Positions 1 through 64,000 of a stretch of 64,000 nucleotides of DNA are shown one piece after another. The position numbers and the translations under genes were made by a program. How positions within the stretch are numbered: the stretch's first letter is position 1; each line of letters begins with the position of its first letter. The stretch is from Sphingosinicella sp. LHD-64. Lineage in GTDB: Bacteria; Pseudomonadota; Alphaproteobacteria; Sphingomonadales; Sphingomonadaceae. The stretch covers positions 372,001-436,000 of the forward strand of contig NZ_JAVIFV010000003.1 of the NCBI RefSeq assembly GCF_031157375.1, written 5' to 3'. The notes below the pieces were generated by a model. The model was not told the origin of the DNA, ran no database searches, and saw only the letters and a program-made list of their open reading frames with translations.

Positions 1-196
1 CATCCGCCCAATCTGCGCGGTGACCGGAAGGAGCGCAATCTCGTCCGTTAAAATCGGCCAGCTTGGCCGATCCGCACGGACAATGGTCCGATCCGTGCAG
101 CCCCGCCGCGTCGACAGCGGCGCACCCGCCGCCCTAGCTTGGCGCGTCACTTCGGAGCGTCGCGCCATCGTCAGCATTTCCGCCTCGACCCGCCCT

Positions 197-1531
197 GTGC
201 TGCCTGAGCCTATCGCCCAGGGACCCTGGAATGCAGTCCGGCCCGGCCAGCGCGGCTGGCTTGTGGTCGTGCTCACCCTGCTGCTGATCCTCTCCTTTCT
301 CGACCGCAACATCCTGAAGCTGCTCGTCGATCCGCTGCGCCGGGATCTCGGCATCACCGACCTGCAGGTGAGCCTGCTCGTCGGCCTCTCCTTCTCGATC
401 CTCTACTCGCTGTCGTGCATCCCGTTCGGCCACGCCGCCGACCGGCATTCGCGCCGGTCGCTGATCGGCGGCGCCGTCTTCCTGTGGTCCTGCATGTCGA
501 TGTGCTGCGGGCTCGCCGGCAATTACTGGCAATTGTTCGCGGCCCGCGCCGGACTCGGCATCGGCGAGGCGGCGCTGCAGCCCAATGCCGTCTCGCTCAT
601 CCGTGACAGCTTTCCGCCGGACGGGCGGGCGCGGGCGTTCAGCATCTTCGGGATCGGCCCGCTCGTCGGCAGCGCCTTCGCCATGCTGATCGGCGGTGCG
701 CTGTTCGCCGCCGCCGAAGCGGGCGCGTTCGATGCCGTCCCGCTGCTCGGCGGCTTGCGCCCGTGGCAGATCGCACTCGTCATTCCGGGCATGGCCGGAA
801 TCGTCCTCGCGCTGCTCGCCTTCACCCTGCGCGAGCCGCCGCGACCGCCCCGAGGAGGGGCGAGCGGGCCGACGTTCCGCGACCTGTTCGCGCATATGGG
901 CCGGCGACGGCGCTTCTATCTGTTGCTGTTTGCCGGCCCGACCTTGTGGTCGCTCGCCAATAGCGGCTGGAGCGCATGGATGGCGGCGGGGATCGGCCGC
1001 ACCTGGGGCCTCAGCCCCGGCGAGATCGGCGCGACCGCCGGCCTGATCGGCCTCGTCTGCACGCCGATCGGCCTGATCAGCCTGGGATTCCTGATCGACC
1101 GGCTGACCCGGCGCGGCAACCGCGACGCGATCTTCCACGTCACCTTCGCCGTGCAGGCGCTGCACATGCTGCCGGCGATGGCGATTTTCCTCGCGCCTTC
1201 GGTCGAGGCGATGTGGATCGCCTATGCGGCGGCGGCGCTGATCGCGAGCACGGTGCAGATCCTGGGCTCGGCCGTGCTGACCGAGATCACGCCCAGCCAC
1301 CTCGTCGGCAAGGCCGCCGCGCTCTACAACATGGTCCAGAACTTCCTCGGTCTCGCGATCGGCCCGACCATCTTCGCGCTGACCGCCACCGGGTTCAGCG
1401 GCGAGCGCGCGATCGTGGCCGCGATGATGCTCTGCTACGCCCTGTTCATCGCGCTCGCATCCGGGGTGATCGCCTTGCTGATGCACGAACGGCGGCGCCT
1501 CCGGGACACAGAAGGACATGTCGATGGCTGA
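197..1531 (+). CDS. MFS transporter
   Basis: This is an inner-membrane major facilitator superfamily permease of 444 residues if translation starts at the GTG at 197. Strongly hydrophobic helices alternate with short polar loops, and the loop after helix 2 carries the motif-A-like segment GHAADRHSRRS. The N-terminal pattern (FLDRN, then LLVDP) resembles the MFS protein at 49906-51264, so both probably belong to the same subfamily. The frame stays open leftward to a GTG at 20 and on to the window edge, with another ATG at 83. I chose 197 because it leaves about 20 residues before helix 1, but no clear Shine-Dalgarno sequence decides it. The 3' end overlaps the next gene, so the two are probably cotranscribed. 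The substrate cannot be read; import of an acid processed by the neighbouring AstE/AspA-like enzyme is an inference. Confidence 0.8.
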   Translation: MLPEPIAQGPWNAVRPGQRGWLVVVLTLLLILSFLDRNILKLLVDPLRRDLGITDLQVSLLVGLSFSILYSLSCIPFGHAADRHSRRSLIGGAVFLWSCMSMCCGLAGNYWQLFAARAGLGIGEAALQPNAVSLIRDSFPPDGRARAFSIFGIGPLVGSAFAMLIGGALFAAAEAGAFDAVPLLGGLRPWQIALVIPGMAGIVLALLAFTLREPPRPPRGGASGPTFRDLFAHMGRRRRFYLLLFAGPTLWSLANSGWSAWMAAGIGRTWGLSPGEIGATAGLIGLVCTPIGLISLGFLIDRLTRRGNRDAIFHVTFAVQALHMLPAMAIFLAPSVEAMWIAYAAAALIASTVQILGSAVLTEITPSHLVGKAAALYNMVQNFLGLAIGPTIFALTATGFSGERAIVAAMMLCYALFIALASGVIALLMHERRRLRDTEGHVDG

Positions 1532-2549
1532 GCAGGCCAGCCTGATCCATTGCGACGTCGATCTCGACGCGCCCGGCAAGCAGACCGGATTCCTGCGCCT
1601 GCCGCACTCGGTCCATCGCTCGGCTTATGGCTGGATCCCGATCCCGATCGTGACGATCGCGAACGACGACGGGCCGACCGTCCTGCTCGTCGCCGGCAAT
1701 CATGGCGACGAATATGAAGGCCAGATCGCGCTCATGGACCTTGCCCGCATGGTCGCGCCGGACGATCTGGCTGGCCGGCTGATCATCCTGCCCGCGATCA
1801 ACTTCCCCGCCGTCATGGCCAGCGCGCGCGTCTCGCCGATCGATGGTGGCAATCTCAACCGCGAGTTCCCCGGCAATGCGCTCGGCACACCGACGCAGAT
1901 GATCGCCCATTTCGTCAGCAGCGTGCTGGCGCCGCGCGTCGATCATTGTCTCGACGTGCATTCCGGCGGCACCTCGCTCGCCTACGACGCGGTCCTGCTC
2001 AGCGGCCCGCCGCCAGTAGATCTCGAAGCGCGCAATCGGCAGCGCGCTTATATCGAAGCGATCGGCCTGCCCTCCACTTTGGTCTTTCGCGGCGGCGGGG
2101 TCACCGGCGGGCGCAATCTCGGTGCCGTGATCCGGGCTGCAGGCGGCACCTCGTTTGCAGCCGAGATCGGCGGCGGGGCGCATGTCACGCCCGCTTCGGT
2201 CGCGACAGCCAAGGCGATGCTGCGCCGCTATCTCACCGCGACCGGCGTATGGCGCGGCGCGCCCGCCTCCGAACCGCCGGCCGCGACCCGGTTCCTCGCG
2301 AACGGCCCGGAGGACTATCTCTATGCGATGGAAGCCGGCCTGTTCGAGCCGCTGGCCGGGATCGGCGACGAGGTCGATGCAGGCCAGCCCGCGGCCTTGA
2401 TCCATTTCCCGGACACGCCCTGGCGCGCCCCGGTCGAACTCGCCTTCCCGCGTTCGGGGATTGTGGTGTGCGTCAGGCCGCTGGCGCAATGCGTGCGCGG
2501 CGACTGCCTGTTCCAGACCGGCGCGCCATGGCCGGACGCGTTCGCCTAG
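1524..2549 (+). CDS. Succinylglutamate desuccinylase/aspartoacylase-family metallohydrolase
   Basis: A 341-residue M14-type zinc hydrolase of the AstE/AspA family, which cleaves N-acyl amide bonds in the cytoplasm. The zinc ligands are visible as GNHGDEYEG (His60 and Glu63) and LDVHSGG (His146). The NLNREFPG segment near residue 110 carries the Arg-binding region typical of the family. The start at 1524 is chosen because GAAGGA at 1511-1516 lies 7 bases upstream, while the ATG at 1518 would be only one base away. The gene overlaps the MFS gene by 8 bases and ends convergently with the next MFS gene, sharing the stop tetramer CTAG. The substrate is unknown; an N-acyl or amide-type compound imported by the upstream permease is plausible. 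Confidence 0.85.
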   Translation: MAEQASLIHCDVDLDAPGKQTGFLRLPHSVHRSAYGWIPIPIVTIANDDGPTVLLVAGNHGDEYEGQIALMDLARMVAPDDLAGRLIILPAINFPAVMASARVSPIDGGNLNREFPGNALGTPTQMIAHFVSSVLAPRVDHCLDVHSGGTSLAYDAVLLSGPPPVDLEARNRQRAYIEAIGLPSTLVFRGGGVTGGRNLGAVIRAAGGTSFAAEIGGGAHVTPASVATAKAMLRRYLTATGVWRGAPASEPPAATRFLANGPEDYLYAMEAGLFEPLAGIGDEVDAGQPAALIHFPDTPWRAPVELAFPRSGIVVCVRPLAQCVRGDCLFQTGAPWPDAFA

Positions 2550-3793
2550 GCTCGGGCGGGCCGATAGGCCGGGCGCAGCGTCATCGCCGCAAAGCCGGCG
2601 ACGGCGATCGAGACGATGAAGATGCCAAACGGCCACGCATAGGAGCCGGTGAGATCGTAGAGGTAGCCGGCAATCGCCGGGCCGGCCGCGCTGCCGACCA
2701 TGTAGGTGGTGGACAGCACCGCGATCGCCCGGGTCATTGCCCGCGGGCCGAAGCAATGCTTGGCGAGGACCGGAAGGCTGACCATGAGGCCGCCCTGGGT
2801 CGGCCCGTAGACCACGGCGAAGAGCAGGAAAGTCGAAAGGCCCGCCACCGGAAAGGCGAGCGCGACTCCCGCCGACAAGGCAAGGCAGCAGAGGCCGATA
2901 CCGCGGGTCGAGAGCCGATCGAACAGCCACCCGAAGCCGAGCTTGCCGAGATTGCTCATCACCATGATCGCCGAGAAGCCGATCGCGGCGATCTCCGCGC
3001 CCAGATGCACGTCGCGGTCGAGGAAGATGACGAGATGGGCGCTCATCCCGTGATCGACCATGCCGATCAGCACGCTCACGAAGGCCGCGACGAGGAAGAA
3101 GCGGGTGAAGCGGATGTCCCTGAAAGCCGGCGCGTCGCCATAGTCCGCCTCGGCCGCCAGTTTGGCGACCTCATTCCCCTGCGAGGCGTGTTCGCGCGCA
3201 CGCCACAGGAACAGCGGTATGGCGACGAACCAGATGACGAGACTCATCAGCGCGCCGGCGACGCGCCAGCCATAGGCCTCGGTCAGCAAGGTCGTGCTAT
3301 AGGGGATGACGACCCCGGCCGCACTGACGCCGGTCAGAGCGATGCCGAGGGCGAGGCCCTGATTGCGGGTGAACCATTGCGAGACCAGCACCTTCATCGC
3401 CGTCATCACGCCAAGCGCGCTGATCCCGAGCAGGACGCCGATCAGGTAGAGCATGGGAAGACTGTGTACCTCGAGCAGCATCAGCAGCGCCGCACCCGAG
3501 AGGACCGCGCAGGCGATCGTCACCTTGCGGATGCCGTAGCGATCGACCAATGGCCCGGTGAGATAGGCGGCGACCGCGCCCGCACCGAATTTGAAGGTGG
3601 TGAGCAAGGCGACGTCGCCGCGCGACCAGCCGGTCTCGTCGATGATCGGGGCATAGAGCACCGGCACCATGATCGCCGGAATGCCGAGCGCGGCGAACAG
3701 CATGACGAACGCGCAGGCGACGTTCCACCAGCCGTCGCGGCCATCGTCCGGCGCCTCCGCCACCGTGCCGACACCCGCCTGGGCCGTTGCCAT
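2546..3793 (-). CDS. MFS transporter
   Basis: A 415-residue inner-membrane MFS permease with the fold of monocarboxylate/oxalate-type members: a long first extracellular loop after PVLYAPIIDETGW, then TGPLVDRYGIRK as motif A near residue 70. It is related to the MFS protein at 25757-27013, which shares the pattern of a conserved ALGV(M/I)TAMKVLVSQWF-like helix 4/5 segment. The start at 3793 is chosen because GGGAGAG lies 6 bases upstream; a TTG at 3811 in the same frame lacks this. The gene is divergent from the aminotransferase gene, and the CAGACGTCTG operator at 3873-3888 lies between them, so both may be under the same control. The substrate is unknown, probably an organic or aromatic acid. 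Confidence 0.85.
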   Translation of the reverse strand: MATAQAGVGTVAEAPDDGRDGWWNVACAFVMLFAALGIPAIMVPVLYAPIIDETGWSRGDVALLTTFKFGAGAVAAYLTGPLVDRYGIRKVTIACAVLSGAALLMLLEVHSLPMLYLIGVLLGISALGVMTAMKVLVSQWFTRNQGLALGIALTGVSAAGVVIPYSTTLLTEAYGWRVAGALMSLVIWFVAIPLFLWRAREHASQGNEVAKLAAEADYGDAPAFRDIRFTRFFLVAAFVSVLIGMVDHGMSAHLVIFLDRDVHLGAEIAAIGFSAIMVMSNLGKLGFGWLFDRLSTRGIGLCCLALSAGVALAFPVAGLSTFLLFAVVYGPTQGGLMVSLPVLAKHCFGPRAMTRAIAVLSTTYMVGSAAGPAIAGYLYDLTGSYAWPFGIFIVSIAVAGFAAMTLRPAYRPARA

Positions 3794-3864
3794 ACGCCGC
3801 TCTCCCGTCAACGCGTCCGCCTGCCGGTGCCGGTTCGGCCTGTCTCGGGCAAGCGGGTTTGTCG

Positions 3865-3893
3865 TTGCAATAAATCAGACGTCTGATTATATC
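3865..3893 (+). promoter_or_regulatory. Promoter with embedded operator, upstream of aminotransferase/gentisate dioxygenase
   Basis: A -35-like TTGCAA at 3865-3870 and a -10-like TATATC at 3888-3893 are separated by exactly 17 bases. The 16-base perfect palindrome AATCAGACGTCTGATT (3873-3888) fills the spacer. A protein bound here would block RNA polymerase, so repression is the simplest reading. The site lies 41 bases before the aminotransferase start and 80 bases before the divergent MFS start. Confidence 0.7.
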
Positions 3894-3928
3894 AATCGGG
3901 AAAGCGCCCCTGCTGCCCCGAAGAAGGA

Positions 3929-5122
3929 ATGGACCCGCGCATGTTCGCCGATTTGGCTCCGCCGCCGCCCGACCCGATCCTGGGCATCGCCCAGATCTTC
4001 AGCGCCGATCCTGCCACGGACAAGGTCGATCTCGGCATCGGCATCTACAAGGACGAGAGCGGCGAGGCGCCGATCCTGGCCAGCGTGAAGGCAGCGGAGG
4101 CCTGGCTGATCGAAACCCAGAAGAGCAAGCGCTACCTCTCCTCGGCCGGCAATCCCGACTATAATCGCCTGACCCGCGCCCTTCTGTTCGGGGAGGGCAG
4201 TGACATTTTCGAGCGCGCCCGCACCATCCAGACCCCGGGTGGCACCGGCGCGCTGCGCGTCGCGGCCGATTTCCTGAAGAAGCTGCGGCCGGAAGGTGCG
4301 CGCGTCTTCATCCCAGATCCGACCTGGGCCAATCACAACCTGCTCTTCACCACCGCCGGCCATCAGGTCGTCGTCTATCCCTATTACGACGTCGCCAGCG
4401 GCACGCTGCGCTTCGACGAGATGATGGCGGCGCTGGCCGGCATCGGGCCCGGCGATATTGTCCTCCTCCATGGCTGCTGCCACAACCCGGCCGGCGCCGA
4501 TCCCGATCCCGCGCAATGGGCGGCGATTGCGGACCTGCTGGAGCGGACCGGGGCGACGCCGCTGGTCGACCTCGCCTATCTCGGCTTTGGCGAAGGGCTG
4601 GAGGCGGATGCGGCGAGCACCCGCCTGCTCGCGTCGCGCCTGCCGGAGATCATCGTCGCCAGCTCCTATTCGAAGAATTTCGCGCTCTACCGCGACCGCG
4701 CCGGCGCGCTCAGCCTGATCGCGAAGACCCCGGCGGAAGCCGACCGCGCCCACGCCCATCTGCTGCCGGTCGTGCGCGCCAATTATTCGATGCCGCCCGA
4801 TCACGGCGCGGCTGTGGTCGCGCATATTCTCGGCGACACCGTCTTGCGCGCACAGTGGGAGGCGGAGGTCGCCGCCATGCGCGCCCGCATCCACAGCATG
4901 CGCGCCTGCCTGTCCGATCAGCTCGCCGGCAGCAACGCCCGCGATTATGACTTCATCGCCCGTCAGCGGGGGATGTTCGCGATGTTGGGGTTGGCGCAGG
5001 ATGTCGTCGAGCGCATGCGCGGCGAACATCGGGTCTATGTCGGCACCGGCGGGCGGATCAACATCGCCGGGCTTACCGAGCGCAACGTGGCGCACGTCGC
5101 CGCGGCCATCTCGGCCATTTGA
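3929..5122 (+). CDS. Aromatic/aspartate aminotransferase (TyrB/AspC family)
   Basis: A 397-residue PLP-dependent class I aminotransferase that moves an amino group between an aromatic or acidic amino acid and a 2-oxoacid. It follows the E. coli TyrB/AspC pattern throughout: DPILGIAQIF near the N-terminus, QTPGGTGALRVAADF (101-115), HGCCHNPAGADP (181-192), and the PLP lysine at residue 249 in SSYSKNF. Length is normal. An alternative start at 3941 (MFADL) matches the usual N-terminus better, but the purine-rich AAGAAGGA sits just before 3929. The gentisate dioxygenase gene follows after 7 bases, so this is an operon. In this setting it could remove the amino group from an aromatic amino acid before ring breakdown (inference). 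Confidence 0.88.
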   Translation: MDPRMFADLAPPPPDPILGIAQIFSADPATDKVDLGIGIYKDESGEAPILASVKAAEAWLIETQKSKRYLSSAGNPDYNRLTRALLFGEGSDIFERARTIQTPGGTGALRVAADFLKKLRPEGARVFIPDPTWANHNLLFTTAGHQVVVYPYYDVASGTLRFDEMMAALAGIGPGDIVLLHGCCHNPAGADPDPAQWAAIADLLERTGATPLVDLAYLGFGEGLEADAASTRLLASRLPEIIVASSYSKNFALYRDRAGALSLIAKTPAEADRAHAHLLPVVRANYSMPPDHGAAVVAHILGDTVLRAQWEAEVAAMRARIHSMRACLSDQLAGSNARDYDFIARQRGMFAMLGLAQDVVERMRGEHRVYVGTGGRINIAGLTERNVAHVAAAISAI

Positions 5123-5129
5123 GGCGGCC

Positions 5130-6185
5130 ATGGCTCAGGGCGCCCTCTCCAACGACCAGCAGACCCAGCTCGGCGCGCTCTATGCCGAGATGGCGCCGGC
5201 GAGCCTGGCACCGCTGTGGGAGGTGCTCGCCGCGCTCGTCACGCCGGAGCCGACCTCGCCGGCGCGGGTCCATCGCTGGCGCTACGACGTGGCGCGCGAT
5301 TATCTGCTGCGCGCCGGCGACCTGATCAGCGCGGCGCAGGCGGAGCGGCGCGTCCTGATCCTCGAAAACCCCGGCATGCCGGGCGCGGCCTCGATCACCA
5401 CCAGCCTCTATGCCGGACTGCAGCTCATCCTGCCCGGCGAGGTCGCGCCCTGCCACCGCCACAGCCAATGCGCCCTGCGCTTCGTGATGGAAGGCGAAGG
5501 CGCCTTCACCGCGGTCGACGGCGAGAAGGCGGTCATGCGGCCGTTCGATCTGGTGCTCACCCCCGGCGGCCAGTGGCACGACCATGGCAATCCGACCGAC
5601 CGGCCGATGATCTGGCTCGACGGGCTCGATATCCCGACGGTGCGCCATTTCGACGCCAGCTTCGCCGAAAAGCTGGACGAAGAGGCCCATCCGCCGACCG
5701 TCGCGCCGGGCGACAGCCTGAATCGCTACGGCCGCAACCTGCGTCCGCTGAAGGGCAGCAGCGCCGACCGCCGGCCGGCGCACCAGCCCTTGTTCCACTA
5801 TCCCTATGCCGAATGGCGGCCGGCGCTCGACGCGCTTGCGGCCGCGGGCGATCCCGACCCGCATCTCGGCCACGCGCTTGAGTTCCTCAATCCGGCCGAC
5901 GGCGGCGCGATCATGGCGACCATCTCGGCCCATGTCCGCCTGCTCCCCGCCGGCTTCGAGACGAAGCCCCGCCGATCGACCGACGGCACGGTGATGGTGG
6001 TCGTCGAAGGCCGCGGACAGGCGCGGATCGGCGACGAGACGCTGGGCCTCGCGCCGCGCGATGTCGTCGCCATCCCGTCGTGGAAAGAGGTCGTGCTGAG
6101 CGCGGACAGCGACCTCGTCCTCTTCGCCTATTCCGACAAGGCCTGCCAACAAAAGCTCGGCCTGTACCGCGAAGAGAACGGTTAG
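5130..6185 (+). CDS. Gentisate 1,2-dioxygenase-like bicupin
   Basis: A 351-residue protein with two cupin domains, the architecture of gentisate 1,2-dioxygenase, which uses Fe(II) and O2 to open gentisate to maleylpyruvate. The first cupin carries PCHRHSQ (His109, His111) and GGQWHDHG (His150, His152), the expected metal site. The second cupin (about residues 250-340) has lost most of these histidines, as is common in the family. The ATG at 5130 is preceded by GAGGC and begins 7 bases after the aminotransferase stop. The fumarylpyruvate hydrolase-like gene (19729) and the zeta-class GST gene (23185) in the same regulon would supply the next two steps. 1-Hydroxy-2-naphthoate or salicylate dioxygenase activity cannot be excluded, as these are close relatives. 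Confidence 0.85.
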   Translation: MAQGALSNDQQTQLGALYAEMAPASLAPLWEVLAALVTPEPTSPARVHRWRYDVARDYLLRAGDLISAAQAERRVLILENPGMPGAASITTSLYAGLQLILPGEVAPCHRHSQCALRFVMEGEGAFTAVDGEKAVMRPFDLVLTPGGQWHDHGNPTDRPMIWLDGLDIPTVRHFDASFAEKLDEEAHPPTVAPGDSLNRYGRNLRPLKGSSADRRPAHQPLFHYPYAEWRPALDALAAAGDPDPHLGHALEFLNPADGGAIMATISAHVRLLPAGFETKPRRSTDGTVMVVVEGRGQARIGDETLGLAPRDVVAIPSWKEVVLSADSDLVLFAYSDKACQQKLGLYREENG

Positions 6186-6212
6186 GCATGATCAGCTTGG
6201 CTGGAAACACTT

Positions 6213-6344
6213 CGTCATTGCGAGCCCTTCGACGCCGCCTGCGGCGTCGCTCAGGATAAACTGCTGCTGCGCAGCAGCGAAGCAATCCAGTGCAGACTCG
6301 GACGCAGCCTTGATTGCTTCGTCGCTTCGCTCCTCGCAATGACG
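6213..6344. repeat. Nested inverted repeat, REP/BIME-like element
   Basis: The outer arms CGTCATTGCGAG (6213-6224) and CTCGCAATGACG (6333-6344) are perfect inverted copies. Inside lie GAAGCAATC and GATTGCTTC as a second arm pair and two compact GC hairpins, including GACGCCGC-CT-GCGGCGTC at 6231-6248. This composition is typical of dispersed extragenic palindromes in alphaproteobacteria. It lies between the convergent gentisate dioxygenase and MarR genes and could also end transcription. Confidence 0.75.
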
Positions 6345-6372
6345 ATGCAACTTAAGATCGCGTTTGGGCGGA

Positions 6373-6909
6373 TCAGCTCGCTGCGGCCCGCCGCTTCGGT
6401 TTCTCGTCCCCCGCTTCTTCGGACACGATCGGCGCGCGGGTCACGTCGTTGAACCTGTCGACGAACTTGCCGAGCAGGCCCAGGAACTGCTCCGCCTCGT
6501 CCGGCGTGAAGGCGGAGAGGGCGATCTCCTGTGCCCGTGCCGCGGGGCCGCGCAGGCTCTCCAGATGGCGTTCGCCCTTGGCAGTCAGCACGATGATCTT
6601 GCGGCGGCGGTCCTGCGGGTCCTCGACCCGGACGACGAGGCCGTCGTCGGCGAGCTTCTTGACGACGAGGCCGGTGGTCGAGCGGTCGAGCCCGACCTTC
6701 TTGGACAGGCCGATCTGATCGAGGCCCTCGCAATGGCGCAGGATGGTCAGCACGCCATATTGGGTCGTCGTTGCGCCGATCTCGGCGCTTTCGGACATGA
6801 ACAGCGAGACGCTGATCTGATGGGCGCGGCGCAGCAGGAAGCCGGGCCGTTTGTAGAGCGCATCGAGGCCTTCGCCCCGCTTCGTGTCCCCGTCACGCTT
6901 GCCCGTCAA
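6373..6909 (-). CDS. MarR-family transcriptional regulator
   Basis: A 178-residue winged-helix regulator. The MarR signature region is clear at about residues 50-115: TTTQYGVLTIL, LDQIGLSKKVGLDRSTTG (recognition helix) and the wing VEDPQDRRRKIIVLTAKG. The reading frame needs a TTG start at 6909, with AGGGGA about 7 bases upstream. A CAGACGTCTG operator lies at 7049-7058 in front of the gene. A regulator with the regulon's own palindrome in its upstream region is the best candidate for the protein that binds it, but the FadR-type regulator next door is an alternative. MarR proteins usually act as repressors released by an aromatic ligand. Confidence 0.88.
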   Translation of the reverse strand: MTGKRDGDTKRGEGLDALYKRPGFLLRRAHQISVSLFMSESAEIGATTTQYGVLTILRHCEGLDQIGLSKKVGLDRSTTGLVVKKLADDGLVVRVEDPQDRRRKIIVLTAKGERHLESLRGPAARAQEIALSAFTPDEAEQFLGLLGKFVDRFNDVTRAPIVSEEAGDEKPKRRAAAS

Positions 6910-7048
6910 AGACCGTCCCCTGCTGTTGATCCGTGCCTGTTCCGGCTTTGGCCATCGACCGGCGAACGCCCCCGCCGCCGGCCCGCCTCGCCGAAACGTC
7001 GGCCTTCCCGGGTTTCTAGCTGCACTTGGGAGCCGCGCAAAGGGGCGT

Positions 7049-7058
7049 CAGACGTCTG
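7049..7058. promoter_or_regulatory. CAGACGTCTG operator upstream of the MarR gene
   Basis: A perfect 10-base palindrome CAGACGTCTG lies between the end of the FadR-type gene (7062) and the MarR start (6909), so it can only serve the MarR gene. The 140-base distance implies a leader. It is one of several copies of the same palindrome in the first 31 kb. Confidence 0.6.
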
Positions 7059-7061
7059 CCT

Positions 7062-7823
7062 TCACTGTGCCGATCGGGTCCGGGCGAGGGCGCCGGCGGC
7101 CGCGAGGCTCGCATAGGCTTGCCCCAGATGGGTGCGCATGAGGACCCGTGCCGCCTCGCCATCGTGCCGCCAGACGGCGTCGATCACCGCCTGGTAGGAC
7201 CTGAGGACGCTCTGCGCGCGCTCGGCGGTCGTGTTGCGCCCGTAGGTATCGATGAGCACGCGGAGCACGCCCTGGAGGAACGTGGCGAGCACGACGTTCC
7301 CGGCCGCGCGGGCGAGGCCGGTGTGGAAGGCGACGATCTCCTCCATGAAGCGTGCGGGATCGTCGACATGATCCGCCGCATGCAGGAGGATTGCGCGCAG
7401 CCCCTCGACCTCGTCCTCCGACGCACGCTGGGCGGCAAGCTCGGCGGTTGCCGCCTCGGCGGCGATCTGGGCCTCGATGAGATCGGAAAGCTCGACGCCG
7501 AGCAGGCGGAGCTGCACCGCCAGCGATTCCGCGAACCGGTCCGGATCGCCTGTCGCGATCCGCACACCCCCGGACGGCCCCTTGCGGACCGTGGCGATCC
7601 CCTGCGCCACCAGCGCGCGTATTGCGTCGCGCGCGGCCATGCGGGAAACGCCGAAGCGCTGCGCGATCGTCGCCTCGCTGCCGAGATGGTCGCCGGGCCC
7701 GATCCTACGGTCGAACAGGGCCGCCTTCACTTCGGCGACGATGCGCTCGGACAAGGTGGTCGCGCCGTCGCCGCGCGGGCGGGGGAGCGGGAGGGCCTCG
7801 TCGCGGGCGGGCTGCGCGTCCAT
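7062..7823 (-). CDS. GntR-family regulator, FadR/FCD subfamily
   Basis: A 253-residue DNA-binding regulator. The N-terminal winged helix (about residues 18-90) contains RIVAEVKAALFDRRIGPGD and VSRMAARDAIRALVAQGIA, then the all-helical FCD ligand domain follows with the metal-binding histidine pattern EEIVAFHTGLARAAGN and RTHLGQAY. The ATG at 7823 overlaps the stop of the upstream Rieske oxygenase gene (TGATG), so this is the last gene of the operon that starts at 14093. It may regulate that operon or its neighbours; its ligand is unknown. Same-frame sequence before 7823 lies inside the oxygenase gene and is not part of the protein. Confidence 0.88.
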   Translation of the reverse strand: MDAQPARDEALPLPRPRGDGATTLSERIVAEVKAALFDRRIGPGDHLGSEATIAQRFGVSRMAARDAIRALVAQGIATVRKGPSGGVRIATGDPDRFAESLAVQLRLLGVELSDLIEAQIAAEAATAELAAQRASEDEVEGLRAILLHAADHVDDPARFMEEIVAFHTGLARAAGNVVLATFLQGVLRVLIDTYGRNTTAERAQSVLRSYQAVIDAVWRHDGEAARVLMRTHLGQAYASLAAAGALARTRSAQ

Positions 7824-9109
7824 CAGGCGATCTCCACCGGCGCGGGCGGCACCACCGGCAGGCCCATCGCCTCGCGGAAGGCCGCCCAGACTTCCGGCGG
7901 CTGGCCGGCCTGAAACGGGAAGGTGTGGAGATGCTTCCCGTACATCGGCAGCTTCTCGTACTGCGCGAGCGGCACGCCCTTCTCGAACAGGTCGCGGTCG
8001 GCGACGGGGAGCGCGATACGCTGATTCTGCTCGGGATCGCGGATCACCGCCTTGGGATCCTCGCCCGCGGCCACCAGCTTCAAATCGCTCATGAAGCGCT
8101 GGCGCAGCTTGACGACGCCCATGTCGCTTTGCCCGAGATGTTCCCTTGTGCGATCGGCGACCGTCCCCTGCCCGACCCAGGCGATGAAATCCTGGTTCAT
8201 CACATGGCTCGATATCCAGCGGCCGGTCTCGGGGTCCTTGATGTCGCTGCGCCAGGCCGGGATCTTGTCCTGCACATAGGGCTCCTGCTCGTTGGGCACG
8301 CGGAAGAAGAGCCAGGAGACGCTGAGCGTGCGCTCGTCGTCGATCGGCACGCGCCATTCGAAATGGTCGCCGAGGAAGAAGCAGTTCGGCCACAGGCACA
8401 CCCGCCCGACCGTCCACATCTTGTGCGCCTCGTCCGTATCCTCGCGCTGGCGGCGGTAGACGAGGCCATAGTCGAACTCGTCGAACGCGACCTTGAGATG
8501 CTTCGGGCCATGCTCGGACTCCTCGTCGCGCAGGCGCCGGCCCCAGTTCATGTGCATCCATTCGAAATGCACGGGGTCGATCGAATTCTCCTGGCACTGC
8601 AGCCAGTTGCAGGGAACTTCCGCGAACGCGATCTGGACGAAGCCGTTCTGCCAGCTGAACGGCTCCCAGTCCGGCACCAGAGGCGCCGGCTGCGGCCCGA
8701 GATAGGCCCAGACCAGCCCGCCCCTGGTCTCGACCGGATAGGACTTGATCCGGATCTTGTCGCGGAAGCGCGCGCGCGGATTGGCCACGTCCTCATAGGG
8801 CTGCTCGAGGCAGCGGCCGTCGGCGTCGTAGAGCCAGCCATGATAGTTGCACCTGAGGCCGCATTGCTCGACGAAGCCGTAGGCGAGGTCGGCGCGGCGA
8901 TGCGGGCATTGCCGGTCGACCAGGCCGAACGTGCCGCTCTTGTCCTTGTAGAGAACGAGGTCCTCACCCATCAGCCGGACCGGCCGGATCGACTGGTCGT
9001 CGAATTCCGACACGGCGGCGATCGGCATCCAGTAGCGGCGCAGCAGCTGTCCCATGTCGGTGTCGGCGCCGGTGCGGGTGAGGCGGTGGTTGCTCTCCGC
9101 GCTCAGCAT
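7823..9109 (-). CDS. Rieske non-heme iron oxygenase, single-subunit type
   Basis: A 428-residue terminal oxygenase of the phthalate-dioxygenase/O-demethylase type, which uses electrons from a ferredoxin to hydroxylate or O-demethylate an aromatic substrate. The Rieske cluster ligands are Cys68, His70, Cys87 and His90 (CPHRRADL, CNYHGW). The catalytic iron site reads QENSIDPVHFEWMH (Asp178, His181, His186). The layout resembles LigX-like dehydrodivanillate demethylase and phthalate 4,5-dioxygenase, but the substrate is not determinable. It lies in the 14093-7062 operon. No reductase gene is in the window; the adrenodoxin-type ferredoxin at 27036 is the only visible partner. Confidence 0.88.
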   Translation of the reverse strand: MLSAESNHRLTRTGADTDMGQLLRRYWMPIAAVSEFDDQSIRPVRLMGEDLVLYKDKSGTFGLVDRQCPHRRADLAYGFVEQCGLRCNYHGWLYDADGRCLEQPYEDVANPRARFRDKIRIKSYPVETRGGLVWAYLGPQPAPLVPDWEPFSWQNGFVQIAFAEVPCNWLQCQENSIDPVHFEWMHMNWGRRLRDEESEHGPKHLKVAFDEFDYGLVYRRQREDTDEAHKMWTVGRVCLWPNCFFLGDHFEWRVPIDDERTLSVSWLFFRVPNEQEPYVQDKIPAWRSDIKDPETGRWISSHVMNQDFIAWVGQGTVADRTREHLGQSDMGVVKLRQRFMSDLKLVAAGEDPKAVIRDPEQNQRIALPVADRDLFEKGVPLAQYEKLPMYGKHLHTFPFQAGQPPEVWAAFREAMGLPVVPPAPVEIA

Positions 9110-9140
9110 GTCTGAAACTCCTCGTTCACTTGGGCATCCA

Positions 9141-9962
9141 TCATGAAATCAGACTCCAGGCCATGCGCAGGCCGGTGATCGCCAGGAACAGGGCGAAGGC
9201 CAGCCGCAGCCACTTGGGATTGAGCTTGTGGGCCAGCGCGACGCCCCAGGGCGTGGCGATGACGGTCGCCGGCACGATCAGCGCGAAGCCGAGCAGGCTG
9301 GCATAGCCCAGCGACCAGACCGGCCGCTCGTCGACCCCGATGCCGCCGAGGCAGAAGCCGATCGCGCCCGGAATGGCGATGAGCACGCCGATATTGGCCG
9401 CGGTCGCGACCGCGCGGTGGATCGGATAGCCGAACAGCGAGAGATAGGGGACGGTGAAGGTCCCGCCGCCGATCCCCATCATGACCGAAATGCCGCCGAT
9501 CAGGGTCGCGGAAATCCGTTGCCAGATGCGCCGCGGCAGCTCCGATCCCAGTTTGAAGCGCTCGTTACCGACGATCATGTTGACCGCGACGAGCAAGGCG
9601 AAGCCGGCGAAGACCGCGCGCAGCACCTCGCTGCTCGCGTGCGGCGCGAGCACGCTGCCGGCGATCGCGCCGATCAGGATGGCGGGCAGCCAGGACCGGA
9701 ACAGCTCCATGTCGACCGCGCCCTTGCGCCGGTGCGCGAGGGCCGAGCGGATCGAGGTCGGGATCATCGCGGCGAGCGAGGTGCCGACCGCCATATGGAT
9801 GCGCACGTCCTGATCGACGTCGAACACGCCGAAGACGTAATAGAGCACCGGCACCATCACGATGCCGCCACCGACCCCGAGCAGGCCCGCCAATATGCCC
9901 GCCACCACGCCGGTGCCGACGAGGGCGAGGGCCATCAGGACCAGAAAGGTCGTCTGCTCCAT
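9141..9962 (-). CDS. TauE/SafE-family membrane permease
   Basis: A 273-residue integral membrane protein with about eight hydrophobic segments and the two internal family repeats, each with a glycine-rich start: GILAGLLGVGGGIVMVPVLYY (about 18-38) and GGISVMMGIGGGTFTVPYL. TauE/SafE proteins move sulfite, sulfoacetate or other organic anions across the inner membrane. The ATG at 9962 fits the membrane start; the upstream same-frame region is not conserved-looking. Its place between two oxygenase genes suggests export of a by-product, for example sulfite from a sulfonated aromatic, or uptake of an acid substrate. Both are inference. Confidence 0.85.
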   Translation of the reverse strand: MEQTTFLVLMALALVGTGVVAGILAGLLGVGGGIVMVPVLYYVFGVFDVDQDVRIHMAVGTSLAAMIPTSIRSALAHRRKGAVDMELFRSWLPAILIGAIAGSVLAPHASSEVLRAVFAGFALLVAVNMIVGNERFKLGSELPRRIWQRISATLIGGISVMMGIGGGTFTVPYLSLFGYPIHRAVATAANIGVLIAIPGAIGFCLGGIGVDERPVWSLGYASLLGFALIVPATVIATPWGVALAHKLNPKWLRLAFALFLAITGLRMAWSLIS

Positions 9963-9978
9963 CCCGCTGCGCCCGGTC

Positions 9979-10743
9979 CTAGAGGAAGCGGGTCGGCGCG
10001 ATGATCGTCCGCCACATGTGGCTGGAGGGGCTGCTGTCATAACCCAGCCCCTCTTCCGGCTGGCGGAAGTTGCGGCCGATGATGTCGGTGAACTCCTCGA
10101 TATCGACCGTGGTGTCCGGATCGAAGGCGTAGAAATCGTACATCGTGACGTTGCGCGCGGTCATGTACCAGCGGTGCTGGCGCGCTTCCTGATAGTCGCG
10201 ATCGACATAGGGATCGGGCCGGTAATCGGGGCCGAACATGCGGATATAGGCCTCGGGATATTCGTAGCCGACTTCCTCGTCCGGATAGAAGCGCAGTGCC
10301 TGGTGCGCGCGCACCGCCCAGCTTACCTCCTCGTCGACATAGGGCTCGATGAGCTGCGCGCCCCAATAGCCGTGGTCGGACCGGATCAGGCCGAACACAG
10401 CGATGTCGTGCAGCAGGCAGGCGAGCACCGTCTTCTCGGGCAGGCCGTCGCGCACCGCGAGCCGGGCGCTCTGCAGCAGGTGGGCGGAGGGGCCGAAGCG
10501 GTAGCGGAAGAAATCGATCAGGGTCGGCTTCTCCGGCATCTTCTGGAGCCGCGGGTCCTCGCGCATCAGGAAGTAGCGCCCCTTGCGCTCGGCCTCGGTC
10601 GGCCGTCCGCGCGGTGCCGCCGGATCGATGTCGCCCGACTGGTAGAGGACCGACTTCACGACCATCTCGTCGAGCTCGCGGGTCATCTTCTCCTCAAGCG
10701 CGTCGGCCTGGGCCGAGGCGGTGGCGAGATCGGGATGGGCCAT
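9979..10743 (-). CDS. HD-domain metalloprotein of unknown function
   Basis: A 254-residue soluble protein. The central part carries an HD-like metal motif: LLHDIAVFG followed by SDHGYWGAQLI and then a further histidine in WAVRAHQALRFYP. HD proteins are phosphohydrolases or, in the PhnZ/MIOX-like branch, diiron oxygenases; the sequence alone does not tell which. The C-terminal third is rich in aromatic and acidic residues (PDYRPDPYVDRDY). The gene sits 16 bases after the Rieske small-subunit gene and 16 bases before the TauE gene, so it is cotranscribed with the oxygenase genes. A role in processing the oxygenase substrate or product is inferred only from that position. Confidence 0.75.
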   Translation of the reverse strand: MAHPDLATASAQADALEEKMTRELDEMVVKSVLYQSGDIDPAAPRGRPTEAERKGRYFLMREDPRLQKMPEKPTLIDFFRYRFGPSAHLLQSARLAVRDGLPEKTVLACLLHDIAVFGLIRSDHGYWGAQLIEPYVDEEVSWAVRAHQALRFYPDEEVGYEYPEAYIRMFGPDYRPDPYVDRDYQEARQHRWYMTARNVTMYDFYAFDPDTTVDIEEFTDIIGRNFRQPEEGLGYDSSPSSHMWRTIIAPTRFL

Positions 10744-10759
10744 GGGTCTCTCCAATCCT

Positions 10760-11260
10760 TCAGAGCAGGTAGAAATCGGCGACGGTGGGGATCTGGTCGT
10801 TGGCCAGCACCGTCGTCTTGCGGGCGATCCGCCAGACGCGCTCGTCGCGTCGGAAGCCATATTCGTAGCGGCCGAAGAAGACGTGCTGGCTGCGCCGCTT
10901 CGGATCGAAATGGTGGACAGCGAACGCAGCGGTGGCGGATGCCGCGGCATCGCTCTCGCCCGGCTCGACCAGGACATTGGTCACCATATGGGCGGTCCGC
11001 CGGAGCGGCGTGCTGGCGACCGAGAGACCGCTCTTCAGCCGCCAGATGCGATCGGCGAGACTGGAGCGCCCTTCATAATAGATCAGCGAAATCTCGCTGT
11101 CCGGCGACGAGGTCGTCTCACTCTCGTTCTTCCACGCCGGCACCCAGTAGACCGCGTCCTCGGCATAGAGGTCGAGCCAGTCGTCCCAGCGGCGCTGGTC
11201 GAGATAGAGCGCCTCCGACGAGATCAGCCGCTCCGCCTCGGCCTGGGTGAGCGCGCTCAT
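10760..11260 (-). CDS. Rieske aromatic dioxygenase, small (beta) subunit
   Basis: A 166-residue protein with the SnoaL/NTF2-like cone fold of aromatic-ring-hydroxylating dioxygenase beta subunits. Typical segments are EALYLDQRRWDDWLDLYAED near the N-terminus, YWVPAWKNE, and the C-terminal RIARKTTVLAND. The beta subunit stabilises the alpha3beta3 oxygenase and has no cofactor of its own. Its ATG overlaps the stop of the alpha-subunit gene (ATGA at 11257-11260), which supports equimolar translation. Confidence 0.9.
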   Translation of the reverse strand: MSALTQAEAERLISSEALYLDQRRWDDWLDLYAEDAVYWVPAWKNESETTSSPDSEISLIYYEGRSSLADRIWRLKSGLSVASTPLRRTAHMVTNVLVEPGESDAAASATAAFAVHHFDPKRRSQHVFFGRYEYGFRRDERVWRIARKTTVLANDQIPTVADFYLL

Positions 11261-12645
11261 ATCGCCACCTCCAGCGCCCGCGCCTCGGCCGGAAGCGCGT
11301 CGCCGAGCCGCTGCTGCCAGGCGCGGTAGTAGGAATGGAAGATGCTCTCGTCGCCGAGCGTCCGGTCGCCGGTGATCGACCATTCGGGCGCCATGTCGAT
11401 CGCGTCGGAGAAGGCGTTGCCGCCTTTGGCGCCGCCGCACATGCCGCGGGAATAGCCCTGCAGCCAGGGCTGCGCCTCGGACGTATAGCCCTCCTGGCAC
11501 GCCTCGTAGACCACGGCGTCGTCGGGCGTGGCGAGGCCGCTGGGATTGAAGAAATCCTCATATTGCCGGATGCGGACGCGCCGCGCCTCGGCGCTTTCGC
11601 CGATCGGCGCCATGCAGAAGGTGCGCATCTCGGTGCGGTTCACCGAGAGCGGGCGGATGATGCGAAGCTGGCTCGACGCATTCTCGGCGAACTGGACGTT
11701 GGGGAAGATGGTGAGGTTGCGCGAATAGAACATCCAGTCGCGCTTCGCCTCGCCGACCCTTGTCGTGAGCGCGTCCTTGCTTTCGAACAGGGGCAGCGCG
11801 TCCGGCGCGTCGGGCATCCGCCAATTCAGCACGTGGCCGTTGGCGAAGTTGAAGCTCCCGCCGGTCGCCTCGCCATGCTCGTCGCGGCGCCGGTTTGGAT
11901 CCCACATGTTGCGGGTCGCGCCCATCCACTGCGTCTCGGCGCGGTGATCGAGGAGCTTGAGGTACGAGGGGTGGACCGACGAGAAATGATACTGGTCGGA
12001 GCAGTTCTCGAGCTGCAGCTTCCAGTTCGCCTCATAGGTGAAGGTGACCGCGCCCGGCACCAGCTCCAGCCCCTCGGCGCTCTGGTCAACGATGAGGTCG
12101 AGGAGCGTGCGCGCTTCGCCGAGATGGTCGTCGAGCGAGGGCACGTCGGCGCTGAGGCTGCCGAACAGGAAGCCGCGATAGTCGCCGAGCCGCGGCAGGG
12201 CGGAGAGGTCGTGGCTGTCGCGGTCGAAGGCCTCGCTGTAGTGGCCGCTCGCTTTGCCCTTGATCGCCTTGTTCTTGCCGGCGCTGTCGAACGACCAGCT
12301 ATGATAGGGGCAGACGTGGATCTTCGCATTGCCCTGTCCGAGCTGACAAATGCGCGCGCCCTTGTGCGGGCAGGAATTGACGAAGGCGCGGATTTCGCCG
12401 GCGCCGTCGCGGGTCACCAGGATCGGCTGGCGGCCGATGCTGGTCGTGAAATAATCGTGCGGCCTGGGAAGCTGCGAGGCGAGGCCGAGGAACACCCAGC
12501 CGCCTTCGAAGATATGCTTCATCTCCAGCTCGAAGATCGCCGGATCGGTGAACACCCGCCGGTTGACCCGGAAGACGCGATCGTCCGGCCGGTCGTCGAT
12601 CAGGCCGAGAAGCTCATCGCGGGTGAGGTGCTGCATCTCCGTCAT
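11257..12645 (-). CDS. Rieske aromatic dioxygenase, large (alpha) subunit
   Basis: A 462-residue catalytic subunit of a two-subunit ring-hydroxylating oxygenase, close in plan to benzoate/anthranilate 1,2-dioxygenase and salicylate 5-hydroxylase large subunits. The Rieske ligands are Cys92, His94, Cys112 and His115 (CPHKGARIC, CPYHSW). The mononuclear iron site is in ENCSDQYHFSSVHPSY. The protein may start at the ATG at 12645, as listed, at the GTG at 12654 that overlaps the ALDH stop, or at the ATG at 12636. If it is a salicylate 5-hydroxylase it would make gentisate for the dioxygenase at 5130 (inference). Electrons must come from a ferredoxin and a reductase, and the reductase is not in the window. 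Confidence 0.88.
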   Translation of the reverse strand: MTEMQHLTRDELLGLIDDRPDDRVFRVNRRVFTDPAIFELEMKHIFEGGWVFLGLASQLPRPHDYFTTSIGRQPILVTRDGAGEIRAFVNSCPHKGARICQLGQGNAKIHVCPYHSWSFDSAGKNKAIKGKASGHYSEAFDRDSHDLSALPRLGDYRGFLFGSLSADVPSLDDHLGEARTLLDLIVDQSAEGLELVPGAVTFTYEANWKLQLENCSDQYHFSSVHPSYLKLLDHRAETQWMGATRNMWDPNRRRDEHGEATGGSFNFANGHVLNWRMPDAPDALPLFESKDALTTRVGEAKRDWMFYSRNLTIFPNVQFAENASSQLRIIRPLSVNRTEMRTFCMAPIGESAEARRVRIRQYEDFFNPSGLATPDDAVVYEACQEGYTSEAQPWLQGYSRGMCGGAKGGNAFSDAIDMAPEWSITGDRTLGDESIFHSYYRAWQQRLGDALPAEARALEVAI

Positions 12646-12650
12646 CGCCC

Positions 12651-14093
12651 TCACCCCTGCGCCACATATTTGGTGACGAGATAGCCTTCGAGGCCCTCGA
12701 TCCCGCCCTCGGAGCCGTGCCCGCTCTCCTTGACCCCGCCGAACGGGGTCTCGGGACCGGTGAGCTGCGAAAAGTTGATGCCGATCATCCCGGCCTCGAT
12801 CGCGTCGCCGATCCGGGTCGCCCGCTCTGCGGACTGCGTATAGGCGTAGGCGGCGAGGCCGTAAGGCAGCCGGTTCGCCGCCGCGACGACTTCGTCGAAG
12901 GTCCGGAAACGCTGGGTGACGGCGATCGGCCCGAACGGCTCCTCGTTCATGATCCGGGCGCTGTTGGGCACGTCGGCGAGCAAGGTCGGCTGCCAGAAAT
13001 TGCCCTCGCCCGCGATAGCGCTGCCGCCGCTCGCGACCCTCGCGCCGTGCGCCTCGGCATCGCCGATCATCTCCGCCATCGCCGTCACGCGGCGGGGATT
13101 GGCGAGCGGGCCCATGCGCGTGTCGGCGGCGAGGCCGTCGCCGACCTTGAGCGCGCCCGCGGCGGCCGCGAATTTTTCGACGAACGCGTCGTGGATCGCG
13201 TCGTGCAGGTAGAAACGGGTCGGCGCGACGCAGATCTGACCGGCATTGCGGTACTTGGAGGCGGCGCTGAGCTGCACCGCCTTGTCGAGATCGGCGTCGT
13301 CGAAGACGATGACGGGCGCGTGGCCGCCCAGCTCCATCGTCGTCGGCTTCATCTCGGCGGCCGCGAGCCGGGCGAGATGCTTGCCCACCACTGTGGAGCC
13401 GGTGAACGAGATCTTCCGGATCACGGGCGAGGCGATCAGATATTCGGAGATGATGGCGGGCACGCCGAAGACGACGTTGAGCACGCCCTTGGGCAGGCCG
13501 GCATCGTCGAGCGCGCGGGCGAGCTCGAGACAGCTCCCCGGCGTCTCCTCGGCCGGCTTGATGATGACCGGGCAGCCGGCGGCGAGCGCCGCGGCGATCT
13601 TGCGCGAGGGGATGGTGGTCGGGAAGTTCCAGGGCGAGAAGGCCGCGACCGGCCCGATCGGCTCCTTGAGGACGAGGTGGCGAACGCCCGGCTGCTTGGA
13701 CGGTACGATCCGGCCATAGGCACGGCGCGCTTCTTCCGCGAACCAGTCGAAAATGTCGGCGCAGGCGTAGGCTTCGGCGGTGGATTCGGCGAGCGGCTTG
13801 CCCTGCTCCATGGTGGTGACGCGGCCGATATGGGCGGCGCGCTCGCGCATCAGGGTGGCGGCGCGGTGCAGGATCTTCGCGCGGTCATAGGCCGAGGTTT
13901 CGCGCCAGGGGGCATTGGCCGTGGCCACGGCGGCCAGCGCCTCGTCGAGATCGTCGCGGCTCGCGATCGGCACGCCGGCGATCGCTGCGCCCGTGGCGGG
14001 GTTGATCAGGTCGAGCGTCTCGCCGGTGCTCGACCCGCGCCAGTTGCCGCCGATGAACAGCTGCGGCCGGCCTTCATAGCTTTCGGAACCCAA
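12651..14093 (-). CDS. NAD(P)-dependent aldehyde dehydrogenase (succinate-semialdehyde type)
   Basis: A 480-residue aldehyde dehydrogenase of the GabD-like branch, oxidising an aldehyde to an acid. Visible features are FSPWNFPTTIPSRK (cofactor site), FTGSTVVGKHL, the catalytic Glu in MELGGHAP and the catalytic Cys in NAGQICVAPTRF. The frame begins with a TTG at 14093, with GGGGAGAG about 6 bases upstream. It is the first gene of the operon that runs to 7062, and a CAGACGTCTG operator lies 112 bases upstream at 14205. Its substrate is unknown; a semialdehyde or aromatic aldehyde produced in this pathway is likely. Confidence 0.88.
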   Translation of the reverse strand: MGSESYEGRPQLFIGGNWRGSSTGETLDLINPATGAAIAGVPIASRDDLDEALAAVATANAPWRETSAYDRAKILHRAATLMRERAAHIGRVTTMEQGKPLAESTAEAYACADIFDWFAEEARRAYGRIVPSKQPGVRHLVLKEPIGPVAAFSPWNFPTTIPSRKIAAALAAGCPVIIKPAEETPGSCLELARALDDAGLPKGVLNVVFGVPAIISEYLIASPVIRKISFTGSTVVGKHLARLAAAEMKPTTMELGGHAPVIVFDDADLDKAVQLSAASKYRNAGQICVAPTRFYLHDAIHDAFVEKFAAAAGALKVGDGLAADTRMGPLANPRRVTAMAEMIGDAEAHGARVASGGSAIAGEGNFWQPTLLADVPNSARIMNEEPFGPIAVTQRFRTFDEVVAAANRLPYGLAAYAYTQSAERATRIGDAIEAGMIGINFSQLTGPETPFGGVKESGHGSEGGIEGLEGYLVTKYVAQG

Positions 14094-14204
14094 GACACGC
14101 TCTCCCCAGGCGATGGCGAGCCGCGCGCTTCGAGGCGCCTGTCGACCCGTCCAAAGATGCTATCTTTTCGCCTCAGGTGGACAGCAGAGTCAATCAAAAA
14201 AGAT

Positions 14205-14214
14205 CAGACGTCTG
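14205..14214. promoter_or_regulatory. CAGACGTCTG operator upstream of the ALDH-Rieske operon
   Basis: A perfect CAGACGTCTG palindrome, preceded by AT and followed by TG, stands in an A/T-rich patch 112 bases before the TTG start of the aldehyde dehydrogenase gene. No convincing -35/-10 pair could be placed around it. Confidence 0.6.
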
Positions 14215-14323
14215 TGTTTTTACGCGACTATCGACGGAGGAGCAAAAGGATCGAGTGGCGCTGCTGACCCCTAAGACAACGGCAGCAGGAGACCGGTTAA
14301 ATATAATATCAATCGAGCCACAC

Positions 14324-14391
14324 CGTCACCCCGGCGAAGGCCGGGGTCCAGTTGGACTGAGAACTGGATACCGGCCTTCGCCGGTATGACG
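14324..14391. repeat. REP-like paired hairpin
   Basis: Two adjacent GC-rich hairpins, CCCCGGCGAAGGCCGGGG and ATACCGGCCTTCGCCGGTAT, are themselves inverted copies of each other and are bounded by CGTCA and TGACG. This is the typical two-hairpin REP form. The 311-base gap 14094-14404 otherwise holds only the operator at 14205 and no convincing gene. Confidence 0.75.
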
Positions 14392-14404
14392 AAGAGGGCA
14401 GCGC

Positions 14405-15031
14405 CTACCTTTCCCCCAACCCGTACAAATCCAGCGTCCGCGCACCGGCCCGGAGCTTGGCGATCTTGTCGGCCTCATCGGCTTCACGCTGCCGCCCCTT
14501 CTCGACGGCCGCCTCGACGGCCTCGGGCGGAAGCACGAGAACCCCGTCCCGATCGCCGACGATCAAGTCGCCCGGGCGGATCACCACATCGCCGATCGCG
14601 ATCGGACGGCCGAGCGCATAGGGCGCGATGCCCTTCAGCGTGCCGCGAATGCAGACACCGTTGGAGAAGACCGGGAAGAGCTGCTCGGCGAGCACATGGG
14701 TGTCGCGCACGCCGCCGTCGATGACGAGGCCGCCAAGCCCCAGCGCCATCGCCGCTTCGTTCAGGATTTCGCCCCAATAGCCCCATTCGATCCCGCCGCG
14801 AGTCGCGACGACAAGGACGTCGCCGGGCTCGGCGGCATAGAGCGCACGGTGAATGGCGAGATTGTCGCCGGCGGGCACCTCCACCGTGAACGCCGGTCCG
14901 GCGAGACGCATCGCGGGCGCCACCGGCTTGATCGCCCCCGGCAGCGCGCCGATCCGTCCGGCGGCCTCGTGCAAAGTCGCGGTGCCCTGTGCGCGGGCGG
15001 CGGCGAGGAGATCGTCTGAGAAAGCGGGCAT
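14405..15031 (-). CDS. RraA/HMG-CHA aldolase family protein (LigK-like)
   Basis: A 208-residue protein of the class II pyruvate aldolase branch that includes 4-carboxy-4-hydroxy-2-oxoadipate (CHA) aldolase, which releases pyruvate and oxaloacetate after meta-cleavage of protocatechuate or gallate. The active-site region is GGIEWGYWGEILNEAA followed by VIDGGVRDTHVL, where Arg-Asp forms the metal/substrate site, and FPVFSNGV. It is last in the operon that starts at 19425, 14 bases after the dehydrogenase gene. Of the three paralogues here it is the one that best keeps the aldolase WGE and RD pattern, so it is the best CHA aldolase candidate. Confidence 0.83.
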   Translation of the reverse strand: MPAFSDDLLAAARAQGTATLHEAAGRIGALPGAIKPVAPAMRLAGPAFTVEVPAGDNLAIHRALYAAEPGDVLVVATRGGIEWGYWGEILNEAAMALGLGGLVIDGGVRDTHVLAEQLFPVFSNGVCIRGTLKGIAPYALGRPIAIGDVVIRPGDLIVGDRDGVLVLPPEAVEAAVEKGRQREADEADKIAKLRAGARTLDLYGLGER

Positions 15032-15045
15032 CGGGGTCTCCCTGC

Positions 15046-16059
15046 TCAAGCAGCCAGCCGCGCCATCCGCGCGTGCCACGCCGGCAGCGCGTCCGGGTTG
15101 CGAATGTGGAGCGGATCCAGCCCGCGAAGGCCGCGCAGCATGTTCTCCGCCGCGACCTCGGGGATGCGGGCATAAAGCTCCTCCGAGTGGCCGACGACAT
15201 GGCCGGTCGCGATAACCTTCGGGTGACGGCGGAGCGGATGATCGGCGGGGAGCGGTTCGGTCTCCCAGGTGTCGATCGCGGCGCCGGCCAACCGGCCCTC
15301 GTCGAGCGCAGCCAGCAATGCCGCCTCGTCGACGCAGCCACCCCGGCCGATGTTGATGAGATGGGCATTGGGCTTCATCCGCGCGATCGCCGCCGCGTCG
15401 ATCAGGTGGCGTGTTTCCTCGGTCAGCGTGACCAGCATCACCACGACATCGGACCGCTCGAGCAGCGCCTCCAGCGACACCAGCTCGGCGCCGGCCGCGA
15501 CCGCCTTTTCCGCGCCGAGATAGGGGTCGTGCGCAATGATGTCGCAATCCCAGCCCTGCAGCCGGCGCGCGACGCCCTGACCGATGCGGCCGAAGCCGAT
15601 GATGCCGATCGTCGCGCCCTTGACCATCCGGCCGGCGGGGGCGGGCTTCCAGCGCCCCTCGGCGAGCGCGGCGATCTTGCCCGGGAGCGCCTTGCGCAGC
15701 GCCGCGATCAGCATCACGCCGGCCTCCGCCATGCCGTCGAAATTCTCCGCCATAGCACCATGCGCGACGAGGATGCCGAGCTTGCTCGCCGCCGCGACGT
15801 CGATGAAGTCGGTGCCGATGATGCTGGAGACGACGAGCCGCGCCCGTTCCGAGCGTTCGAGCACCTGACGCGGCAGCTTCAGCCCCGGGAAGGTGCCGAG
15901 CCAGGCATCGGCGGTCGGCGCATAGTCCGCGATCAGCTCAGGGGTCCACGCCCGCGCCTCGGCCGGAATTTGCCGCACCATGCAGCCGGCCCCCTCCAGC
16001 AGCGGGATCGCCGCCGCATGCGGACCTGCCGCGAACGAGGCGACGATGGTGAAGCTCAT
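15046..16059 (-). CDS. D-isomer-specific 2-hydroxyacid dehydrogenase
   Basis: A 337-residue NAD(P)-dependent dehydrogenase that interconverts a 2-oxoacid and a D-2-hydroxyacid. The nucleotide-binding motif is GIIGFGRIGQGVA (about residue 150). Catalytic residues follow in NIGRGGCVDEAALL (Arg), the Asp/Glu of AAIDTWETEPLP, and the His in ATGHVVGHSEE. The ATG at 16059 overlaps the preceding gene's stop (ATGA at 16056-16059). In this operon it may reduce a dead-end 2-oxoacid or process a meta-cleavage product; the substrate cannot be read. Confidence 0.87.
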   Translation of the reverse strand: MSFTIVASFAAGPHAAAIPLLEGAGCMVRQIPAEARAWTPELIADYAPTADAWLGTFPGLKLPRQVLERSERARLVVSSIIGTDFIDVAAASKLGILVAHGAMAENFDGMAEAGVMLIAALRKALPGKIAALAEGRWKPAPAGRMVKGATIGIIGFGRIGQGVARRLQGWDCDIIAHDPYLGAEKAVAAGAELVSLEALLERSDVVVMLVTLTEETRHLIDAAAIARMKPNAHLINIGRGGCVDEAALLAALDEGRLAGAAIDTWETEPLPADHPLRRHPKVIATGHVVGHSEELYARIPEVAAENMLRGLRGLDPLHIRNPDALPAWHARMARLAA

Positions 16060-16712
16060 GCGTCTTCTTTGCGCTGGAGCAGGTGGTAGCTTTGCTGCTT
16101 GCGCGCCTCGTCCAGCCGCATGCCGCCGGCGATCGCCTCGCGGATGCGGGCCTCTGCGGCATCGATCGCCTCGGCGGCGGCGAGCACCTCCTCCTCGCGC
16201 GCCTTGGGAATCACGACCACGCCATCCGAATCGCCGCGCAATATGTCGCCCGGCGCCACCCGGGCGTCGCCGACATTGACGATCGTTCCGACCGCCTCGA
16301 GCTGCACCCGGTCCTTGCCGGTGCGCATCGAGTAGGATCGGCTGTACATCGGATAGCGGAGGTCGAGCGCGAGGTGGGTGTCGCGGCAGGCGCCGTCGAT
16401 CACGGTGCCCGCAAGGCCCCTCTTGTGCGCGCAGAAGGTCAGGATGTCGCCCCAGACGGTGGCGTCCGGTCGCCCGCCGTTGTCGATCGCGACCACTGCG
16501 CCTTCCGGCACGTCGTCGATGAAGTCGCCTACGGTACCGACCGGATGACCGACCGGAGCATAGGACAAGGTGAAGGCCCGACCGGTCATGCGGAACGCAT
16601 GGTCGAGCGGCTTGATGCCGAGGCACTGGCCGGCGATGCCGAGCTTGTCGAGCGCGTCGCTCAGCGTCGCGGTGTCGATCCGCGATGCCCGTTCGACATT
16701 GGTGTCGGTCAT
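16056..16712 (-). CDS. RraA/aldolase-family protein, second copy
   Basis: A 218-residue member of the RraA/HMG-CHA aldolase family. It keeps VWGDILTFCAHKRG and VIDGACRDTHLAL, so the Arg-Asp pair is present, with Asp in place of the Glu seen in the copy at 14405. The C-terminus adds a helical extension rich in Ala and Glu (EEEVLAAAEAIDAAEARIREA). The gene is coupled at both ends: ATGA with the dehydrogenase and with the copy at 16709. It may be a decarboxylase or aldolase for a different 2-oxoacid; function is by family only. Confidence 0.8.
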   Translation of the reverse strand: MTDTNVERASRIDTATLSDALDKLGIAGQCLGIKPLDHAFRMTGRAFTLSYAPVGHPVGTVGDFIDDVPEGAVVAIDNGGRPDATVWGDILTFCAHKRGLAGTVIDGACRDTHLALDLRYPMYSRSYSMRTGKDRVQLEAVGTIVNVGDARVAPGDILRGDSDGVVVIPKAREEEVLAAAEAIDAAEARIREAIAGGMRLDEARKQQSYHLLQRKEDA

Positions 16713-17380
16713 GCTTCGGTCTTTCCTTCGAGAAGATGTTCGTAGCCGGCGCCCATGATCGTGCTCACCGCATGGCCGGCGAGCACCGCTTGGGTCATGC
16801 CCGCTTCCTTGGCGGCGATCGCCTCGGCCGCGGCGAGAACGTCCGCGATCCGCGCGGCGGGGATGAAGGCTGCGCCGCTGCCGTCCGCGACGACATAGTC
16901 GCCGGTCGAAACCGTCACGTCGCCGACCGTGACCGGCTCCCCCGTAGAGGCTTCGTGGATGCGCCCACGCGCCGTCCGTGCCGTCGCGCCGCGGGCATAA
17001 ACGGCAAAGCCGATGTCGGCGGCTTCATCGACGTCGCGCGCCAGGCCCTCGACGATCACGCCGCTCAGGCCCTTCACCTTCGCCGCGTTGGAGAGGATGC
17101 CGCCCCAGCCGGCGCATTCGACGCCGGTGCGCTGCTCGACGACGATCACATTGCCCGGCTCGGCCGTGTCGATCGCCGTGGTGCACAGGTGCCGGGCCGG
17201 CGCACCTTCGGGCGGCTTGCCGGCGGCGAGCTTCACGGTGATGATCCGCCCGGCGATGCGTCGGCGTGCCGCCAGCGGGCCGAGGCCGGTGATCGACGCC
17301 GGCAGGCCGAGCTGGTCGAGCGCGTCAGAGACCGCGCAGGCATCGAGCTTCGCCAGCCGCTCGGCAATCGCGTCGCTCAC
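16709..17380 (-). CDS. RraA/aldolase-family protein, third copy
   Basis: A 223-residue RraA-family protein that begins with a GTG at 17380 overlapping the dioxygenase stop (GTGA). The family core is present (VECAGWGGILSNAA, then IVEGLARDVDEA), keeping Arg-Asp but with Gly where the first copy has Glu. The long same-frame stretch before 17380 belongs to the dioxygenase gene and is excluded. Three divergent paralogues in one operon suggest different substrates or a mixed oligomer rather than simple dosage. Confidence 0.8.
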   Translation of the reverse strand: MSDAIAERLAKLDACAVSDALDQLGLPASITGLGPLAARRRIAGRIITVKLAAGKPPEGAPARHLCTTAIDTAEPGNVIVVEQRTGVECAGWGGILSNAAKVKGLSGVIVEGLARDVDEAADIGFAVYARGATARTARGRIHEASTGEPVTVGDVTVSTGDYVVADGSGAAFIPAARIADVLAAAEAIAAKEAGMTQAVLAGHAVSTIMGAGYEHLLEGKTEA

Positions 17381-18405
17381 GCCGCCTGCTCCCGGTTCCA
17401 GTAGATGAAGCCGTTGGCGGTGCCGGTTCCCGCTTCCGAGCGATAGCAGGGCTGATAGTCGACCAGGCCGCCGGCGAGGTCGGTCTCGAACAGCGCACCG
17501 GCCGCTGCGATCCAGTTCTTGAGCTCGGACGTGCCGGACTGGAAATGATGCTCCTCGATCGCGCAGAGCGCCGCGCCGTCCCGGCTGGCGATCGCCTCGA
17601 TGATCCTGCGGTCGAACGCCTCGTCGATGACGAAATGGCTCATCCCGCCCGACCCGAAGATCGCGACGCGCGCATCCGACTCCCATTCGCGGATCACCCG
17701 GCCGACCAGCCGGCCGAAGGCGAAGCAGCGGCGCGCGGTCGGCTGGTTGGGCGGGAAGAAGGTGTTGGCGATCACCGGCACGTTGGGGATCACCCTGTCG
17801 CGCATGATCTGGCGGTAGATGAAGCCGAAGGCGTGGCCGATGCCGCTCGACCAGTGGCCGGGATTTTCCGGCAGGCGGTGCGAGCGGGCGACATCGAAAT
17901 CATTGGCGATCGCCGCCGCGATGATCCGCCGGCCGAGCTCGGGATGGCCGGGATAGTCGGTGCGCTCGGGCGGGTTGTGGCCCCATTCGGCGGCGTGGAT
18001 GCCGGGCGCCATCTTGGCCGCCTGCTCCTCCGACGCCGGCTCGTTCCAGATCACGGGCCCGTCGAACACGGTGAGCGCCGGCATCACGTCATCGAGGAAC
18101 AGCTCGTTCTGGTCGTTGCCGAAGATCACCGCGACGTCGGGCGCCGCGGCCTCGAACGCATCGGCCATCGTCTCGATCGCGGCCCGGCAGGCGCCGGCGC
18201 GGCGGGTGCGCTCTTCCAGCGTCGCCTGCTCGGCGAGATGCTCGTCCCTGCGCATCACGACGAGCGTAGGGAAATCATACTTGCCGCCGCGGAACGGATG
18301 GTCCTTGCGGGCGTGATCGGCCGGGAGGCGCAACAGCCACTCCTCCGGCGTGGTCGACAGCGTGGGACCGTGGGTGGTCCACATGCCCAGGACGATCTCG
18401 GCCAT
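17377..18405 (-). CDS. Class III extradiol ring-cleavage dioxygenase (LigB family)
   Basis: A 342-residue LigB-type Fe(II) dioxygenase that opens a catechol-type ring beside the hydroxyls. The N-terminal GMWTTHGPTL gives the first iron histidine (His12); ENPGHWSSGIGHAFG supplies conserved histidines, and GSGGMSHFVIDEAFDR carries the conserved C-terminal His/Glu region. It is longer than PCA 4,5-dioxygenase LigB (about 300) and lies between a LigJ-like hydratase and LigK-like aldolase genes. No separate LigA subunit is present, as in gallate dioxygenase-like enzymes, though those are usually longer fusions. Substrate: protocatechuate, gallate or an O-methylgallate-like compound by context. Confidence 0.83.
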   Translation of the reverse strand: MAEIVLGMWTTHGPTLSTTPEEWLLRLPADHARKDHPFRGGKYDFPTLVVMRRDEHLAEQATLEERTRRAGACRAAIETMADAFEAAAPDVAVIFGNDQNELFLDDVMPALTVFDGPVIWNEPASEEQAAKMAPGIHAAEWGHNPPERTDYPGHPELGRRIIAAAIANDFDVARSHRLPENPGHWSSGIGHAFGFIYRQIMRDRVIPNVPVIANTFFPPNQPTARRCFAFGRLVGRVIREWESDARVAIFGSGGMSHFVIDEAFDRRIIEAIASRDGAALCAIEEHHFQSGTSELKNWIAAAGALFETDLAGGLVDYQPCYRSEAGTGTANGFIYWNREQAA

Positions 18406-18417
18406 CGGCGTGCCTCC

Positions 18418-19425
18418 TTACTGGTCCAGCCGGAACAGGCGGCGGGCATTGTCCTCGAAGATCATCTTCTTCTCCGCATCGCTCAGCCAGTCGAAGCCGG
18501 CGATGATCGGGGCGATGTCGTCCATCGTCCTGCCGTCGTCGCCGGCGACCTTGGAGCCGACGCCCGGGCATTCCGAGCCGAACAGGCAGCGATCCGCGCC
18601 CACTGTCTCAATGAGCAGACGCAGCGCCCCTTCCGTGTAGAGGACGGTGTCGAAATAGAGGTTGCGCAGCCCTTCCGAGAAGCGCCGCTTCGCGCCCGGG
18701 TGGATCGAGCCCGCCTCGAACCGGCCGAGCTGATAGGGAATCGCGCCGCCGCCATGGCTGACGACGATCTTGAGGTCCGGGAAGTCGTCGAACACCGACG
18801 AATTGACCAGATTGAAGACCGCGATCGTCTCCTCGTTGATGAAGTGGAGCGAATAAGGCGAGCGGTCGGTGCGCGATCCGGTGGCGTGGATATGCGCGGG
18901 CACGTCGAGTTCGCAGAGCTTCTCGTAGAGCGGGTACCAATAGCGGTCGCCGAGGCCCGGCTGGTCGGTGCGGGTGTTCTCGTAGGGATCGGGATTGAGC
19001 AGGCAGCCCTTGAAGCCGAGCCCGCCGACGCACCGGTCCAGCTCCGCGAAGGTGTTCTCGATCGGCTCGCCCGCCACCTGGGGCAGGCCGCAGACGCCGA
19101 CGAACGTGTCCGGGAAGAGCTGCATCTGGCGGTGGATGATCGTGTTCGTCTCCTCGACGAACCAGTGGACCACGCGACCGGGTTCGAAGCTCGACATCAT
19201 CTGGAACGGCCGCGGCGAGATCAGCTGCAAGTCGGTGCCGTGGCGGTGGAGCATGTCGAGATGCCCGCATGGCGCCATCTCGACCTTGTTGGCGGCGCGG
19301 CGGATGTCGTCGTCGCTGACCTTCACCCCGCCACGCCCGTGCGAGCCGCGGTGCGAAAGGATCGACGCCTTGTAGGCCCAGAGCTCGGCCGGCGCGCTCA
19401 CATGCCCGTGACAGTCGATGATCAA
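18418..19425 (-). CDS. Amidohydrolase-family protein, 4-oxalomesaconate hydratase (LigJ)-like
   Basis: A 335-residue metal-dependent TIM-barrel protein of the amidohydrolase-2/ACMSD group. The metal motif MIIDCHGH is at the very N-terminus; FIGVCGLPQ-like, LNPDPYENT, WYPLYEKLCELDVPAHIHATG and VSHGGGAIPYQLGRF follow in the order found in LigJ, which hydrates 4-oxalomesaconate to CHA. It is the first gene of the operon that also encodes the ring-cleavage dioxygenase and aldolases, which supports the hydratase role. A decarboxylase role is the main alternative. A 24-base perfect palindrome containing CAGACGTCTG lies 38 bases upstream of its start. Confidence 0.83.
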   Translation of the reverse strand: MIIDCHGHVSAPAELWAYKASILSHRGSHGRGGVKVSDDDIRRAANKVEMAPCGHLDMLHRHGTDLQLISPRPFQMMSSFEPGRVVHWFVEETNTIIHRQMQLFPDTFVGVCGLPQVAGEPIENTFAELDRCVGGLGFKGCLLNPDPYENTRTDQPGLGDRYWYPLYEKLCELDVPAHIHATGSRTDRSPYSLHFINEETIAVFNLVNSSVFDDFPDLKIVVSHGGGAIPYQLGRFEAGSIHPGAKRRFSEGLRNLYFDTVLYTEGALRLLIETVGADRCLFGSECPGVGSKVAGDDGRTMDDIAPIIAGFDWLSDAEKKMIFEDNARRLFRLDQ

Positions 19426-19462
19426 GCCGGCTCTCCTTGCTGATCCGATCCGCGCGGATCGT

Positions 19463-19486
19463 TAATATACAGACGTCTGTATATTA
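19463..19486. promoter_or_regulatory. 24-base perfect palindromic operator upstream of the LigJ/LigB operon
   Basis: The core CAGACGTCTG (19470-19479) is extended symmetrically by TAATATA on the left and TATATTA on the right. It is the longest and most perfect copy in the window. On the minus strand TATATT in its right arm would serve as the -10, with a weak TCGGGC 17 bases upstream as -35. Confidence 0.7.
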
Positions 19487-19591
19487 GCCCGAACCCGGAA
19501 TGCAAGAGGCCCGGTCCGGCAACATACCCTCAGAAATTCAGGCTGGATCGAACATGATTGACAATCCTTCTCAATGAAAGCCATAAACGCA

Positions 19592-19601
19592 CAGACATCT
19601 G
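19592..19601. promoter_or_regulatory. Imperfect operator upstream of the FAH/monooxygenase operon
   Basis: CAGACATCTG differs from the CAGACGTCTG consensus at one central base and is followed by ATTA as in the site at 3873. It lies 128 bases before the fumarylpyruvate hydrolase-like start and 113 bases from the 19463 site, in the 303-base divergent gap 19426-19728. Confidence 0.45.
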
Positions 19602-19728
19602 ATTAACTGCGTACGAACCCGATGCAGATTGCCACGTCCCGCCCTGACGACTCAAGCGCCGACCCCCGCGGCGCGTGTCGCGAGCGGCAGGCGAATCGGG
19701 CCGCGACGCAAGGACGAGTGGAGTGACC

Positions 19729-20403
19729 ATGATCGCGATTCCGGCCCCGACCACCGTGCCCGTCACGGGCGGCAACAGTTTCCCGGTCCGCCGCGTCTAC
19801 TGCGTCGGGCGCAACTACCGCGCCCATGCGATCGAGATGGGTGCCGATCCGGACCGCGAGGCACCCTTCTTTTTCACCAAGCCGGCCGACGCGGTGGTGC
19901 CGAGCGGCACCACGATCGCCTATCCGCCGCGCACCGGCGACTATCAGCACGAGATCGAACTGGTGGTGGCGATCGGCCGGCGCGGCCGCGATATCCCGGT
20001 CGAGCGCGCGCACGAATTCGTCTTCGGCTATGCGGTCGGCCTCGACATGACTCGCCGCGACCTCCAGATCGAGGCGCGCAAGGCCGGCCGGCCGTGGGAC
20101 ATGGGCAAGGCATTCGACGAGTCCGCGCCCTGCGGCGAGATCAGCCCGGCCGCAACGACCGGCCCCCTGACTGGCGGCGCGATCAGCGTCACCGTCAACG
20201 GCGAGACCCGCCAGTCGAGCGATCTCTCGCTTCTCATCTGGAACGTCGCCGAGGTCATCGCGGACCTCTCCACCTATGTCGAGCTCGCGCCGGGCGACCT
20301 CATCTACACCGGCACGCCCGAGGGCGTCGGGCCGGTCCAGCCCGGCGACCGGCTGGTCGGCAGGATCGACGGCCTCGCCGACCTCGAAGTCACCATTCGC
20401 TGA
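19729..20403 (+). CDS. Fumarylacetoacetate hydrolase-family protein (fumarylpyruvate hydrolase-like)
   Basis: A 224-residue cytoplasmic acylpyruvate hydrolase. The length and the core (YCVGRNYRAHAIEMG, PFFFTKPADAV, YQHEIELVVAIG with the metal Glu-x-Glu, and GLDMTRRDLQ) match fumarylpyruvate hydrolase, which splits the ring-opened gentisate product into fumarate and pyruvate. The C-terminal YTGTPEGVGPVQPGD is the usual family end. I chose the ATG at 19729 because GGAGTG lies just upstream and the family begins there; an ATG at 19675 is possible. With the bicupin (5130) and the zeta-class GST (23185) it completes a gentisate route. Direct maleylpyruvate hydrolysis is an alternative. Confidence 0.87.
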   Translation: MIAIPAPTTVPVTGGNSFPVRRVYCVGRNYRAHAIEMGADPDREAPFFFTKPADAVVPSGTTIAYPPRTGDYQHEIELVVAIGRRGRDIPVERAHEFVFGYAVGLDMTRRDLQIEARKAGRPWDMGKAFDESAPCGEISPAATTGPLTGGAISVTVNGETRQSSDLSLLIWNVAEVIADLSTYVELAPGDLIYTGTPEGVGPVQPGDRLVGRIDGLADLEVTIR

Positions 20404-20427
20404 GCGGCGCGCGTGGACGGGGCGGCC

Positions 20428-21651
20428 ATGAACATCGGAATCGTCGGCGGGGGAATCGCCGGCCTGGCGCTCGCGCTCGGCCTGCACCGGCGCGGCATCG
20501 GCTGCACCGTCTACGAAGCCGCGCCCGACGTGCGCGAGATCGGCGTCGGCATCACCCTCCTCCCCCATGCGATGCGCGAAATCGCCGGGCTCGGCCTCGA
20601 CGACGCGATCCTGGCGGCGGGAATCGAGAACGAGACGAGCGCCTTCTTCAACCGCTTCGGCCAGCGCATCTTCGCCGAGCCGCGCGGCAAGCATGCCGGC
20701 TACCCCCATCCCGAAATCGGCATCCATCGCGGCAAGCTGCATGGCATCCTCTATCGCGCGGCGCTGGAGCGGCTGGGGCCGGATCTTGTCCGCACCGATC
20801 ATCAGCTCGTCGGACACGAACAGGGGGACGACGGCGTCACGCTCCAGTTCCGTCGCCTGTCGACCGGCGAGGCGCTGCCCGACGCCAGCGCCTCCGTCGT
20901 CATCGCCTGCGACGGCGTCAACTCGACCGTGCGCCGGGCCTATTATCCGGACGAGCAGGTCGCCTTCACCGGCATCAACACCTGGCGCGGCGTCACCCGC
21001 AGCGCGCCGATCCTGGGCGGACGCACCTATATCCGGGTCGGTTCGATCAAGACCGGCAAGATCGTCATCTACCCGATCGTCGACCATGACGACGGCACCC
21101 AGCTCATCAACTGGATCGCCGAGATCGAGCGGCCGGGCGAGGCCAAGAACGACTGGAACAAGCCGGGCCGGACCGAGGATTTCCTGCCGATCTACGAGAG
21201 CTTCCGCTTCGACTGGCTCGACGTCGGCCAGCTCATCCGCGACGCGGAGATGGTGCTCGAATATCCGATGGTCGACAAGGATCCGGTGGCGCGCTGGACG
21301 TTCGGCCGGGTGACGCTGGCGGGCGATGCCGCCCATCCCATGTATCCGCGCGGATCGAATGGATCGGCCCAGGCGCTGATCGACGCGCGCGTGCTCGCCG
21401 ACCTCCTCGCCACATATGAGCCGCAGGCGGCGCTCGCGGCGTTCGAGGCGGAGCGGCTGCCCGCGACCTCGGCGGTCGTGCGCACCAACCGCACCAGCCC
21501 GCCCGACGTGATCAACCTCAAGGTCGAGGAGCTGGTCGGCGACCGCCCTTTCGCCAATCTCGACGACCATATCAGCCAGGACGAGCTCCGTGCCCTGTCC
21601 GACCGCTACAAGAGCGTCGCCGGCTTCTCGCAGAGCGAGATGAGCAAGTAG
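20428..21651 (+). CDS. FAD-dependent aromatic monooxygenase (PhzS/salicylate hydroxylase-like)
   Basis: A 407-residue group A flavoprotein hydroxylase. It has GIVGGGIAGLALALGL (FAD motif 7-12), CDGVNSTVRRAYYP (DG motif, about 165) and LAGDAAHPMYPRGSNG (GD motif, about 290). The AHPMYPxGSNG version is known from PhzS-type enzymes rather than from NahG-type salicylate hydroxylases. It would hydroxylate an aromatic acid, possibly with decarboxylation, using NAD(P)H and O2. The ATG at 20428 is preferred over the GTG at 20413 because it begins directly at the flavin fold. It follows the acylpyruvate hydrolase gene by 24 bases, so it could produce gentisate or a related ring-cleavage substrate. Confidence 0.85.
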   Translation: MNIGIVGGGIAGLALALGLHRRGIGCTVYEAAPDVREIGVGITLLPHAMREIAGLGLDDAILAAGIENETSAFFNRFGQRIFAEPRGKHAGYPHPEIGIHRGKLHGILYRAALERLGPDLVRTDHQLVGHEQGDDGVTLQFRRLSTGEALPDASASVVIACDGVNSTVRRAYYPDEQVAFTGINTWRGVTRSAPILGGRTYIRVGSIKTGKIVIYPIVDHDDGTQLINWIAEIERPGEAKNDWNKPGRTEDFLPIYESFRFDWLDVGQLIRDAEMVLEYPMVDKDPVARWTFGRVTLAGDAAHPMYPRGSNGSAQALIDARVLADLLATYEPQAALAAFEAERLPATSAVVRTNRTSPPDVINLKVEELVGDRPFANLDDHISQDELRALSDRYKSVAGFSQSEMSK

Positions 21652-21686
21652 GGCGCCACGCCCTCGCCCAATCAAAAGCAATTCTT

Positions 21687-21753
21687 GTGTTCCCGCGAAA
21701 GCGGGAACACAGCCGCGCCGGGCCTGGGACTGGGCTCCCGCTTTCGCGGGAGC
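21687..21753. repeat. REP-like pair of inverted hairpins
   Basis: GTGTTCCCGC-GAAA-GCGGGAACAC (21687-21710) is a perfect 10-base-pair hairpin with a GAAA loop, and GCTCCCGC-TTTC-GCGGGAGC (21734-21753) is a second hairpin with the complementary loop. The pair forms the usual convergent REP arrangement after the monooxygenase gene and may slow RNA decay or end transcription. Confidence 0.75.
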
Positions 21754-21780
21754 ACATCATTGCCGCATGTCGTCATTGAT

Positions 21781-21805
21781 TATGATCATAACTATGATAA
21801 TAACT
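21781..21805. promoter_or_regulatory. A/T-rich tandem direct repeat, possible activator or repressor site
   Basis: TATGATCATAACT (21781-21793) and TATGATAATAACT (21793-21805) are 13-base direct copies with one difference and a 12-base period, close to one helical turn. The first overlaps the palindrome TTATGATCATAA (21780-21791). They lie about 55 bases before the next gene and differ from both operator families described elsewhere in the window. Confidence 0.45.
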
Positions 21806-21858
21806 CATTCAACCGACCCCGAATCGGCGGGGCGGGCTGAACGATCGAGGATGAGGAT

Positions 21859-22716
21859 ATGTCGAAGTTCGTGATCCAGACGCACGGCCGCCTGCAGGAA
21901 TGGGTGGCGCACGAAAAAGGCTTCTTCGCGGAAGCGGGCCTCACCGACTACGACCTGAGGACCATCGCCCTTCCGCCTGCCGATCCGAACAGGCCGGCCG
22001 GTGCCTATCAGAGCTACGAGGAAGGCCGCGAGGCGAGCGTCAGCTGCGCCTGCCACTGGACGGTGAACATGGCCGCCGCCAACGGGCACGGGAAGCTCTG
22101 GGCCGGCTGCTATTCGCTCTCGCCCGCCGGCATCTTCGTCGCCGACGAGTCGCCGGTCCGCAAGCTTGCCGATCTGGCCGACGTGCCGGTCGACGTCGGC
22201 TACCAGTCGGGCAGCCACTATGCGACCATCCAGGCGCTCGAGACCCGGGTCGAGCGTGATCGGATCAAGCTCGACTTCACCGGCCGCCCCAATGCCCGCC
22301 TCGAACGGCTGGTGAATGGCGAGACGCAAGCCGCGACCCTGTTCGGCTGCCAGCTCTATGTCGCCGAGCAGCTGGGCTTCCGCCGCGTCGCCGACACCAC
22401 CTTCATGATCGCCGGCATGGTTCCCGAAGGCACCGATCCGGCCGACGTCGCGAGATATTACGAGGCGCTGCGCAAGGCGCAGATGGAGATCGACCTCGAT
22501 CACCAGCGCTTCACCCATTATTTCCTGAACGACGTGCCGGAGGCTTATCGCGACCGCGTCGACACCGCCGCCTTCGGCCCGGGCGAGCGACTGGTGTTCG
22601 AGCCCTATTCGCCCGAGATCTTCGACAAGACGCAGGACTGGGTCGCCGAGCGCGACATCTTCACTGCCGACAAGCTCAACCAGCTCGGCTACGCGGAAGC
22701 GACCGTTCTCGCCTGA
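21859..22716 (+). CDS. Solute-binding-fold (NMT1/SsuA-like) protein without signal peptide
   Basis: A 285-residue protein with the type-2 periplasmic-binding fold of NMT1/SsuA/ThiY proteins (VAHEKGFFAEAGLTDYDL, then PVDVGYQSGSHYATIQALE). Unlike transport partners it starts with MSKFVIQTHGRL, with no signal sequence or lipobox, and no ABC permease or ATPase gene is nearby, so it should stay in the cytoplasm. An unusual SCACHW segment near residue 56 sits where such proteins bind ligand. Cytoplasmic enzymes with this fold exist, for example 4,5-dihydroxyphthalate decarboxylase and the yeast HMP-phosphate synthase, so a catalytic role in the aromatic pathway is possible. Function is not assigned. 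Confidence 0.75.
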   Translation: MSKFVIQTHGRLQEWVAHEKGFFAEAGLTDYDLRTIALPPADPNRPAGAYQSYEEGREASVSCACHWTVNMAAANGHGKLWAGCYSLSPAGIFVADESPVRKLADLADVPVDVGYQSGSHYATIQALETRVERDRIKLDFTGRPNARLERLVNGETQAATLFGCQLYVAEQLGFRRVADTTFMIAGMVPEGTDPADVARYYEALRKAQMEIDLDHQRFTHYFLNDVPEAYRDRVDTAAFGPGERLVFEPYSPEIFDKTQDWVAERDIFTADKLNQLGYAEATVLA

Positions 22717-22759
22717 TGCATACGTTGCCGGGCTTCGTGGGCGGAGCTAACGAAGCCCG

Positions 22760-23188
22760 GTGACAGACCAGACCGACAGTTCCGCCGAGCACGGCCTCCA
22801 GATCGGGCAGCTGCTGCGGCGGGCCTATGCCCATGCCAAGAAGCACAGCAGTGCCGAACTGGCCGGGATCGGCGACCTGACGCCGGTGCAGGCGAGCGCC
22901 CTCCTCGCTCTCGCCCGCCATTCGATGTCGCAGGCCGAGCTTGGCCGCTGGATCGACATGGAACCGGCCAACGTCCATTCCTTCGTCCGCCGCCTCGCCG
23001 CGGCGGGCCTTGCGAGCATCGAGCCCGACGGAAACCGCCGCTCGCGCGTGGTCCTGACCGCGGACGGCTGCCGGATCGCAGAGAAGGTGCGCGAGGGCGC
23101 CCGCCGATCGGCCGACACCGCCCTTGCGCGTCTTGATGCAGACGAGCGCGAAACCCTCGTCCGGTTGCTCGCTAAGCTCCTGTCCTAG
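22760..23188 (+). CDS. MarR-family transcriptional regulator, second copy
   Basis: A 142-residue winged-helix protein that starts with a GTG at 22760. The helix-turn-helix (MSQAELGRWIDMEPANVHSF) and wing (EPDGNRRSRVVLTADGC) are clear. It follows the solute-binding-fold gene by 43 bases and shares its stop tetramer CTAG with the convergent GST gene. It has no CAGACGTCTG site of its own, so it probably controls a smaller target, perhaps the gene upstream of it. It is shorter and not closely similar to the MarR at 6373. Confidence 0.85.
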   Translation: MTDQTDSSAEHGLQIGQLLRRAYAHAKKHSSAELAGIGDLTPVQASALLALARHSMSQAELGRWIDMEPANVHSFVRRLAAAGLASIEPDGNRRSRVVLTADGCRIAEKVREGARRSADTALARLDADERETLVRLLAKLLS

Positions 23189-23829
23189 ACCGCGTCCGGC
23201 TGCCGCTCCGGCGCGGTCTCGGCGAAGGCCGGGAGCGCGGTAAGATGCGCGTCGATCGCCCGCAGCGTCGGATAGGGATTGAGATCGGCGCCGAACCGGC
23301 GGGCATTGTACATTTGCGGCACCAGGCAGATGTCGGCGATCGACACGCGATCGCCGTGGCAATGGCGACCGTTACCCTGGGCCCGCGCCAACGCCTCCAG
23401 CGCGTCGAAGCCCTGCTTCACCCAGTGGCGATACCAGGCGTTCACGCTGTCCTTGTCTTGTCCGAACTCGGTGCGCAGATACTGGAGCACCCGTAAATTG
23501 CCGATCGGGTGGATGTCGCAGGCGACGATCTGCGCCATGGCGCGGACCTGCGCCCGGCCGATCGGATCGTCCGGCAGAAGCGGCGGATCGACATGAATCT
23601 CGTCCAGATATTCGATGATCGCGAGCGACTGGCCAAATGGTACCCCGTCGGCGACGAGGGTCGGCACCAGCCCTTGCGGGTTCAGCGCGAGATGGTCCGG
23701 CGTGCGCTGTGCCTGTTCACGGAAATTCCGGTACACCGTGCTGTAGGACAGGCCTTTCAGCCGGAGCGCGATCCGCACCCGCCAGGCGGCGGAGCTGCGG
23801 AAGAAGGTGTTGAGGACAAGCTCGGTCAT
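23185..23829 (-). CDS. Zeta-class GST, maleylpyruvate/maleylacetoacetate isomerase
   Basis: A 214-residue glutathione S-transferase of the zeta class. The glutathione site is the conserved SSAAWRVRIAL (12-22), and the C-terminal all-helical domain follows (DSVNAWYRHWVKQGFDALE, RVSIADICLVPQ). These enzymes turn the cis double bond of maleylpyruvate or maleylacetoacetate to trans. With the gentisate dioxygenase-like and fumarylpyruvate hydrolase-like genes this is the middle step of the gentisate route. An operator copy with one mismatch lies 11 bases before the start. Confidence 0.88.
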   Translation of the reverse strand: MTELVLNTFFRSSAAWRVRIALRLKGLSYSTVYRNFREQAQRTPDHLALNPQGLVPTLVADGVPFGQSLAIIEYLDEIHVDPPLLPDDPIGRAQVRAMAQIVACDIHPIGNLRVLQYLRTEFGQDKDSVNAWYRHWVKQGFDALEALARAQGNGRHCHGDRVSIADICLVPQMYNARRFGADLNPYPTLRAIDAHLTALPAFAETAPERQPDAV

Positions 23830-23840
23830 AGGAAATTACT

Positions 23841-23850
23841 CAGACGTCTT
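23841..23850. promoter_or_regulatory. Imperfect operator upstream of the GST gene
   Basis: CAGACGTCTT matches the CAGACGTCTG palindrome at nine of ten bases and lies 11 bases before the GST start codon, where bound protein would overlap the leader or promoter. Confidence 0.45.
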
Positions 23851-23942
23851 TCTATCTGGCCACGCGCTCGGAGAGCTCTATCGACCGGCTTGACCCGGAT
23901 CGACGTTTTGATGGACGATGCTGATTGGACATGACTCTCCTA

Positions 23943-23972
23943 TTGCCAATTATTCAGACGTCTGTCTATATT
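23943..23972 (+). promoter_or_regulatory. Promoter with embedded operator upstream of the ThDP-enzyme operon
   Basis: A -35-like TTGCCA (23943-23948) and a -10-like CTATAT or TATATT (23966-23972) are 17 to 18 bases apart, and the perfect palindrome CAGACGTCTG (23955-23964) lies in the spacer. This is the same geometry as at 3865-3893. The start codon at 24001 is 37 bases from the palindrome. Confidence 0.65.
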
Positions 23973-24000
23973 CCCGTCGAATGACAGAATGAGGATTCCG

Positions 24001-25734
24001 ATGGCCCAGACTGCCGCGACCGCCGCCTCCCGGAACGCCCCGGCGACCGCCGAATCCGTCGCCGAGGCCTTCCTCGTGCAGATGAAGCAGAAGGGCATCG
24101 ACTGTCTCTTCATCAACAGCGGCACCGATTCGGCGCCGATGGCGGAGGCCTATGCCCGCCAGCACCTCTCCGGCCTCGATTTCCCGCAGCCGGTGATCGG
24201 CACGCACGAGAATCTCGTCGTCGGCATGGCGCACGGCCATACGATGGTGACCGGCAAGCCGCAGGCGGTGATGGTCCATGTCAGCGTCGGCGCGGCCAAT
24301 GCGGTGTGCGGCGTCATGAACGCGAAGCGGGACGAGGTGCCGATGCTGTTCATCGCCGGCCGCACCCCGCTCTACGAGAAGGGCCCGCTCGGCGCCCGTT
24401 CCGGCGCGATCCACTGGGCGCAGGAGATGTATGATCAGGGCGGCATGCTGCGCGAGCTGGTCAAGTGGGACTATGAGCTGCGCGGCGGCATCAATGCGGA
24501 CGAGGTGCTCGACCGCGCGCTGGCGATCACCCAGGCGCCGCCGGCTGGCCCCGTCTATCTCACCCTGCCGCGCGAGGTGCTGGCCGAGCGCACCCTGCCG
24601 ATGCCGGTCGACTCCGCCCCGGTCACCGTGCCGCTGCCGCCCGCGCCCGATCCGGCCGGCGTTGGCGCGCTGGCGGAGATGATCGCGGCCGCGCGCTGCC
24701 CGGTCCTCGTCACTTCGGCCAGCGGCCGCGATCCCGCTACCGTGCCGCCGCTCGAAGCCTTCTGCGAGCGCTTCGGGATCGGCATCGTCGAGGCGAAGTC
24801 GCGCTACGTCTGCGCACGCGCCGACCATCCCTGTCATCTCGGCCAGAACGTCCATCCGGTGCTGGGCGAGGCGGACCTCCTGATCTGCCTCGAAAGCGAA
24901 GTGCCCTGGCTGCCGGGCACGCGCGAGCCGGAGCCGGGCACGCGGATCGTCCATGTCGGCGTCGATCCCCTGTTCCAGGATTATCCGGTCCGCAGCTTCC
25001 GCAGCGACCTTTCGATCACTGCCTCCGCCGCCAGGCTGCTGCCTCCGCTCACCGAAGCCGTGACCCGCGTCGACACCACAGATGGCGCAGCGCGTCGCAA
25101 GGCGGCGGTGTCGGCCCTTGCCGCGGCGCGGCGGGCGCGGCGCGAGAAGCGCCTGGCGCCCCTGCTCGAAGCACCGCGCATGACCAAGGACTGGCTCAAC
25201 CATTGCCTCAACGAGGCACTCGACGACCAGGTGATCCTCATTAACGAATATTGGGTCGACCGCGAGATCTACGACGCGCACCGTGCCGGCGGCTTCTTCA
25301 TGCACTCGCCCGCCGCCGGGCTCGGCTGGGGCCTCCCCGCCGCGGTCGGCGCGGCGCTGGCGGCGCCCGACCGGGCGGTGGTCGCGGCGATGGGCGACGG
25401 CGCCTATCTCTTCTGCAATCCCGCCGCCTGCCACCAGGCCTCGGCGATGCACGACGCGCCGATCCTCACCATCATCTGCAACAACGCCCGCTGGGGCGCG
25501 GTCCAGCAGTCGACGATCGGCGTCTATCCGGACGGCCATGCGGCCCACGGTCCGAAGCCGGCGCCGCTCAGCGACCTGCGCCCGGTCCCGGACTTCGAGA
25601 AATATGTCGAAGCCTCGGGCGGCCATGGCGAGCGGGTCACCAACCCCGTCGAATTGCCGGACGCGATCCGGCGCGGCCTCGACATCGTCCGCCGCGAACG
25701 CCGGCAGGTGCTCCTCAACGTGATCTGCGAATGA
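24001..25734 (+). CDS. Thiamine diphosphate-dependent enzyme (acetolactate synthase/2-oxoacid decarboxylase-like)
   Basis: A 577-residue ThDP enzyme with the three-domain plan of the acetolactate synthase/benzoylformate decarboxylase family. The catalytic Glu70 stands in PVIGTHENLVVGMAHGH and the ThDP/Mg motif VAAMGDGAYLFCNPAACHQ near residue 455. It would decarboxylate a 2-oxoacid or join carbon units; an aromatic 2-oxoacid from the aminotransferase at 3929 is a reasonable guess. The ATG at 24001 is chosen because GAGGA (23991-23995) lies 5 bases upstream, while the ATG at 23989 has none. The MFS and ferredoxin genes follow at 22-base gaps in the same operon. Confidence 0.85.
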   Translation: MAQTAATAASRNAPATAESVAEAFLVQMKQKGIDCLFINSGTDSAPMAEAYARQHLSGLDFPQPVIGTHENLVVGMAHGHTMVTGKPQAVMVHVSVGAANAVCGVMNAKRDEVPMLFIAGRTPLYEKGPLGARSGAIHWAQEMYDQGGMLRELVKWDYELRGGINADEVLDRALAITQAPPAGPVYLTLPREVLAERTLPMPVDSAPVTVPLPPAPDPAGVGALAEMIAAARCPVLVTSASGRDPATVPPLEAFCERFGIGIVEAKSRYVCARADHPCHLGQNVHPVLGEADLLICLESEVPWLPGTREPEPGTRIVHVGVDPLFQDYPVRSFRSDLSITASAARLLPPLTEAVTRVDTTDGAARRKAAVSALAAARRARREKRLAPLLEAPRMTKDWLNHCLNEALDDQVILINEYWVDREIYDAHRAGGFFMHSPAAGLGWGLPAAVGAALAAPDRAVVAAMGDGAYLFCNPAACHQASAMHDAPILTIICNNARWGAVQQSTIGVYPDGHAAHGPKPAPLSDLRPVPDFEKYVEASGGHGERVTNPVELPDAIRRGLDIVRRERRQVLLNVICE

Positions 25735-25756
25735 CCGGGACCGCGGGAGACGGCTC

Positions 25757-27013
25757 ATGCTGAAGTTCGACGCCGCCTTCCGCTCGGAATTCCGCGACAA
25801 CCGGGTGCCGCTCGCGCTCGCGACGATCTGCATGATCTTCGCCTTCTCGGCGCCGTCCTTCTCGCTGCCCTTCCTGTTCCCGGAAGTGATCAAGGAGTTC
25901 GGCTGGACCCGCGAGCAGGCGACGTTGCTCGCTTCCGCCAAGTACGCGACCGGCGCGGTCGCCGCGATCGTCATCGGCCGGTTCATCGACAGCATCGGCC
26001 CGATGGTCGCGCTCGCCATCGCCTCGGCGGTGGGCGGCGTCGCGATGGTCGGCTTTCTCTGGGTGAGCTCGCTGACCGGCTATTACGTGCTCGGCATGAT
26101 GCTCGGCGTCGCCGGCCCGGGCACGATCATCGCGGTCAAGGTGCTGGTCTCGCAGCGCTTCCACCGGACGCAGGGCACCGCCATGGGCGTCGCCTTGCTC
26201 GGCGCCAGCGTCGGCTCGATGCTGGTGCCGGTGATCATCGCCGCATTGATCGCCGGGTTCGGCTGGCGCGGCGGCTTCGCTTTGCTCTCGCTCGGCGTCT
26301 GGCTGATCGCGCTGCCCGCTCTGGTCCTCGCCGCCTTCGTCCTCAGGAAATCGAACGCGTCGGCGCCGGCCGCGCCCGCCGTCGCCGATCTGCCGCCCGG
26401 AACGCTGAAGGCGGTGATGAAGCGGCCGGTGTTCTGGATCTTCGCGCTCGCCGTCTTCCTCGGCGGGATGGTCGATCAGGCCTTCATCCAGCATCAGGTG
26501 CTGATCTTCAACGATCTGTCGCTGTCGCGCGAGGTGGTCGCGCTCGGCATCAGTGCGATGGGGGTGATCGGCTTCTTCGCCCGCGTGCTGGTCGGCACCC
26601 TGTTCGACCGCACCTCGACCAGGGGCGCGGCGGCGATGTACGTGCTGCTCGGCTTCGGCAGCCTGCTCGCCATCATCCTCGGCCACCCGCTCGTCTTCGC
26701 GCTGTTCATCGTCGCGCGCGCCGTCGCCCATTCCGGCATGCTGCTCGAGACCACGGTCATCACCAAGCACGTGTTCGGCACCGAGCGGCTCGGCACCCTG
26801 CTCGGCATCTACACCGCCTTCGTCACGATGGGCTTCGCGACTGGCCCCTGGCTGATGGGCCGCCTGTTCGACATGTCCGGCAGCTACACGCCGGCCTTCC
26901 TCATCTTCTTCGGCCTGGCGATCGTCGCGGCGTTCCTGATGAGCCTGATCGAGCCGACCTACTGGCGCGCGCTGAAGGCCGCCGACGCGGCCCGCCCGGC
27001 CACCGCCTCATGA
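25757..27013 (+). CDS. MFS transporter
   Basis: A 418-residue inner-membrane permease of the monocarboxylate/oxalate-type MFS branch. It has a long N-terminal half beginning FPEVIKEFGWTREQ, the helix 2-3 loop IGRFIDSIGPM and a conserved MLGVAGPGTIIAVKVLVSQ segment, and ends in a cytoplasmic tail. It resembles the MFS protein at 2546-3793. It lies 22 bases after the ThDP-enzyme gene and 22 bases before the ferredoxin gene, so it is the transporter of this operon. The substrate is unknown; an organic acid is likely. Confidence 0.85.
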   Translation: MLKFDAAFRSEFRDNRVPLALATICMIFAFSAPSFSLPFLFPEVIKEFGWTREQATLLASAKYATGAVAAIVIGRFIDSIGPMVALAIASAVGGVAMVGFLWVSSLTGYYVLGMMLGVAGPGTIIAVKVLVSQRFHRTQGTAMGVALLGASVGSMLVPVIIAALIAGFGWRGGFALLSLGVWLIALPALVLAAFVLRKSNASAPAAPAVADLPPGTLKAVMKRPVFWIFALAVFLGGMVDQAFIQHQVLIFNDLSLSREVVALGISAMGVIGFFARVLVGTLFDRTSTRGAAAMYVLLGFGSLLAIILGHPLVFALFIVARAVAHSGMLLETTVITKHVFGTERLGTLLGIYTAFVTMGFATGPWLMGRLFDMSGSYTPAFLIFFGLAIVAAFLMSLIEPTYWRALKAADAARPATAS

Positions 27014-27035
27014 GCCGCCAGAACGGACCGATTTC

Positions 27036-27353
27036 ATGCCCACCATCCACGTGACCACCCGCGAAGGGGAGCAGCGCGCCGTCGAGGCCAGGACCGGTCA
27101 TTCAGTGATGGAGACGCTGCGCGACGGCGGCGTCGACGAGATCCTCGCCTTGTGCGGCGGCTGCTGCTCCTGCGCCACCTGTCATGTCCATGTCGGCGCC
27201 GAGTGGATCGACCGCGTCGGCCCGCCGGGCGCCGACGAGGACGACCTGCTCGACACGTCGGATTACCGGACCGCGACGAGCCGTCTTGCCTGCCAGATCC
27301 ACATGGACGACGCGCTCGACGGCCTCGCCGTCACGATTGCGCCGGAGAGCTGA
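27036..27353 (+). CDS. [2Fe-2S] ferredoxin, adrenodoxin/ISC type
   Basis: A 105-residue soluble electron carrier. The cluster ligands are Cys40, Cys46 and Cys49 in LCGGCCSCATCHV and Cys86 in RLACQIH, the C-X5-C-X2-C-Xn-C pattern of adrenodoxin-type ferredoxins that feed bacterial P450 and Rieske monooxygenases. The extra Cys43 and Cys44 in the loop are also seen in homologues. It is the last gene of the operon from 24001. No ferredoxin reductase gene is in the window, so it must use one from elsewhere. It is the only visible electron donor for the two Rieske oxygenases. Confidence 0.9.
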   Translation: MPTIHVTTREGEQRAVEARTGHSVMETLRDGGVDEILALCGGCCSCATCHVHVGAEWIDRVGPPGADEDDLLDTSDYRTATSRLACQIHMDDALDGLAVTIAPES

Positions 27354-27728
27354 GCCGCGAAGTTCGGGGATTCCACGAAAAAACCGGAAAATCCCGGCCC
27401 CTTTCCGACCGAAAATCCCGGAATTCCGCCGATTCGGCCGGTTCGGGGTGGTTCGGGCCTAGAGCAGGGCTTGTCCAGTCGACGCCGTGGCGCGGAACCT
27501 CGACGCCACCTCGCGACCGGAACGGTCATATGCACCTTGCAAAGAGCCAAAAGGCTTCTGCCTTCAAGGGCTTGGCATAACATATCGCCAGTGCTGTAGG
27601 AAAATGGCCGCACGCTTCCTGATCGTGCCCGTACCCTGACCGACCCCGCTCCTGCCGGTGGCCCCACGCAAAGCGGGCCGCCAAGCCGGGAAGGCGTGGC
27701 GGCCCGAGTTGGCAGGCTCAGGGAACGA
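27354..27728. other. 375-base intergenic region with short direct repeat
   Basis: No convincing gene is present. GAAAATCCCGG occurs twice (27387-27397 and 27411-27421) in a C/G-rich patch with several GTTCGGG copies. The right part holds the hairpin at 27674-27706. The region lies between the convergent ferredoxin and TonB receptor genes. Confidence 0.5.
27674..27706 (-). terminator. Probable transcription terminator of the TonB receptor gene
   Basis: CGGGCCGCCA (27674-27683) and TGGCGGCCCG (27697-27706) form a perfect 10-base-pair stem with a 13-base loop, 22 bases past the receptor stop. On the minus strand it is followed by CTTTGCG, only weakly T-rich. Confidence 0.5.
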
Positions 27729-30626
27729 TCAGAACTGGAAGCGCGCGCCCATGCGGAAGGTGCGCCCCGCCTTGTCGTAGAGGCCGACCAGGGCGGTGTA
27801 GGGGAAGGGCGGCTGTTCGTTGAACAGATTGTCGACCACGCCGTAGACCTCGACATTGTCGTTGACGCGATAGTTGAGCGCGACGTTGGTGTAGAAGCGC
27901 CCGGATACCGTATTGTCGCCGATCGAGATCGGCGAGGCCGGATTATAGTCTGGATCGTCGGGGCCGACGAGGCCGGCATCGATCAGGCCGCCGTCGACGT
28001 AGCGGCCCTGGATCGTCGCGGTCCAGTTGGCGATCCGGTAGCTGAGGCTGGCATTGAGGGTCCAGTGCGGCGCGTTGGTCGCGCCGGTGTTGAAGCCGCT
28101 GTTCGCGCCGCCGACCTGGCCGGCCCGGTCGATCACGCTGCCCACGGTCTGGAGCACGCCCGCGGCGTTGTAGGTCCGCGGGACGCCGAGGCCGTCGTCG
28201 AAGATCAGGTCGTCGGTATAGGTGCCGAACAGGCGGGCGTTCATCGTCCCGGCGCCGAGATTGAAGCGGTAGGAGGCCTCGAAATCGACGCCGCGGGCGC
28301 GGAAGCCGGCGATGTTAAGCAGCGGCGCACGCACCTCGTCGACATTGGTGCCGGTCCGATCGACGAAGCCGCAGAAGAAGCCGGGCGCGCCCGCGTTCAC
28401 CTCATTGGCGCAATTGTCGAGCACCGTCTGCGCATTGTAGGACGAGATCGCACCGTCGATCTTGATGTCCCAATAGTCGACCGAGAGCCTCAGGCCCGGA
28501 ATGAAGGTCGGGCTGATCACCACGCCGAGCGTCAGCGTATCGGCCTCTTCGGGTCGAAGGTCGGGATTGCCGCCCAGCTGGACCCGGACCTGGCCGCTGG
28601 CGCCGGTGAACGGGTTGCGCAGCGTCGCGATCTGGTTGAGCTCGGCGAACAGATCGCTGTTGTTGGGCGCACGGATGTCGCGCGAGCGGGTGGCGCGCAG
28701 CGTCAGGAAATCGCTGACCTCCCAGGTCGCGCCGAGCTTCCAGGTCCAGACGCCGCCGCTGGTGCTGTAATCCGCGTAGCGGACCGCGCCGTTGAGATCG
28801 AGGCGGCGGGCGAACGGCAGATCGCGCGCAAGCGGCACGACCGCCTCGAAATAGCCTTCGTTGACGGTGTAGGAACCTTCATAGGCCTTGGGGTTGCCGT
28901 ACTGGAAGGTGTCCGCCTGCGACAGCGGGTCGGAGAGCGCTTCGGAGCGCTCGTTGCGATGCTCGACGCCGGCCGCGATGGAGACCGGCCCGGCCCAGGT
29001 CGAGAAAGGCTCGCCCTGGATGTTCGCCGCGGCGACCTGCTGGGTGGAATCGACGGTATAGATGGCCGTCCCGGTCACATAGTCGATCGCCGCCGCGCCG
29101 GGCGAACCTTCGCCGAACAGGTTGATCGGCACGCAACCGGCGGCACGCGCAGCGGCATCGCGGCAGACGATATTGCCGCTGCCGTCGCGGATCGCGTCGG
29201 CCGCGAAGCGCAGGTTCGGGATGAGCTTCAGGTTCGCCTGGGTCGAGCGGAACTCGTTGCGGCCATAGGCATAATAGGCATCCCATGTCCAACCGCCGCC
29301 GAGCGAGCCGGACCCGCCGAGCACCGCGCGCACCGTGGTGTTGAAATTGCGCGTCTCGATCGGGCCGAAATCGCGATACTCGCGGCCGAGCGAGAAGGAC
29401 GTGATGTTGTTCGCCAGCATGATATCGCGGACATTGGTCGGCAGATAGGCATTGTCGCGCTGGATCACGATTGCGCCCGGTGCCTGATCGCGCGGATAGG
29501 CGGTGGTGAAATCGGAGCCGCTGCGCCCGTAATTGACCTCGCCGAACAGGCGGAGCGCGTCGCTGATCTCGTAATTGACGTGGAACAGGCCGGTGGTGCG
29601 CTCGACCGGCAGGATGAGATAGTGGCCCGAGCGGATCGAGAAGCCCGGCTCGCCGCCGGTATTGTTGATCGCGGACGTGCCGACCGCGGTGCCGTAGTTG
29701 AACGGCTGGGTGGCGCCGCCGGGGCCGAACTGGATGCCGCGCAGGGGCTGGCCCGGCCCGGTGTTCGGACCGATGATGAGGCCGCCACGCGTCATGTTGA
29801 TTGGTCCGACGCCGCTTGCATAGAAGCGTGACGGCGCGTCGGCCGGACGGACGCCGGAATAGGACACCTGCTCCTGCCGGTCTCGCCCGAACGGCCGCTC
29901 GAGATGGCTGTCGACGCCGGCGCTGTTCACATATTCGCCGCCGACGACGAAATGGCCGCGCCCGTCGGCGAAATCGGATCCGTAGGCGAGCGAGGCGCGA
30001 TACTCCTCATTGTCGCCATAGGTGGTGATGCCGAACGAGAAGTCGCTGCGGAAGCCGTCGAGCCGGGTGTTGAGGATGATGTTCACGACGCCGGCGACCG
30101 CGTCCGAGCCCCATTGCGCCGATGCGCCGCCGGTCACGACGTCGATCCGGTCAACGAGAACCGTGGGGATCATGTTGAGATCGACCTGACCCTCGGGCGA
30201 GCTCGGCGTGAAGCGGCGCCCATCGACCAGAACGAGGGTGCGCACGTTGCCGAGGCCGCGCAGGTCCGCGAAGTACTGGCCGGCGCCGCGCGAGGATTGC
30301 GGATTGGACTGCGGCGAAGTGCTGGCCCGGAAGGCGGGGACTTCGGTCAGGAAGGCGCCGATCTGGGTGGTGCCGCGCAGCTGCAGCTCGTCGGACGACA
30401 GCACCGTGGTCGGGGTCGGCGCATCGAAGCCGTCGCGCACGACACGGCTGCCGGTGATGACGATTGCGCCCGAGTCGCTGTCGTCCGCAGCCTGGCTTGT
30501 CGCACCTGCCGAATCGTCGGCCGGCGCCGAGGCAGCATCCTGCGATTGCGCGAGGGCCGGCGCAGCAACCGCCGACAAAAGGATCCAGGTGGCAACGCCC
30601 TGACAGAGGCTGCGACGGCTCGACAT
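27729..30626 (-). CDS. TonB-dependent outer-membrane receptor
   Basis: A 965-residue outer-membrane receptor that imports a substrate with energy from TonB. The start at 30626 gives a signal peptide (SLCQGVATWILLSAVAAPALAQ) and has GGAGGGGAGAAACT just upstream; same-frame codons further up do not. After an acidic, Ala-rich linker the TonB-box-like IVITGSRV and the plug follow, with the DVVTGGASAQWGSDAVAGVVNI region, then a 22-strand barrel ending in GARFQF with the usual terminal Phe. The operator at 30750 precedes it, so uptake seems coupled to the first catabolic block. Confidence 0.92.
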   Translation of the reverse strand: MSSRRSLCQGVATWILLSAVAAPALAQSQDAASAPADDSAGATSQAADDSDSGAIVITGSRVVRDGFDAPTPTTVLSSDELQLRGTTQIGAFLTEVPAFRASTSPQSNPQSSRGAGQYFADLRGLGNVRTLVLVDGRRFTPSSPEGQVDLNMIPTVLVDRIDVVTGGASAQWGSDAVAGVVNIILNTRLDGFRSDFSFGITTYGDNEEYRASLAYGSDFADGRGHFVVGGEYVNSAGVDSHLERPFGRDRQEQVSYSGVRPADAPSRFYASGVGPINMTRGGLIIGPNTGPGQPLRGIQFGPGGATQPFNYGTAVGTSAINNTGGEPGFSIRSGHYLILPVERTTGLFHVNYEISDALRLFGEVNYGRSGSDFTTAYPRDQAPGAIVIQRDNAYLPTNVRDIMLANNITSFSLGREYRDFGPIETRNFNTTVRAVLGGSGSLGGGWTWDAYYAYGRNEFRSTQANLKLIPNLRFAADAIRDGSGNIVCRDAAARAAGCVPINLFGEGSPGAAAIDYVTGTAIYTVDSTQQVAAANIQGEPFSTWAGPVSIAAGVEHRNERSEALSDPLSQADTFQYGNPKAYEGSYTVNEGYFEAVVPLARDLPFARRLDLNGAVRYADYSTSGGVWTWKLGATWEVSDFLTLRATRSRDIRAPNNSDLFAELNQIATLRNPFTGASGQVRVQLGGNPDLRPEEADTLTLGVVISPTFIPGLRLSVDYWDIKIDGAISSYNAQTVLDNCANEVNAGAPGFFCGFVDRTGTNVDEVRAPLLNIAGFRARGVDFEASYRFNLGAGTMNARLFGTYTDDLIFDDGLGVPRTYNAAGVLQTVGSVIDRAGQVGGANSGFNTGATNAPHWTLNASLSYRIANWTATIQGRYVDGGLIDAGLVGPDDPDYNPASPISIGDNTVSGRFYTNVALNYRVNDNVEVYGVVDNLFNEQPPFPYTALVGLYDKAGRTFRMGARFQF

Positions 30627-30713
30627 AGTTTCTCCCCTCCGGCCGCGGATGGCGTCTCGTTGATCGGCCCAGCCGCAATCGGCGCGACTGGCGGCCATTC
30701 CGCCTATGGCTCC

Positions 30714-30742
30714 AACACACCGGAAAACATGTCGCCTGTCAA
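30714..30742 (-). promoter_or_regulatory. Probable promoter of the TonB receptor gene
   Basis: On the minus strand a perfect -35 TTGACA (30737-30742) is followed after 17 bases by TGTGTT (30714-30719), a weak -10. The weak -10 and the operator standing just upstream of the -35 at 30750-30759 differ from the repressor-type geometry seen at 3865 and 23943. Confidence 0.45.
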
Positions 30743-30749
30743 CAACAAT

Positions 30750-30759
30750 CAGACGTCTG
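30750..30759. promoter_or_regulatory. CAGACGTCTG operator upstream of the TonB receptor gene
   Basis: A perfect palindrome with the left extension AAT, standing 124 bases before the receptor start codon and just upstream of the TTGACA. Confidence 0.6.
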
Positions 30760-31083
30760 CTGTTTTTGCCTCATATGACACCCCTGTCATCTGGAGGCAG
30801 GAAGCCGTGTTGAAGCCTTTGCGAAAAAAGCGAGATTCGGACGCGCTTTCCTCTGTGAAAACAGTCGATCGGCTTGTCGGCGTGCACACCCAGCAGGATG
30901 ACCGCGGCCATGGAACCGGCGTGTCTGGCGCGACGAACAGCGTTCCGGGTGGAATATAAGCAGACGTCTCCACATGCATATCGTCATCAGCATGACGGCC
31001 GCGCGAGCGAGGGCGCCCCGGCCATTGGCAGGGTCGCAACCGGGACGATAATCGCGGTTCGCGCGCGTCCTTGAGACCCGCGA
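30760..31083. other. Intergenic region with one imperfect operator
   Basis: The rest of the 457-base gap between the receptor start and the LeuD-like stop holds no supportable gene. CAGACGTCTC at 30961-30970 matches the first operator family at nine of ten bases and may be a distal copy or chance. Confidence 0.35.
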
Positions 31084-31707
31084 CTATCCTTTGGGATAGG
31101 CCCAGCTTCGGGTCTTCCTGTCGACGTCGATGAAGGCGCGGATGTCCCGGATCAGGCGCAGGGTCTGGTCGATCGGATCGGCGCCGGCGAGAAGGGCGTC
31201 GCGGGACTCGGGATCGATCTGAAACCTGTGGCTTTCCTGCGCGGGGCCGTCGATTCTCTGGGCGACAAGGTCGACGGTGAGCGTGCGGCCTGGTCCGGCG
31301 GCAAGGCCTGCGGCCATCTTCTCGACGAGCGAACCGGGCAGGACCGCGGGCACCACGCCATTTGCGACGCAATTGCCCCGGAAGATCGGGTTGAACGACG
31401 GCGCGATGATCGCGCGGAAGCCATATTCGGCGAGCGCCCAGACGGCATGCTCGCGGCTCGAGCCGCAGCCGAAATTGGCGCCGGTGACGAGGATCTGCGC
31501 GCCGGCATAAGCCGGGTCGTTGAGGACGAAATCCGGATCGGGATCGCGGCTGCCGATCGCTGCGTAGCGCCAGCCGGAGAACAGGCCGGCGGCCAGGCCC
31601 TTCTTGGACACGGTGCGCATCTCGCGCGAGGGGATGATCGCGTCGGTGTCGATATTGTCGCGCAGCAGCGGCGCCGCGACCGCGGTGAGGGTGGTGAACG
31701 GCTCCAT
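31084..31707 (-). CDS. LeuD-like hydratase small subunit
   Basis: A 207-residue swivel-domain subunit of the isopropylmalate isomerase/aconitase-type hydro-lyases. GCGSSREHAVWALAEYG and NPIFRGNCVANG are the conserved substrate-binding regions. Its ATG overlaps the LeuC-like stop (TGATG at 31705-31709). Leucine synthesis genes are absent nearby; instead a CoA-transferase and a lyase gene follow the same layout, so a hydratase for maleate, citraconate or mesaconate is more likely than isopropylmalate isomerase (inference). Confidence 0.85.
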   Translation of the reverse strand: MEPFTTLTAVAAPLLRDNIDTDAIIPSREMRTVSKKGLAAGLFSGWRYAAIGSRDPDPDFVLNDPAYAGAQILVTGANFGCGSSREHAVWALAEYGFRAIIAPSFNPIFRGNCVANGVVPAVLPGSLVEKMAAGLAAGPGRTLTVDLVAQRIDGPAQESHRFQIDPESRDALLAGADPIDQTLRLIRDIRAFIDVDRKTRSWAYPKG

Positions 31708-33110
31708 CAGCGCACGGCCTCACGCGGATCTGCGATGACGCCGGCAACGGCCGAAGCGGCGACGGTTTCCGGCGACGCAATGTGGGTGCGCGTCCCCGGG
31801 CCTTGCCGGCTCTCGAAGTTGCGGTTGGTCGAGGAGATCACGCGCTCGTGCGCCCCGAAGCTCTCGCCGCCGGCGAAGAAGCACATCGAGCAGCCGGATT
31901 CGCGCCATTCGAAGCCGGCCTCGAGGAAGACCTCGTGCAGCCCTTCGGCTTCCGCCTGGCGCTTCACCCGGGTCGAGCCGGGGACGCAGATCGCCTTCAC
32001 GCCCGGCGCCACCTTGCGGCCTTCAAGAATCGCGGCGGCACGGCGCAGGTCGGAAAGGCGGCTGTTGGTGCAGGAGCCGATGAAGGCCGCATCGACCGGC
32101 AGCCCCGCCAGCTTCGTGCCCGGTGCAAGATCCATATAGGCGAGCGCGCGGGTGCGGCTTTCGATCGAGCCCGGTCCCGGATCGGTCGGGTCCGGCACCG
32201 CGCCGTCGATCGGCACGACGAGCTGCGGGCTGGTCCCCCAGCTCACCATCGGCGCGACCCCGGCGGCGTCGAACGCCAATTCGGTGTCGAATGCCGCATC
32301 CTCGTCGCTGGAAAGCTCCCGCCACGCCCGGACGGCCGCGCCCCAGCACGCGCCCGACGGGGCGAACGGACGGCCTTCGAGATAGGCGAAAATGGCCTCG
32401 TCCGGCGCGATGATCGCGCTGAACGCGCCGAACTCGGTCGCCATGTTGCACAGGGTGAGCCGGCCCTCGATATCGAGCGCCTCCACCGCGCTCCCGGCAT
32501 ATTCGACGACATGGCCCGCCCCGCCGCCAACGCCGAAGCGGCCGAGCAAAGCGAGCGCGAGGTCCTTGGCGGTGACGCCGGACGCCAGCCGCCCGTCGAT
32601 GCGCACCCGCATCGTCTTCGGCCGGTTGACCCGGAGCGTCGAGGTCGCCAGCGCATGCTCCGCCTCGGTCGAGCCGATGCCCCAGGCGAGCGCGCCGAGC
32701 GCGCCCTGCGAGCAGGTGTGGCTGTCCGGACAGATGAGCGTGGTGCCGGGCAGGACGATGCCGAGCTCGGGCGAGATCACATGGACGATGCCCTGGGCCG
32801 GATCGTCGAGATCGAACAGCCGGATGCCGGTGATGCGCGCCGCCTCGCGCGTGGCGCGGATGAAATCGGTGCCGGTCGGCATCGTCGTCCGATCGGTGCG
32901 GCCAGGGAAGGTGTCGACGATATGGTCCATGACGGCGAAGGCGCGCTCGGGCGCCAGCACCGCACGGCCGCGCTCGATCAAGCTCTTCAGCGCGACCCCG
33001 CCGGTCCGCTCGTGGAGCAGGACGCGGTCGATGAGGATCAGGTCGGCGCCGCCCGGCATCTGCTTGATGCGGTGCTGATCCCAGATCTTGTCGAAGATGG
33101 TTCGGCTCAA
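31707..33110 (-). CDS. LeuC-like hydratase large subunit ([4Fe-4S])
   Basis: A 467-residue aconitase-superfamily subunit. The cluster cysteines are visible in FIGSCTNSRLSD and ESGCSMCFF, and the substrate region in CPDSHTCSQGALGALAWGIGSTE. It begins with a TTG at 33110 that overlaps the CoA-transferase stop (TTGA), so the three genes 34243-31084 are one coupled operon. Together with the LeuD-like subunit it would add or remove water on a C4-C6 dicarboxylate; maleate and citraconate hydratases have this same two-subunit form. The exact substrate is not readable. Confidence 0.87.
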   Translation of the reverse strand: MSRTIFDKIWDQHRIKQMPGGADLILIDRVLLHERTGGVALKSLIERGRAVLAPERAFAVMDHIVDTFPGRTDRTTMPTGTDFIRATREAARITGIRLFDLDDPAQGIVHVISPELGIVLPGTTLICPDSHTCSQGALGALAWGIGSTEAEHALATSTLRVNRPKTMRVRIDGRLASGVTAKDLALALLGRFGVGGGAGHVVEYAGSAVEALDIEGRLTLCNMATEFGAFSAIIAPDEAIFAYLEGRPFAPSGACWGAAVRAWRELSSDEDAAFDTELAFDAAGVAPMVSWGTSPQLVVPIDGAVPDPTDPGPGSIESRTRALAYMDLAPGTKLAGLPVDAAFIGSCTNSRLSDLRRAAAILEGRKVAPGVKAICVPGSTRVKRQAEAEGLHEVFLEAGFEWRESGCSMCFFAGGESFGAHERVISSTNRNFESRQGPGTRTHIASPETVAASAVAGVIADPREAVR

Positions 33111-34243
33111 GCGCGCTCCGCCTCTTCCAGCACGTCCGCATCATGCGCACCCGCACGGGGCAGGTCGAGGCGCACGCCCGCCTTCTGCCCGTCGATCTCG
33201 ATCGGCAGGGTCGGCAACATGGCCGGGGTGCCGTCTTCCAGCGTTACCTCGGCGAGGCCGCCGCCGGTCAGAAGATGTTCGTCCCGGAACAGATCTTCCG
33301 GTCTGGTGATCGGCGCGAACGGCAGGCCGATCGCCTCCAGCCGCGCGACCAGTTGCTCACGGGTCATCGTGGCAAACAGGGTCCGCAACGTCGGCAGGAT
33401 GCGCTCGCGCCGGAGCACCCGGGCATTGTTGGTCGCGAGCTCCGGATCGCGACCCAATTCGCCGAGATCGAGCGCGTCGCAGAAGGCCACCCATTGCGGA
33501 TCGCTGACCACGCCGACGAACAGTTGCTCGTCCGGCCGCGCGGTCTCGAACACGTCGTAGACCGCCCAGGCGGAGACGCGCGCCGGCATCGGCGCCGCAG
33601 CGGTGCCGGTCACCGCCTTCTGCGCCATATGCTGGCCGACGAGGAAAGCGGTGGTCTCGAACAGCGAGCATTTGACATGCCCGCCCTTGCCGGTGCGGTG
33701 CCGGCGCTCGAGCGCGGCGAGGATGCCGATCACGCCGAACATGCCGCCGGCGATGTCGATCACCGAGGCGCCGGCACGCAGCGGCCGTCCCGGCGGGCCG
33801 GTCATGTAGGCGAGGCCGCCCATCATCTGCGCGACCTCGTCGAGCGCAGTGCGGTCCTCATAGGGGCCGGTCAGGAACCCCTTGGCGCTGCAGTAGATGA
33901 GATTGGGGTTGCTGTCCGCGAACGCCTCCGGGCCGAGCCCGATCTTCGCCAGCGCGCCGGGGCGGAAATTCTCGATCATCACGTCGGCCTCGTCGACGAG
34001 GCGCCGCGCCGCCGCCTTGCCCTCCGCGCTCTTGAGATCGAGGCAGATGCTGCGCTTGTTGCGGTTGAACATCGGGAAATAGCCGGCGCCCGAGCCGAGC
34101 AGGCGGCGGGTGTGGTCGCCGCCGGGCGGCTCGACCTTGACGACGTCCGCGCCGAGATCGCCCAGGATGAGCCCGATGGACGGGCCCATTACCATGTGGG
34201 TAAACTCGACGACCTTCAGCCCCGCAAGCGGCAATGGATCCAT
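33107..34243 (-). CDS. Class III CoA-transferase (CaiB/BaiF family)
   Basis: A 378-residue acyl-CoA transferase that moves CoA between acids through an aspartyl intermediate. The N-terminal LAGLKVVEFTHMVMGPSI, GADVVKVEPPGGDHTR and NRNKRSICLDLKS are family signatures, and the catalytic Asp is in TALDEVAQMMGGLAYMTG. Family members include succinyl-CoA:citramalate and succinyl-CoA:mesaconate CoA-transferases. With the hydratase downstream and the HMG-CoA-lyase-like gene divergent from it, activation of a hydroxylated dicarboxylate such as citramalate is a consistent role. A second-family operator lies in the divergent gap. Confidence 0.87.
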   Translation of the reverse strand: MDPLPLAGLKVVEFTHMVMGPSIGLILGDLGADVVKVEPPGGDHTRRLLGSGAGYFPMFNRNKRSICLDLKSAEGKAAARRLVDEADVMIENFRPGALAKIGLGPEAFADSNPNLIYCSAKGFLTGPYEDRTALDEVAQMMGGLAYMTGPPGRPLRAGASVIDIAGGMFGVIGILAALERRHRTGKGGHVKCSLFETTAFLVGQHMAQKAVTGTAAAPMPARVSAWAVYDVFETARPDEQLFVGVVSDPQWVAFCDALDLGELGRDPELATNNARVLRRERILPTLRTLFATMTREQLVARLEAIGLPFAPITRPEDLFRDEHLLTGGGLAEVTLEDGTPAMLPTLPIEIDGQKAGVRLDLPRAGAHDADVLEEAERA

Positions 34244-34306
34244 AGCCCCCGACTCTCCACGTTACGCGCGCCGCCGGCTCATTCTTCACCGGCTCGACAA
34301 CCTGAG

Positions 34307-34321
34307 CTGATTTGATATAGA
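34307..34321. promoter_or_regulatory. Second-family operator between CoA-transferase and lyase genes
   Basis: CTGATTTGATATAGA is the reverse complement of TCTATATCAAATCAG, the best consensus for the element repeated across 34-53 kb. It lies 64 bases from the CoA-transferase start and 30 bases from the lyase start, so it can serve both divergent operons. Confidence 0.6.
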
Positions 34322-34350
34322 TATATGACAATAAAGCAAGCAGAGGTTTG

Positions 34351-35304
34351 ATGCAGACCGATATTCTGGTGAGCGAAGTGGGACCGCGTGACGGCCTGCA
34401 GAGCATCAAGACGGTGATGCCCACCGAGGCCAAGAAGGCCTGGATCGCCGCCGAAGCGGCGGCCGGCGTCCGCGAGATCGAGGTCGGCAGCTTCGTGCCC
34501 GCCAAGCTCCTGCCGCAGCTCGCCGACACGGCCGAGATCGTCGCCTTCGCCAAGACGATCCCGGGCCTCACCGTCGCGGTGCTGGTGCCAAACCTGAAGG
34601 GTGCCGAGGCGGCGCTCGCAGCCGGCGCCGACAAGATCACCCTGCCGCTTTCGGTTTCCGAATCGCACAGTCGTGCGAACCTGCGCCGCAGCCACGACCA
34701 GGTGATCGAGGAGGCGCAGGCGATCGCTGCGGCAATCCGCGCGCTGCCGGTGGAGCGGCGCCCGCATTTCGAAGGCAGCCTCTCCACCGTGTTCGGCTGC
34801 ACGATCGAGGGGGCGATTCCCTTGCGCCAGATCCTGGCCCTCGCCGAGCGGCTGATGGCGGCCGGCTGCGACGAGGTCGGCCTCTCCGACACGACCGGCT
34901 ATGCCGATCCCAAGGCGGTCCGGGAGATGGTGACGGCAGTGCGCGGCGTGGTCGGTGACAAGGCGCTGACCGGCATCCACCTCCACAACACCCGCGGCCT
35001 CGGCCTTGCCAACGTGCTGGCGGCGCTGGAAATGGGCCTCGACATGGTCGACAGCTCGCTGGGCGGCATCGGCGGCTGCCCGTTCGCACCCGGCGCGAGC
35101 GGCAATATCGTGACCGAGGATCTGGTGTTCATGCTGCAGGCGATGGACCTCAGGACCGGCATCGACCTCAAGAAGCTGCTCAAGGTCCGCAAGGTCCTCG
35201 CCGAAGCGCTGCCGGGTGAGCCGCTCTACGGCTTCACGCCCGATGCCGGCCTGCCGCTCGGCTTCGTTCCCGAACAATCGACCCGAAAGCTGGAGACTGC
35301 CTGA
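34351..35304 (+). CDS. HMG-CoA lyase-family enzyme (citramalyl-CoA lyase candidate)
   Basis: A 317-residue TIM-barrel lyase that splits a 3-hydroxy-3-methylacyl-CoA-type thioester into an acyl-CoA and a keto compound. The motifs are EVGPRDGLQ (metal Asp, substrate Arg), VGSFVPAKLLPQL, GIHLHNTRGLGLANVLAAL (metal histidines) and GGIGGCPFAPGASGN (catalytic Cys loop). The ATG at 34351 has CAGAGG 4 to 9 bases upstream. Classical HMG-CoA lyase serves leucine breakdown; here, next to a CoA-transferase and a LeuCD-like hydratase, citramalyl-CoA cleavage to acetyl-CoA and pyruvate is an attractive alternative. Four genes follow in coupled order. Confidence 0.87.
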   Translation: MQTDILVSEVGPRDGLQSIKTVMPTEAKKAWIAAEAAAGVREIEVGSFVPAKLLPQLADTAEIVAFAKTIPGLTVAVLVPNLKGAEAALAAGADKITLPLSVSESHSRANLRRSHDQVIEEAQAIAAAIRALPVERRPHFEGSLSTVFGCTIEGAIPLRQILALAERLMAAGCDEVGLSDTTGYADPKAVREMVTAVRGVVGDKALTGIHLHNTRGLGLANVLAALEMGLDMVDSSLGGIGGCPFAPGASGNIVTEDLVFMLQAMDLRTGIDLKKLLKVRKVLAEALPGEPLYGFTPDAGLPLGFVPEQSTRKLETA

Positions 35305-35981
35305 TGACCCTCGGCACCAAGATGATCCGGGAGGACAAGACGGCGCGCGAGCTGTTCGAGGCGGTGATGGCCAATCCGGCGCGCAACAAGTTCGGCTTCG
35401 GCGAGAAGCTCGCCATCGTGAACGTCGACGTCCAGCAGGCCTATACAAGACTCGACCTGTTCAAGACCGCCTATGAAACCGACCCCCGCCAGATCGAGCA
35501 TATCAACACCATCTCCCGCCTCGCCCGCGCCAAGGGGATGCCGGTCATCTGGTCGCGCGTCGCCTACAAGAACGATGCCGGCGACGCCGGCGTCTGGGGC
35601 ACGCGCACCGACACGCCCGATTCCCTCCAGAACATCAAATATGGCAGCGCGCGCCACGCCTACGATCCGCGCTGCGAGATCGACGCGAACGACCTCACCT
35701 ACACCAAGCGCATGCCCTCGGCCTTCTTCGAGACGCCGCTCGCCTCCTATCTGCGCTGGCACAAGGTCGACACCGTGGTGGTGACGGGCGGCAGCACGTC
35801 GGGCTGCGTGCGCGCGACCGCGGTGGATTCCCTCTCCTACGGCTTCCGCACGATCGTCCCGATCGAGACCTGCGCCGACAAGCATGAGAGCTACCATTTC
35901 GCGAACCTCACCGACCTCCAACTCAAATATGCCGATGTCGAGCCGGTCCAGGCCGTGATCGACTGGCTGGAGGCGCGCTGA
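35304..35981 (+). CDS. Isochorismatase-family amidohydrolase (NicF/N-carbamoylsarcosine amidase-like)
   Basis: A 225-residue cysteine hydrolase. The catalytic triad is visible: Asp in IVNVDVQQAYT, Lys in YTKRMPSAFF and Cys in VVTGGSTSGCVRATAV. This group contains maleamate amidohydrolase (NicF), N-carbamoylsarcosine amidase and ureidoacrylate hydrolase, all of which split an amide of a small acid. The start codon overlaps the lyase stop (TGATG). Between two imidase/allantoinase-like genes it would fit hydrolysis of the half-amide made from a cyclic imide or ureide. Confidence 0.87.
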   Translation: MTLGTKMIREDKTARELFEAVMANPARNKFGFGEKLAIVNVDVQQAYTRLDLFKTAYETDPRQIEHINTISRLARAKGMPVIWSRVAYKNDAGDAGVWGTRTDTPDSLQNIKYGSARHAYDPRCEIDANDLTYTKRMPSAFFETPLASYLRWHKVDTVVVTGGSTSGCVRATAVDSLSYGFRTIVPIETCADKHESYHFANLTDLQLKYADVEPVQAVIDWLEAR

Positions 35982-36907
35982 TGCGGGACGGCAAGACGGA
36001 TCCGGGCCTCTACGATTTCCGGCCCTATCGCGACCGGGCGAAGATCGAATGGCCAGAGGGCAAGACGGTCGCGGTCTGGGTGTCGCCGAACCTCGAATTC
36101 TACGAGATCGATCCGCCCGCCAATCCGCAGCGCAAGAGCTGGCCGAAACCCCATCCGGACGTCGTCGGCTACGGCCACCGCGACTATGCCAACCGCGTCG
36201 GCCACTGGCGCCTCGCCGAAGTCATGGAGCGGCACGGCTTCAAGGGCTCGGTCTCCCTCTCCGTCGCGCTCTGCCAGCATCATCCCGACGTGGTGGCGAA
36301 CGCCAACGATCTCGGCTGGGAGTTCTTCAGCCACGGCATTTACAACACCCGCTACAGCTACGGCATGGACGAGGCGCAGGAGCGCGCGATCATCGAGGAT
36401 TCGATCCGCACCGTGCGCGAGGCGACCGGCCAGACGATCAGGGGCTGGCTTGCCCCCGCCCTCACCCACACACCGCGCACGCTCGATCTCATCGCCGAAT
36501 ATGGCATGACCTATACGTGCGATCTCTACCATGACGACCAGCCAGGGCCGGTCCATGTCGCGAGCGGGCGGCTGATCTCGATGCCCTACAGCATCGAGGT
36601 GAACGACCATTACGGCTTCTTCGTCTACAACATGAGCCCGCGCGAATATGCCGAGACACTGATCCGCCAGTACGAACGACTGGCGGCGGAGGGTGCCGAG
36701 TCCGGCACCGTGATGTGCATCCCGCTCCACTCCTATCTGATCGGCCAGCCGCATCGGATCGGCCCGTTCGAGGAGGTGCTGCGGCATATCGCCGCCGACG
36801 GGCGCGCCTGGATCACCCGCTCCGGCGACATCGCCGACCATTTCCTCGCGCACGGCTATGACGACGCCGTCGCGGATGCCGCCCGCTACGCAAAGGCCGA
36901 CGCATGA
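35981..36907 (+). CDS. PuuE-like polysaccharide-deacetylase-fold hydrolase, copy 1
   Basis: A 308-residue NodB-fold protein of the PuuE allantoinase/cyclic imidase branch, which hydrolyses cyclic amides rather than sugars. Family features are WVSPNLEFYE in place of the usual Asp-Asp motif, the metal-binding GWEFFSHGIYNTRY, WLAPALTHTPRTLDLIAEYGM and CIPLHSYLIGQPHR. There is no signal peptide, so it is cytoplasmic. It is coupled to the isochorismatase gene (TGATG) and to the second copy (ATGA). Substrates known for this branch are allantoin, hydantoin-like rings and imides. Confidence 0.85.
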   Translation: MRDGKTDPGLYDFRPYRDRAKIEWPEGKTVAVWVSPNLEFYEIDPPANPQRKSWPKPHPDVVGYGHRDYANRVGHWRLAEVMERHGFKGSVSLSVALCQHHPDVVANANDLGWEFFSHGIYNTRYSYGMDEAQERAIIEDSIRTVREATGQTIRGWLAPALTHTPRTLDLIAEYGMTYTCDLYHDDQPGPVHVASGRLISMPYSIEVNDHYGFFVYNMSPREYAETLIRQYERLAAEGAESGTVMCIPLHSYLIGQPHRIGPFEEVLRHIAADGRAWITRSGDIADHFLAHGYDDAVADAARYAKADA

Positions 36908-37830
36908 GCCTCGATCCCGCCTATCTCGACTATCCCAAGCGCCGCGCAGGGATGGATCACGACCTCTATACGGCGTCCAACCTGTTCACCCGTCCGCCGG
37001 TCGCCTGGCCGGACGGCAAGAGCGTCGCAGTCGCGATCCTGGTCAATCTAGAATGGTTTCCGATTCTCCCCTCGGACACGCCATTCCGCGCGCCCGGGCA
37101 CATGCAGACCCCCTATCCCGACTATCGCCATTATACGGCGCGCGAATATGGCACGCGGGTCGGCTCCTATCGGCTGCTCGACGCCTTCGCGAAGGCCGGA
37201 GTGAAGGCGACGGTCGCCGCCAATGCCGCGATCGCCGAACGCTATCCCTCGATCATCGCCGACCTCCTCGCCGGCGGACATGAGATCATCGCCCACTCGA
37301 CCGACATGAACGGCACGATCGCGACCGATCTGCCGGAGGATGAGGAACGCGCGCTGATCCTGAAGGCCCGCGACACGTTCACCCAGGCGATCGGCACGGC
37401 GCCCCGCGGCTGGCAGTCGATCGCCCGGTCGCAGAGCTGGAACACGCCGCGGCTGCTGGTCGAGGCGGGTTTCGACTATATGTGCGACTGGGTGAACGAC
37501 GATCTGCCCTATGTCGCGACGACGAGCGCAGGCACGATCGTCAGCCTGTCCTTCAACCACGAGTTGTCGGACCGGCAGCTGATTGCGGTCCAGCAGCAGT
37601 CGATGGACAGCGTCGCGCAGCAGGTCGAGGACGCGTTCGACTGGCTGAAGGATGAGGCGATCCGTTTCGGCGGCCGCATCCTGCCGCTGACGCTGACGCC
37701 CTACATCACCGGCCTGCCCTACCGGATGGACGCGTTCGAAGCGCTGCTGGATGGCCTCGCCGCGCGGCCGGAAGCGTGGTTCGCGACGGCGGGGGAGATC
37801 GTCGACAGCTGGCAGGGTCAAGCCAGGTAA
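36904..37830 (+). CDS. PuuE-like polysaccharide-deacetylase-fold hydrolase, copy 2
   Basis: A 308-residue paralogue of the preceding gene, of the same length but quite divergent. It has AILVNLEWFPI, GGHEIIAHSTDMNGT, GWQSIARSQSWNTPRLLVEAGFDYMCDW and LTLTPYITGLPYR. The metal histidines are in the HS motif. The pair may form one hetero-oligomer or act on two ring compounds. It ends at the large inverted repeat at 37834-37917, which probably ends the transcript. Confidence 0.85.
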   Translation: MSLDPAYLDYPKRRAGMDHDLYTASNLFTRPPVAWPDGKSVAVAILVNLEWFPILPSDTPFRAPGHMQTPYPDYRHYTAREYGTRVGSYRLLDAFAKAGVKATVAANAAIAERYPSIIADLLAGGHEIIAHSTDMNGTIATDLPEDEERALILKARDTFTQAIGTAPRGWQSIARSQSWNTPRLLVEAGFDYMCDWVNDDLPYVATTSAGTIVSLSFNHELSDRQLIAVQQQSMDSVAQQVEDAFDWLKDEAIRFGGRILPLTLTPYITGLPYRMDAFEALLDGLAARPEAWFATAGEIVDSWQGQAR

Positions 37831-37833
37831 ATC

Positions 37834-37917
37834 CGTCATTCCAGCGAAAGCTGGAATCTCTTTGCCTTTCCAGAATCAGCAAAGTGAAGTGAGATTCCAG
37901 CTTTCGCTGGAATGACG
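37834..37917. repeat. Large perfect inverted repeat, likely bidirectional terminator
   Basis: Arms of 27 bases (37834-37860 and 37891-37917) are perfect inverted copies, bounded by CGTCATTCC and GGAATGACG, with a 30-base loop. Each arm is itself a hairpin (CCAGCGAAAGCTGG). The element lies between convergent genes and has the form of dispersed REP elements. Confidence 0.8.
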
Positions 37918-37924
37918 AAGATGT

Positions 37925-38239
37925 TCAGCCGCCGGCCTGCGCCCTCGGATCGAGCATGATCCGGAGCGCCCGGGTGAGGAGTGCGTCGGTCGCAGCCTGC
38001 CGCTCCAGCGCGACCTCGCCGTCGTAGCGGATGTCGCGCAGGTCCTCGACGCTACGGCCGCTCACCTCCGCCACCAATCGCTCCACCCGGTCTATCCGGT
38101 CGTTCGCCACGGCGAGTTCGACCAGCACCGCCAGCGTGATGTTCAGCACTTCCTCCGCTTCGCGCGAAGCCAGGCTCTGCGGCCGCGCGCCACGGGCAGT
38201 CGCGACCAGGGCGCTCAGCGCCTCCACCTGGGTGGTCAT
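37925..38239 (-). CDS. Small conserved-looking protein with predicted coiled coil
   Basis: A 104-residue protein with no recognised family. A helical core (VELAVANDRIDRVERLV) looks coiled-coil forming. Its ATG overlaps the methyltransferase stop (ATGA at 38236-38239), so the two are translated together. It resembles the small protein at 44605-44901 in the region ELxxxxxRxDxxERL, suggesting a family of small partners of the catabolic enzymes. Function unknown. Confidence 0.7.
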   Translation of the reverse strand: MTTQVEALSALVATARGARPQSLASREAEEVLNITLAVLVELAVANDRIDRVERLVAEVSGRSVEDLRDIRYDGEVALERQAATDALLTRALRIMLDPRAQAGG

Positions 38240-39360
38240 GCGGGCTTCGTCGCGCTGATCGCGTACCAGCGGTTGGCGCCGTGGATCGCCGGCAGATCGT
38301 GCTCGACGATCTCGGCCTCCGTGAATCCGGCCGCCGTCATGTCGGCGACGAGATCGGCATTCTGGTAGGTGTTCCAGTGCGCCTCGCCGTTGAAATGCGT
38401 GTCCCAGTCGCGCTCGACCTGCTGGACCAGGGTCGGCAGGCCGCGGATCGCGATGTCCTGGTGGATGACGATGCCGCCCGGCCGGACGACCCGGCGCGCC
38501 TCGCGCAGCATCGCACGGCGCTTCTCCGCGCCGATCTCGTGCATCAGATTGTGCGAGACGACGAGATCGAAGCTGTCATCCTCGAAGGTTAGGGCCGAAG
38601 CGTCCATCTGATGGAAATGGACGCCGACGCCGAGCGACTCCGCCCGGGCATGGGCATAGCGCAACATCCCCGCGCCGATGTCGATCGCATGGACCTCGGC
38701 CTCCGGATCATTCGCAGCATAGGCCGCCGAGGCCGCGCCGGCCGAACAGCCGATGTCGAGGATGCGCTTCGGCCGGACGCCGCCGAAATGCTCGTCCAGC
38801 AGCCGCAGCACGACGCCTGCCTTGCTGTCGCCCCGCCCGATCCCCTGGCCGAAGGAGAAGACATTGCCGCCGAGCTCATAGAGTGCGCCGGCGACGATGT
38901 CGTTGTCGCCCCGGTCCATCGCATAGCCGCCGGGCTGGAGGTGGATGTCGACACCGGCCACCTCGGGCGAGGGATCGTAAGTGGGATCGAGCGCCAGGCT
39001 GCCGAGCTTGCCGGGCGTCGCCGCAAGATCGCGCGCCGCCTCCGTCATCCGGTCGAGATCGCGGTAGATCGGCTCGCCGACCGAAACCCAGATCATCTCC
39101 TGCGCCGCCCGGTTGGTCGCGCTCCACAGGCGGTAGCTCGGGGACATGAGGAATGCCTGCTGGATCTCGGTCGGCGACTGGGGCTGGCGGCCATGCGCCG
39201 CCGCGAAGGCGGGCGCCGCCTCGGTGTCGAACACCGCGACGTTGCGCGGCCGGACATGGCGGTTGAGGAAACGGCGGAGCGCCACCACGGCACCCTGCCG
39301 ACTCTGCTCCTCGGCGCTGCTCCGCGGCAGCACCGCATGCTGAAGATCGCGCACCTTCAT
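38236..39360 (-). CDS. Class I SAM-dependent methyltransferase with N-terminal extension
   Basis: A 374-residue protein. Residues about 200-310 form a Rossmann-type methyltransferase: RILDIGCSAGAAS (SAM motif I), HAIDIGAGMLRYA, FDLVVSHNLMHEIG and VVRPGGIVIHQD. The first 190 residues are an extra domain with SYRLWSATNRAAQEM and GVDIHLQPGGYA, shared with the methyltransferase at 51325, so both belong to one unusual two-domain type. A second-family operator lies upstream (39433-39453). The substrate is unknown; a role in methyl transfer or O-methyl removal from an aromatic is speculation. Confidence 0.8.
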   Translation of the reverse strand: MKVRDLQHAVLPRSSAEEQSRQGAVVALRRFLNRHVRPRNVAVFDTEAAPAFAAAHGRQPQSPTEIQQAFLMSPSYRLWSATNRAAQEMIWVSVGEPIYRDLDRMTEAARDLAATPGKLGSLALDPTYDPSPEVAGVDIHLQPGGYAMDRGDNDIVAGALYELGGNVFSFGQGIGRGDSKAGVVLRLLDEHFGGVRPKRILDIGCSAGAASAAYAANDPEAEVHAIDIGAGMLRYAHARAESLGVGVHFHQMDASALTFEDDSFDLVVSHNLMHEIGAEKRRAMLREARRVVRPGGIVIHQDIAIRGLPTLVQQVERDWDTHFNGEAHWNTYQNADLVADMTAAGFTEAEIVEHDLPAIHGANRWYAISATKPA

Positions 39361-39432
39361 CGCCGGCTCTCCTTACGCTTCTCGCTCGGCACAGGAAAGC
39401 AGAGCCACGCACGAAGTGCAACAATTATGTTC

Positions 39433-39453
39433 TAATACTATAACAATTAGAGC
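39433..39453. promoter_or_regulatory. Second-family operator, divergent form, upstream of methyltransferase
   Basis: TCTAAT and ATTAGA (39433-39438, 39448-39453) form an inverted pair around ACTATAACA, and CTATAACAATTAG resembles CTATATCAAATCAG with one substitution and a one-base gap. It lies 73 bases before the methyltransferase start. Weaker than the other copies. Confidence 0.4.
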
Positions 39454-40379
39454 ATTTCGACGAGTTCGATGAGCTCCCCGGCCGGCCCCAGCAAAGTGCA
39501 GGCATGGCGACCGCCATAGGCCGATTCCGGCCTCGGCCGGGGCGGTATGATCGCCATCGCCGCGAAGGGCGTGAGATCGGCCACCTCGAAGCTCACCATC
39601 GCATTGCCGGGCGGCAGATGGCCCGGCGCGCGCGGCCGTGGCCCGGCGATGCGGTCCGGCCCGACCGGATAGCCGTCGAGCTCGATCAGGTTGCCATGCT
39701 GCTTCATCCCGATCGCGCTCAGCGAGACGGTCTCATCGGGCCCAAGGCCCTGCGCATCCTGCAGCACCTTCACCTTGCTCTGCCGCACGGGACGCTCGCG
39801 CAGCCGGAAATGATCGACATACCAGCGCAGCATCCTATCGAAATCAGGCCCGCCGGCGACGACGATGAAGGTGCGGCCGACGAAGCCGGACGGCCGGGGC
39901 AGGATCGACGTCTCCCGGTCGCCGCTCTCCATCGTGAAATAGAGGCATTCGCCGGCCGGCCCGACGACCTGCATGGCGACGATCGACGGCATGAACTGGA
40001 GCGGGCGCGGCGCACCGATCACCTCGAACGGCGCCGAGCGGATCTCCTCGGCAAGCCTGGGGACATCGTCGACGATGATCTCGAACGCGTTCCAGCCGAA
40101 GGTGGTGAGGGCGCGATAGCCCGGCACCGCCGGCGTCTCGACCAGCCGGACGAACACGTCCGACTCGCCCCGCGGCACCATCGTGCAGAAGCGCGCACCC
40201 GCGGCCGCCGGCGTGCCCCAGCTGCGCGCCAGCGAGGGATCGACCCAGCCGCGCTCGATCGTCCGGTAGCCGAGCCATTCGGCATAGCAGCGCTCCGTCG
40301 CCCCCAGGTCCGGCGTCGCCGTCGTCGTCGCCAGGATCCTGAGCAGGGCGGGATCGGAGGAAGTCGTCCAGTCACTCAT
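39447..40379 (-). CDS. VOC-superfamily protein (glyoxalase/extradiol dioxygenase fold)
   Basis: A 310-residue protein with two or more vicinal-oxygen-chelate modules. The N-terminal half has LRILATTTATPDLGATERCYAEWLGY, the usual first strand-helix of the fold, and GPAGECLYFTMES; the C-terminal half ends in the matching GPAGELIELVEML. Catalytic metal residues cannot be placed with certainty. The ATG at 40379 is listed; 40388 is an alternative start. It lies just downstream of the operator at 40437-40451 and before the methyltransferase operon. It may be an isomerase, epimerase or dioxygenase for the pathway. Confidence 0.78.
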   Translation of the reverse strand: MSDWTTSSDPALLRILATTTATPDLGATERCYAEWLGYRTIERGWVDPSLARSWGTPAAAGARFCTMVPRGESDVFVRLVETPAVPGYRALTTFGWNAFEIIVDDVPRLAEEIRSAPFEVIGAPRPLQFMPSIVAMQVVGPAGECLYFTMESGDRETSILPRPSGFVGRTFIVVAGGPDFDRMLRWYVDHFRLRERPVRQSKVKVLQDAQGLGPDETVSLSAIGMKQHGNLIELDGYPVGPDRIAGPRPRAPGHLPPGNAMVSFEVADLTPFAAMAIIPPRPRPESAYGGRHACTLLGPAGELIELVEML

Positions 40380-40436
40380 TCGCAGCATGCTCCCGGTGCG
40401 GGGTGACGCGAGGCGTACCCGAGATATTGTTCTACT

Positions 40437-40451
40437 TCTATATCAAATATA
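40437..40451. promoter_or_regulatory. Second-family operator upstream of the VOC gene
   Basis: TCTATATCAAATATA matches the consensus TCTATATCAAATCAG at 13 of 15 bases and is the centre of the inverted pair TTCTATAT / ATATAGAA. It lies between the GntR gene's 3' end and the VOC start. Confidence 0.65.
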
Positions 40452-40461
40452 GAAAGAACAC

Positions 40462-41238
40462 CTAAAGCAGCTCCGGCCCCACCTTGGAGGAACTGAGATC
40501 GAGACGGATCTGGTAGCGATCGGGACGGAACTGGCCGAGAATGTGCTGGACCGGCCGGCCGCTCACGTCGAGCACGGTGCGGCTGACCCGGAGGATCGGC
40601 GAACCGATGTCGATGTGCAGGCTCGTCGAAAGCCCCGCGTCGGCCAGGGTGGCCGAGATTGTCTGGGTGGCCGAGCCGATCTGCACCCCCGCCTCCTCGA
40701 TCAGGGTCAGCATCGGCGTCGACTTGAGCTTGGCGCGGGTCATCTTGGCGCCGACATCCTCAGGGATATAGCTGACGAAATGGGCAAGCGGCTGTCCGTC
40801 GAGCCAGCGCACGCGCACCACGCGCAGCACCGTCGCCCCCTCCTCGAGCTCCAGCGCCTCGTCGATCGGCGGGCGCGCCGGCACCTTGCCGACGTCAAGC
40901 AGCTTCACCTGCGTCGCCCGGCCGAAATTCAGCAGCGATTCGAGCGCTTTCTCGATATTCCCCTGCAACGGCTTGGCCGGCGAACGGTAGGTGACATGCG
41001 TCCCCACCCGCCGCTTGCGTTCGACCAGATGATTCTCGGCCAATTCGTCCAGCGCACGCCGGGCCGTGATGCGCGAGACGCCGAACTGGGCCGACAATTC
41101 CTGTTCGGTGGGCAGACGCGATCCGAATGCGCGCTCGCCGCTGGTGATCTCCTCGCGGAGCTGAAGGAAAATCTGATGATAAAGCGGAACGGCCTGCATG
41201 CGATCGATGGCCACCGCCTCTTCGTTTCTGTCCGACAA
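40462..41238 (-). CDS. GntR-family regulator, HutC subfamily (UTRA domain)
   Basis: A 258-residue regulator. The winged helix (about 15-80) has LYHQIFLQLREEITSGERAF and FGVSRITARRALDELAENHLVE, followed by the UTRA ligand-binding domain. The copy of the TATATCAAA element 27 bases before its start (41265-41279) implies autoregulation and makes this protein the best candidate for the second operator family. Most HutC relatives are repressors released by a pathway ligand. It is divergent from the HbpS-like gene at 41338. Confidence 0.9.
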   Translation of the reverse strand: MSDRNEEAVAIDRMQAVPLYHQIFLQLREEITSGERAFGSRLPTEQELSAQFGVSRITARRALDELAENHLVERKRRVGTHVTYRSPAKPLQGNIEKALESLLNFGRATQVKLLDVGKVPARPPIDEALELEEGATVLRVVRVRWLDGQPLAHFVSYIPEDVGAKMTRAKLKSTPMLTLIEEAGVQIGSATQTISATLADAGLSTSLHIDIGSPILRVSRTVLDVSGRPVQHILGQFRPDRYQIRLDLSSSKVGPELL

Positions 41239-41264
41239 GAACGCGTTCCTCCTGTTGTTCAGCG

Positions 41265-41279
41265 GCTATATCAAAGAAG
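41265..41279. promoter_or_regulatory. Second-family operator upstream of the GntR gene
   Basis: GCTATATCAAAGAAG agrees with TCTATATCAAATCAG at 12 of 15 bases, including ten contiguous bases CTATATCAAA. It lies 27 bases from the GntR start and 59 bases from the HbpS-like start. Confidence 0.65.
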
Positions 41280-41337
41280 CTGAAAAGCGCGCCCCCTTTT
41301 CGGTCCTTCGGCCGCGTTAAACTGAAAAGGATCATCG

Positions 41338-41745
41338 ATGACTCAATACAAGCCTGTGCTGACCGCTGAGAATGCCCGGCAGATGCTGGATCGGGCGCTC
41401 GAGGCGGCGTGTGATGCGGGCCTCGCGATGTCGATCGCGGTGGTCGACGAGGGCGGCTATCCGCTTGCGTTGCAGCGGATGGACGGGGCCGGGCTGATGA
41501 CAGCGAAGGTCGCGATGGAGAAGGCGCGAACGGCGGCGCTGATCCGGGCACCCAGCGGACGCCTCGCCGACCGGCTGACGGCCGAGCCGGCGCTGCTGCG
41601 GTTGACCGACTATCTGCCGATGGCGGGCGGCTTGCCGGTGACCATGGAGGGGCGTTGTGTGGGCGCCATCGGGGTGTCGGGCGGCACGCCGGCGCAGGAC
41701 GAGCAGATCGGCGCGACGGGACTGGAAGCGCTGACGGGGTCATAG
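41338..41745 (+). CDS. GlcG/HbpS-family (DUF336) protein
   Basis: A 135-residue small protein of the GlcG/HbpS family. The conserved GLAMSIAVVDEGGYPLALQRMDGAG, KARTAALIRAPSG and a Gly-rich GAIGVSGGTPAQDEQI end are present. Members bind small ligands such as heme or cobalamin and are often next to catabolic genes; their enzyme role is uncertain. It is divergent from the GntR gene. The GATCATCGATG leader is short and its ribosome site is AAGGAT. Confidence 0.82.
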   Translation: MTQYKPVLTAENARQMLDRALEAACDAGLAMSIAVVDEGGYPLALQRMDGAGLMTAKVAMEKARTAALIRAPSGRLADRLTAEPALLRLTDYLPMAGGLPVTMEGRCVGAIGVSGGTPAQDEQIGATGLEALTGS

Positions 41746-41753
41746 CCCGCCGC

Positions 41754-42605
41754 TCAGTGCATTTCTTCGCCGCCGGAGACATTCATCGCCTCGCCGGTGA
41801 TGTAGCGGGCCTGGCTCGAGCAGAGGAAGGCGCAGGCATTGGCGGTGTCCTCGACCTCGCCGACCCGGCCGAGCGGGATGCGGCCGCGCATCGCGGCGAG
41901 ATACTCATCCACCGTCTGCCCGCGCGCCCTGGCCATATACTCGTTCTGCCAGGCGCCGAGCCCGGTGGTGACATGGTTCGGGCAGACCGCATTGACGGTG
42001 ATCTGCTCCGGCCCCAGCTCGATCGCGGCCGAGCGGGTCAGGCCGACCAGCCCGTGCTTCGAGGCGATGTAGGAGGAGGTCAGCGCCGACCCCGATTTGG
42101 AGCCGCGGCTGCCGATCGAGACGATCCGGCCGCGCCCCCACCCCTCCTGCACCGGCTGGGTCAGCATCTGACGGACGGCATATTTGGTCGCAAAGAAGGC
42201 GCCGCGCAGGTTCACGTTGAGCACCGTGTCCCACATTTCCTGCGTCGCCTCGACGAGCGGCCCGAACAGATAGCCGACGCCGGCATTGTTGACGAGAATG
42301 TCGAGCCGGCCGAACTGCTCCACGGCATGGGCGACGAGCGCTGCCACCTGAGCCTCGTCGCGCATATCGGCCTGGAAGGTGCTCACCTCCGGGTGGATCG
42401 TCGCGATGTCGTCGGCGATCCCGGCCAGTTCGGCGGAGGCGCCCACACCATGGGCGGGGGCGAGGCTGCCCTCCACCTTGCCGAGATCGTGCAGGACGAG
42501 CCGAACCCCGTCCTCGGCGAGCTTGCGCGCGATCGCCTCGCCGAGGCCCTTGCGGCGCCCCGCGCCGGTGACGATCGCCACCTTGCCGTCGAGATCGGGA
42601 TACAT
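41754..42605 (-). CDS. Short-chain dehydrogenase/reductase (SDR)
   Basis: A 283-residue NAD(P)-dependent oxidoreductase with VAIVTGAGRRKGLGEAIA (cofactor motif), NNAG and the catalytic Ser with YIASK. A short extra segment follows the glycine motif (RRKG). It ends convergently 8 bases from the HbpS-like gene and lies 17 bases after the reductase gene, so it is last in that operon. It would oxidise or reduce a hydroxyl or carbonyl in the pathway; the substrate is unknown. Confidence 0.87.
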   Translation of the reverse strand: MYPDLDGKVAIVTGAGRRKGLGEAIARKLAEDGVRLVLHDLGKVEGSLAPAHGVGASAELAGIADDIATIHPEVSTFQADMRDEAQVAALVAHAVEQFGRLDILVNNAGVGYLFGPLVEATQEMWDTVLNVNLRGAFFATKYAVRQMLTQPVQEGWGRGRIVSIGSRGSKSGSALTSSYIASKHGLVGLTRSAAIELGPEQITVNAVCPNHVTTGLGAWQNEYMARARGQTVDEYLAAMRGRIPLGRVGEVEDTANACAFLCSSQARYITGEAMNVSGGEEMH

Positions 42606-42622
42606 GGGCGGAGCTCCTCTCG

Positions 42623-44602
42623 TCAGATGTCCATGGCGACGCGATAGCCCTCGGCCGTCGCGCTCAGCGGAATGCGGGGCGCCCGGCAGTCGCCGATCAG
42701 CCGCACGTCGAGGCCCGCGGCGCGCAGCGGTGCGGCGAGCGCGTCGTTCGGCACGCGCGGCGTCGCATAGGTGAGGAAGGCGACATCGCGCAGCACCGTC
42801 TCATCGCCATTGTAGATATTGGCATAGGCCAGCTCGCCCTCCTCCAGTCGCGAGCCGGCAATCGGCCGGACCGAGGTCAGGATGATCGCACCCTTGCGAT
42901 AGAGCCGCTGGTAGACGCTCTGCCGCACGACGGTCGATTCGTCGCTCGCCAGCCGCTCGCGCGGAGTCAGGACCGCGACCCGGTCGAAGCGCTCGAGCAG
43001 GAATTCGGCGGCGTCATAGGTGAAGGCGCTCTGGTCCTCATCGTAGATGACCGCGGTTCCGGTGTTGTGGCCGCGATGCGCGTCGAACAGACGGACGGCC
43101 TCGCGGATGTCCGGCACGAGTCCTTCGTCCAGCCATCCGGCCGGCACGAAATCCGGACGCGACGGCGTAGAACCGGTGGCGAGGATGACGACATCGGGAT
43201 CGACTGCGCGAATGGCGTCGACACCGGCAGCACTGCCGAGATGGAAGCGCACGCCGTGACGGCGAGCGGCGAGTTGCTGATAATCGTAGATGCTGCTGAG
43301 GCCCTCGCCACCGGGCAGGATTGCGTGCAGCCGAGTCATGCCGCCCACCTCCTCTGACGCGCCGAAGACATGGACGTCATGCCCGCGCGCCGCGGCCACC
43401 CACGCGGCCTCCACCCCGGCGATCCCCGCACCGACGACGACGACGCGCTTGCGGGTTTCGGCAGGCGCCGGGTGCCAGTCCGCCTCGTCCGGCGCGCCGA
43501 CGCGCGGGTTGTTGTCGCACAGAAGGCCGCGGCCGGTGGTGATCATGTGCCAGCAGGTGTTGCAGGATACGCAATAGCGGATCTCCGCTTCCCGCCCTTC
43601 GCGCGCCTTCACCGGCCAGGCCGGATCGGTCACCAGCGGCCGGGCCAGCATGACCAGATCGGCGAGGCCGTCGCGGACGATCCGCTCGCCCTCGTTGGGA
43701 TCGGTGATGAGGCCGAGCGCGCCGAGCGGCACGTCCGGCGCGGCGGCGCGGCCGAGGCGGTGGATCGTCTCGACATAGGGCATGCGCGGGCCGCGATTGT
43801 CGGGGAGATGGGCGTGAAGCGTCTCCGAATGGCTGCCCCAACAGTAGGTGAGGTAGTCCATCGCACCCTCGCGCCTGAGCAGCGCGGTGATCTGCTCCGC
43901 CTGCTCAAGGTCGATCCCGCCGTTCATCCCGTCCTCGGCCGGCAGCTTGGCCCCGATCAGGAAGTCCGCGCCGCACCGTTGGCGAATGCCCTGCATCAGC
44001 AGCACCAGCAGCCGCGCACGCCCTGCGAGGTCGCCGCCAAACTCGTCCTCGCGCCGGTTCGAGCGGGTGGAGAGGAACTGGTGGAAGAGGTGACCGTGGC
44101 CGGCGGAAATCTCGACGCCGGCGAAGCCGGCCTGCGCCAGCAGCTCGCAGGAGGTGACGAACTCCTCGATCATGCGGTGGATCTCGCCGGTCTCCAGCAC
44201 CCGCGGCACCGTCCAGCTCAAGTCGTCCGGCAGCGCCGAAGCGCCGCGAGCCTCCAGGTTGCGAAAGCCTGCGCGGAAGCCCCGCCCATTGTCCTGCACC
44301 TGGCCGAGCATCAGCCCGCCCTCGCGCGCCACCGCCTCGGCCCAGCGCGGCAGCAGATCGGCGTTGAGGCCTGACAGCACATGCGGCCGGGTTGGCAGCG
44401 TCTGCCAGTGGAGCATGCCCATCGGCTCACTGACCAGCATCGCCGCCCCGCCCTTCGCGCGGTTGGCGTAGTAGGCGATCAGCCGGTCGGTGACCCGCCC
44501 GCGATCGGCATAGTGGGTCGAGGTCGAGGCGTGGACGATGCGGTTGGAAAGCTCCCGCGTCCCGACACGCACCGGCGAGAAGAGATGCGGATAGGCGGTC
44601 AC
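42623..44602 (-). CDS. Old-Yellow-Enzyme-type NADH:flavin oxidoreductase with FAD/NAD domain
   Basis: A 659-residue multidomain reductase of the 2,4-dienoyl-CoA reductase/trimethylamine dehydrogenase group. The N-terminal FMN barrel begins LFSPVRVGTRELSNRIVHAS; the [4Fe-4S] cysteines are in RYCVSCNTCWHMITTGRGLLC; the C-terminal FAD domain starts VVVVGAGIAGVEAAWVAA. The frame begins with a GTG at 44602. It probably reduces an unsaturated or aromatic intermediate. It is cotranscribed with the SDR and the small protein at 44605. Confidence 0.88.
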   Translation of the reverse strand: MTAYPHLFSPVRVGTRELSNRIVHASTSTHYADRGRVTDRLIAYYANRAKGGAAMLVSEPMGMLHWQTLPTRPHVLSGLNADLLPRWAEAVAREGGLMLGQVQDNGRGFRAGFRNLEARGASALPDDLSWTVPRVLETGEIHRMIEEFVTSCELLAQAGFAGVEISAGHGHLFHQFLSTRSNRREDEFGGDLAGRARLLVLLMQGIRQRCGADFLIGAKLPAEDGMNGGIDLEQAEQITALLRREGAMDYLTYCWGSHSETLHAHLPDNRGPRMPYVETIHRLGRAAAPDVPLGALGLITDPNEGERIVRDGLADLVMLARPLVTDPAWPVKAREGREAEIRYCVSCNTCWHMITTGRGLLCDNNPRVGAPDEADWHPAPAETRKRVVVVGAGIAGVEAAWVAAARGHDVHVFGASEEVGGMTRLHAILPGGEGLSSIYDYQQLAARRHGVRFHLGSAAGVDAIRAVDPDVVILATGSTPSRPDFVPAGWLDEGLVPDIREAVRLFDAHRGHNTGTAVIYDEDQSAFTYDAAEFLLERFDRVAVLTPRERLASDESTVVRQSVYQRLYRKGAIILTSVRPIAGSRLEEGELAYANIYNGDETVLRDVAFLTYATPRVPNDALAAPLRAAGLDVRLIGDCRAPRIPLSATAEGYRVAMDI

Positions 44603-44604
44603 GA

Positions 44605-44901
44605 TCAGCGGGGATCGTGGAAGCGCATCACCCTGCGGATGAAGGCCTGGTTCCAGGCCGAGCGCTCCGCCTCGCCCGCCGCGTCGGGGCGGTAGTTCTC
44701 GATGTCGGCGCGGCTGATGCTGCCCTTCGCGTCGAGCAGGCGCTCGATCGTGTCGACCCGTTCGCGCAGGGAGGAGGTCTCCGCCATCAGCTCGAGCAGG
44801 AAGGTCATCACCTGGTCGATCGCGGGATCGTCGAAGAAGCGCGGCCTTTTGCCCTTGCTCACCCGCGGGAGCTTCACGCCGCTCTTGCCTGCCTCAGCCA
44901 T
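44605..44901 (-). CDS. Small helical protein
   Basis: A 98-residue protein of unknown family. The N-terminus is basic (GKSGVKLPRVSKGKRPR) and the middle forms a likely coiled coil (LRERVDTIERLLDAKG) that resembles the 104-residue protein at 37925. AAGGTGAGG precedes the ATG at 44901. It lies just after the terminator-like hairpin and leads the reductase-SDR operon. Confidence 0.7.
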   Translation of the reverse strand: MAEAGKSGVKLPRVSKGKRPRFFDDPAIDQVMTFLLELMAETSSLRERVDTIERLLDAKGSISRADIENYRPDAAGEAERSAWNQAFIRRVMRFHDPR

Positions 44902-44917
44902 GCCTCACCTTAGTCGA

Positions 44918-44951
44918 AAGAAAAGCGGGAGGCACGCGGGGCCTCCCGCTT
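44918..44951 (-). terminator. Intrinsic terminator after the TonB receptor gene
   Basis: The arms AAGCGGGAGGC (44923-44933) and GCCTCCCGCTT (44941-44951) form a perfect 11-base-pair stem with a 7-base loop. On the minus strand it is followed by TTCTTTCG, a T-rich tail. It stands between the receptor and the next gene of the same strand, with no obvious promoter after it. Confidence 0.7.
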
Positions 44952-44968
44952 CCGTCGCTCTCCCCGCT

Positions 44969-47302
44969 TCAGAAGTCGTAGCGCAGGCGCACCATCCAGC
45001 TTCCCGGCGCATTCAGATAGGGGTAGATCAGGAAGGAGGTGATGTAGGTGTCGTCGAAGCAGTTGTTGCACTCGACCGCCAGCGACCAACGGTCCGGCGA
45101 ACGCAGGGTGATGCCGCCGTTGACGATGCTGTGCGCCTTCTGGAAGCCGCGCGGATCGTTGGAGGTCGCGACCCATGTGTCGCTGATATAGTTCCAGTTG
45201 ACCGCCGGCTGCAGCGTATAGCCGCCGCCGAGCTGCAGCTCGTAATTGACGCCCACCGTCGAGGTAAAGGATGGCGCGCGGGTCGGCTCGGCGATCTCGC
45301 CGGTCGGCGTGATGATGCCGGCGTTGCAATTGTTGGCGACGATGCCGGCGAGGCAGCGAGCCTGCTGGTCGAGCGTGATCTGGTTGATGTTGCGGTAGGA
45401 CGCGTTCTGCAGGCCGACCGACCAGTAGAGGTTGAGTCCGCGCACCGGCCGCGCGGAGATTTCCGCCTCGAGCCCGTAGTTCCTGAGATCGGCGACGTTG
45501 CGGGTCAGGTAGGTGATCGTGCCGGTCACCGGATCGAGCCCGCCGCCCGGAAGCTGCGTATCCTGATCGTTGAAGTAGAAGCCGGTCAGGTTCACGCGCA
45601 GCCGCCGGTCGAAGAATTCGGAGCGGACGCCGCCCTCGAACGACCAGAGCGTCTCGCGGGTGAAGGCCGCGGCCCCTTCCGGGAAGTAGGCGCGCGAGTT
45701 CCAGCCGCCCGACTTGAAGCCGCGCGTCGCCGAGGCGAAGAACATGAGGTCGGGGTTCGCCTGATACTGGATCGCAAAACGCGGCGTCCAGACACGCGAC
45801 CTCAGCTCCACCGGAATGCCGGCGTCGATCACGTCCTGCGTGTCGAACGGCTGGTTGCGCGGCGCGGCGCGCGGCAACGGGTTCGGATTGGGCGAGAAGG
45901 CGATGTCCTTGCGCTCATCCGTGTAGCGGATGCCGGCGGTGAGGGTCAGGCGATCGGTGAGGTGGAAGTCGCCCTGGAAATAGCCCGCGAACGCCTCGGT
46001 GTCGTTCGACATCAGGCGGTCGCCGTTGACCGTCGGCTGACCGACCAAGGGAATCGCGATGTTGGCGAAGTTCGTGTCGTTGGTCTCGTTGATATAGTAG
46101 AAGCCGGCGACATAGGTCAGGACGTCGTTGAACGCCTCGCCGGTGACCTTGATCTCCTGGCTGAACTGGCGGTGCCGGCTGTCGTTGACCAGCGGCGTCG
46201 CGGTGCCGCGATTGCCGCCCAGGAAGTCGACGCCGTCGAACCGCGCGCTCGCGCTGCTGATGCCGCCGAAGCTCTCCGTCATATATTCCTGGCGGAGGTT
46301 CCGGTAGCCGGTGATGAAGTTGATCGTCGCCGATCCGGCCTCGACCTCGAGGTTGGAGCTGACCGACCAGCTGTTGGCGGTGTTGCCCAGCGGGATATCG
46401 GCAAGGCCCTCCGAGACGAGCCCGGTGCCGAGCGATTGATCGGTCCGGAGCGGCGTGAAGCTGATCCGCCGGCCGGTCTCGGGATCGTAGAAATTGGGCA
46501 GGTTGGCGGCCGAACTGGAGACATAGTCGGCCGAGACGTCCCAACGGACGCTGTCCGACAGGAAGGCGCGCACGGCGCCGCGCAGGCCCCAATTTTCCTC
46601 GCCGTTCAGCCGCTCGCCGGTGACGAGATTGTCCACATAGCCGTCGGCGCGGATGTAATAGCCCGAGATCTTGGTGAGCAGCCGGTCGGTGACGACGGGC
46701 ACGTCGACCGAGCCGCGCAGCTGCACGCGGTCGAAGCGGCCGTAGCCGACATCGAGATAGCCGCCGAAATCGTTGCCGGGCTTGCGCATGATGACGTTGA
46801 TCGCGCCGCCGGTGGTGTTGCGGCCGAACAGGGTCCCCTGCGGCCCGCGCAGCACCTCGATCCGCTCGACGTCGAACAGCGCGAAATTGTTCGCGCCCTG
46901 GCGCGAGATGTAGATGTCGTCGACATAGGTGCCGATCGGCGGATCGAAGGTCGAGATCGACTCGGTGTTGGCGAGGCCACGCATCGAATAGGTGTTGGCG
47001 GTGCCGAGCGCGGTGTTGTTGTGGCCGATCAGATTGGGGACATAGTTGATCAGATCGAGCGTGTTGTTGATCTGCCTATTGGCGATGTCCTCGTCGGTGA
47101 AGGCGCTGACCGCGATCGGCACGTTCTGCAGCCGCTCGGTGCGGCGCTGCGCGGTGATCACGACCTCCTGCATGGACTCGTCGTTGCCCACCTGGTTCTG
47201 GGCCGACGCCCCCGCGTCTCCGCCATCCTGGGCGAACGCGTGAGTGGTCGACAGGAGCGAAGCCCCGACGAGCAGCGCGAACTTGTATTTCCGACACGTC
47301 AT
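44969..47302 (-). CDS. TonB-dependent outer-membrane receptor
   Basis: A 777-residue outer-membrane receptor. The ATG at 47302 is chosen because GGGGAAGGGG stands upstream and a signal peptide follows (YKFALLVGASLLSTTHAFAQ). The TonB box is EVVITAQRR, the plug contains VERIEVLRGPQGTLFGRNTTGGAI, and the barrel ends in WMVRLRYDF with terminal Phe. It belongs to the common sphingomonad aromatic-uptake type. A second-family operator lies 99 bases upstream at 47401. Confidence 0.92.
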   Translation of the reverse strand: MTCRKYKFALLVGASLLSTTHAFAQDGGDAGASAQNQVGNDESMQEVVITAQRRTERLQNVPIAVSAFTDEDIANRQINNTLDLINYVPNLIGHNNTALGTANTYSMRGLANTESISTFDPPIGTYVDDIYISRQGANNFALFDVERIEVLRGPQGTLFGRNTTGGAINVIMRKPGNDFGGYLDVGYGRFDRVQLRGSVDVPVVTDRLLTKISGYYIRADGYVDNLVTGERLNGEENWGLRGAVRAFLSDSVRWDVSADYVSSSAANLPNFYDPETGRRISFTPLRTDQSLGTGLVSEGLADIPLGNTANSWSVSSNLEVEAGSATINFITGYRNLRQEYMTESFGGISSASARFDGVDFLGGNRGTATPLVNDSRHRQFSQEIKVTGEAFNDVLTYVAGFYYINETNDTNFANIAIPLVGQPTVNGDRLMSNDTEAFAGYFQGDFHLTDRLTLTAGIRYTDERKDIAFSPNPNPLPRAAPRNQPFDTQDVIDAGIPVELRSRVWTPRFAIQYQANPDLMFFASATRGFKSGGWNSRAYFPEGAAAFTRETLWSFEGGVRSEFFDRRLRVNLTGFYFNDQDTQLPGGGLDPVTGTITYLTRNVADLRNYGLEAEISARPVRGLNLYWSVGLQNASYRNINQITLDQQARCLAGIVANNCNAGIITPTGEIAEPTRAPSFTSTVGVNYELQLGGGYTLQPAVNWNYISDTWVATSNDPRGFQKAHSIVNGGITLRSPDRWSLAVECNNCFDDTYITSFLIYPYLNAPGSWMVRLRYDF

Positions 47303-47400
47303 TTCTGCAGCCCCTTCCCCACTCATCCTGCGTGATGGTTTCCGTCAGGTTTCTTTTGCCGGGCAACGTGCCGCCGGGCTCGTCCTGTAATTGTCATATT

Positions 47401-47415
47401 CCTATATCAAATAGA
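47401..47415. promoter_or_regulatory. Second-family operator upstream of the TonB receptor
   Basis: CCTATATCAAATAGA matches the consensus in eleven contiguous bases, CTATATCAAAT. It lies 99 bases before the receptor start. Confidence 0.65.
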
Positions 47416-47520
47416 GCGACTGTCCACCGGTTTTTACGGTATCGGCACGATCGGCCATGACCCGGTTCTTTCGTGCGACGAATCGAGGCTTCCATGCGGG
47501 TCGTGATCGGGCGGCCGGGA

Positions 47521-48342
47521 TCATGGGTCGACCAGCCGCTTCAGGAACGGCGCGACCAGCGCGCACCATTCGTCGGGGCGATCGAGGACCATGCCCGGAC
47601 CGCCGGGCAGTTCCGAATATTCCCAATCAGGACGGCAGTTTACGAGCCGCGCACCGGACTCGAAGACCGGGTCGGTGCGGCTGGCAACCACCAGCGTCGG
47701 CGCCCCGATCCGGCGTAGGTCGGCCGCGAAATCATAGTGCGGGATGGCCGAATGGCCATGCTCCTTCCAGGGTCCGTGGGTGAAGTAGGTAATGACCGAA
47801 ACGTGGACGGTCTCATCGCTCCAGTCGGGATCGCCGACCTTGCGGACCCAGGCCCAGCGGTCGGTCAAATGACTGCCATCGGATGCAATATCCTGCCGAT
47901 CGCCGAATCGGCCGATTCGCACCGCCCGCTCGTCGGCGGTGAAATAGGGGGCGTTGTCGAGGATCAGTCCGCGAATGAACTCCGGCCCTTCGGCCGCGAG
48001 CCGCCCTGCTGCCAATCCACCGCCGCGATGGCCGAGCACAATCGCCGGACCGGCGGCGAGTGCGACGAGCAGCGCGGCGAGGCTCTCCGCATAGGCCTCG
48101 ATGCTCGGCTCCCGCGGCGGATCGGACATGCCATGACCGGGCAGGTCGATCGCGATCGCACGAAAGCCGGCGGCCGCGATGCGCGGCAGGACGTGGCGAT
48201 ACTGGATGGACGCCCAGGGCGCCTGATGGACGAGCAGCACCGCCGGCCCATCCCCGTGGCTGCGATAGTGGAGCTGCCCGTCGCGACCATCGACATAGCC
48301 GCGCCGCTCACCCGGCAAGGCAGTCAGGATCGGCAGGGTCAT
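47521..48342 (-). CDS. Alpha/beta-hydrolase-fold protein lacking the catalytic Ser and His
   Basis: A 273-residue protein with the alpha/beta hydrolase fold (PAVLLVHQAPWAS, DLPGHGMSDPP). The nucleophile elbow reads GHRGGG, with Arg106 where Ser should be. The C-terminal segment, normally GH-like, reads ELPGGPGMVLDRPDEW with no His. Only the acid residue in SRTDPVF remains. It is therefore not a standard serine hydrolase; it may be a binding or non-hydrolytic enzyme. Its ATG overlaps the flavoprotein stop (ATGA at 48339-48342). Confidence 0.83.
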   Translation of the reverse strand: MTLPILTALPGERRGYVDGRDGQLHYRSHGDGPAVLLVHQAPWASIQYRHVLPRIAAAGFRAIAIDLPGHGMSDPPREPSIEAYAESLAALLVALAAGPAIVLGHRGGGLAAGRLAAEGPEFIRGLILDNAPYFTADERAVRIGRFGDRQDIASDGSHLTDRWAWVRKVGDPDWSDETVHVSVITYFTHGPWKEHGHSAIPHYDFAADLRRIGAPTLVVASRTDPVFESGARLVNCRPDWEYSELPGGPGMVLDRPDEWCALVAPFLKRLVDP

Positions 48343-49790
48343 GGCTTCGTGTCCAGCGGGATCAGGCGGTCGCCCAGCAGACGACCGAAGGTCATCGCCG
48401 GCGTCACCATCATGCCGCCGCACGCCGCCTGCCCCATCGTCTGGCTGGATCCCAGTATCTCGCCGGCGGCATAGAGATTGAGGATCGGCGAGCCGTCGCG
48501 GCGGATGACGCGAAGGCCATCGTCCACAGCAAGGCCGATCGCGCTCGAAATCGCGCTCGCCTGCATGCGGATGGCATGGAACGGCGCCTCGGCGATCGGC
48601 AGCGGCTTGTGCCGGCGACCGAAGAAGTCGTGCCCGGTCCCGACGCCGTAATTGTACCCGGCGATGGTCTTGGCGAGTCCGGCCGCGTCGATCCCGGCCT
48701 TGTGCGCCAATCCTGCAACGGTCTCGGCGCTCAGGAACGCCGGCCCAGCCCGCTCGAAGGCCGCGAGCATGTCCTCGTGCGTCCAGCCGATCACGATTGG
48801 CGGCGCCTCCTCGAGGATGCGGTGGTCGAAGACGATCCAGTAGCGGTGGTCCGGCTGGTGGAGCAGCGCCATCTCGCGCGCGTCCACGCTCTCCACATCC
48901 TCGCGCACGAAGCGCGCGCCCAACGCGTTGACGTAGATTTCCCAGGGCGGTCGCCGCTCCGGGAAGTGCTCGATCCGCCCGGCTGCCGTCGCGGGAAAGT
49001 CGTCGGTGTCGAACAGGGTGCCGAAATTGACGTAGACGTTCTCGGCGCCCCGCGCATAGCCACCGGCCGCCTCGCCGAGGCGCAGGCCGTCGCCGCGCGA
49101 CCAGGGCCAGGGCGCGGCATTGTATTGCGGATAGCCGTTCAGTTCGGCGAACATCTCGGGATTGCCGGCATAGCCGCCGCAGGCGAGGAGCACCGCATTT
49201 GCCGAGAAGCTGCGCTCGACTTCCTCGGCATCGCGGGCTTTCACACCGGTTACGGCACCTTCGGTATCCTGGATCAGTTCCGTCACCGAACAGGAGAGCC
49301 GCACATCGATGGCCCCCTCCGCCGCCAGCGCCTCGATGATCGGCACGAGCACATGCTTGATGCTGAGCGCGCCCTCGGCGCCCCAATAGTAGCGCGGCAC
49401 GCGATAGGGCTCGTGGCCGAAGCCGGTGATCGGATGTTCGGGCAACGGCGCAAGCCCCTCGGCGACCAGCCAATCGAACGTCTCCGCCGCATGATCGACG
49501 GCGAGACGGACGAGGCCGGGATTGGCGGTGCCGCGGCTGATCCGCATGACGTCCCCGAAATGAAGGTCGGGCGAATCTTCGATGCCGCGATCGCGCTGGA
49601 GCTGCGTGCCGGCCGCGCTCATCTGGCCGGTCGCCACCCAGAGCGAACCACCAAGGATGTCGGCATGTTCGAGCAACAGAACCCGTGCCCCACGCCGCGC
49701 CGCGAAGATCGCCGCCGGGAGCCCCGCCGAACCGCCGCCGACGACGATCAGGTCCCAGTGCCTGCGTTTCTCGTGCTTGGCCTCCGCCAT
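48339..49790 (-). CDS. FAD-dependent oxidoreductase (fumarate reductase/3-ketosteroid dehydrogenase-like)
   Basis: A 483-residue flavoprotein of the FAD_binding_2 family. LIVVGGGSAGLPAAIFAARRGARVLLLE is the FAD motif, ACGGYAGNPEM and the C-terminal LYAAGEILGSSQTMGQAACGG complete the family pattern. These enzymes dehydrogenate or reduce a carbon-carbon double bond in an acid or ring. The ATG at 49790 is chosen because GGAGG lies 5 bases upstream; 49802 lacks it. An operator of the second family lies at 49814, 24 bases upstream. Confidence 0.87.
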   Translation of the reverse strand: MAEAKHEKRRHWDLIVVGGGSAGLPAAIFAARRGARVLLLEHADILGGSLWVATGQMSAAGTQLQRDRGIEDSPDLHFGDVMRISRGTANPGLVRLAVDHAAETFDWLVAEGLAPLPEHPITGFGHEPYRVPRYYWGAEGALSIKHVLVPIIEALAAEGAIDVRLSCSVTELIQDTEGAVTGVKARDAEEVERSFSANAVLLACGGYAGNPEMFAELNGYPQYNAAPWPWSRGDGLRLGEAAGGYARGAENVYVNFGTLFDTDDFPATAAGRIEHFPERRPPWEIYVNALGARFVREDVESVDAREMALLHQPDHRYWIVFDHRILEEAPPIVIGWTHEDMLAAFERAGPAFLSAETVAGLAHKAGIDAAGLAKTIAGYNYGVGTGHDFFGRRHKPLPIAEAPFHAIRMQASAISSAIGLAVDDGLRVIRRDGSPILNLYAAGEILGSSQTMGQAACGGMMVTPAMTFGRLLGDRLIPLDTKP

Positions 49791-49813
49791 GTCGGCCTCC
49801 ATAATGTTCTGTA

Positions 49814-49828
49814 TTTATACCAAATCAG
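49814..49828. promoter_or_regulatory. Second-family operator upstream of the flavoprotein gene
   Basis: TTTATACCAAATCAG matches the consensus at 13 of 15 bases. It lies between the MFS stop and the flavoprotein start and is close to the start codon. Confidence 0.6.
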
Positions 49829-49905
49829 CATGAGGGCGCACGCGATGATGCTCCGATCACGCGCAGTGGGCAGAGGTTGCCGCCGCGTGCGTCGACGAAA
49901 ACCGA

Positions 49906-51264
49906 CTAGGCGGTCGCCGGTGTCGCGCCCACTGAGGCAGCCTCGTCCTTGGCGCGGGAGACCGCCGCCATCTCGTCGGCCGCGGCGCGATAGTGCCCCA
50001 GCCCGAAGGTGACGATGAGCAGGGTGGGCAGGCCGATCAGGAAGACGAAGCCGGAGAGCGCCATGCCGATGGTCGTCGGGTCTCCCGACCAGTCGACCGC
50101 GGCGCCGATCAGCGGCGGCCCGAGCAGCGGGCCGACCACGGTGATGATCGTGTTGAAGATCGCCACCGCGCGGCTGCGCATCTCGCCCGGCGTGATGAGC
50201 TGGAGCGCCGCCGGGCCGCCCGCGGTTGCCGCCGACTTGCCGATGAAGGCGATGAACATCAGCACGACCGCAAGCTCCGCCGTCGGCATGATCGGATAGA
50301 GCACGCTCGCCGGGATGCCGATGAACAGGCCGAGGATCAGGGTGCGCATCGCGCCGTCCTCGCGGCCCCTGCCCAACGCCTTGTTCGCCCACAGCGCCAA
50401 AGCGGTCCCCAACGGGCCGGCGGTGAAGTAGAAAATGCCGGTGACCGCGCCGATGGTGGCAATGTCCCAACCGTAGACGCGCTGGAACAGCGGCACGTTC
50501 CAGAAGGTGAGCGTGCTGAGCGCGAAATTGCAGGTCGCTCCGGCGATGATCACGCCGAAGCCACGCCAGCGGGCGAGCATGTACTGGAACGCGCTGATGC
50601 CGCTCTCGCCCTCGGGCGCGTCGGTGATCTTCTCGGTGCGCTTCGGCTCCCTCACGGTCAGCATCAGGAAGGCGAAGATCAGCCCCGGGGCGCCGACCAG
50701 CAGGAAGGTCGCCTGCCAGGGCTCGAACGGCCCCATACCGAGAATGGTCATCGGCCCGACCTCATGCAGGTGCGAGACCAGATAGCCGCCGACCAGGAAA
50801 GCGAGCCCGGCGCCAAGATAGGGTCCGGCCATATAGAGACTGATCGCCCGCGCCCGGCCCTCGCGCTTGAAATAGTCGCTGATGATCGAGACCGAGCAGG
50901 GGCTGACCACGGCCTCGCCCAGGCCAAGCCCGAAGCGGAACAAGAGGAGCGGCAGGAAGGCCATGGCGAAGCCGCTCATCGTCGTCATCGTACACCAGAA
51001 GACGATGCCGGCGATCAGCAGCCATTTGCGGCTGGAGCGGTCGGCGTACCAGCCGAGCGGGATCGACACCATCATATGGAAGACCGAGAAGGCCGGTCCG
51101 AGCAGCAGGCCCATCTGGAAGTCGCTGAGCCCCATCGACTCCTTGATCGGATCGACGAGCAGCGAGAGGATGAACCGGTCGAAATAGGACAGGATGAAGA
51201 CGAGCAGCAGCAGGACGACGACATACCAGCGATAGGCCGTGCTCGTTTGGTCGTTCACCTGCAA
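49906..51264 (-). CDS. MFS transporter
   Basis: A 452-residue inner-membrane permease of the same subfamily as the first gene of the window (RWYVVVLLLLVFILSYFDRFI, LLVDP, then GWYADRSSRKW as motif A). Length and helix pattern are normal. It lies 60 bases after the methyltransferase gene and probably shares its transcript. The substrate is not known; a pathway acid is likely. Confidence 0.87.
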   Translation of the reverse strand: MQVNDQTSTAYRWYVVVLLLLVFILSYFDRFILSLLVDPIKESMGLSDFQMGLLLGPAFSVFHMMVSIPLGWYADRSSRKWLLIAGIVFWCTMTTMSGFAMAFLPLLLFRFGLGLGEAVVSPCSVSIISDYFKREGRARAISLYMAGPYLGAGLAFLVGGYLVSHLHEVGPMTILGMGPFEPWQATFLLVGAPGLIFAFLMLTVREPKRTEKITDAPEGESGISAFQYMLARWRGFGVIIAGATCNFALSTLTFWNVPLFQRVYGWDIATIGAVTGIFYFTAGPLGTALALWANKALGRGREDGAMRTLILGLFIGIPASVLYPIMPTAELAVVLMFIAFIGKSAATAGGPAALQLITPGEMRSRAVAIFNTIITVVGPLLGPPLIGAAVDWSGDPTTIGMALSGFVFLIGLPTLLIVTFGLGHYRAAADEMAAVSRAKDEAASVGATPATA

Positions 51265-51324
51265 ATTCCCCTCTCGCGGGGCCGAAGCGCCCCTGCCCTT
51301 TTCAAACTCTGATGATGCCGCGCC

Positions 51325-52536
51325 CTAGTCGGCCAGGCTGCTCCCGAAGACGTACCAGCCGCCCTTGCCGTGCCGCGGGCGGCCCGGCTCGTCCCAGCCG
51401 AAGGCGCCATGGCGGTCCGGATAGGCGTTCACGTCCGGCAGGATCTGCGCGAAGCAGCGATCTCGGTCGAACCCGGCCTCGACGCAGAGCGCGATCGGGT
51501 CCTCCGCCCGGAAGGCGGTGTAGAAGGGCTCGTTGTTGTTGTCGGTGTCCCAGTTCCAGAAATAGTCTTCCCAGGCATCGACCAGACCGGTCGCGGGCAG
51601 CTCCTGATGGACCATCATCCCGCCTGGCTGGAGCAGGCGGCGGCATTCCTTGAGAACGCGCCGCGTCGCTTTCACCGGAATCTCGTGGAAGAAGAAGCTG
51701 GAAACGATCAGATCGAAATGCCCGTCCGGGAAATCGAGCGTCTCGGCATTCTGCTGGCTGAAATGGATCGGCACGCCCTCATGCTCGGCGAGCGCATGGC
51801 CGTAGCGCAGCAGCGGCGCGGCGACATCGACACCATACGCCTCTGCGCCCGGAAAAGCCTCGACATAGGGAAGCAGATTCTTGCCCGAAGAGGTGCCCAG
51901 GTCGAGGATGCGCAGGGGCCGGAAATCGGGCCGGGCATGCTTCACCCAGCGGCTGATCACCTTGGCGACGCCGCCCCAGCTGCGATGGTTCATGCTCGCG
52001 GTGAACACCCGCGCGCCAAGGCTCACCACCGCGCCCTGCGCGACGTCGTCGTCCGCATATTCGGAATGGAAGCAGCCCGGTGTCAGATGGACGTCGAGCG
52101 CGGTCACGTAGCGCGGCACTTCGAGCGCGGGATCGAGCCGAAGCGTCCCGCCCGCCGGGCTGCGCTCTGCCGCGTCACGCGCAACCTCGATCATCTCGGG
52201 CAGCGCACGCTCGACCGGCTCCTGCACCGACAGGAAGCACATCTCCTGCGCGTTGTAGCGCAGCACGCTGTAGAAACGGTACGAATCCTCGCCCGCCAGC
52301 GCCGCATCGATCGCGCGCGCCGTATCGAGCCGTTCGCCTTTCGCCTCGCGCGCCGGCTTCACCCGCTCTTCGAAATCTTGCTGGAGGCGCTCCGGCATGT
52401 CCTGGATGGCGAAGCGGCGCAGCGCGCTGCAGAAACGCTGCCGGCCGCGCTCGTCGAGCGTCGGCGTCGCCAGCGCTTCGATGTCCGGAACGGCCGAATT
52501 GCTGCGGTCCGTCACCGTGTCTGCGGGCGTTGCCAT
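51325..52536 (-). CDS. Class I SAM-dependent methyltransferase with N-terminal extension, second copy
   Basis: A 403-residue paralogue of the methyltransferase at 38236. The SAM site is RILDLGTSSGKNLLPY, followed by AYGVDVAAPLLRYG, FDLIVSSFFFHEIP and LLQPGGMMVHQELP. The N-terminal domain shares SYRFYSVLRYNAQEM and LDVHLTPGCFHSE with the first copy. The ATG at 52536 is chosen because AAGGAGA is placed 7 bases upstream; the longer frame is not supported. It is divergent from the monooxygenase gene with a palindromic operator between. Confidence 0.82.
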   Translation of the reverse strand: MATPADTVTDRSNSAVPDIEALATPTLDERGRQRFCSALRRFAIQDMPERLQQDFEERVKPAREAKGERLDTARAIDAALAGEDSYRFYSVLRYNAQEMCFLSVQEPVERALPEMIEVARDAAERSPAGGTLRLDPALEVPRYVTALDVHLTPGCFHSEYADDDVAQGAVVSLGARVFTASMNHRSWGGVAKVISRWVKHARPDFRPLRILDLGTSSGKNLLPYVEAFPGAEAYGVDVAAPLLRYGHALAEHEGVPIHFSQQNAETLDFPDGHFDLIVSSFFFHEIPVKATRRVLKECRRLLQPGGMMVHQELPATGLVDAWEDYFWNWDTDNNNEPFYTAFRAEDPIALCVEAGFDRDRCFAQILPDVNAYPDRHGAFGWDEPGRPRHGKGGWYVFGSSLAD

Positions 52537-52621
52537 CCTGCATCTCCTTCGGTTGCGCCGGAACGGTCTTCGCCATCCTTGTAGCGCCACGCATCTCTCG
52601 CGACAGCGGCATTTACGCCGG

Positions 52622-52651
52622 CTGATTAGTCTTATATCTAATACAAATCAG
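52622..52651. promoter_or_regulatory. Palindromic second-family operator between methyltransferase and monooxygenase genes
   Basis: The right half, 52637-52651, reads TCTAATACAAATCAG. The left half, 52622-52636, is its inverted copy in 12 of 15 positions, so the full element is a 30-base near-palindrome. It lies in the divergent gap and gives the clearest view of the full operator shape. Confidence 0.65.
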
Positions 52652-52668
52652 AAAACAAGGGAAGCGGG

Positions 52669-53865
52669 ATGGAGCAGGCGAATCGGGTGATCATCGTGGG
52701 GGCGGGACCGGTCGGCCTGACCGCGGCGCTGCTGCTCCAGCGGCGCGGGATTCCCTTCGTCGTGCTGGAGGCGAATGCCGATCTCCCCGACGACCTGCGC
52801 GCCTCGACCTTCCATCCGCCGACCCTCGATATGCTCGCAACGCTCGGCGTCGCCGCGCCTTTGATCGCCGAGGGCCTGGTCAGCCCGACCTGGCAGATCC
52901 GCCTGCACGCGACCGGCGAACGGGCGCTGTTCGACCTCGCCGTCATCGCCGATTCGACCGACCATCCTTATCGCCTGCAGTGCGAGCAATCGAAGCTCTG
53001 CCGGATTCTGCTGGATCGGATCGTCACCGACGGCGGCGACGTCCGCATGGGCTTCGCCGCCGAAGCCGTCGAGCAAGACACCGACAGGGTCACCGTTACG
53101 GCGCGCAGTGCCGGCGGCGAGCCGGAGCGCTTTGCCGGCACCTTCCTGATCGGCGCCGACGGGTCGCGCAGTGCGATCCGCCGTGCGCTCGGCTTCGCCT
53201 TCGAAGGCAAGACCTATCCCGAGACGACGATTCTCGCGACGACCCATTTCCCGTTCGAGGAGCACCTGCCCGGCCTTTCCAACGTCAACTATGTCTGGAA
53301 GGAAGGCGGAACCTTCAGCCTGCTGCGGCTTCCGAGCGTCTGGCGCTGCAGCCTCTATCCCGACGGCGAGGAGACGATCGAGCAGGCGTTGGAGCCGACC
53401 AGCATCGCCCGCAAGCTCCAGGAGATCGCGCCCTCGCCCGACGGTCACAAGGTGGAGGAGGTTCGCCCTTATCGTATCCACATGCGGATCGTGGACGATT
53501 ATCGCGCCGGCCGCGTGCTGCTCGCCGGCGATGCCGCCCATGTGAATTCGCCGTCGGGCGGCATGGGCATGAACGGCGGCATCCACGACGCGTTCGAGCT
53601 GGTCGCGACCCTGACCGAGGTGCTGGACGGCGCCCCGCTCGACCTGCTCGACCGCTACACCCGCCGCCGCCGCCCGATCGCCGAGGCCGAGATCCTGACC
53701 CAGGCCGACCGCAACCGCGCGCGTATGCAGGAACGCGATCCGGCGCGGCGGCGGGAGATGTTGACCACGCTCCAGCGCACCGCCGACGATCCGGTGGCGG
53801 CGCGCGAGCATCTTTTGCGCAGCTCTATGATCGCCGGCCTGCGCCGCGCCGCGGCGATCGCATGA
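52669..53865 (+). CDS. FAD-dependent aromatic monooxygenase
   Basis: A 398-residue group A flavin hydroxylase. VIIVGAGPVGLTAALLL is the FAD motif (11-16), LIGADGSRSAIRRALG the DG motif and RVLLAGDAAHVNSPSGGMGMNGG the GD motif. It would use NAD(P)H and O2 to hydroxylate an aromatic or heteroaromatic ring. The ATG has AAGGGAAGCGGG upstream. It leads an operon in which each following start codon overlaps the previous stop (ATGA), with a maleate isomerase-like protein, an aldehyde dehydrogenase and a SnoaL-like protein. Confidence 0.87.
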   Translation: MEQANRVIIVGAGPVGLTAALLLQRRGIPFVVLEANADLPDDLRASTFHPPTLDMLATLGVAAPLIAEGLVSPTWQIRLHATGERALFDLAVIADSTDHPYRLQCEQSKLCRILLDRIVTDGGDVRMGFAAEAVEQDTDRVTVTARSAGGEPERFAGTFLIGADGSRSAIRRALGFAFEGKTYPETTILATTHFPFEEHLPGLSNVNYVWKEGGTFSLLRLPSVWRCSLYPDGEETIEQALEPTSIARKLQEIAPSPDGHKVEEVRPYRIHMRIVDDYRAGRVLLAGDAAHVNSPSGGMGMNGGIHDAFELVATLTEVLDGAPLDLLDRYTRRRRPIAEAEILTQADRNRARMQERDPARRREMLTTLQRTADDPVAAREHLLRSSMIAGLRRAAAIA

Positions 53866-54617
53866 GCGGCTACGACTATGGGCGCGCCGGCACCCTCGGC
53901 ATTGGCACGCCGCAGGCCAATCCCACGGTCGAGGCCGAGATGCGCATCCTGCTGCCGCCGCCGGTCGCGATGGCGGTCGTGCGCCTCACCAGCACGTCGC
54001 AGAACCCGCTCTTCCGCCTGCGTCTCTATCTGGAGGGCCTCGAGGAGACATTAGCGCAATATGACGCGCTCCGCCCCGACGCCTTCGGCTTCGCCTGCAC
54101 CGGCTCCTCCTATCTCGTCGGCGCTCAGCGGGAGGCGGAGATCGTGGCGGAGGTCGAGAACAGATTCGGCTATCCGATCGTCACCGCGACGGCCGCCATC
54201 GCCTGGCAGCTCGAGCGACTGGGCGCCCAACGGATCGCGCTGGTCTCCCCTTACCCCGCCGCCCTCGCCGATGCGGCCGAAGCCTATTGGCGCGCGGCCG
54301 GTTTCGACGTCGCTGAGGTCCGCCGGATCGAGACCGGCAGCGCCGACACGCGCAGCATCTATGCGCTCGGCAGTGAAGACGCGCGCCCGGCCGCCGAGGC
54401 GCTGCGCCGCACCGGCGTCGATGCGGTGCTGTTGAGCGGCACCGGCATGCCCTCGCTCGCGCTGATCGCGGACGCGGAGGACGGGCCACCGGTGATCTCC
54501 TCGAACCTCTGCCTCGCGCTGCGTCTCTGCGACCTGCTCGGCGCGCCGGCGCCCGATCCCGCCGACTGGCGCCCCCGCCTCGCCCAGGCCCTCACTCTCC
54601 CGGAAGGACCAAGATGA
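53862..54617 (+). CDS. Maleate isomerase/arylmalonate decarboxylase-family protein
   Basis: A 251-residue protein of the Asp/Glu racemase superfamily. The first active-site cysteine is Cys79 in FACTGSSYLVG. At the second position, where maleate isomerase has Cys, this protein has Gly193 in LLSGTGMPSLA. Arylmalonate decarboxylase has the reverse: Gly first, Cys second. A single-cysteine protein points to decarboxylase-like or altered isomerase chemistry. It overlaps its neighbours by ATGA on both sides. Confidence 0.82.
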   Translation: MSGYDYGRAGTLGIGTPQANPTVEAEMRILLPPPVAMAVVRLTSTSQNPLFRLRLYLEGLEETLAQYDALRPDAFGFACTGSSYLVGAQREAEIVAEVENRFGYPIVTATAAIAWQLERLGAQRIALVSPYPAALADAAEAYWRAAGFDVAEVRRIETGSADTRSIYALGSEDARPAAEALRRTGVDAVLLSGTGMPSLALIADAEDGPPVISSNLCLALRLCDLLGAPAPDPADWRPRLAQALTLPEGPR

Positions 54618-56089
54618 CCAATTCCGTCACCGCCATCATCGACGGCGAAAGCCTGACTGGCACCGGTGCGCCGTTCACCGTCGTCGATCCGTCGAGCGAG
54701 GAGGTGATCGCCGCCGTGCCCGAAGCCGACGGGGCGCTGGTCGACCGCGCCGTCGCCTCGGCCCGCGCGGCCTTCGAGCGGGGCGACTGGCGAGGTGCCA
54801 GCGTCGAAGAGCGGCAGGCGGTGCTGCGCCGCTGCGCCGACGCGATCGACGCGGCCGCCGACGAGATCGCCGACATCGAATGCGGCAATACCGGCATTCC
54901 CTATGCGCAGGTCCGCAATGGCCAGGTCGTCCGCGCTGCCGGCAACCTGCGCTTCTTCGCCGACTATATCGGCCAGATGGCGGCCGAGCTCTACGAGCAG
55001 GAGCCCAACTACCTCACCTATGTCCGGCGCGAGCCGGTCGGCGTCGCGGCGCTCATCTCGCCGTGGAACTCGCCGCTGGCGCTGGGCTCGATGAAGGTCG
55101 CCTCGGCGATCGCCTTCGGCAACAGCTGCGTGCTGAAGCCCGCCGAGCAGGACCCGCTCGGCCTCACCCGTCTCGTCGAGGTCATGCAGGGCGCCGGCCT
55201 GCCGCCGGGCGTGGTGAACTTGGTCAACGGCGGCGGCGCCACTGTCGGCGACCGGCTGGTCCGTCACGCTGAGGTCGATTGCGTCTCCTTCACCGGCGGC
55301 ACCCGCACGGGCAAGATCATCATGTCCGCCGCCGGCGCCAACCTGAAGCCGTCGGTGATGGAGCTGGGTGGCAAGTCCGCCAACATCGTCTTCGACGATG
55401 CCGATTTCGAGCAGGCGCTGGACGGCGCGCTGATCGGCATCTTCTCGAACAACGGCCAGCAATGCCTCGCGGGCTCGCGCGTGCTCGTCCAGCGCGGCAT
55501 TTACGACCGCTTCGTCGAAGCCTTTGTCGCGCGCACCAAGCAGGTCCGCGTCGGCCACCCGCGTGATGCCGCGACCGAGATCGGCCCGCTCGCCACGCGG
55601 GCGCATTACGACCACGTGATGAGCTTCGTGCCGTTGGCTCAAGACAGCGGCGCGCGCATCCTCGCCGGCGGGCGCCGGGCGCCGGGCTTCGAGCGCGGCT
55701 TCTATTTCCAGCCGACCATCGTCGAGGTCGACTCCAACGCGCATCGCCTTTGCCAGGAGGAGATTTTCGGGCCGTTCGCCGCGCTGATGCCGTTCGACAC
55801 GGACGAGGACGCCTACGCCATCGCCAACGACTCGCGCTTCGGCCTGGTCGGCTATGCCTGGTCGTGCGACATCGGCCGGATCATGACGGCGCAGGAGCGC
55901 ATCTCGGCCGGCACGATCTGGTGCAACACGCCGATGATCCGCGACCTGCGCGCGCCCTTCGGCGGCTATCGCGACTCCGGCGTCGGTGCCGAGGGTGGCC
56001 GCGCCGCCGAGGCATTCTACACGCGGCAGAAGGCGGTCAGCATCCCGCGCCGTCCGCTAAACTTGCGCAAGCTGGGAACGACTGCATGA
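54614..56089 (+). CDS. Aldehyde dehydrogenase (2-hydroxymuconate-semialdehyde dehydrogenase-like)
   Basis: A 491-residue NAD-dependent dehydrogenase. ALISPWNSPLALGSMK (cofactor), SFTGGTRTGKII, the catalytic Glu in MELGGKSANIV and the catalytic Cys in NNGQQCLAGSRV are all present. The branch oxidises ring-cleavage semialdehydes and similar compounds. It is third in the monooxygenase operon, so its substrate probably derives from ring oxidation. Confidence 0.88.
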   Translation: MTNSVTAIIDGESLTGTGAPFTVVDPSSEEVIAAVPEADGALVDRAVASARAAFERGDWRGASVEERQAVLRRCADAIDAAADEIADIECGNTGIPYAQVRNGQVVRAAGNLRFFADYIGQMAAELYEQEPNYLTYVRREPVGVAALISPWNSPLALGSMKVASAIAFGNSCVLKPAEQDPLGLTRLVEVMQGAGLPPGVVNLVNGGGATVGDRLVRHAEVDCVSFTGGTRTGKIIMSAAGANLKPSVMELGGKSANIVFDDADFEQALDGALIGIFSNNGQQCLAGSRVLVQRGIYDRFVEAFVARTKQVRVGHPRDAATEIGPLATRAHYDHVMSFVPLAQDSGARILAGGRRAPGFERGFYFQPTIVEVDSNAHRLCQEEIFGPFAALMPFDTDEDAYAIANDSRFGLVGYAWSCDIGRIMTAQERISAGTIWCNTPMIRDLRAPFGGYRDSGVGAEGGRAAEAFYTRQKAVSIPRRPLNLRKLGTTA

Positions 56090-56577
56090 CCACCGATCTC
56101 CGTCGCGAGCTGACCGATTTCCTCGACGCCTATTTCGACGCTTGGAACGTCTACGATCAGGCCCGGATGCGTGGGCTCTGGGATACGGACGAGGCCGACG
56201 TTCTCTATCTCGCCGAGGAGTGCGAGCCGCATATCGGCTGGGCGGCGATCGACGCCTACTGGGGCGTGGATCGAACGAAGGCCGAGCGCCTGCTGACCTG
56301 GCACGATCTCCATGCCGTCCAGGCCGGCGCCGACGTCGCGATCGCCTTCTTCCACTGCAACTGGAGCACCTATCTCCCCGGCAACCGGCTCTATCCCAAG
56401 CCGTTCGGCGGGCCGGTCCGGATCAGCATGGTGCTGCGCCGCAAGGAGGCCGGCTGGAAAGCGATTCACTATGTCGAGGCGCCGCTCGCGTCGCTGATCC
56501 AGATCCGCCGCGCCCACGAGGATGCGGTCGATCCGCGGCTGCATGAACGGCTCGCCGCCAGGGGCATCACCTACTAA
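56086..56577 (+). CDS. SnoaL/NTF2-like protein
   Basis: A 163-residue protein with the NTF2-like fold (LTDFLDAYFDAWNVYDQARMRGLWDTD near the N-terminus, then GWAAIDAYWG). Such proteins act as small isomerases, hydratases or binding proteins. Its ATG overlaps the dehydrogenase stop. Function is unknown but it belongs to the monooxygenase operon. Confidence 0.78.
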   Translation: MTTDLRRELTDFLDAYFDAWNVYDQARMRGLWDTDEADVLYLAEECEPHIGWAAIDAYWGVDRTKAERLLTWHDLHAVQAGADVAIAFFHCNWSTYLPGNRLYPKPFGGPVRISMVLRRKEAGWKAIHYVEAPLASLIQIRRAHEDAVDPRLHERLAARGITY

Positions 56578-56606
56578 CCTGAATCAAACCGCAGAGAGGA
56601 TTCGTC

Positions 56607-57158
56607 ATGACCGCCATCCAGACCATTCCGCTCAGGACCACCGACGGCAGGGACAGCTCGCTCGGCGACTATGCCGGCTCGGTGCTGCTCGTGGTCAATA
56701 CGGCCTCGAAGTGCGGCCTGACCCCGCAATATGAGGGGCTGGAGAAGCTCTACCGCGCTTACAACGACCGCGGCCTCGTCGTCCTCGGCTTCCCGGCGAA
56801 CAACTTCCTCCAGCAGGAGCCGGGCACCGACGTGGAGATCGCGACCTTCTGCTCGACCACCTACGACGTCACCTTCCCGATGTTCGCGAAGATCAGCGTC
56901 GCCGGCGCCGATCGTCACCCGCTCTATGCGGCGCTCACCGCCGCCGAACCCAGGGCCGAAAGCCCGAACGGCAATGCAATGCGCGAGCGCCTCGCGAGCA
57001 GGAACATCCCGATCCATCCGGAGCCGGAAGTTTTGTGGAACTTCGAGAAGTTTCTGATCAATCGCCACGGCGAAATCACTGGCCGCTTCAGCCCCGATAC
57101 GCCGCCCGACGACCCGGCCCTGATCGCGTCGATCGAGCGGGCGCTCGGCGATCGCTGA
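56607..57158 (+). CDS. Glutathione peroxidase-family thiol peroxidase
   Basis: A 183-residue peroxidase that reduces peroxides. The peroxidatic Cys36 is in NTASKCGLTPQYEGLE, and Gln70 and the Trp in WNFEKFLI complete the catalytic set. The usual GFPCNQF reads GFPANNF, so the cysteine there is lost, while Cys82 in the following helix is in the position of the resolving cysteine of thioredoxin-dependent members. It follows the SnoaL-like gene by 29 bases with its own AGAGAGGA site. Confidence 0.88.
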   Translation: MTAIQTIPLRTTDGRDSSLGDYAGSVLLVVNTASKCGLTPQYEGLEKLYRAYNDRGLVVLGFPANNFLQQEPGTDVEIATFCSTTYDVTFPMFAKISVAGADRHPLYAALTAAEPRAESPNGNAMRERLASRNIPIHPEPEVLWNFEKFLINRHGEITGRFSPDTPPDDPALIASIERALGDR

Positions 57159-58166
57159 TTACGCGGCGCGGCGGAGGCTGCGCCATGAGAGGCCGCGCAT
57201 CGCCAGCTTGGCGAACAGGGTCGGCAGGCCTGCCTCATCCAGCTGTCCGGCGGGCCACCAGATGCCCTCGACGTCCTGGCTTGTCTCGGCACAGAGCAAG
57301 GTCATCGTCAGCGCGAAATGGGTGAAGACATGGTCGACAGACCCGGCCGCCTGCCAATCCGCGGTCAACGGCGGCGAGTCTGGTAGCGCCAGCATTCCGC
57401 CGAGCAGGCCCCTGGCCGGCCGACGCACCAGCAGCACCTTCCCGTCACGTTCCAGCCAGTAGGCGGTCCCGACGCGATGGGGCTTCGCCGCTTTCGGCGC
57501 CTTCACCGGATAGCGGGCCGGATCGCCTTCGGCATGGGCGGCGCAATAACCGGTCAGGGGGCAGTGCCCGCAATCCGGGTTGCGCGGGGTGCAGATCGCC
57601 GAGCCCAGGTCCATCATTGCCTGGGCGAAGTCGCCCGCGCCTTCCTCCGGAACGAGCGTGTCGGTCAGCTCGCGGATTCTCCCACGGGCGCCCGGCAGCA
57701 TCTCCTTCACCGCGAACAGCCGCGAGACGACCCGCTCGACATTGCCGTCCACCGCCACGGCACGCCTGCCGAATGCGATCGCCGCAATCGCTGCGGCCGT
57801 ATAGGGTCCGATCCCCGGCAGTTTGCGCAGTGTGGCCTCATCGTCGGGAAAGCGCCCGGCGTGCTCGGCAACCACCGCCCGGGCGCAGGCGAGGAGGTTG
57901 CGCGCCCGGGCATAATAGCCGAGCCCCGCCCAGGCCCGCATCACCTCGCCGTCTTCGGCCGCGGCGAGCGCCGTCACCGTCGGCCAAGTCGCCGTGAACT
58001 TCTCGAAATAGGGCTTCACCGCCGCGACCGTGGTTTGCTGCAGCATGATCTCCGACAGCCACACCCGATAGGGGTCCGGTGTCTCACCGCCCTCGGCGCG
58101 CCAGGGAAGCCGTCGCTTATCCACAGCATACCAACACAAAAGCGCGCTCGAGGCATCGACGGGCAT
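57159..58166 (-). CDS. mutY: A/G-specific adenine glycosylase MutY
   Basis: A 335-residue DNA repair glycosylase that removes adenine paired with 8-oxoguanine. Glu39 in SEIMLQQTTV, the helix-hairpin-helix KLPGIGPYTAAAI, the catalytic Asp in AVDGNVERV and the [4Fe-4S] cysteines in CTPRNPDCGHCPLTGYC are all visible. The C-terminal NUDIX-like domain follows (YWLERDGKVLLVRRPARG). Length is normal. Its stop abuts the convergent peroxidase gene. Confidence 0.95.
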   Translation of the reverse strand: MPVDASSALLCWYAVDKRRLPWRAEGGETPDPYRVWLSEIMLQQTTVAAVKPYFEKFTATWPTVTALAAAEDGEVMRAWAGLGYYARARNLLACARAVVAEHAGRFPDDEATLRKLPGIGPYTAAAIAAIAFGRRAVAVDGNVERVVSRLFAVKEMLPGARGRIRELTDTLVPEEGAGDFAQAMMDLGSAICTPRNPDCGHCPLTGYCAAHAEGDPARYPVKAPKAAKPHRVGTAYWLERDGKVLLVRRPARGLLGGMLALPDSPPLTADWQAAGSVDHVFTHFALTMTLLCAETSQDVEGIWWPAGQLDEAGLPTLFAKLAMRGLSWRSLRRAA

Positions 58167-58192
58167 GGGCCGCCTATGCCATCATCCCGGCC

Positions 58193-58777
58193 ATGACGGA
58201 ACTGGTGGGGACGAAGCCGCGCAGCGCGCGCCGCAAGCCGGCGGCGGAGCCTGTCCGCTCGCGACGGATGCGCGCCGTCTCCGATCTCCTGCCCGAGGTC
58301 GGCGGCGCGGCCTTCCGCCGCTTCGGTTTCGTCCAGTCGTCGATCGTCAGCCGCTGGGGCGAGATCGTCGGCGCCCGCTATGCCGCCGTGTCCGCGCCCG
58401 AATCGATCCGCTTCCCGCCGGGCCGGAAGAGCGGCGGCACGCTCACCCTCGTCGTCGAGGGCGCCCATGCGCCGATGATGCAGCATGTCGCGCCGACGAT
58501 CGTCGAGCGGGTCAACCGCTTCTTCGGCTACGAGGCGGTGGCGCGGGTCAGCTTCCGCCAGGGCATCGTCCGCGCGGAGGCCGTGAAGCCGCGCAAGGCG
58601 CCGCCCTCGCTCCGTCCGCTTCCTGCCGATCTCGGCGCTTCGCTCCGCGAGGTCGCCGATCCGGAGCTGCGCGCATGTCTGGAATCGCTTGCGCGCGGCC
58701 TCTCCTCCGGCGATGGAACGCCGGTGGTGACGACGATCCCGGTCGTCGGCCGAATTGGTGGAGAGAAAAAGCGATGA
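58193..58777 (+). CDS. DUF721 (DciA-like) protein
   Basis: A 194-residue protein with the DUF721 core (about residues 25-115): VSDLLPEVGGAAFRRFGF, SRWGEIVGARYA and LTLVVEGAHAPMMQHV. Members include DciA, a loader of the replicative helicase in bacteria without DnaC. The gene is divergent from mutY by 26 bases and its stop overlaps the next start (ATGA). The C-terminal tail is low-complexity. A helicase-loading role is by family only. Confidence 0.82.
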   Translation: MTELVGTKPRSARRKPAAEPVRSRRMRAVSDLLPEVGGAAFRRFGFVQSSIVSRWGEIVGARYAAVSAPESIRFPPGRKSGGTLTLVVEGAHAPMMQHVAPTIVERVNRFFGYEAVARVSFRQGIVRAEAVKPRKAPPSLRPLPADLGASLREVADPELRACLESLARGLSSGDGTPVVTTIPVVGRIGGEKKR

Positions 58778-59517
58778 AGATCCTGACCGGCGCCAGCACG
58801 ATCGCCCTGGCCCTCCTCCTCGCCGGCTGTGGCGACGGGGGCAGCGGCGACCTCAACGCCTTGGCCGCCAACAGCTCGGCGCCGCTGAAGCAGATCGCCG
58901 CGCCGAACAATGGCGACTGGAGCGAGACGGTCAGCCAGACGCCTGAGGGCGGGTTCCTGATGGGCAACCCCGACGCGCCGGTGAAGCTGGTCGAATATGC
59001 CTCGCTCACCTGCCCGCACTGCGCGGCCTTCTCGAACGAGGCGACCAACGGGCTGCGCAACACCTATATCCGCTCGGGCCAGGTCAGCTGGGAGTTCCGC
59101 AACTTCATCCTCAATGCGCCGGACATGGCGATGTCCGCGCTCGCCCGCTGTCAGCAGCCCGCGGCCTTCTTCCGAACCGTCGAGCAGATCTTCGCCCAGC
59201 AGACCGAGATCCTCGGCCGGATCGACGAGCAGGAATCGCAGCGGCTCCAGTCGCTCCAGCCCGACCAGCTGATCCCGCCGCTCGCCCGGGCGATGGAGCT
59301 CGACACCTTCTTCGCCCGCCGCGGCATGCCCGAGGCGCGCTTCAACGAGTGCCTGTCCGACGCGCAGGCCGTCCAGCAGCTCACCGACATGACCAACCGC
59401 GCGATGACCGAGCAGCAGGTGACCGGAACGCCGACCTTCTTCATCAACGGCGAGCGCCAGGACGTCGCCGAATGGTCGGCGCTGGAGCCGCGGCTGCGCG
59501 CGGCAATCGGCGGCTGA
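58774..59517 (+). CDS. DsbA-family thioredoxin-like lipoprotein
   Basis: A 247-residue periplasmic lipoprotein: the signal ends in LLLAGC with Cys19 as lipid site. The DsbA-like domain contains Cys80-Pro-His-Cys83 in SLTCPHCAAF and the cis-Pro loop GTPTFFING. It would oxidise or isomerise disulfides. It forms a tandem pair with the next gene, with the same CPHC motif and about the same layout. Confidence 0.9.
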   Translation: MKILTGASTIALALLLAGCGDGGSGDLNALAANSSAPLKQIAAPNNGDWSETVSQTPEGGFLMGNPDAPVKLVEYASLTCPHCAAFSNEATNGLRNTYIRSGQVSWEFRNFILNAPDMAMSALARCQQPAAFFRTVEQIFAQQTEILGRIDEQESQRLQSLQPDQLIPPLARAMELDTFFARRGMPEARFNECLSDAQAVQQLTDMTNRAMTEQQVTGTPTFFINGERQDVAEWSALEPRLRAAIGG

Positions 59518-59518
59518 C

Positions 59519-60205
59519 ATGATCCGCCGGCTCGCCGCCGCGCTCATCCTCGGCGTCGCCGCGCTGGCGGCGCCGGCCGTGCCGGCCGCCGCCCAGGCCC
59601 AGCGCGACTGGACGCAGGTGGTCAGCCAGACGCCCGAGGGCGGCTTTCGCATGGGCAATCCCGATGCACCGATCAAGGTCGTCGAGTTCATGTCGATGAC
59701 CTGCCCCCATTGCGCCGCCTTCTCGGCGGAAGGCGGGCCGCGGCTGGCCACCTATGTCCGTTCGGGCCGGGTGAGCTGGGAATATCGCAACTTCGTGCTC
59801 AACGGCCTCGATCTGGCCGCGGCGCTCGTCAGCCGCTGCGCGGCGCCGCAGAACTATTTCGCGCTGAACAGCGAGATTTTCGCGCGCCAGCAGGAATGGA
59901 TGAACCGGATGCAGGAGATTCCGGCCGAGCAGCGCCAGCAGATGGAGGGCCTGTCGCCGCTCGAGACCATGCAGCGGGTGGTTTCGGTGGCCGGCCTCGA
60001 GGCGATCGCGGCGCGCCACGGCGTGAACGCGGCTCAGGCGCGCACGTGCCTGTCGAACCAGGCCGGACTCGACCGACTCGTCCAGATGCAGCAGTCCGGC
60101 GCCAATTTCGGCGTGCAGGGCACGCCGACCTTCGCGATCAACGGCCGCATCGCCGGCACGGTACGCGACTGGGCGACGCTCGAGCCGCTGCTCGGCGGCC
60201 GCTAG
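59519..60205 (+). CDS. DsbA-family thioredoxin-like protein, periplasmic
   Basis: A 228-residue paralogue of the preceding protein, with a cleavable signal peptide (LILGVAALAAPAVPAAAQA) in place of the lipobox. The active site is Cys62-Pro-His-Cys65 and the cis-Pro loop is GTPTFAING. It starts one base after the previous stop, so they are one operon that leads into smc. Confidence 0.9.
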   Translation: MIRRLAAALILGVAALAAPAVPAAAQAQRDWTQVVSQTPEGGFRMGNPDAPIKVVEFMSMTCPHCAAFSAEGGPRLATYVRSGRVSWEYRNFVLNGLDLAAALVSRCAAPQNYFALNSEIFARQQEWMNRMQEIPAEQRQQMEGLSPLETMQRVVSVAGLEAIAARHGVNAAQARTCLSNQAGLDRLVQMQQSGANFGVQGTPTFAINGRIAGTVRDWATLEPLLGGR

Positions 60206-60234
60206 GGTGAGATGAGGGGGGCCGAAACCGTCCG

Positions 60235-63200
60235 GTGCAGGTAAAGCGTCTCAAGCTTTCTGGGTTCAAGAGCTTCGTCGAGCCGGCGGAGCTGGTGATC
60301 GAGCCCGGCCTCACCGGGGTGGTCGGCCCGAACGGCTGCGGCAAATCCAACGTCCTCGAGGCGATCCGATGGGTGATGGGCGAAAGCTCTCCCAAGTCGA
60401 TGCGCGGCGCCGGCATGGACGACGTGATCTTCGCCGGCACCGCGCTGCGCCCGCCGCGCGATTTCGCCGAGGTGGCGCTGCTGGTCGAGCGACAGGATGC
60501 GGATGTCGGCGGCGATGCCGGCTTCGCGCCGGCCGGCGAGGTCGAGATCACCCGCCGGATCGAGCGCGGCACCGGCTCCGCCTACCGCGTCAACGGCCGC
60601 GACGTGCGCCAGAAGGACGTCGCGTTGCTGTTCGCCGACGCCGCCACCGGCGCCCACAGCCCCGCCCTCGTCAGCCAGGGCAAGATCAGCGCCGTCATCG
60701 CCGCCAAGCCGACCGAACGCCGGCTGATGCTCGAGGAGGCGGCGGGGATTTCCGGGCTGCACGTCCGCCGCAAGGATGCCGAGCAGAAATTGCGCGCGAC
60801 CGAGGCCAATCTCGTCCGGCTCGACGAGGTGCTCGCCGACATGGAGCTGCGCGCGTCGGCGCTCAAGCGCCAGGCCCGCGCCGCCGAACGCTACCGCAAA
60901 CTCTCGGATCAGATAAAGGTCGCCGAAGGGCGCCTCATCTTCGCCCGCTGGCGCGAGGCCGCCGCCGCCGCAGAAGCCGCGAAGAAGGAGGCCGAGACGG
61001 CCGAGGCCGCCGTCGCCGTCGCGGCCGAGGCCCAGCGCGGTGCTGCCGCCTGGCAGACCCAGGCCGCGACCGAGCTTGCCGACAAGCGGCGTGCCGCCGA
61101 GGCGGCGCGCGAGCGCGCCTCGGAGCTCGGCCACAGGCTCGCCGCGCTGCGCGCGGAGCGGGACGGCGTCCGACGCCGCATCGACGAGCTGGCCGAACGC
61201 CGGCGCACCCTCGCCGCCGACCGCACGCGCGAGGAGGCGCTCCGCGATGACGCCGCCGCGGCGCTCGCGCGGCTGGAGCAGGAGCTGTCGGAGATCGCCG
61301 CCCGCCTCGCCGACGCGGAGGCACGTCGCGGCACGATCGACATCCGCACCGTCGAGCATGAGGACGCCGCCCGCGCCGCCGAGACCGCGCTCGGCCAGGC
61401 GCGTGCCGTCCAGGCCGGCGAGCAGGCCGAGGCGCGGGTCGCCCAGGCCGCGCTCGACGCCGCCCGCCAGAAACTGGCCCGCGCCGAAGCCGAGGCGCAG
61501 CGCCTCAAGGACCAGATGGCAGGGCTCGGCGATCTCGCCCCGCTCCAGGCTGCGCTGGACGAAGCGCGCACGAACCGCGAGGCGGCCGAGGCCCGGCTCG
61601 CCGAAGCGGGTCGGGCGATCGCCGCCGCCGACGCCGAACGCCAGCAGGCGGCCGAAACGCGCGATGCTGCCGAGAGCGAAGCCGCTGCCGCGCGTGCCGC
61701 GCTCGCTGCGCTGCAATCCGAAGCGAAAGCACTGATCAAGGCCGTCGAGACCTCGGGCGGCGACCGCGCGATCAACCATGTCCGTGCCGACGCGGGCTAT
61801 GAACGCGCCCTCGCGGCCGCGCTCGGCGAAGATCTCGACGCCAGCCTCGCCGACGACGGCCCGCGTCGCTGGGCCGGTGCCGATCCGTTGCCGGGCGATC
61901 CGCCGCTTCCCGAGGGTTGCACCAGCCTCGCCGACCATGTCGATGCGCCCGCGGCGCTGCTGCGCCGGCTCCGCCAGATCGGCGTGGTCGAGAGCGACGA
62001 CGGCGCCATCGCCCTCGCCGTCGGCCAGCGCCTCGTCACCACCGATGGACGCCTGCGCCGCTGGGATGGCTATGTCGCGAGCGGTCTCGGCGCCGCGGCG
62101 GCCGAACGGCTGATCCGGGTCAACCGCCTCGCCGAGATCGAAACCGCCCTCCCCGCCGCCTCCGCCGCGGTCGAAGCTGCCGAGGCGCGGTCCGCCGGAG
62201 CGCGCTCGGCGATGGACGCTGCCCGTGCCGCCACCGAGGCGGGGCGCCGCGCCGAGGCCGAATCGACCGCCGCGATCCGCGACGCCGGCCGGGCCGAGGA
62301 CAGCGCCGCGGTCGAGATCGAGCGGTTGGAACTGCGCCGCACCGGCCTCACCGAACGGGCCGACGCCGCGGAGGCCGACCTGCGTGATGCAGCCAAGGCG
62401 CGCGATGACGCGGAAGCTCAGTGGGCCACCCTGCCCGATGCCGCCGCCACCGAGGCGAAGGTCGCCGAGCTTCGCGTCGCCGCGGAGACGGCCCAGGCGG
62501 CGCTGGCGGAGATTCGGGCCGAGGCGGCAACGCAGGCGCGTGCCGTTGCCGCCGACCGCCAGCGCGCCGAGGCGGCGAAGAAGGAGCAGGCCGACTGGCG
62601 GGCGCGCTCGGCCGAAGCCGACAAGCGCAATGCCGAGTTCGCCCGTCGCATCGCCGAAGCCGAGGCGCAGGGTGAGGAGCTGGCCGCGGCCCCCGGCGAC
62701 TACGAGCGGCGCATCGGCGCGCTCACCGACGAGTCGATCGCCGCCTCCGAAGCCGCGCAGGCCGCCGCCGCCCATGAGCGCGCCGGCGAGGACGCGTTGC
62801 GCGCCACCGAGGCGAAACTCGCCGAGGCCGGCGAGGCGCTCGCCGCCTGCCGCGAAGCGCGGGCCGGCGCCGCCGCGCGCGCCGAGGCGCAGGATGCCCG
62901 GCGGATCGAGATGGGTCGCATCTCCGGCGAGAAGTTCGAATGTCCACCGCCGCTCCTGCCCGAACGGGTCGGCTTCGAGGAGGAGTCGATCGAGGCCGTC
63001 GCGTCCGAATCCAGCCGCCTGGAGCGCGCCACCCAGGAGCGCGAGCGGATCGGTCCGGTCAACCTCGTCGCCGAAAGCGAGCTCAACGAGCTGGAGGAAA
63101 GCCGCCTCGCCAGCCAGTCCGAGCGCGAGGAACTGGGCGTCGCGATCCACCGGCTGCGCGGTTCGATCGGCAGCCTCAACCGCGAGGGCCGCGCCCGGCT

Positions 63201-63675
63201 GCTCGCCGCCTTCCAGGACGTCGACCGCCATTTCCGCAGCCTCTTCACCACCCTCTTCGAAGGTGGCCAGGCGCATCTCGAGCTGGTCGAATCGGACGAT
63301 CCGCTGGAGGCGGGCCTCGAAATCATGGCCCAGCCTCCAGGCAAGCGCCTCGCGACCCTCACCCTGCTCTCCGGCGGCGAGCAGGCGCTGACCGCCATCG
63401 CGCTGATCTTCGCCCTCTTCCTCACCAACCCGGCGCCGATCTGCGTGCTCGACGAGGTCGATGCGCCCCTGGACGACGCCAATATCGAGCGCTTCTGCGA
63501 CCTGCTCGACCGCATGACCGGCGAGACCGACACCCGCTATCTGATCGTCACCCATAATGCCGTGACGATGAGCCGGATGCACCGCCTGTTCGGCGTCACC
63601 ATGATCGAGAAAGGTATCAGCCGCCTGGTCAGCGTCGATCTCGGCGGCGCCGAGCGGCTGCTGGCGGCGGAGTAG
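60235..63675 (+). CDS. smc: Chromosome segregation protein SMC
   Basis: A 1146-residue ATPase that organises the chromosome. The N-terminal P-loop is GPNGCGKSN (31-39), two long Ala/Glu/Arg-rich coiled coils (about 160-495 and 620-900) flank a hinge (about 500-615), and the C-terminus has the signature LSGGEQALTAIA and Walker B ICVLDEVDAPLDDAN. It starts with a GTG at 60235. The large antisense frames over it are composition artefacts. Confidence 0.95.
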   Translation: MQVKRLKLSGFKSFVEPAELVIEPGLTGVVGPNGCGKSNVLEAIRWVMGESSPKSMRGAGMDDVIFAGTALRPPRDFAEVALLVERQDADVGGDAGFAPAGEVEITRRIERGTGSAYRVNGRDVRQKDVALLFADAATGAHSPALVSQGKISAVIAAKPTERRLMLEEAAGISGLHVRRKDAEQKLRATEANLVRLDEVLADMELRASALKRQARAAERYRKLSDQIKVAEGRLIFARWREAAAAAEAAKKEAETAEAAVAVAAEAQRGAAAWQTQAATELADKRRAAEAARERASELGHRLAALRAERDGVRRRIDELAERRRTLAADRTREEALRDDAAAALARLEQELSEIAARLADAEARRGTIDIRTVEHEDAARAAETALGQARAVQAGEQAEARVAQAALDAARQKLARAEAEAQRLKDQMAGLGDLAPLQAALDEARTNREAAEARLAEAGRAIAAADAERQQAAETRDAAESEAAAARAALAALQSEAKALIKAVETSGGDRAINHVRADAGYERALAAALGEDLDASLADDGPRRWAGADPLPGDPPLPEGCTSLADHVDAPAALLRRLRQIGVVESDDGAIALAVGQRLVTTDGRLRRWDGYVASGLGAAAAERLIRVNRLAEIETALPAASAAVEAAEARSAGARSAMDAARAATEAGRRAEAESTAAIRDAGRAEDSAAVEIERLELRRTGLTERADAAEADLRDAAKARDDAEAQWATLPDAAATEAKVAELRVAAETAQAALAEIRAEAATQARAVAADRQRAEAAKKEQADWRARSAEADKRNAEFARRIAEAEAQGEELAAAPGDYERRIGALTDESIAASEAAQAAAAHERAGEDALRATEAKLAEAGEALAACREARAGAAARAEAQDARRIEMGRISGEKFECPPPLLPERVGFEEESIEAVASESSRLERATQERERIGPVNLVAESELNELEESRLASQSEREELGVAIHRLRGSIGSLNREGRARLLAAFQDVDRHFRSLFTTLFEGGQAHLELVESDDPLEAGLEIMAQPPGKRLATLTLLSGGEQALTAIALIFALFLTNPAPICVLDEVDAPLDDANIERFCDLLDRMTGETDTRYLIVTHNAVTMSRMHRLFGVTMIEKGISRLVSVDLGGAERLLAAE

Positions 63676-63695
63676 GCAGGGAGAGGATCGGGCGC

Positions 63696-64000
63696 ATGCG
63701 CAACCTGATCCTCGTCGCCGCCTTTCTGATATCCGGCTGCTGGACTGGAGACATGTTCTATGCCGCAACCGAGTTGCGCGCCCCTGTCGCGCCCGGTGAC
63801 TATCGGCTTCTGAGCCCGGATGGCCAGAGCGACGACGCGCGCGTTTCGATCCTCCCGGATGGTCTTACGCGCTTCACCCCGCGCGATGATCGGGAACCCG
63901 TCGGCGTCGGTTTCGCGACGCTGGATGCGGACCGTGGCATCTTCGTCGCCTGGGTGGCGACGATAGGCGAGGAAGCGGCGCCGTCCGACACGACCGTTTA
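63696..64000 (+). CDS. Putative lipoprotein, truncated by the window end
   Basis: At least 101 residues run open to the edge. The N-terminus is a lipoprotein signal: LILVAAFLISGCW, with Cys15 as the lipid site. The rest is soluble and acidic with no recognised family. It starts 20 bases after smc with GGGAGAGGA upstream, so it is probably the next gene of that operon. Confidence 0.75.
   Translation, partial: MRNLILVAAFLISGCWTGDMFYAATELRAPVAPGDYRLLSPDGQSDDARVSILPDGLTRFTPRDDREPVGVGFATLDADRGIFVAWVATIGEEAAPSDTTV

Follow-up and report, generated by a model that had tools for sequence, protein, structure and literature searches.

A wide-spaced dyad as the predicted operator of a GntR/HutC-type regulator in a catabolic gene block of Sphingosinicella sp. 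LHD-64

Operators of GntR/HutC regulators

NagR (YvoA) of Bacillus subtilis and DasR of Streptomyces coelicolor are GntR/HutC repressors that share a winged helix-turn-helix plus a UTRA domain with the regulator described here. In the NagR operator the conserved G and C lie 7 bp apart, at positions -4 and +4, and Arg48 reads one guanine (PMC4333415). The usual HutC site is NyGTMTAKACNy, with GT and AC 4 nt apart; FarR, NagQ and SdhR are given as exceptions (PMC4494728).

The window, a stretch of 64,000 nucleotides from Sphingosinicella sp. LHD-64, holds seven copies of a dyad whose conserved GT and AC are 12 nt apart, with 15 bp from G to C. The canonical HutC operator, with its spacing of 4 nt, is thus not matched. 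The SdhR operator TCTTATGTCTTATATAAGACATAAGA is likewise a wide palindrome with A/T flanks, whose GTCTTA half-site may be compared with the AGTCTTA arm at 52622. GT and AC are 10 nt apart there by count, and the likeness noted is between operators (PMC4494728). In operators of the YtrA subfamily, too, the conserved GT and AC stand well away from the palindrome centre, but YtrA proteins have short C-terminal domains, whereas the regulator here has a full UTRA domain (same source). Among the titles listed on HutC/UTRA GntR regulators, Sphing* and palindromes, none concerns this dyad, which may still be in print.

If the prediction holds, a well-sampled, wide-spaced operator would be added to a subfamily whose specificity rules came from short-centre sites. 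It would also be a case in which to test how a HutC dimer can contact two half-sites that lie on different helix faces.

The regulator

40462..41238, minus strand: GntR/HutC-type regulator, proposed binder of the dyad (PF00392 plus PF07702 UTRA)

This protein has an N-terminal GntR winged helix-turn-helix (PF00392, 71.6 bits against a cutoff of 27) and a C-terminal UTRA domain (PF07702, 111.5 bits against 23.8). HutC and PhnF proper are the best NCBIfam models, but both equivalog matches are under the curated cut-off (PhnF 119.9 against 156.8, HutC 114.8 against 220), so that assignment as an orthologue of either failed. The nearest solved sequence is 2ra5, a putative transcriptional regulator (3.9e-34), followed by DasR (1.6e-23) and YvoA (1.9e-22).

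In an alignment of 24 sphingomonad rows, one of them a duplicate, Arg48 is kept throughout. Two of the three DNA contacts of NagR are replaced: in all 24 rows the Arg38 position is Q, E, H or M, and that of the wing Gly69 is Arg. Neither change marks the new operator. Arg38 is missing from all 29 distant homologues, dyad or no dyad, and the change of Gly69 to Arg is no requirement, since the dyad-bearing distant homologues have Gly (11 of 12) or Ala (L187). Ala51 is commoner among dyad bearers, yet Val stands there in L201, and several proteins with Ala51 come without a site. In a tree, the dyad-bearing sphingomonad regulators form one supported clade; L088, L090 and L097 (a 28% homologue) were left out of it, and L194, whose site is about 5 kb from gntR, was counted in the dyad group.

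The dyad and its seven sites

34307..34336, minus strand: dyad site 1, between the divergent CoA-transferase gene (33107-34243, minus) and HMG-CoA-lyase-like gene (34348-35304, plus); 40.8 bits
39422..39451, plus strand: dyad site 2, upstream of a methyltransferase-like gene (38236-39360, minus); 38.1 bits
40422..40451, plus strand: dyad site 3, upstream of 39447-40388 (minus); 36.8 bits
41250..41279, plus strand: dyad site 4, between gntR (minus) and an HbpS-like gene (41338-41745, plus); 25.0 bits
47386..47415, plus strand: dyad site 5, upstream of a run of genes for a TonB receptor, a 98-aa protein, an OYE-like protein and an SDR; 39.8 bits
49799..49828, plus strand: dyad site 6, upstream of an FAD_binding_2 gene (48339-49802, minus), the first bases of which, as called, it overlaps; 30.3 bits
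52622..52651, plus strand: dyad site 7, between a methyltransferase-like gene (51325-52590, minus) and an FAD_binding_3 gene (52669-53865, plus); 31.2 bits

The first-pass annotation had described seven related 15-mers. All seven are real, and stand out clearly once the element is taken as two 13-base arms around 4 central bases; the 15-mer was an under-reading, each copy being a single arm of a 30-bp element with a fixed 4-bp spacer. The consensus of all seven is approximately WWTTGWYMTA-N4-TAKRWCAAWW. A window search for the 15-mer with up to 3 mismatches recovers five of the seven sites (0.17 expected; at most 2 in any of 100 shuffles) and misses those at 39433 and 47401. The arms agree at 11 of 13 positions at site 7, which bears out its description as a 30-base near-palindrome, and at 4 to 9 of 13 positions at the other six.

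The motif model that had been proposed as a check was built as a symmetric matrix from the seven window sites alone. It separates them cleanly: they score 25.0 to 40.8 bits, and the next non-overlapping match in the window 9.2. In 100 dinucleotide shuffles of the window the top score was 18.1 and the mean of the maxima 7.4. Leave-one-out scores range from 14.8 (site 7) through 15.4 (site 4) to 38.2 (site 1), and the left-out sites rank third to eighth in the window.

All seven sites are at promoter positions in the 31-56 kb catabolic block, their centres 11-79 bp upstream of gene starts. The same positions are used elsewhere: site 1 in orthologous clusters, site 2 in G074, G133 and G244, site 3 in these and in G057, L089 and L091-L094, and site 5 in other regions, ahead of the orthologous receptor. 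With this recurrence at orthologous promoters of other genera, the regulon that had been suggested is supported. A promoter scan returned 3 promoter-like sites where shuffled sequence gave 2.2, so that no promoter could be placed, and an Rfam search gave nothing at gathering scores.

Co-occurrence of dyad and regulator

Evidence for the regulator as the predicted binder can be provided by comparing genomes with and without it. A dyad of at least 25 bits precedes the shared enzyme operon in all 16 genomes whose GntR relative has at least 40% identity, and at 0 of 39 loci of GntR-less genomes. At 20 bits the counts are 16/16 and 1/39, and those of a mirror matrix 0/16 and 1/39. The Fisher value of this comparison overstates independence because the genomes are related. 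The operon table leaves out G052, which has no PuuE-like match, and the regions of the GntR-less G267 and G113, and of G022, end short of -1.7 kb.

Across the family, a strict form of the dyad occurs in 13 of 18 GntR-positive and 2 of 280 GntR-negative genomes; the two exceptions are G068, where the match is within a called gene (44% GC), and G135. The window-derived matrix locates sites at orthologous promoters in other genera. In 16 regions from 15 genomes that carry GntR it gives 83 non-overlapping sites scoring 20 bits or more, where the mirror matrix gives 4. The 83 include the seven training sites, and 11 are inside genes according to a rough caller. Spacers of 0 to 15 were compared in 24 regions (without L088, the same locus as G133; L090, a near-copy of L089; and the first contig of L095): a spacer of 4 gave 91 sites, and every other length 0 to 10.

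Among families common to at least 15 of the 22 motif-bearing regions, none besides GntR has a recognised DNA-binding domain. Most of these regions were fetched for holding GntR, which largely accounts for its presence in them; the LeuC-like enzyme is equally widespread (21 of 22).

In G298 the operon is on a different contig from gntR, at least about 80 kb away, yet has a 35.5-bit dyad. It alone stands among three candidates for action in trans; G021 and G160 were dropped, since regulator and operon are near contig ends and an assembly break may explain the separation. G052 has a 47% homologue in the clade with the same recognition residues, yet no site within 20 kb around it. The 35-36% homologues of G030 and G022 also come without a site, the region of G022 being too short to be decisive. 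The gntR of G156 has one in-frame TGA.

Possible autoregulation

The copy noted at 41265 does begin 27 bases from the start of GntR as called, and had been read as a sign of autoregulation and of this protein as binder. The copy is present, but it scores lowest of the seven and is absent from 11 of the 12 closest orthologues: among the 12 nearest distinct ones, 11 have nothing above 5 bits before gntR, and the twelfth, L095, reaches 17.9. The closest relatives do not conserve the gntR-proximal site, so the case for the binder cannot rest on it. Autoregulation in this strain is possible.

Within the family, 3 of 10 relatives of 40-50% identity carry a dyad before gntR that scores 25 bits or more. 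Among distant alphaproteobacterial homologues, 12 of 29 have one of at least 20 bits before their own gntR, 17-177 bp upstream, against a mirror-matrix maximum of 16.6 over the same 29. These 29 are the loci scored from 37 matches outside the window, 14 of them refetched with more flank. Taken with the operon counts (16/16 against 0/39), this co-occurrence strongly supports the proposed role of GntR as binder.

Proposed mechanism and alternatives

Because site and regulator gene co-occur in related bacteria, the dyad is very probably the regulator's switch, that is, the predicted operator of the GntR/HutC-type protein of 40462-41238. A GntR dimer would bind the two-fold symmetric 30-bp site, its half-sites of about WWTTGWYMTA facing each other across the fixed 4-bp spacer. 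Bound 11-79 bp before start codons, it would keep some seven to ten units for catabolism and uptake from being transcribed, and a pathway compound on the UTRA domain would release it. The sites, their symmetry, spacing and promoter positions and their tight co-occurrence with the regulator clade are observed directly; from these we infer that the protein binds directly, that it represses rather than activates, and that a pathway intermediate is the inducer, repression being proposed by analogy.

The same regulator may instead sit as two dimers side by side, one on each arm, which we consider unlikely. With 15 bp from G to C, where the NagR operator has 7 bp (PMC4333415), it is hard to see how two adjacent DNA-binding domains would share one groove, and Suvorova et al. 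describe extra boxes near GntR sites (PMC4494728). But the canonical dimer site GTMTAKAC has no match in either arm or anywhere else in the window (0.38 expected by chance), and the spacer length peaks sharply at 4. Less probable still is that GntR acts here as an activator or dual regulator. The positions of the site centres and the lack of a placeable promoter leave the geometry undecided, but four of the seven centres are within 33 bp of a start codon, which is unusual for an activator, and NagR and DasR, the best-known solved relatives, are repressors.

There is only a slight chance that an unlinked regulator, such as a CRP/FNR-like protein, binds the dyad and GntR is a bystander. The TTGAT/ATCAA half-sites, which we take to resemble those of CRP/FNR, would fit this reading, as would the missing gntR-proximal site in close orthologues and the regulator without nearby sites in G052. 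Against it stand the same operon without a dyad in GntR-less family genomes, the rarity of the strict dyad there, and the dyads before distant gntR genes. That no protein binds the elements specifically, and that they are just the A/T-rich DNA common in promoters, has a negligible probability. The sites are indeed A/T-rich in a window of 68% GC. The first-pass annotation had allowed that the motif might be no commoner than in other A/T-rich promoters, and here the searches divide. Searched for with 1 mismatch, the loose core TTGNNNTAN4TANNNCAA shows no enrichment in the strain's own genome (17 places, against 60 for the reversed pattern), and in G299 and G178 the reversed control is also commoner than the forward one. 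The matrix, on the other hand, scores the sites far above shuffles. Among the places scored from two pattern searches of the genome, rather than a genome-wide matrix scan, the seven sites alone exceed 19.2 bits (15 of the 17 loose-core places were scored, 2 being without a locus). Symmetry with fixed spacing and the shuffle, mirror (4 against 83 sites) and GntR-presence controls largely refute this explanation, and a specific operator for GntR is preferred.

Target units and cluster function

The proposed target operons are as follows.

31084..34243, minus strand: CoA-transferase III and LeuC-like plus LeuD-like hydratase
34348..37830, plus strand: HMGL-like lyase, isochorismatase-type hydrolase and two PuuE-like/polysaccharide deacetylase-family hydrolases
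37925..39360, minus strand: methyltransferase-like gene and a 104-aa gene
41754..47326, minus strand: TonB-dependent receptor, 98-aa protein, OYE/FadH-like reductase and SDR
49906..52590, minus strand: methyltransferase-like gene and MFS transporter
52669..56089, plus strand: FAD_binding_3 monooxygenase, Amdase/Asp-Glu racemase-family protein and aldehyde dehydrogenase

The protein of 39447-40388 (minus strand) has no Pfam match; by eye it is presumably VOC/glyoxalase-like.

As a guess, the substrate is an alkylated five-ring imide or lactam. A broader proposal, tentative and more apt to fail than to hold, is that an alphaproteobacterial HutC-type clade reads a wide operator, with 15 bp from G to C in place of 7, through no Arg38 contact, and that the clusters under its control break open the five-membered ring of an alkylated cyclic imide or lactam, perhaps a maleimide from tetrapyrrole breakdown. 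The alkylmaleate would then be split via the LeuCD-like hydratase and either the CoA-transferase/HMGL-like pair or a PEP-mutase/ICL-type lyase. Nothing usable was found in literature searches on cyclic imide hydrolase with polysaccharide deacetylase, on the enzyme set in Sphing*, on imidase, half-amidase or maleimide, or on dimethylmaleate hydratase and dimethylmalate lyase.

For this catabolic cluster there is now a predicted regulator, together with a precise operator and a list of targets. The operator can be used to find more targets, which would narrow down the substrate. The core operon is present in 55 of the 298 family genomes sampled.

The element and its sites

The first-pass annotation described a 15-mer recurring before operons of the 31-56 kb block, and this observation holds: the element is real. 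When the sites (window positions 34307, 39422, 40422, 41250, 47386, 49799 and 52622) are aligned on the right arm, a second arm is found at an equal distance in all seven, in a layout of 13 + 4 + 13 bases. The 15-mer is one arm of this longer dyad of two-fold symmetry; on its own it recovers five of the seven sites and misses two. The half-sites approximate ATTTGTTATA; position 8 is G in all 14, and position 12 is T in 13 of them. A half-site matrix built from the seven sites, the check proposed with the annotation, scores them at 25.0-40.8 bits in the 64-kb window (GC 67.9%), against a maximum of 18.1 over 100 shuffles. The rest of the window stays at or below 9.2 bits, overlapping registers of the seven sites aside.

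The whole genome (3.89 Mb, 8 contigs) was searched with two patterns. The 15-mer with three mismatches matches 14 places, against 7 for its backward control; a loose core with one mismatch matches 17, against 60. The control outnumbers it, so chance alone yields many matches to the loose core, and specificity lies in the full dyad. Together the searches find all seven window sites, three of them by both, and the best score elsewhere among their scored places is 19.2 bits. That dyad-like sequence lies outside the cluster, at C1:971211-971230.

According to gene calls and Pfam, the sites are intergenic, 11-79 bp from start codons; the one at 49799 overlaps the opening bases of its gene as called. 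The proposed targets are:

LeuCD-like hydratase and CoA-transferase
HMGL-like lyase, isochorismatase-type hydrolase and two PuuE-like hydrolases
Methyltransferase-like genes
TonB receptor with OYE-like reductase and SDR
FAD_binding_2 enzyme
MFS transporter
FAD_binding_3 monooxygenase, arylmalonate-decarboxylase-like protein and aldehyde dehydrogenase

The methyltransferase-like proteins at 38236-39360 and 51325-52590 belong to one family, both with some 180-210 N-terminal residues without Pfam match. Window positions 1-30700 are of a different catabolic type (MFS, FAA hydrolase, RraA-like, TonB receptor), with all dyads at or below 9.2 bits.

Association with the GntR regulator

Named loci bearing relatives of the GntR/HutC-type regulator (window 40462-41238, minus strand) are sphingomonad in eight of ten cases; the others are Polaromonas (40%) and Micromonospora (28%). 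Homologues at E <= 1e-30 occur in 18 of 298 Sphingomonadaceae genomes. A strict dyad, TTGWYMTAN4TAKRWCAA, composed after inspection of ten regions, is found in 15 of the 298, namely 13 of the 18 GntR-positive genomes and 2 of the 280 others; its backward control is found in 4. Four of the 13 (G012, G156, G160, G178) were previously unseen when the pattern was composed.

The PuuE-like gene (window 35981) is present in 55 of the family genomes: 15 with GntR at 40% or more, two with a 35-36% homologue and 38 without GntR. Dyads were sought in a stretch reaching 5 kb upstream and 1 kb downstream of this gene, with Sphingopyxis panaciterrulae (G298, GntR 73%) added to the 15. All 16 GntR-bearing genomes have a site scoring 30 bits or more, or 15 of 15 once the window that supplied the matrix is removed. 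None of the 39 GntR-less loci (38 genomes) reaches 25 bits, the best noted being 21.5 (G250), and both genomes with 35-36% homologues lack a dyad there.

Judged by these sequence patterns, the local GntR is a strong candidate binder, and the dyad is very probably its operator. That an unlinked regulator binds the dyad instead is highly improbable. Twelve protein families are present in at least 15 of 22 motif-bearing regions, and GntR alone among them has a recognised DNA-binding domain; it occurs in 21 of these regions, which were mostly chosen for holding it, the missing one being a second contig of G160. Pfam gives no match for two of the 12 families (the 313-aa and 98-aa proteins). One further family, without a member in the window, occurs in 14 of the 22.

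The sole clear case of regulator and operon in trans is S. panaciterrulae: its gntR sits within a contig of 200,647 bases, with over 80 kb to either end, and its operon on another, of 36,427 bases. The first contig, with gntR, monooxygenase and aldehyde dehydrogenase, has a dyad of 17.9 bits; the second, with the CoA-transferase/HMGL/PuuE part, has one of 35.5 bits. G021 and G160, with regulator and operon on separate contigs, are not counted as trans because these lie near contig ends.

Across the class, homologues at <= 1e-40 occur in 32 of 385 genomes, the source genome included. In the tree, a single clade (100/100) unites the 22 sphingomonad proteins whose sequence is of the dyad type, and dyads accompany 21 of them. 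The exception, G052, has a 47% homologue with the same recognition residues; the dyad was not found in the surrounding 20 kb (C2:839301-859300), and that genome has a single near-match elsewhere and no PuuE-like match.

Proposed recognition of the dyad

In the NagR-DNA structure (PMC4333415), two adjacent guanines are read by Arg48 and Arg38, and wing Gly69 contacts the minor groove. The window GntR retains Arg48, with Gln in place of Arg38 and Arg in place of Gly69; the sphingomonad alignment shows R48, R69 and Q/E/H/M at 38 in each of its 24 rows. The single conserved G per half-site, rather than two, fits the predicted loss of the Arg38 contact. This loss does not explain the spacing, since dyad-less homologues also lack Arg38. 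In the 91 sites that score 25 bits or more, a set biased by matrix selection, G8 is kept in 96%, T12 in 98% and A13 in 91%, and positions 5-7 are exclusively A or T. Contact of Arg69 with this A/T flank is possible, although Arg69 is not required, because distant homologues with Gly or Ala there share the dyad.

The G-to-C distance is 15 bp, compared with 7 in NagR (PMC4333415). In most HutC sites 4 nt separate GT from AC; there are few exceptions, and of those listed in PMC4494728 SdhR comes nearest to the dyad. As an operator, the dyad is an unusual variant among HutC proteins; it would be bound by one GntR dimer spanning it or, less probably, by two sharing it. Repression is assumed, by analogy with the subfamily and from the closeness of sites to start codons.

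Possible autoregulation

Autoregulation, also proposed in the first pass, is possible given a 25-bit site upstream of the window gntR, but it is not conserved in the closest relatives: of the 12 nearest distinct orthologues, 11 have at most 5 bits there, S. panaciterrulae alone scoring higher (17.9). Ten family relatives at 40-50% include three with at least 25 bits before gntR and one with 19.2. For the class-wide homologues, 29 loci outside the window were scored with about 1.5 kb of flank at either side. In 12 of them a dyad scoring 20 bits or more precedes the gntR start by 17-177 bp, against a mirror-matrix maximum of 16.6. Autoregulation could be an ancestral trait that the nearest relatives have lost and that the window retained or regained.

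Possible pathway of the cluster

The core at window 31084-37830 encodes the LeuCD-like hydratase, CoA-transferase, HMGL-like lyase, and isochorismatase-type and two PuuE-like hydrolases. Of the distant regions, 14 were examined with longer flanks, and 10 of these contain a LeuC-like relative. At both distant alphaproteobacterial loci checked by Pfam, the regulator homologue neighbours a LeuC-like hydratase and a PEP-mutase/ICL-family lyase; one locus (L216) also has HyuA/HyuB-type hydantoinases and an isochorismatase, and the other (L218) pairs an isochorismatase relative with two PuuE-like ones. This suggests a putative related pathway that ends in a different step.

Together, the LeuC-like hydratase and PEP-mutase/ICL-family lyase would resemble two enzymes of nicotinate fermentation, dimethylmaleate hydratase and dimethylmalate lyase. 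The PuuE-like and isochorismatase-like hydrolases presumably resemble an imidase and a half-amidase. These comparisons suggest a five-ring imide or lactam as putative substrate, which would be converted to an alkylmaleate. The OYE-like protein matches a bilirubin reductase model at 239.9 bits, below the cut-off of 750, and a mycofactocin OYE model better (438.5, cut-off 793), so that tetrapyrroles as the source are no more than a guess.

A betaproteobacterial cluster in Polaromonas sp. OV174 has relatives of LeuCD, CoA-transferase, HMGL and FAD_binding_3. Its 40% GntR carries Gly69; no clear dyad lies at gntR, and one of 29.3 bits lies about 5 kb away.
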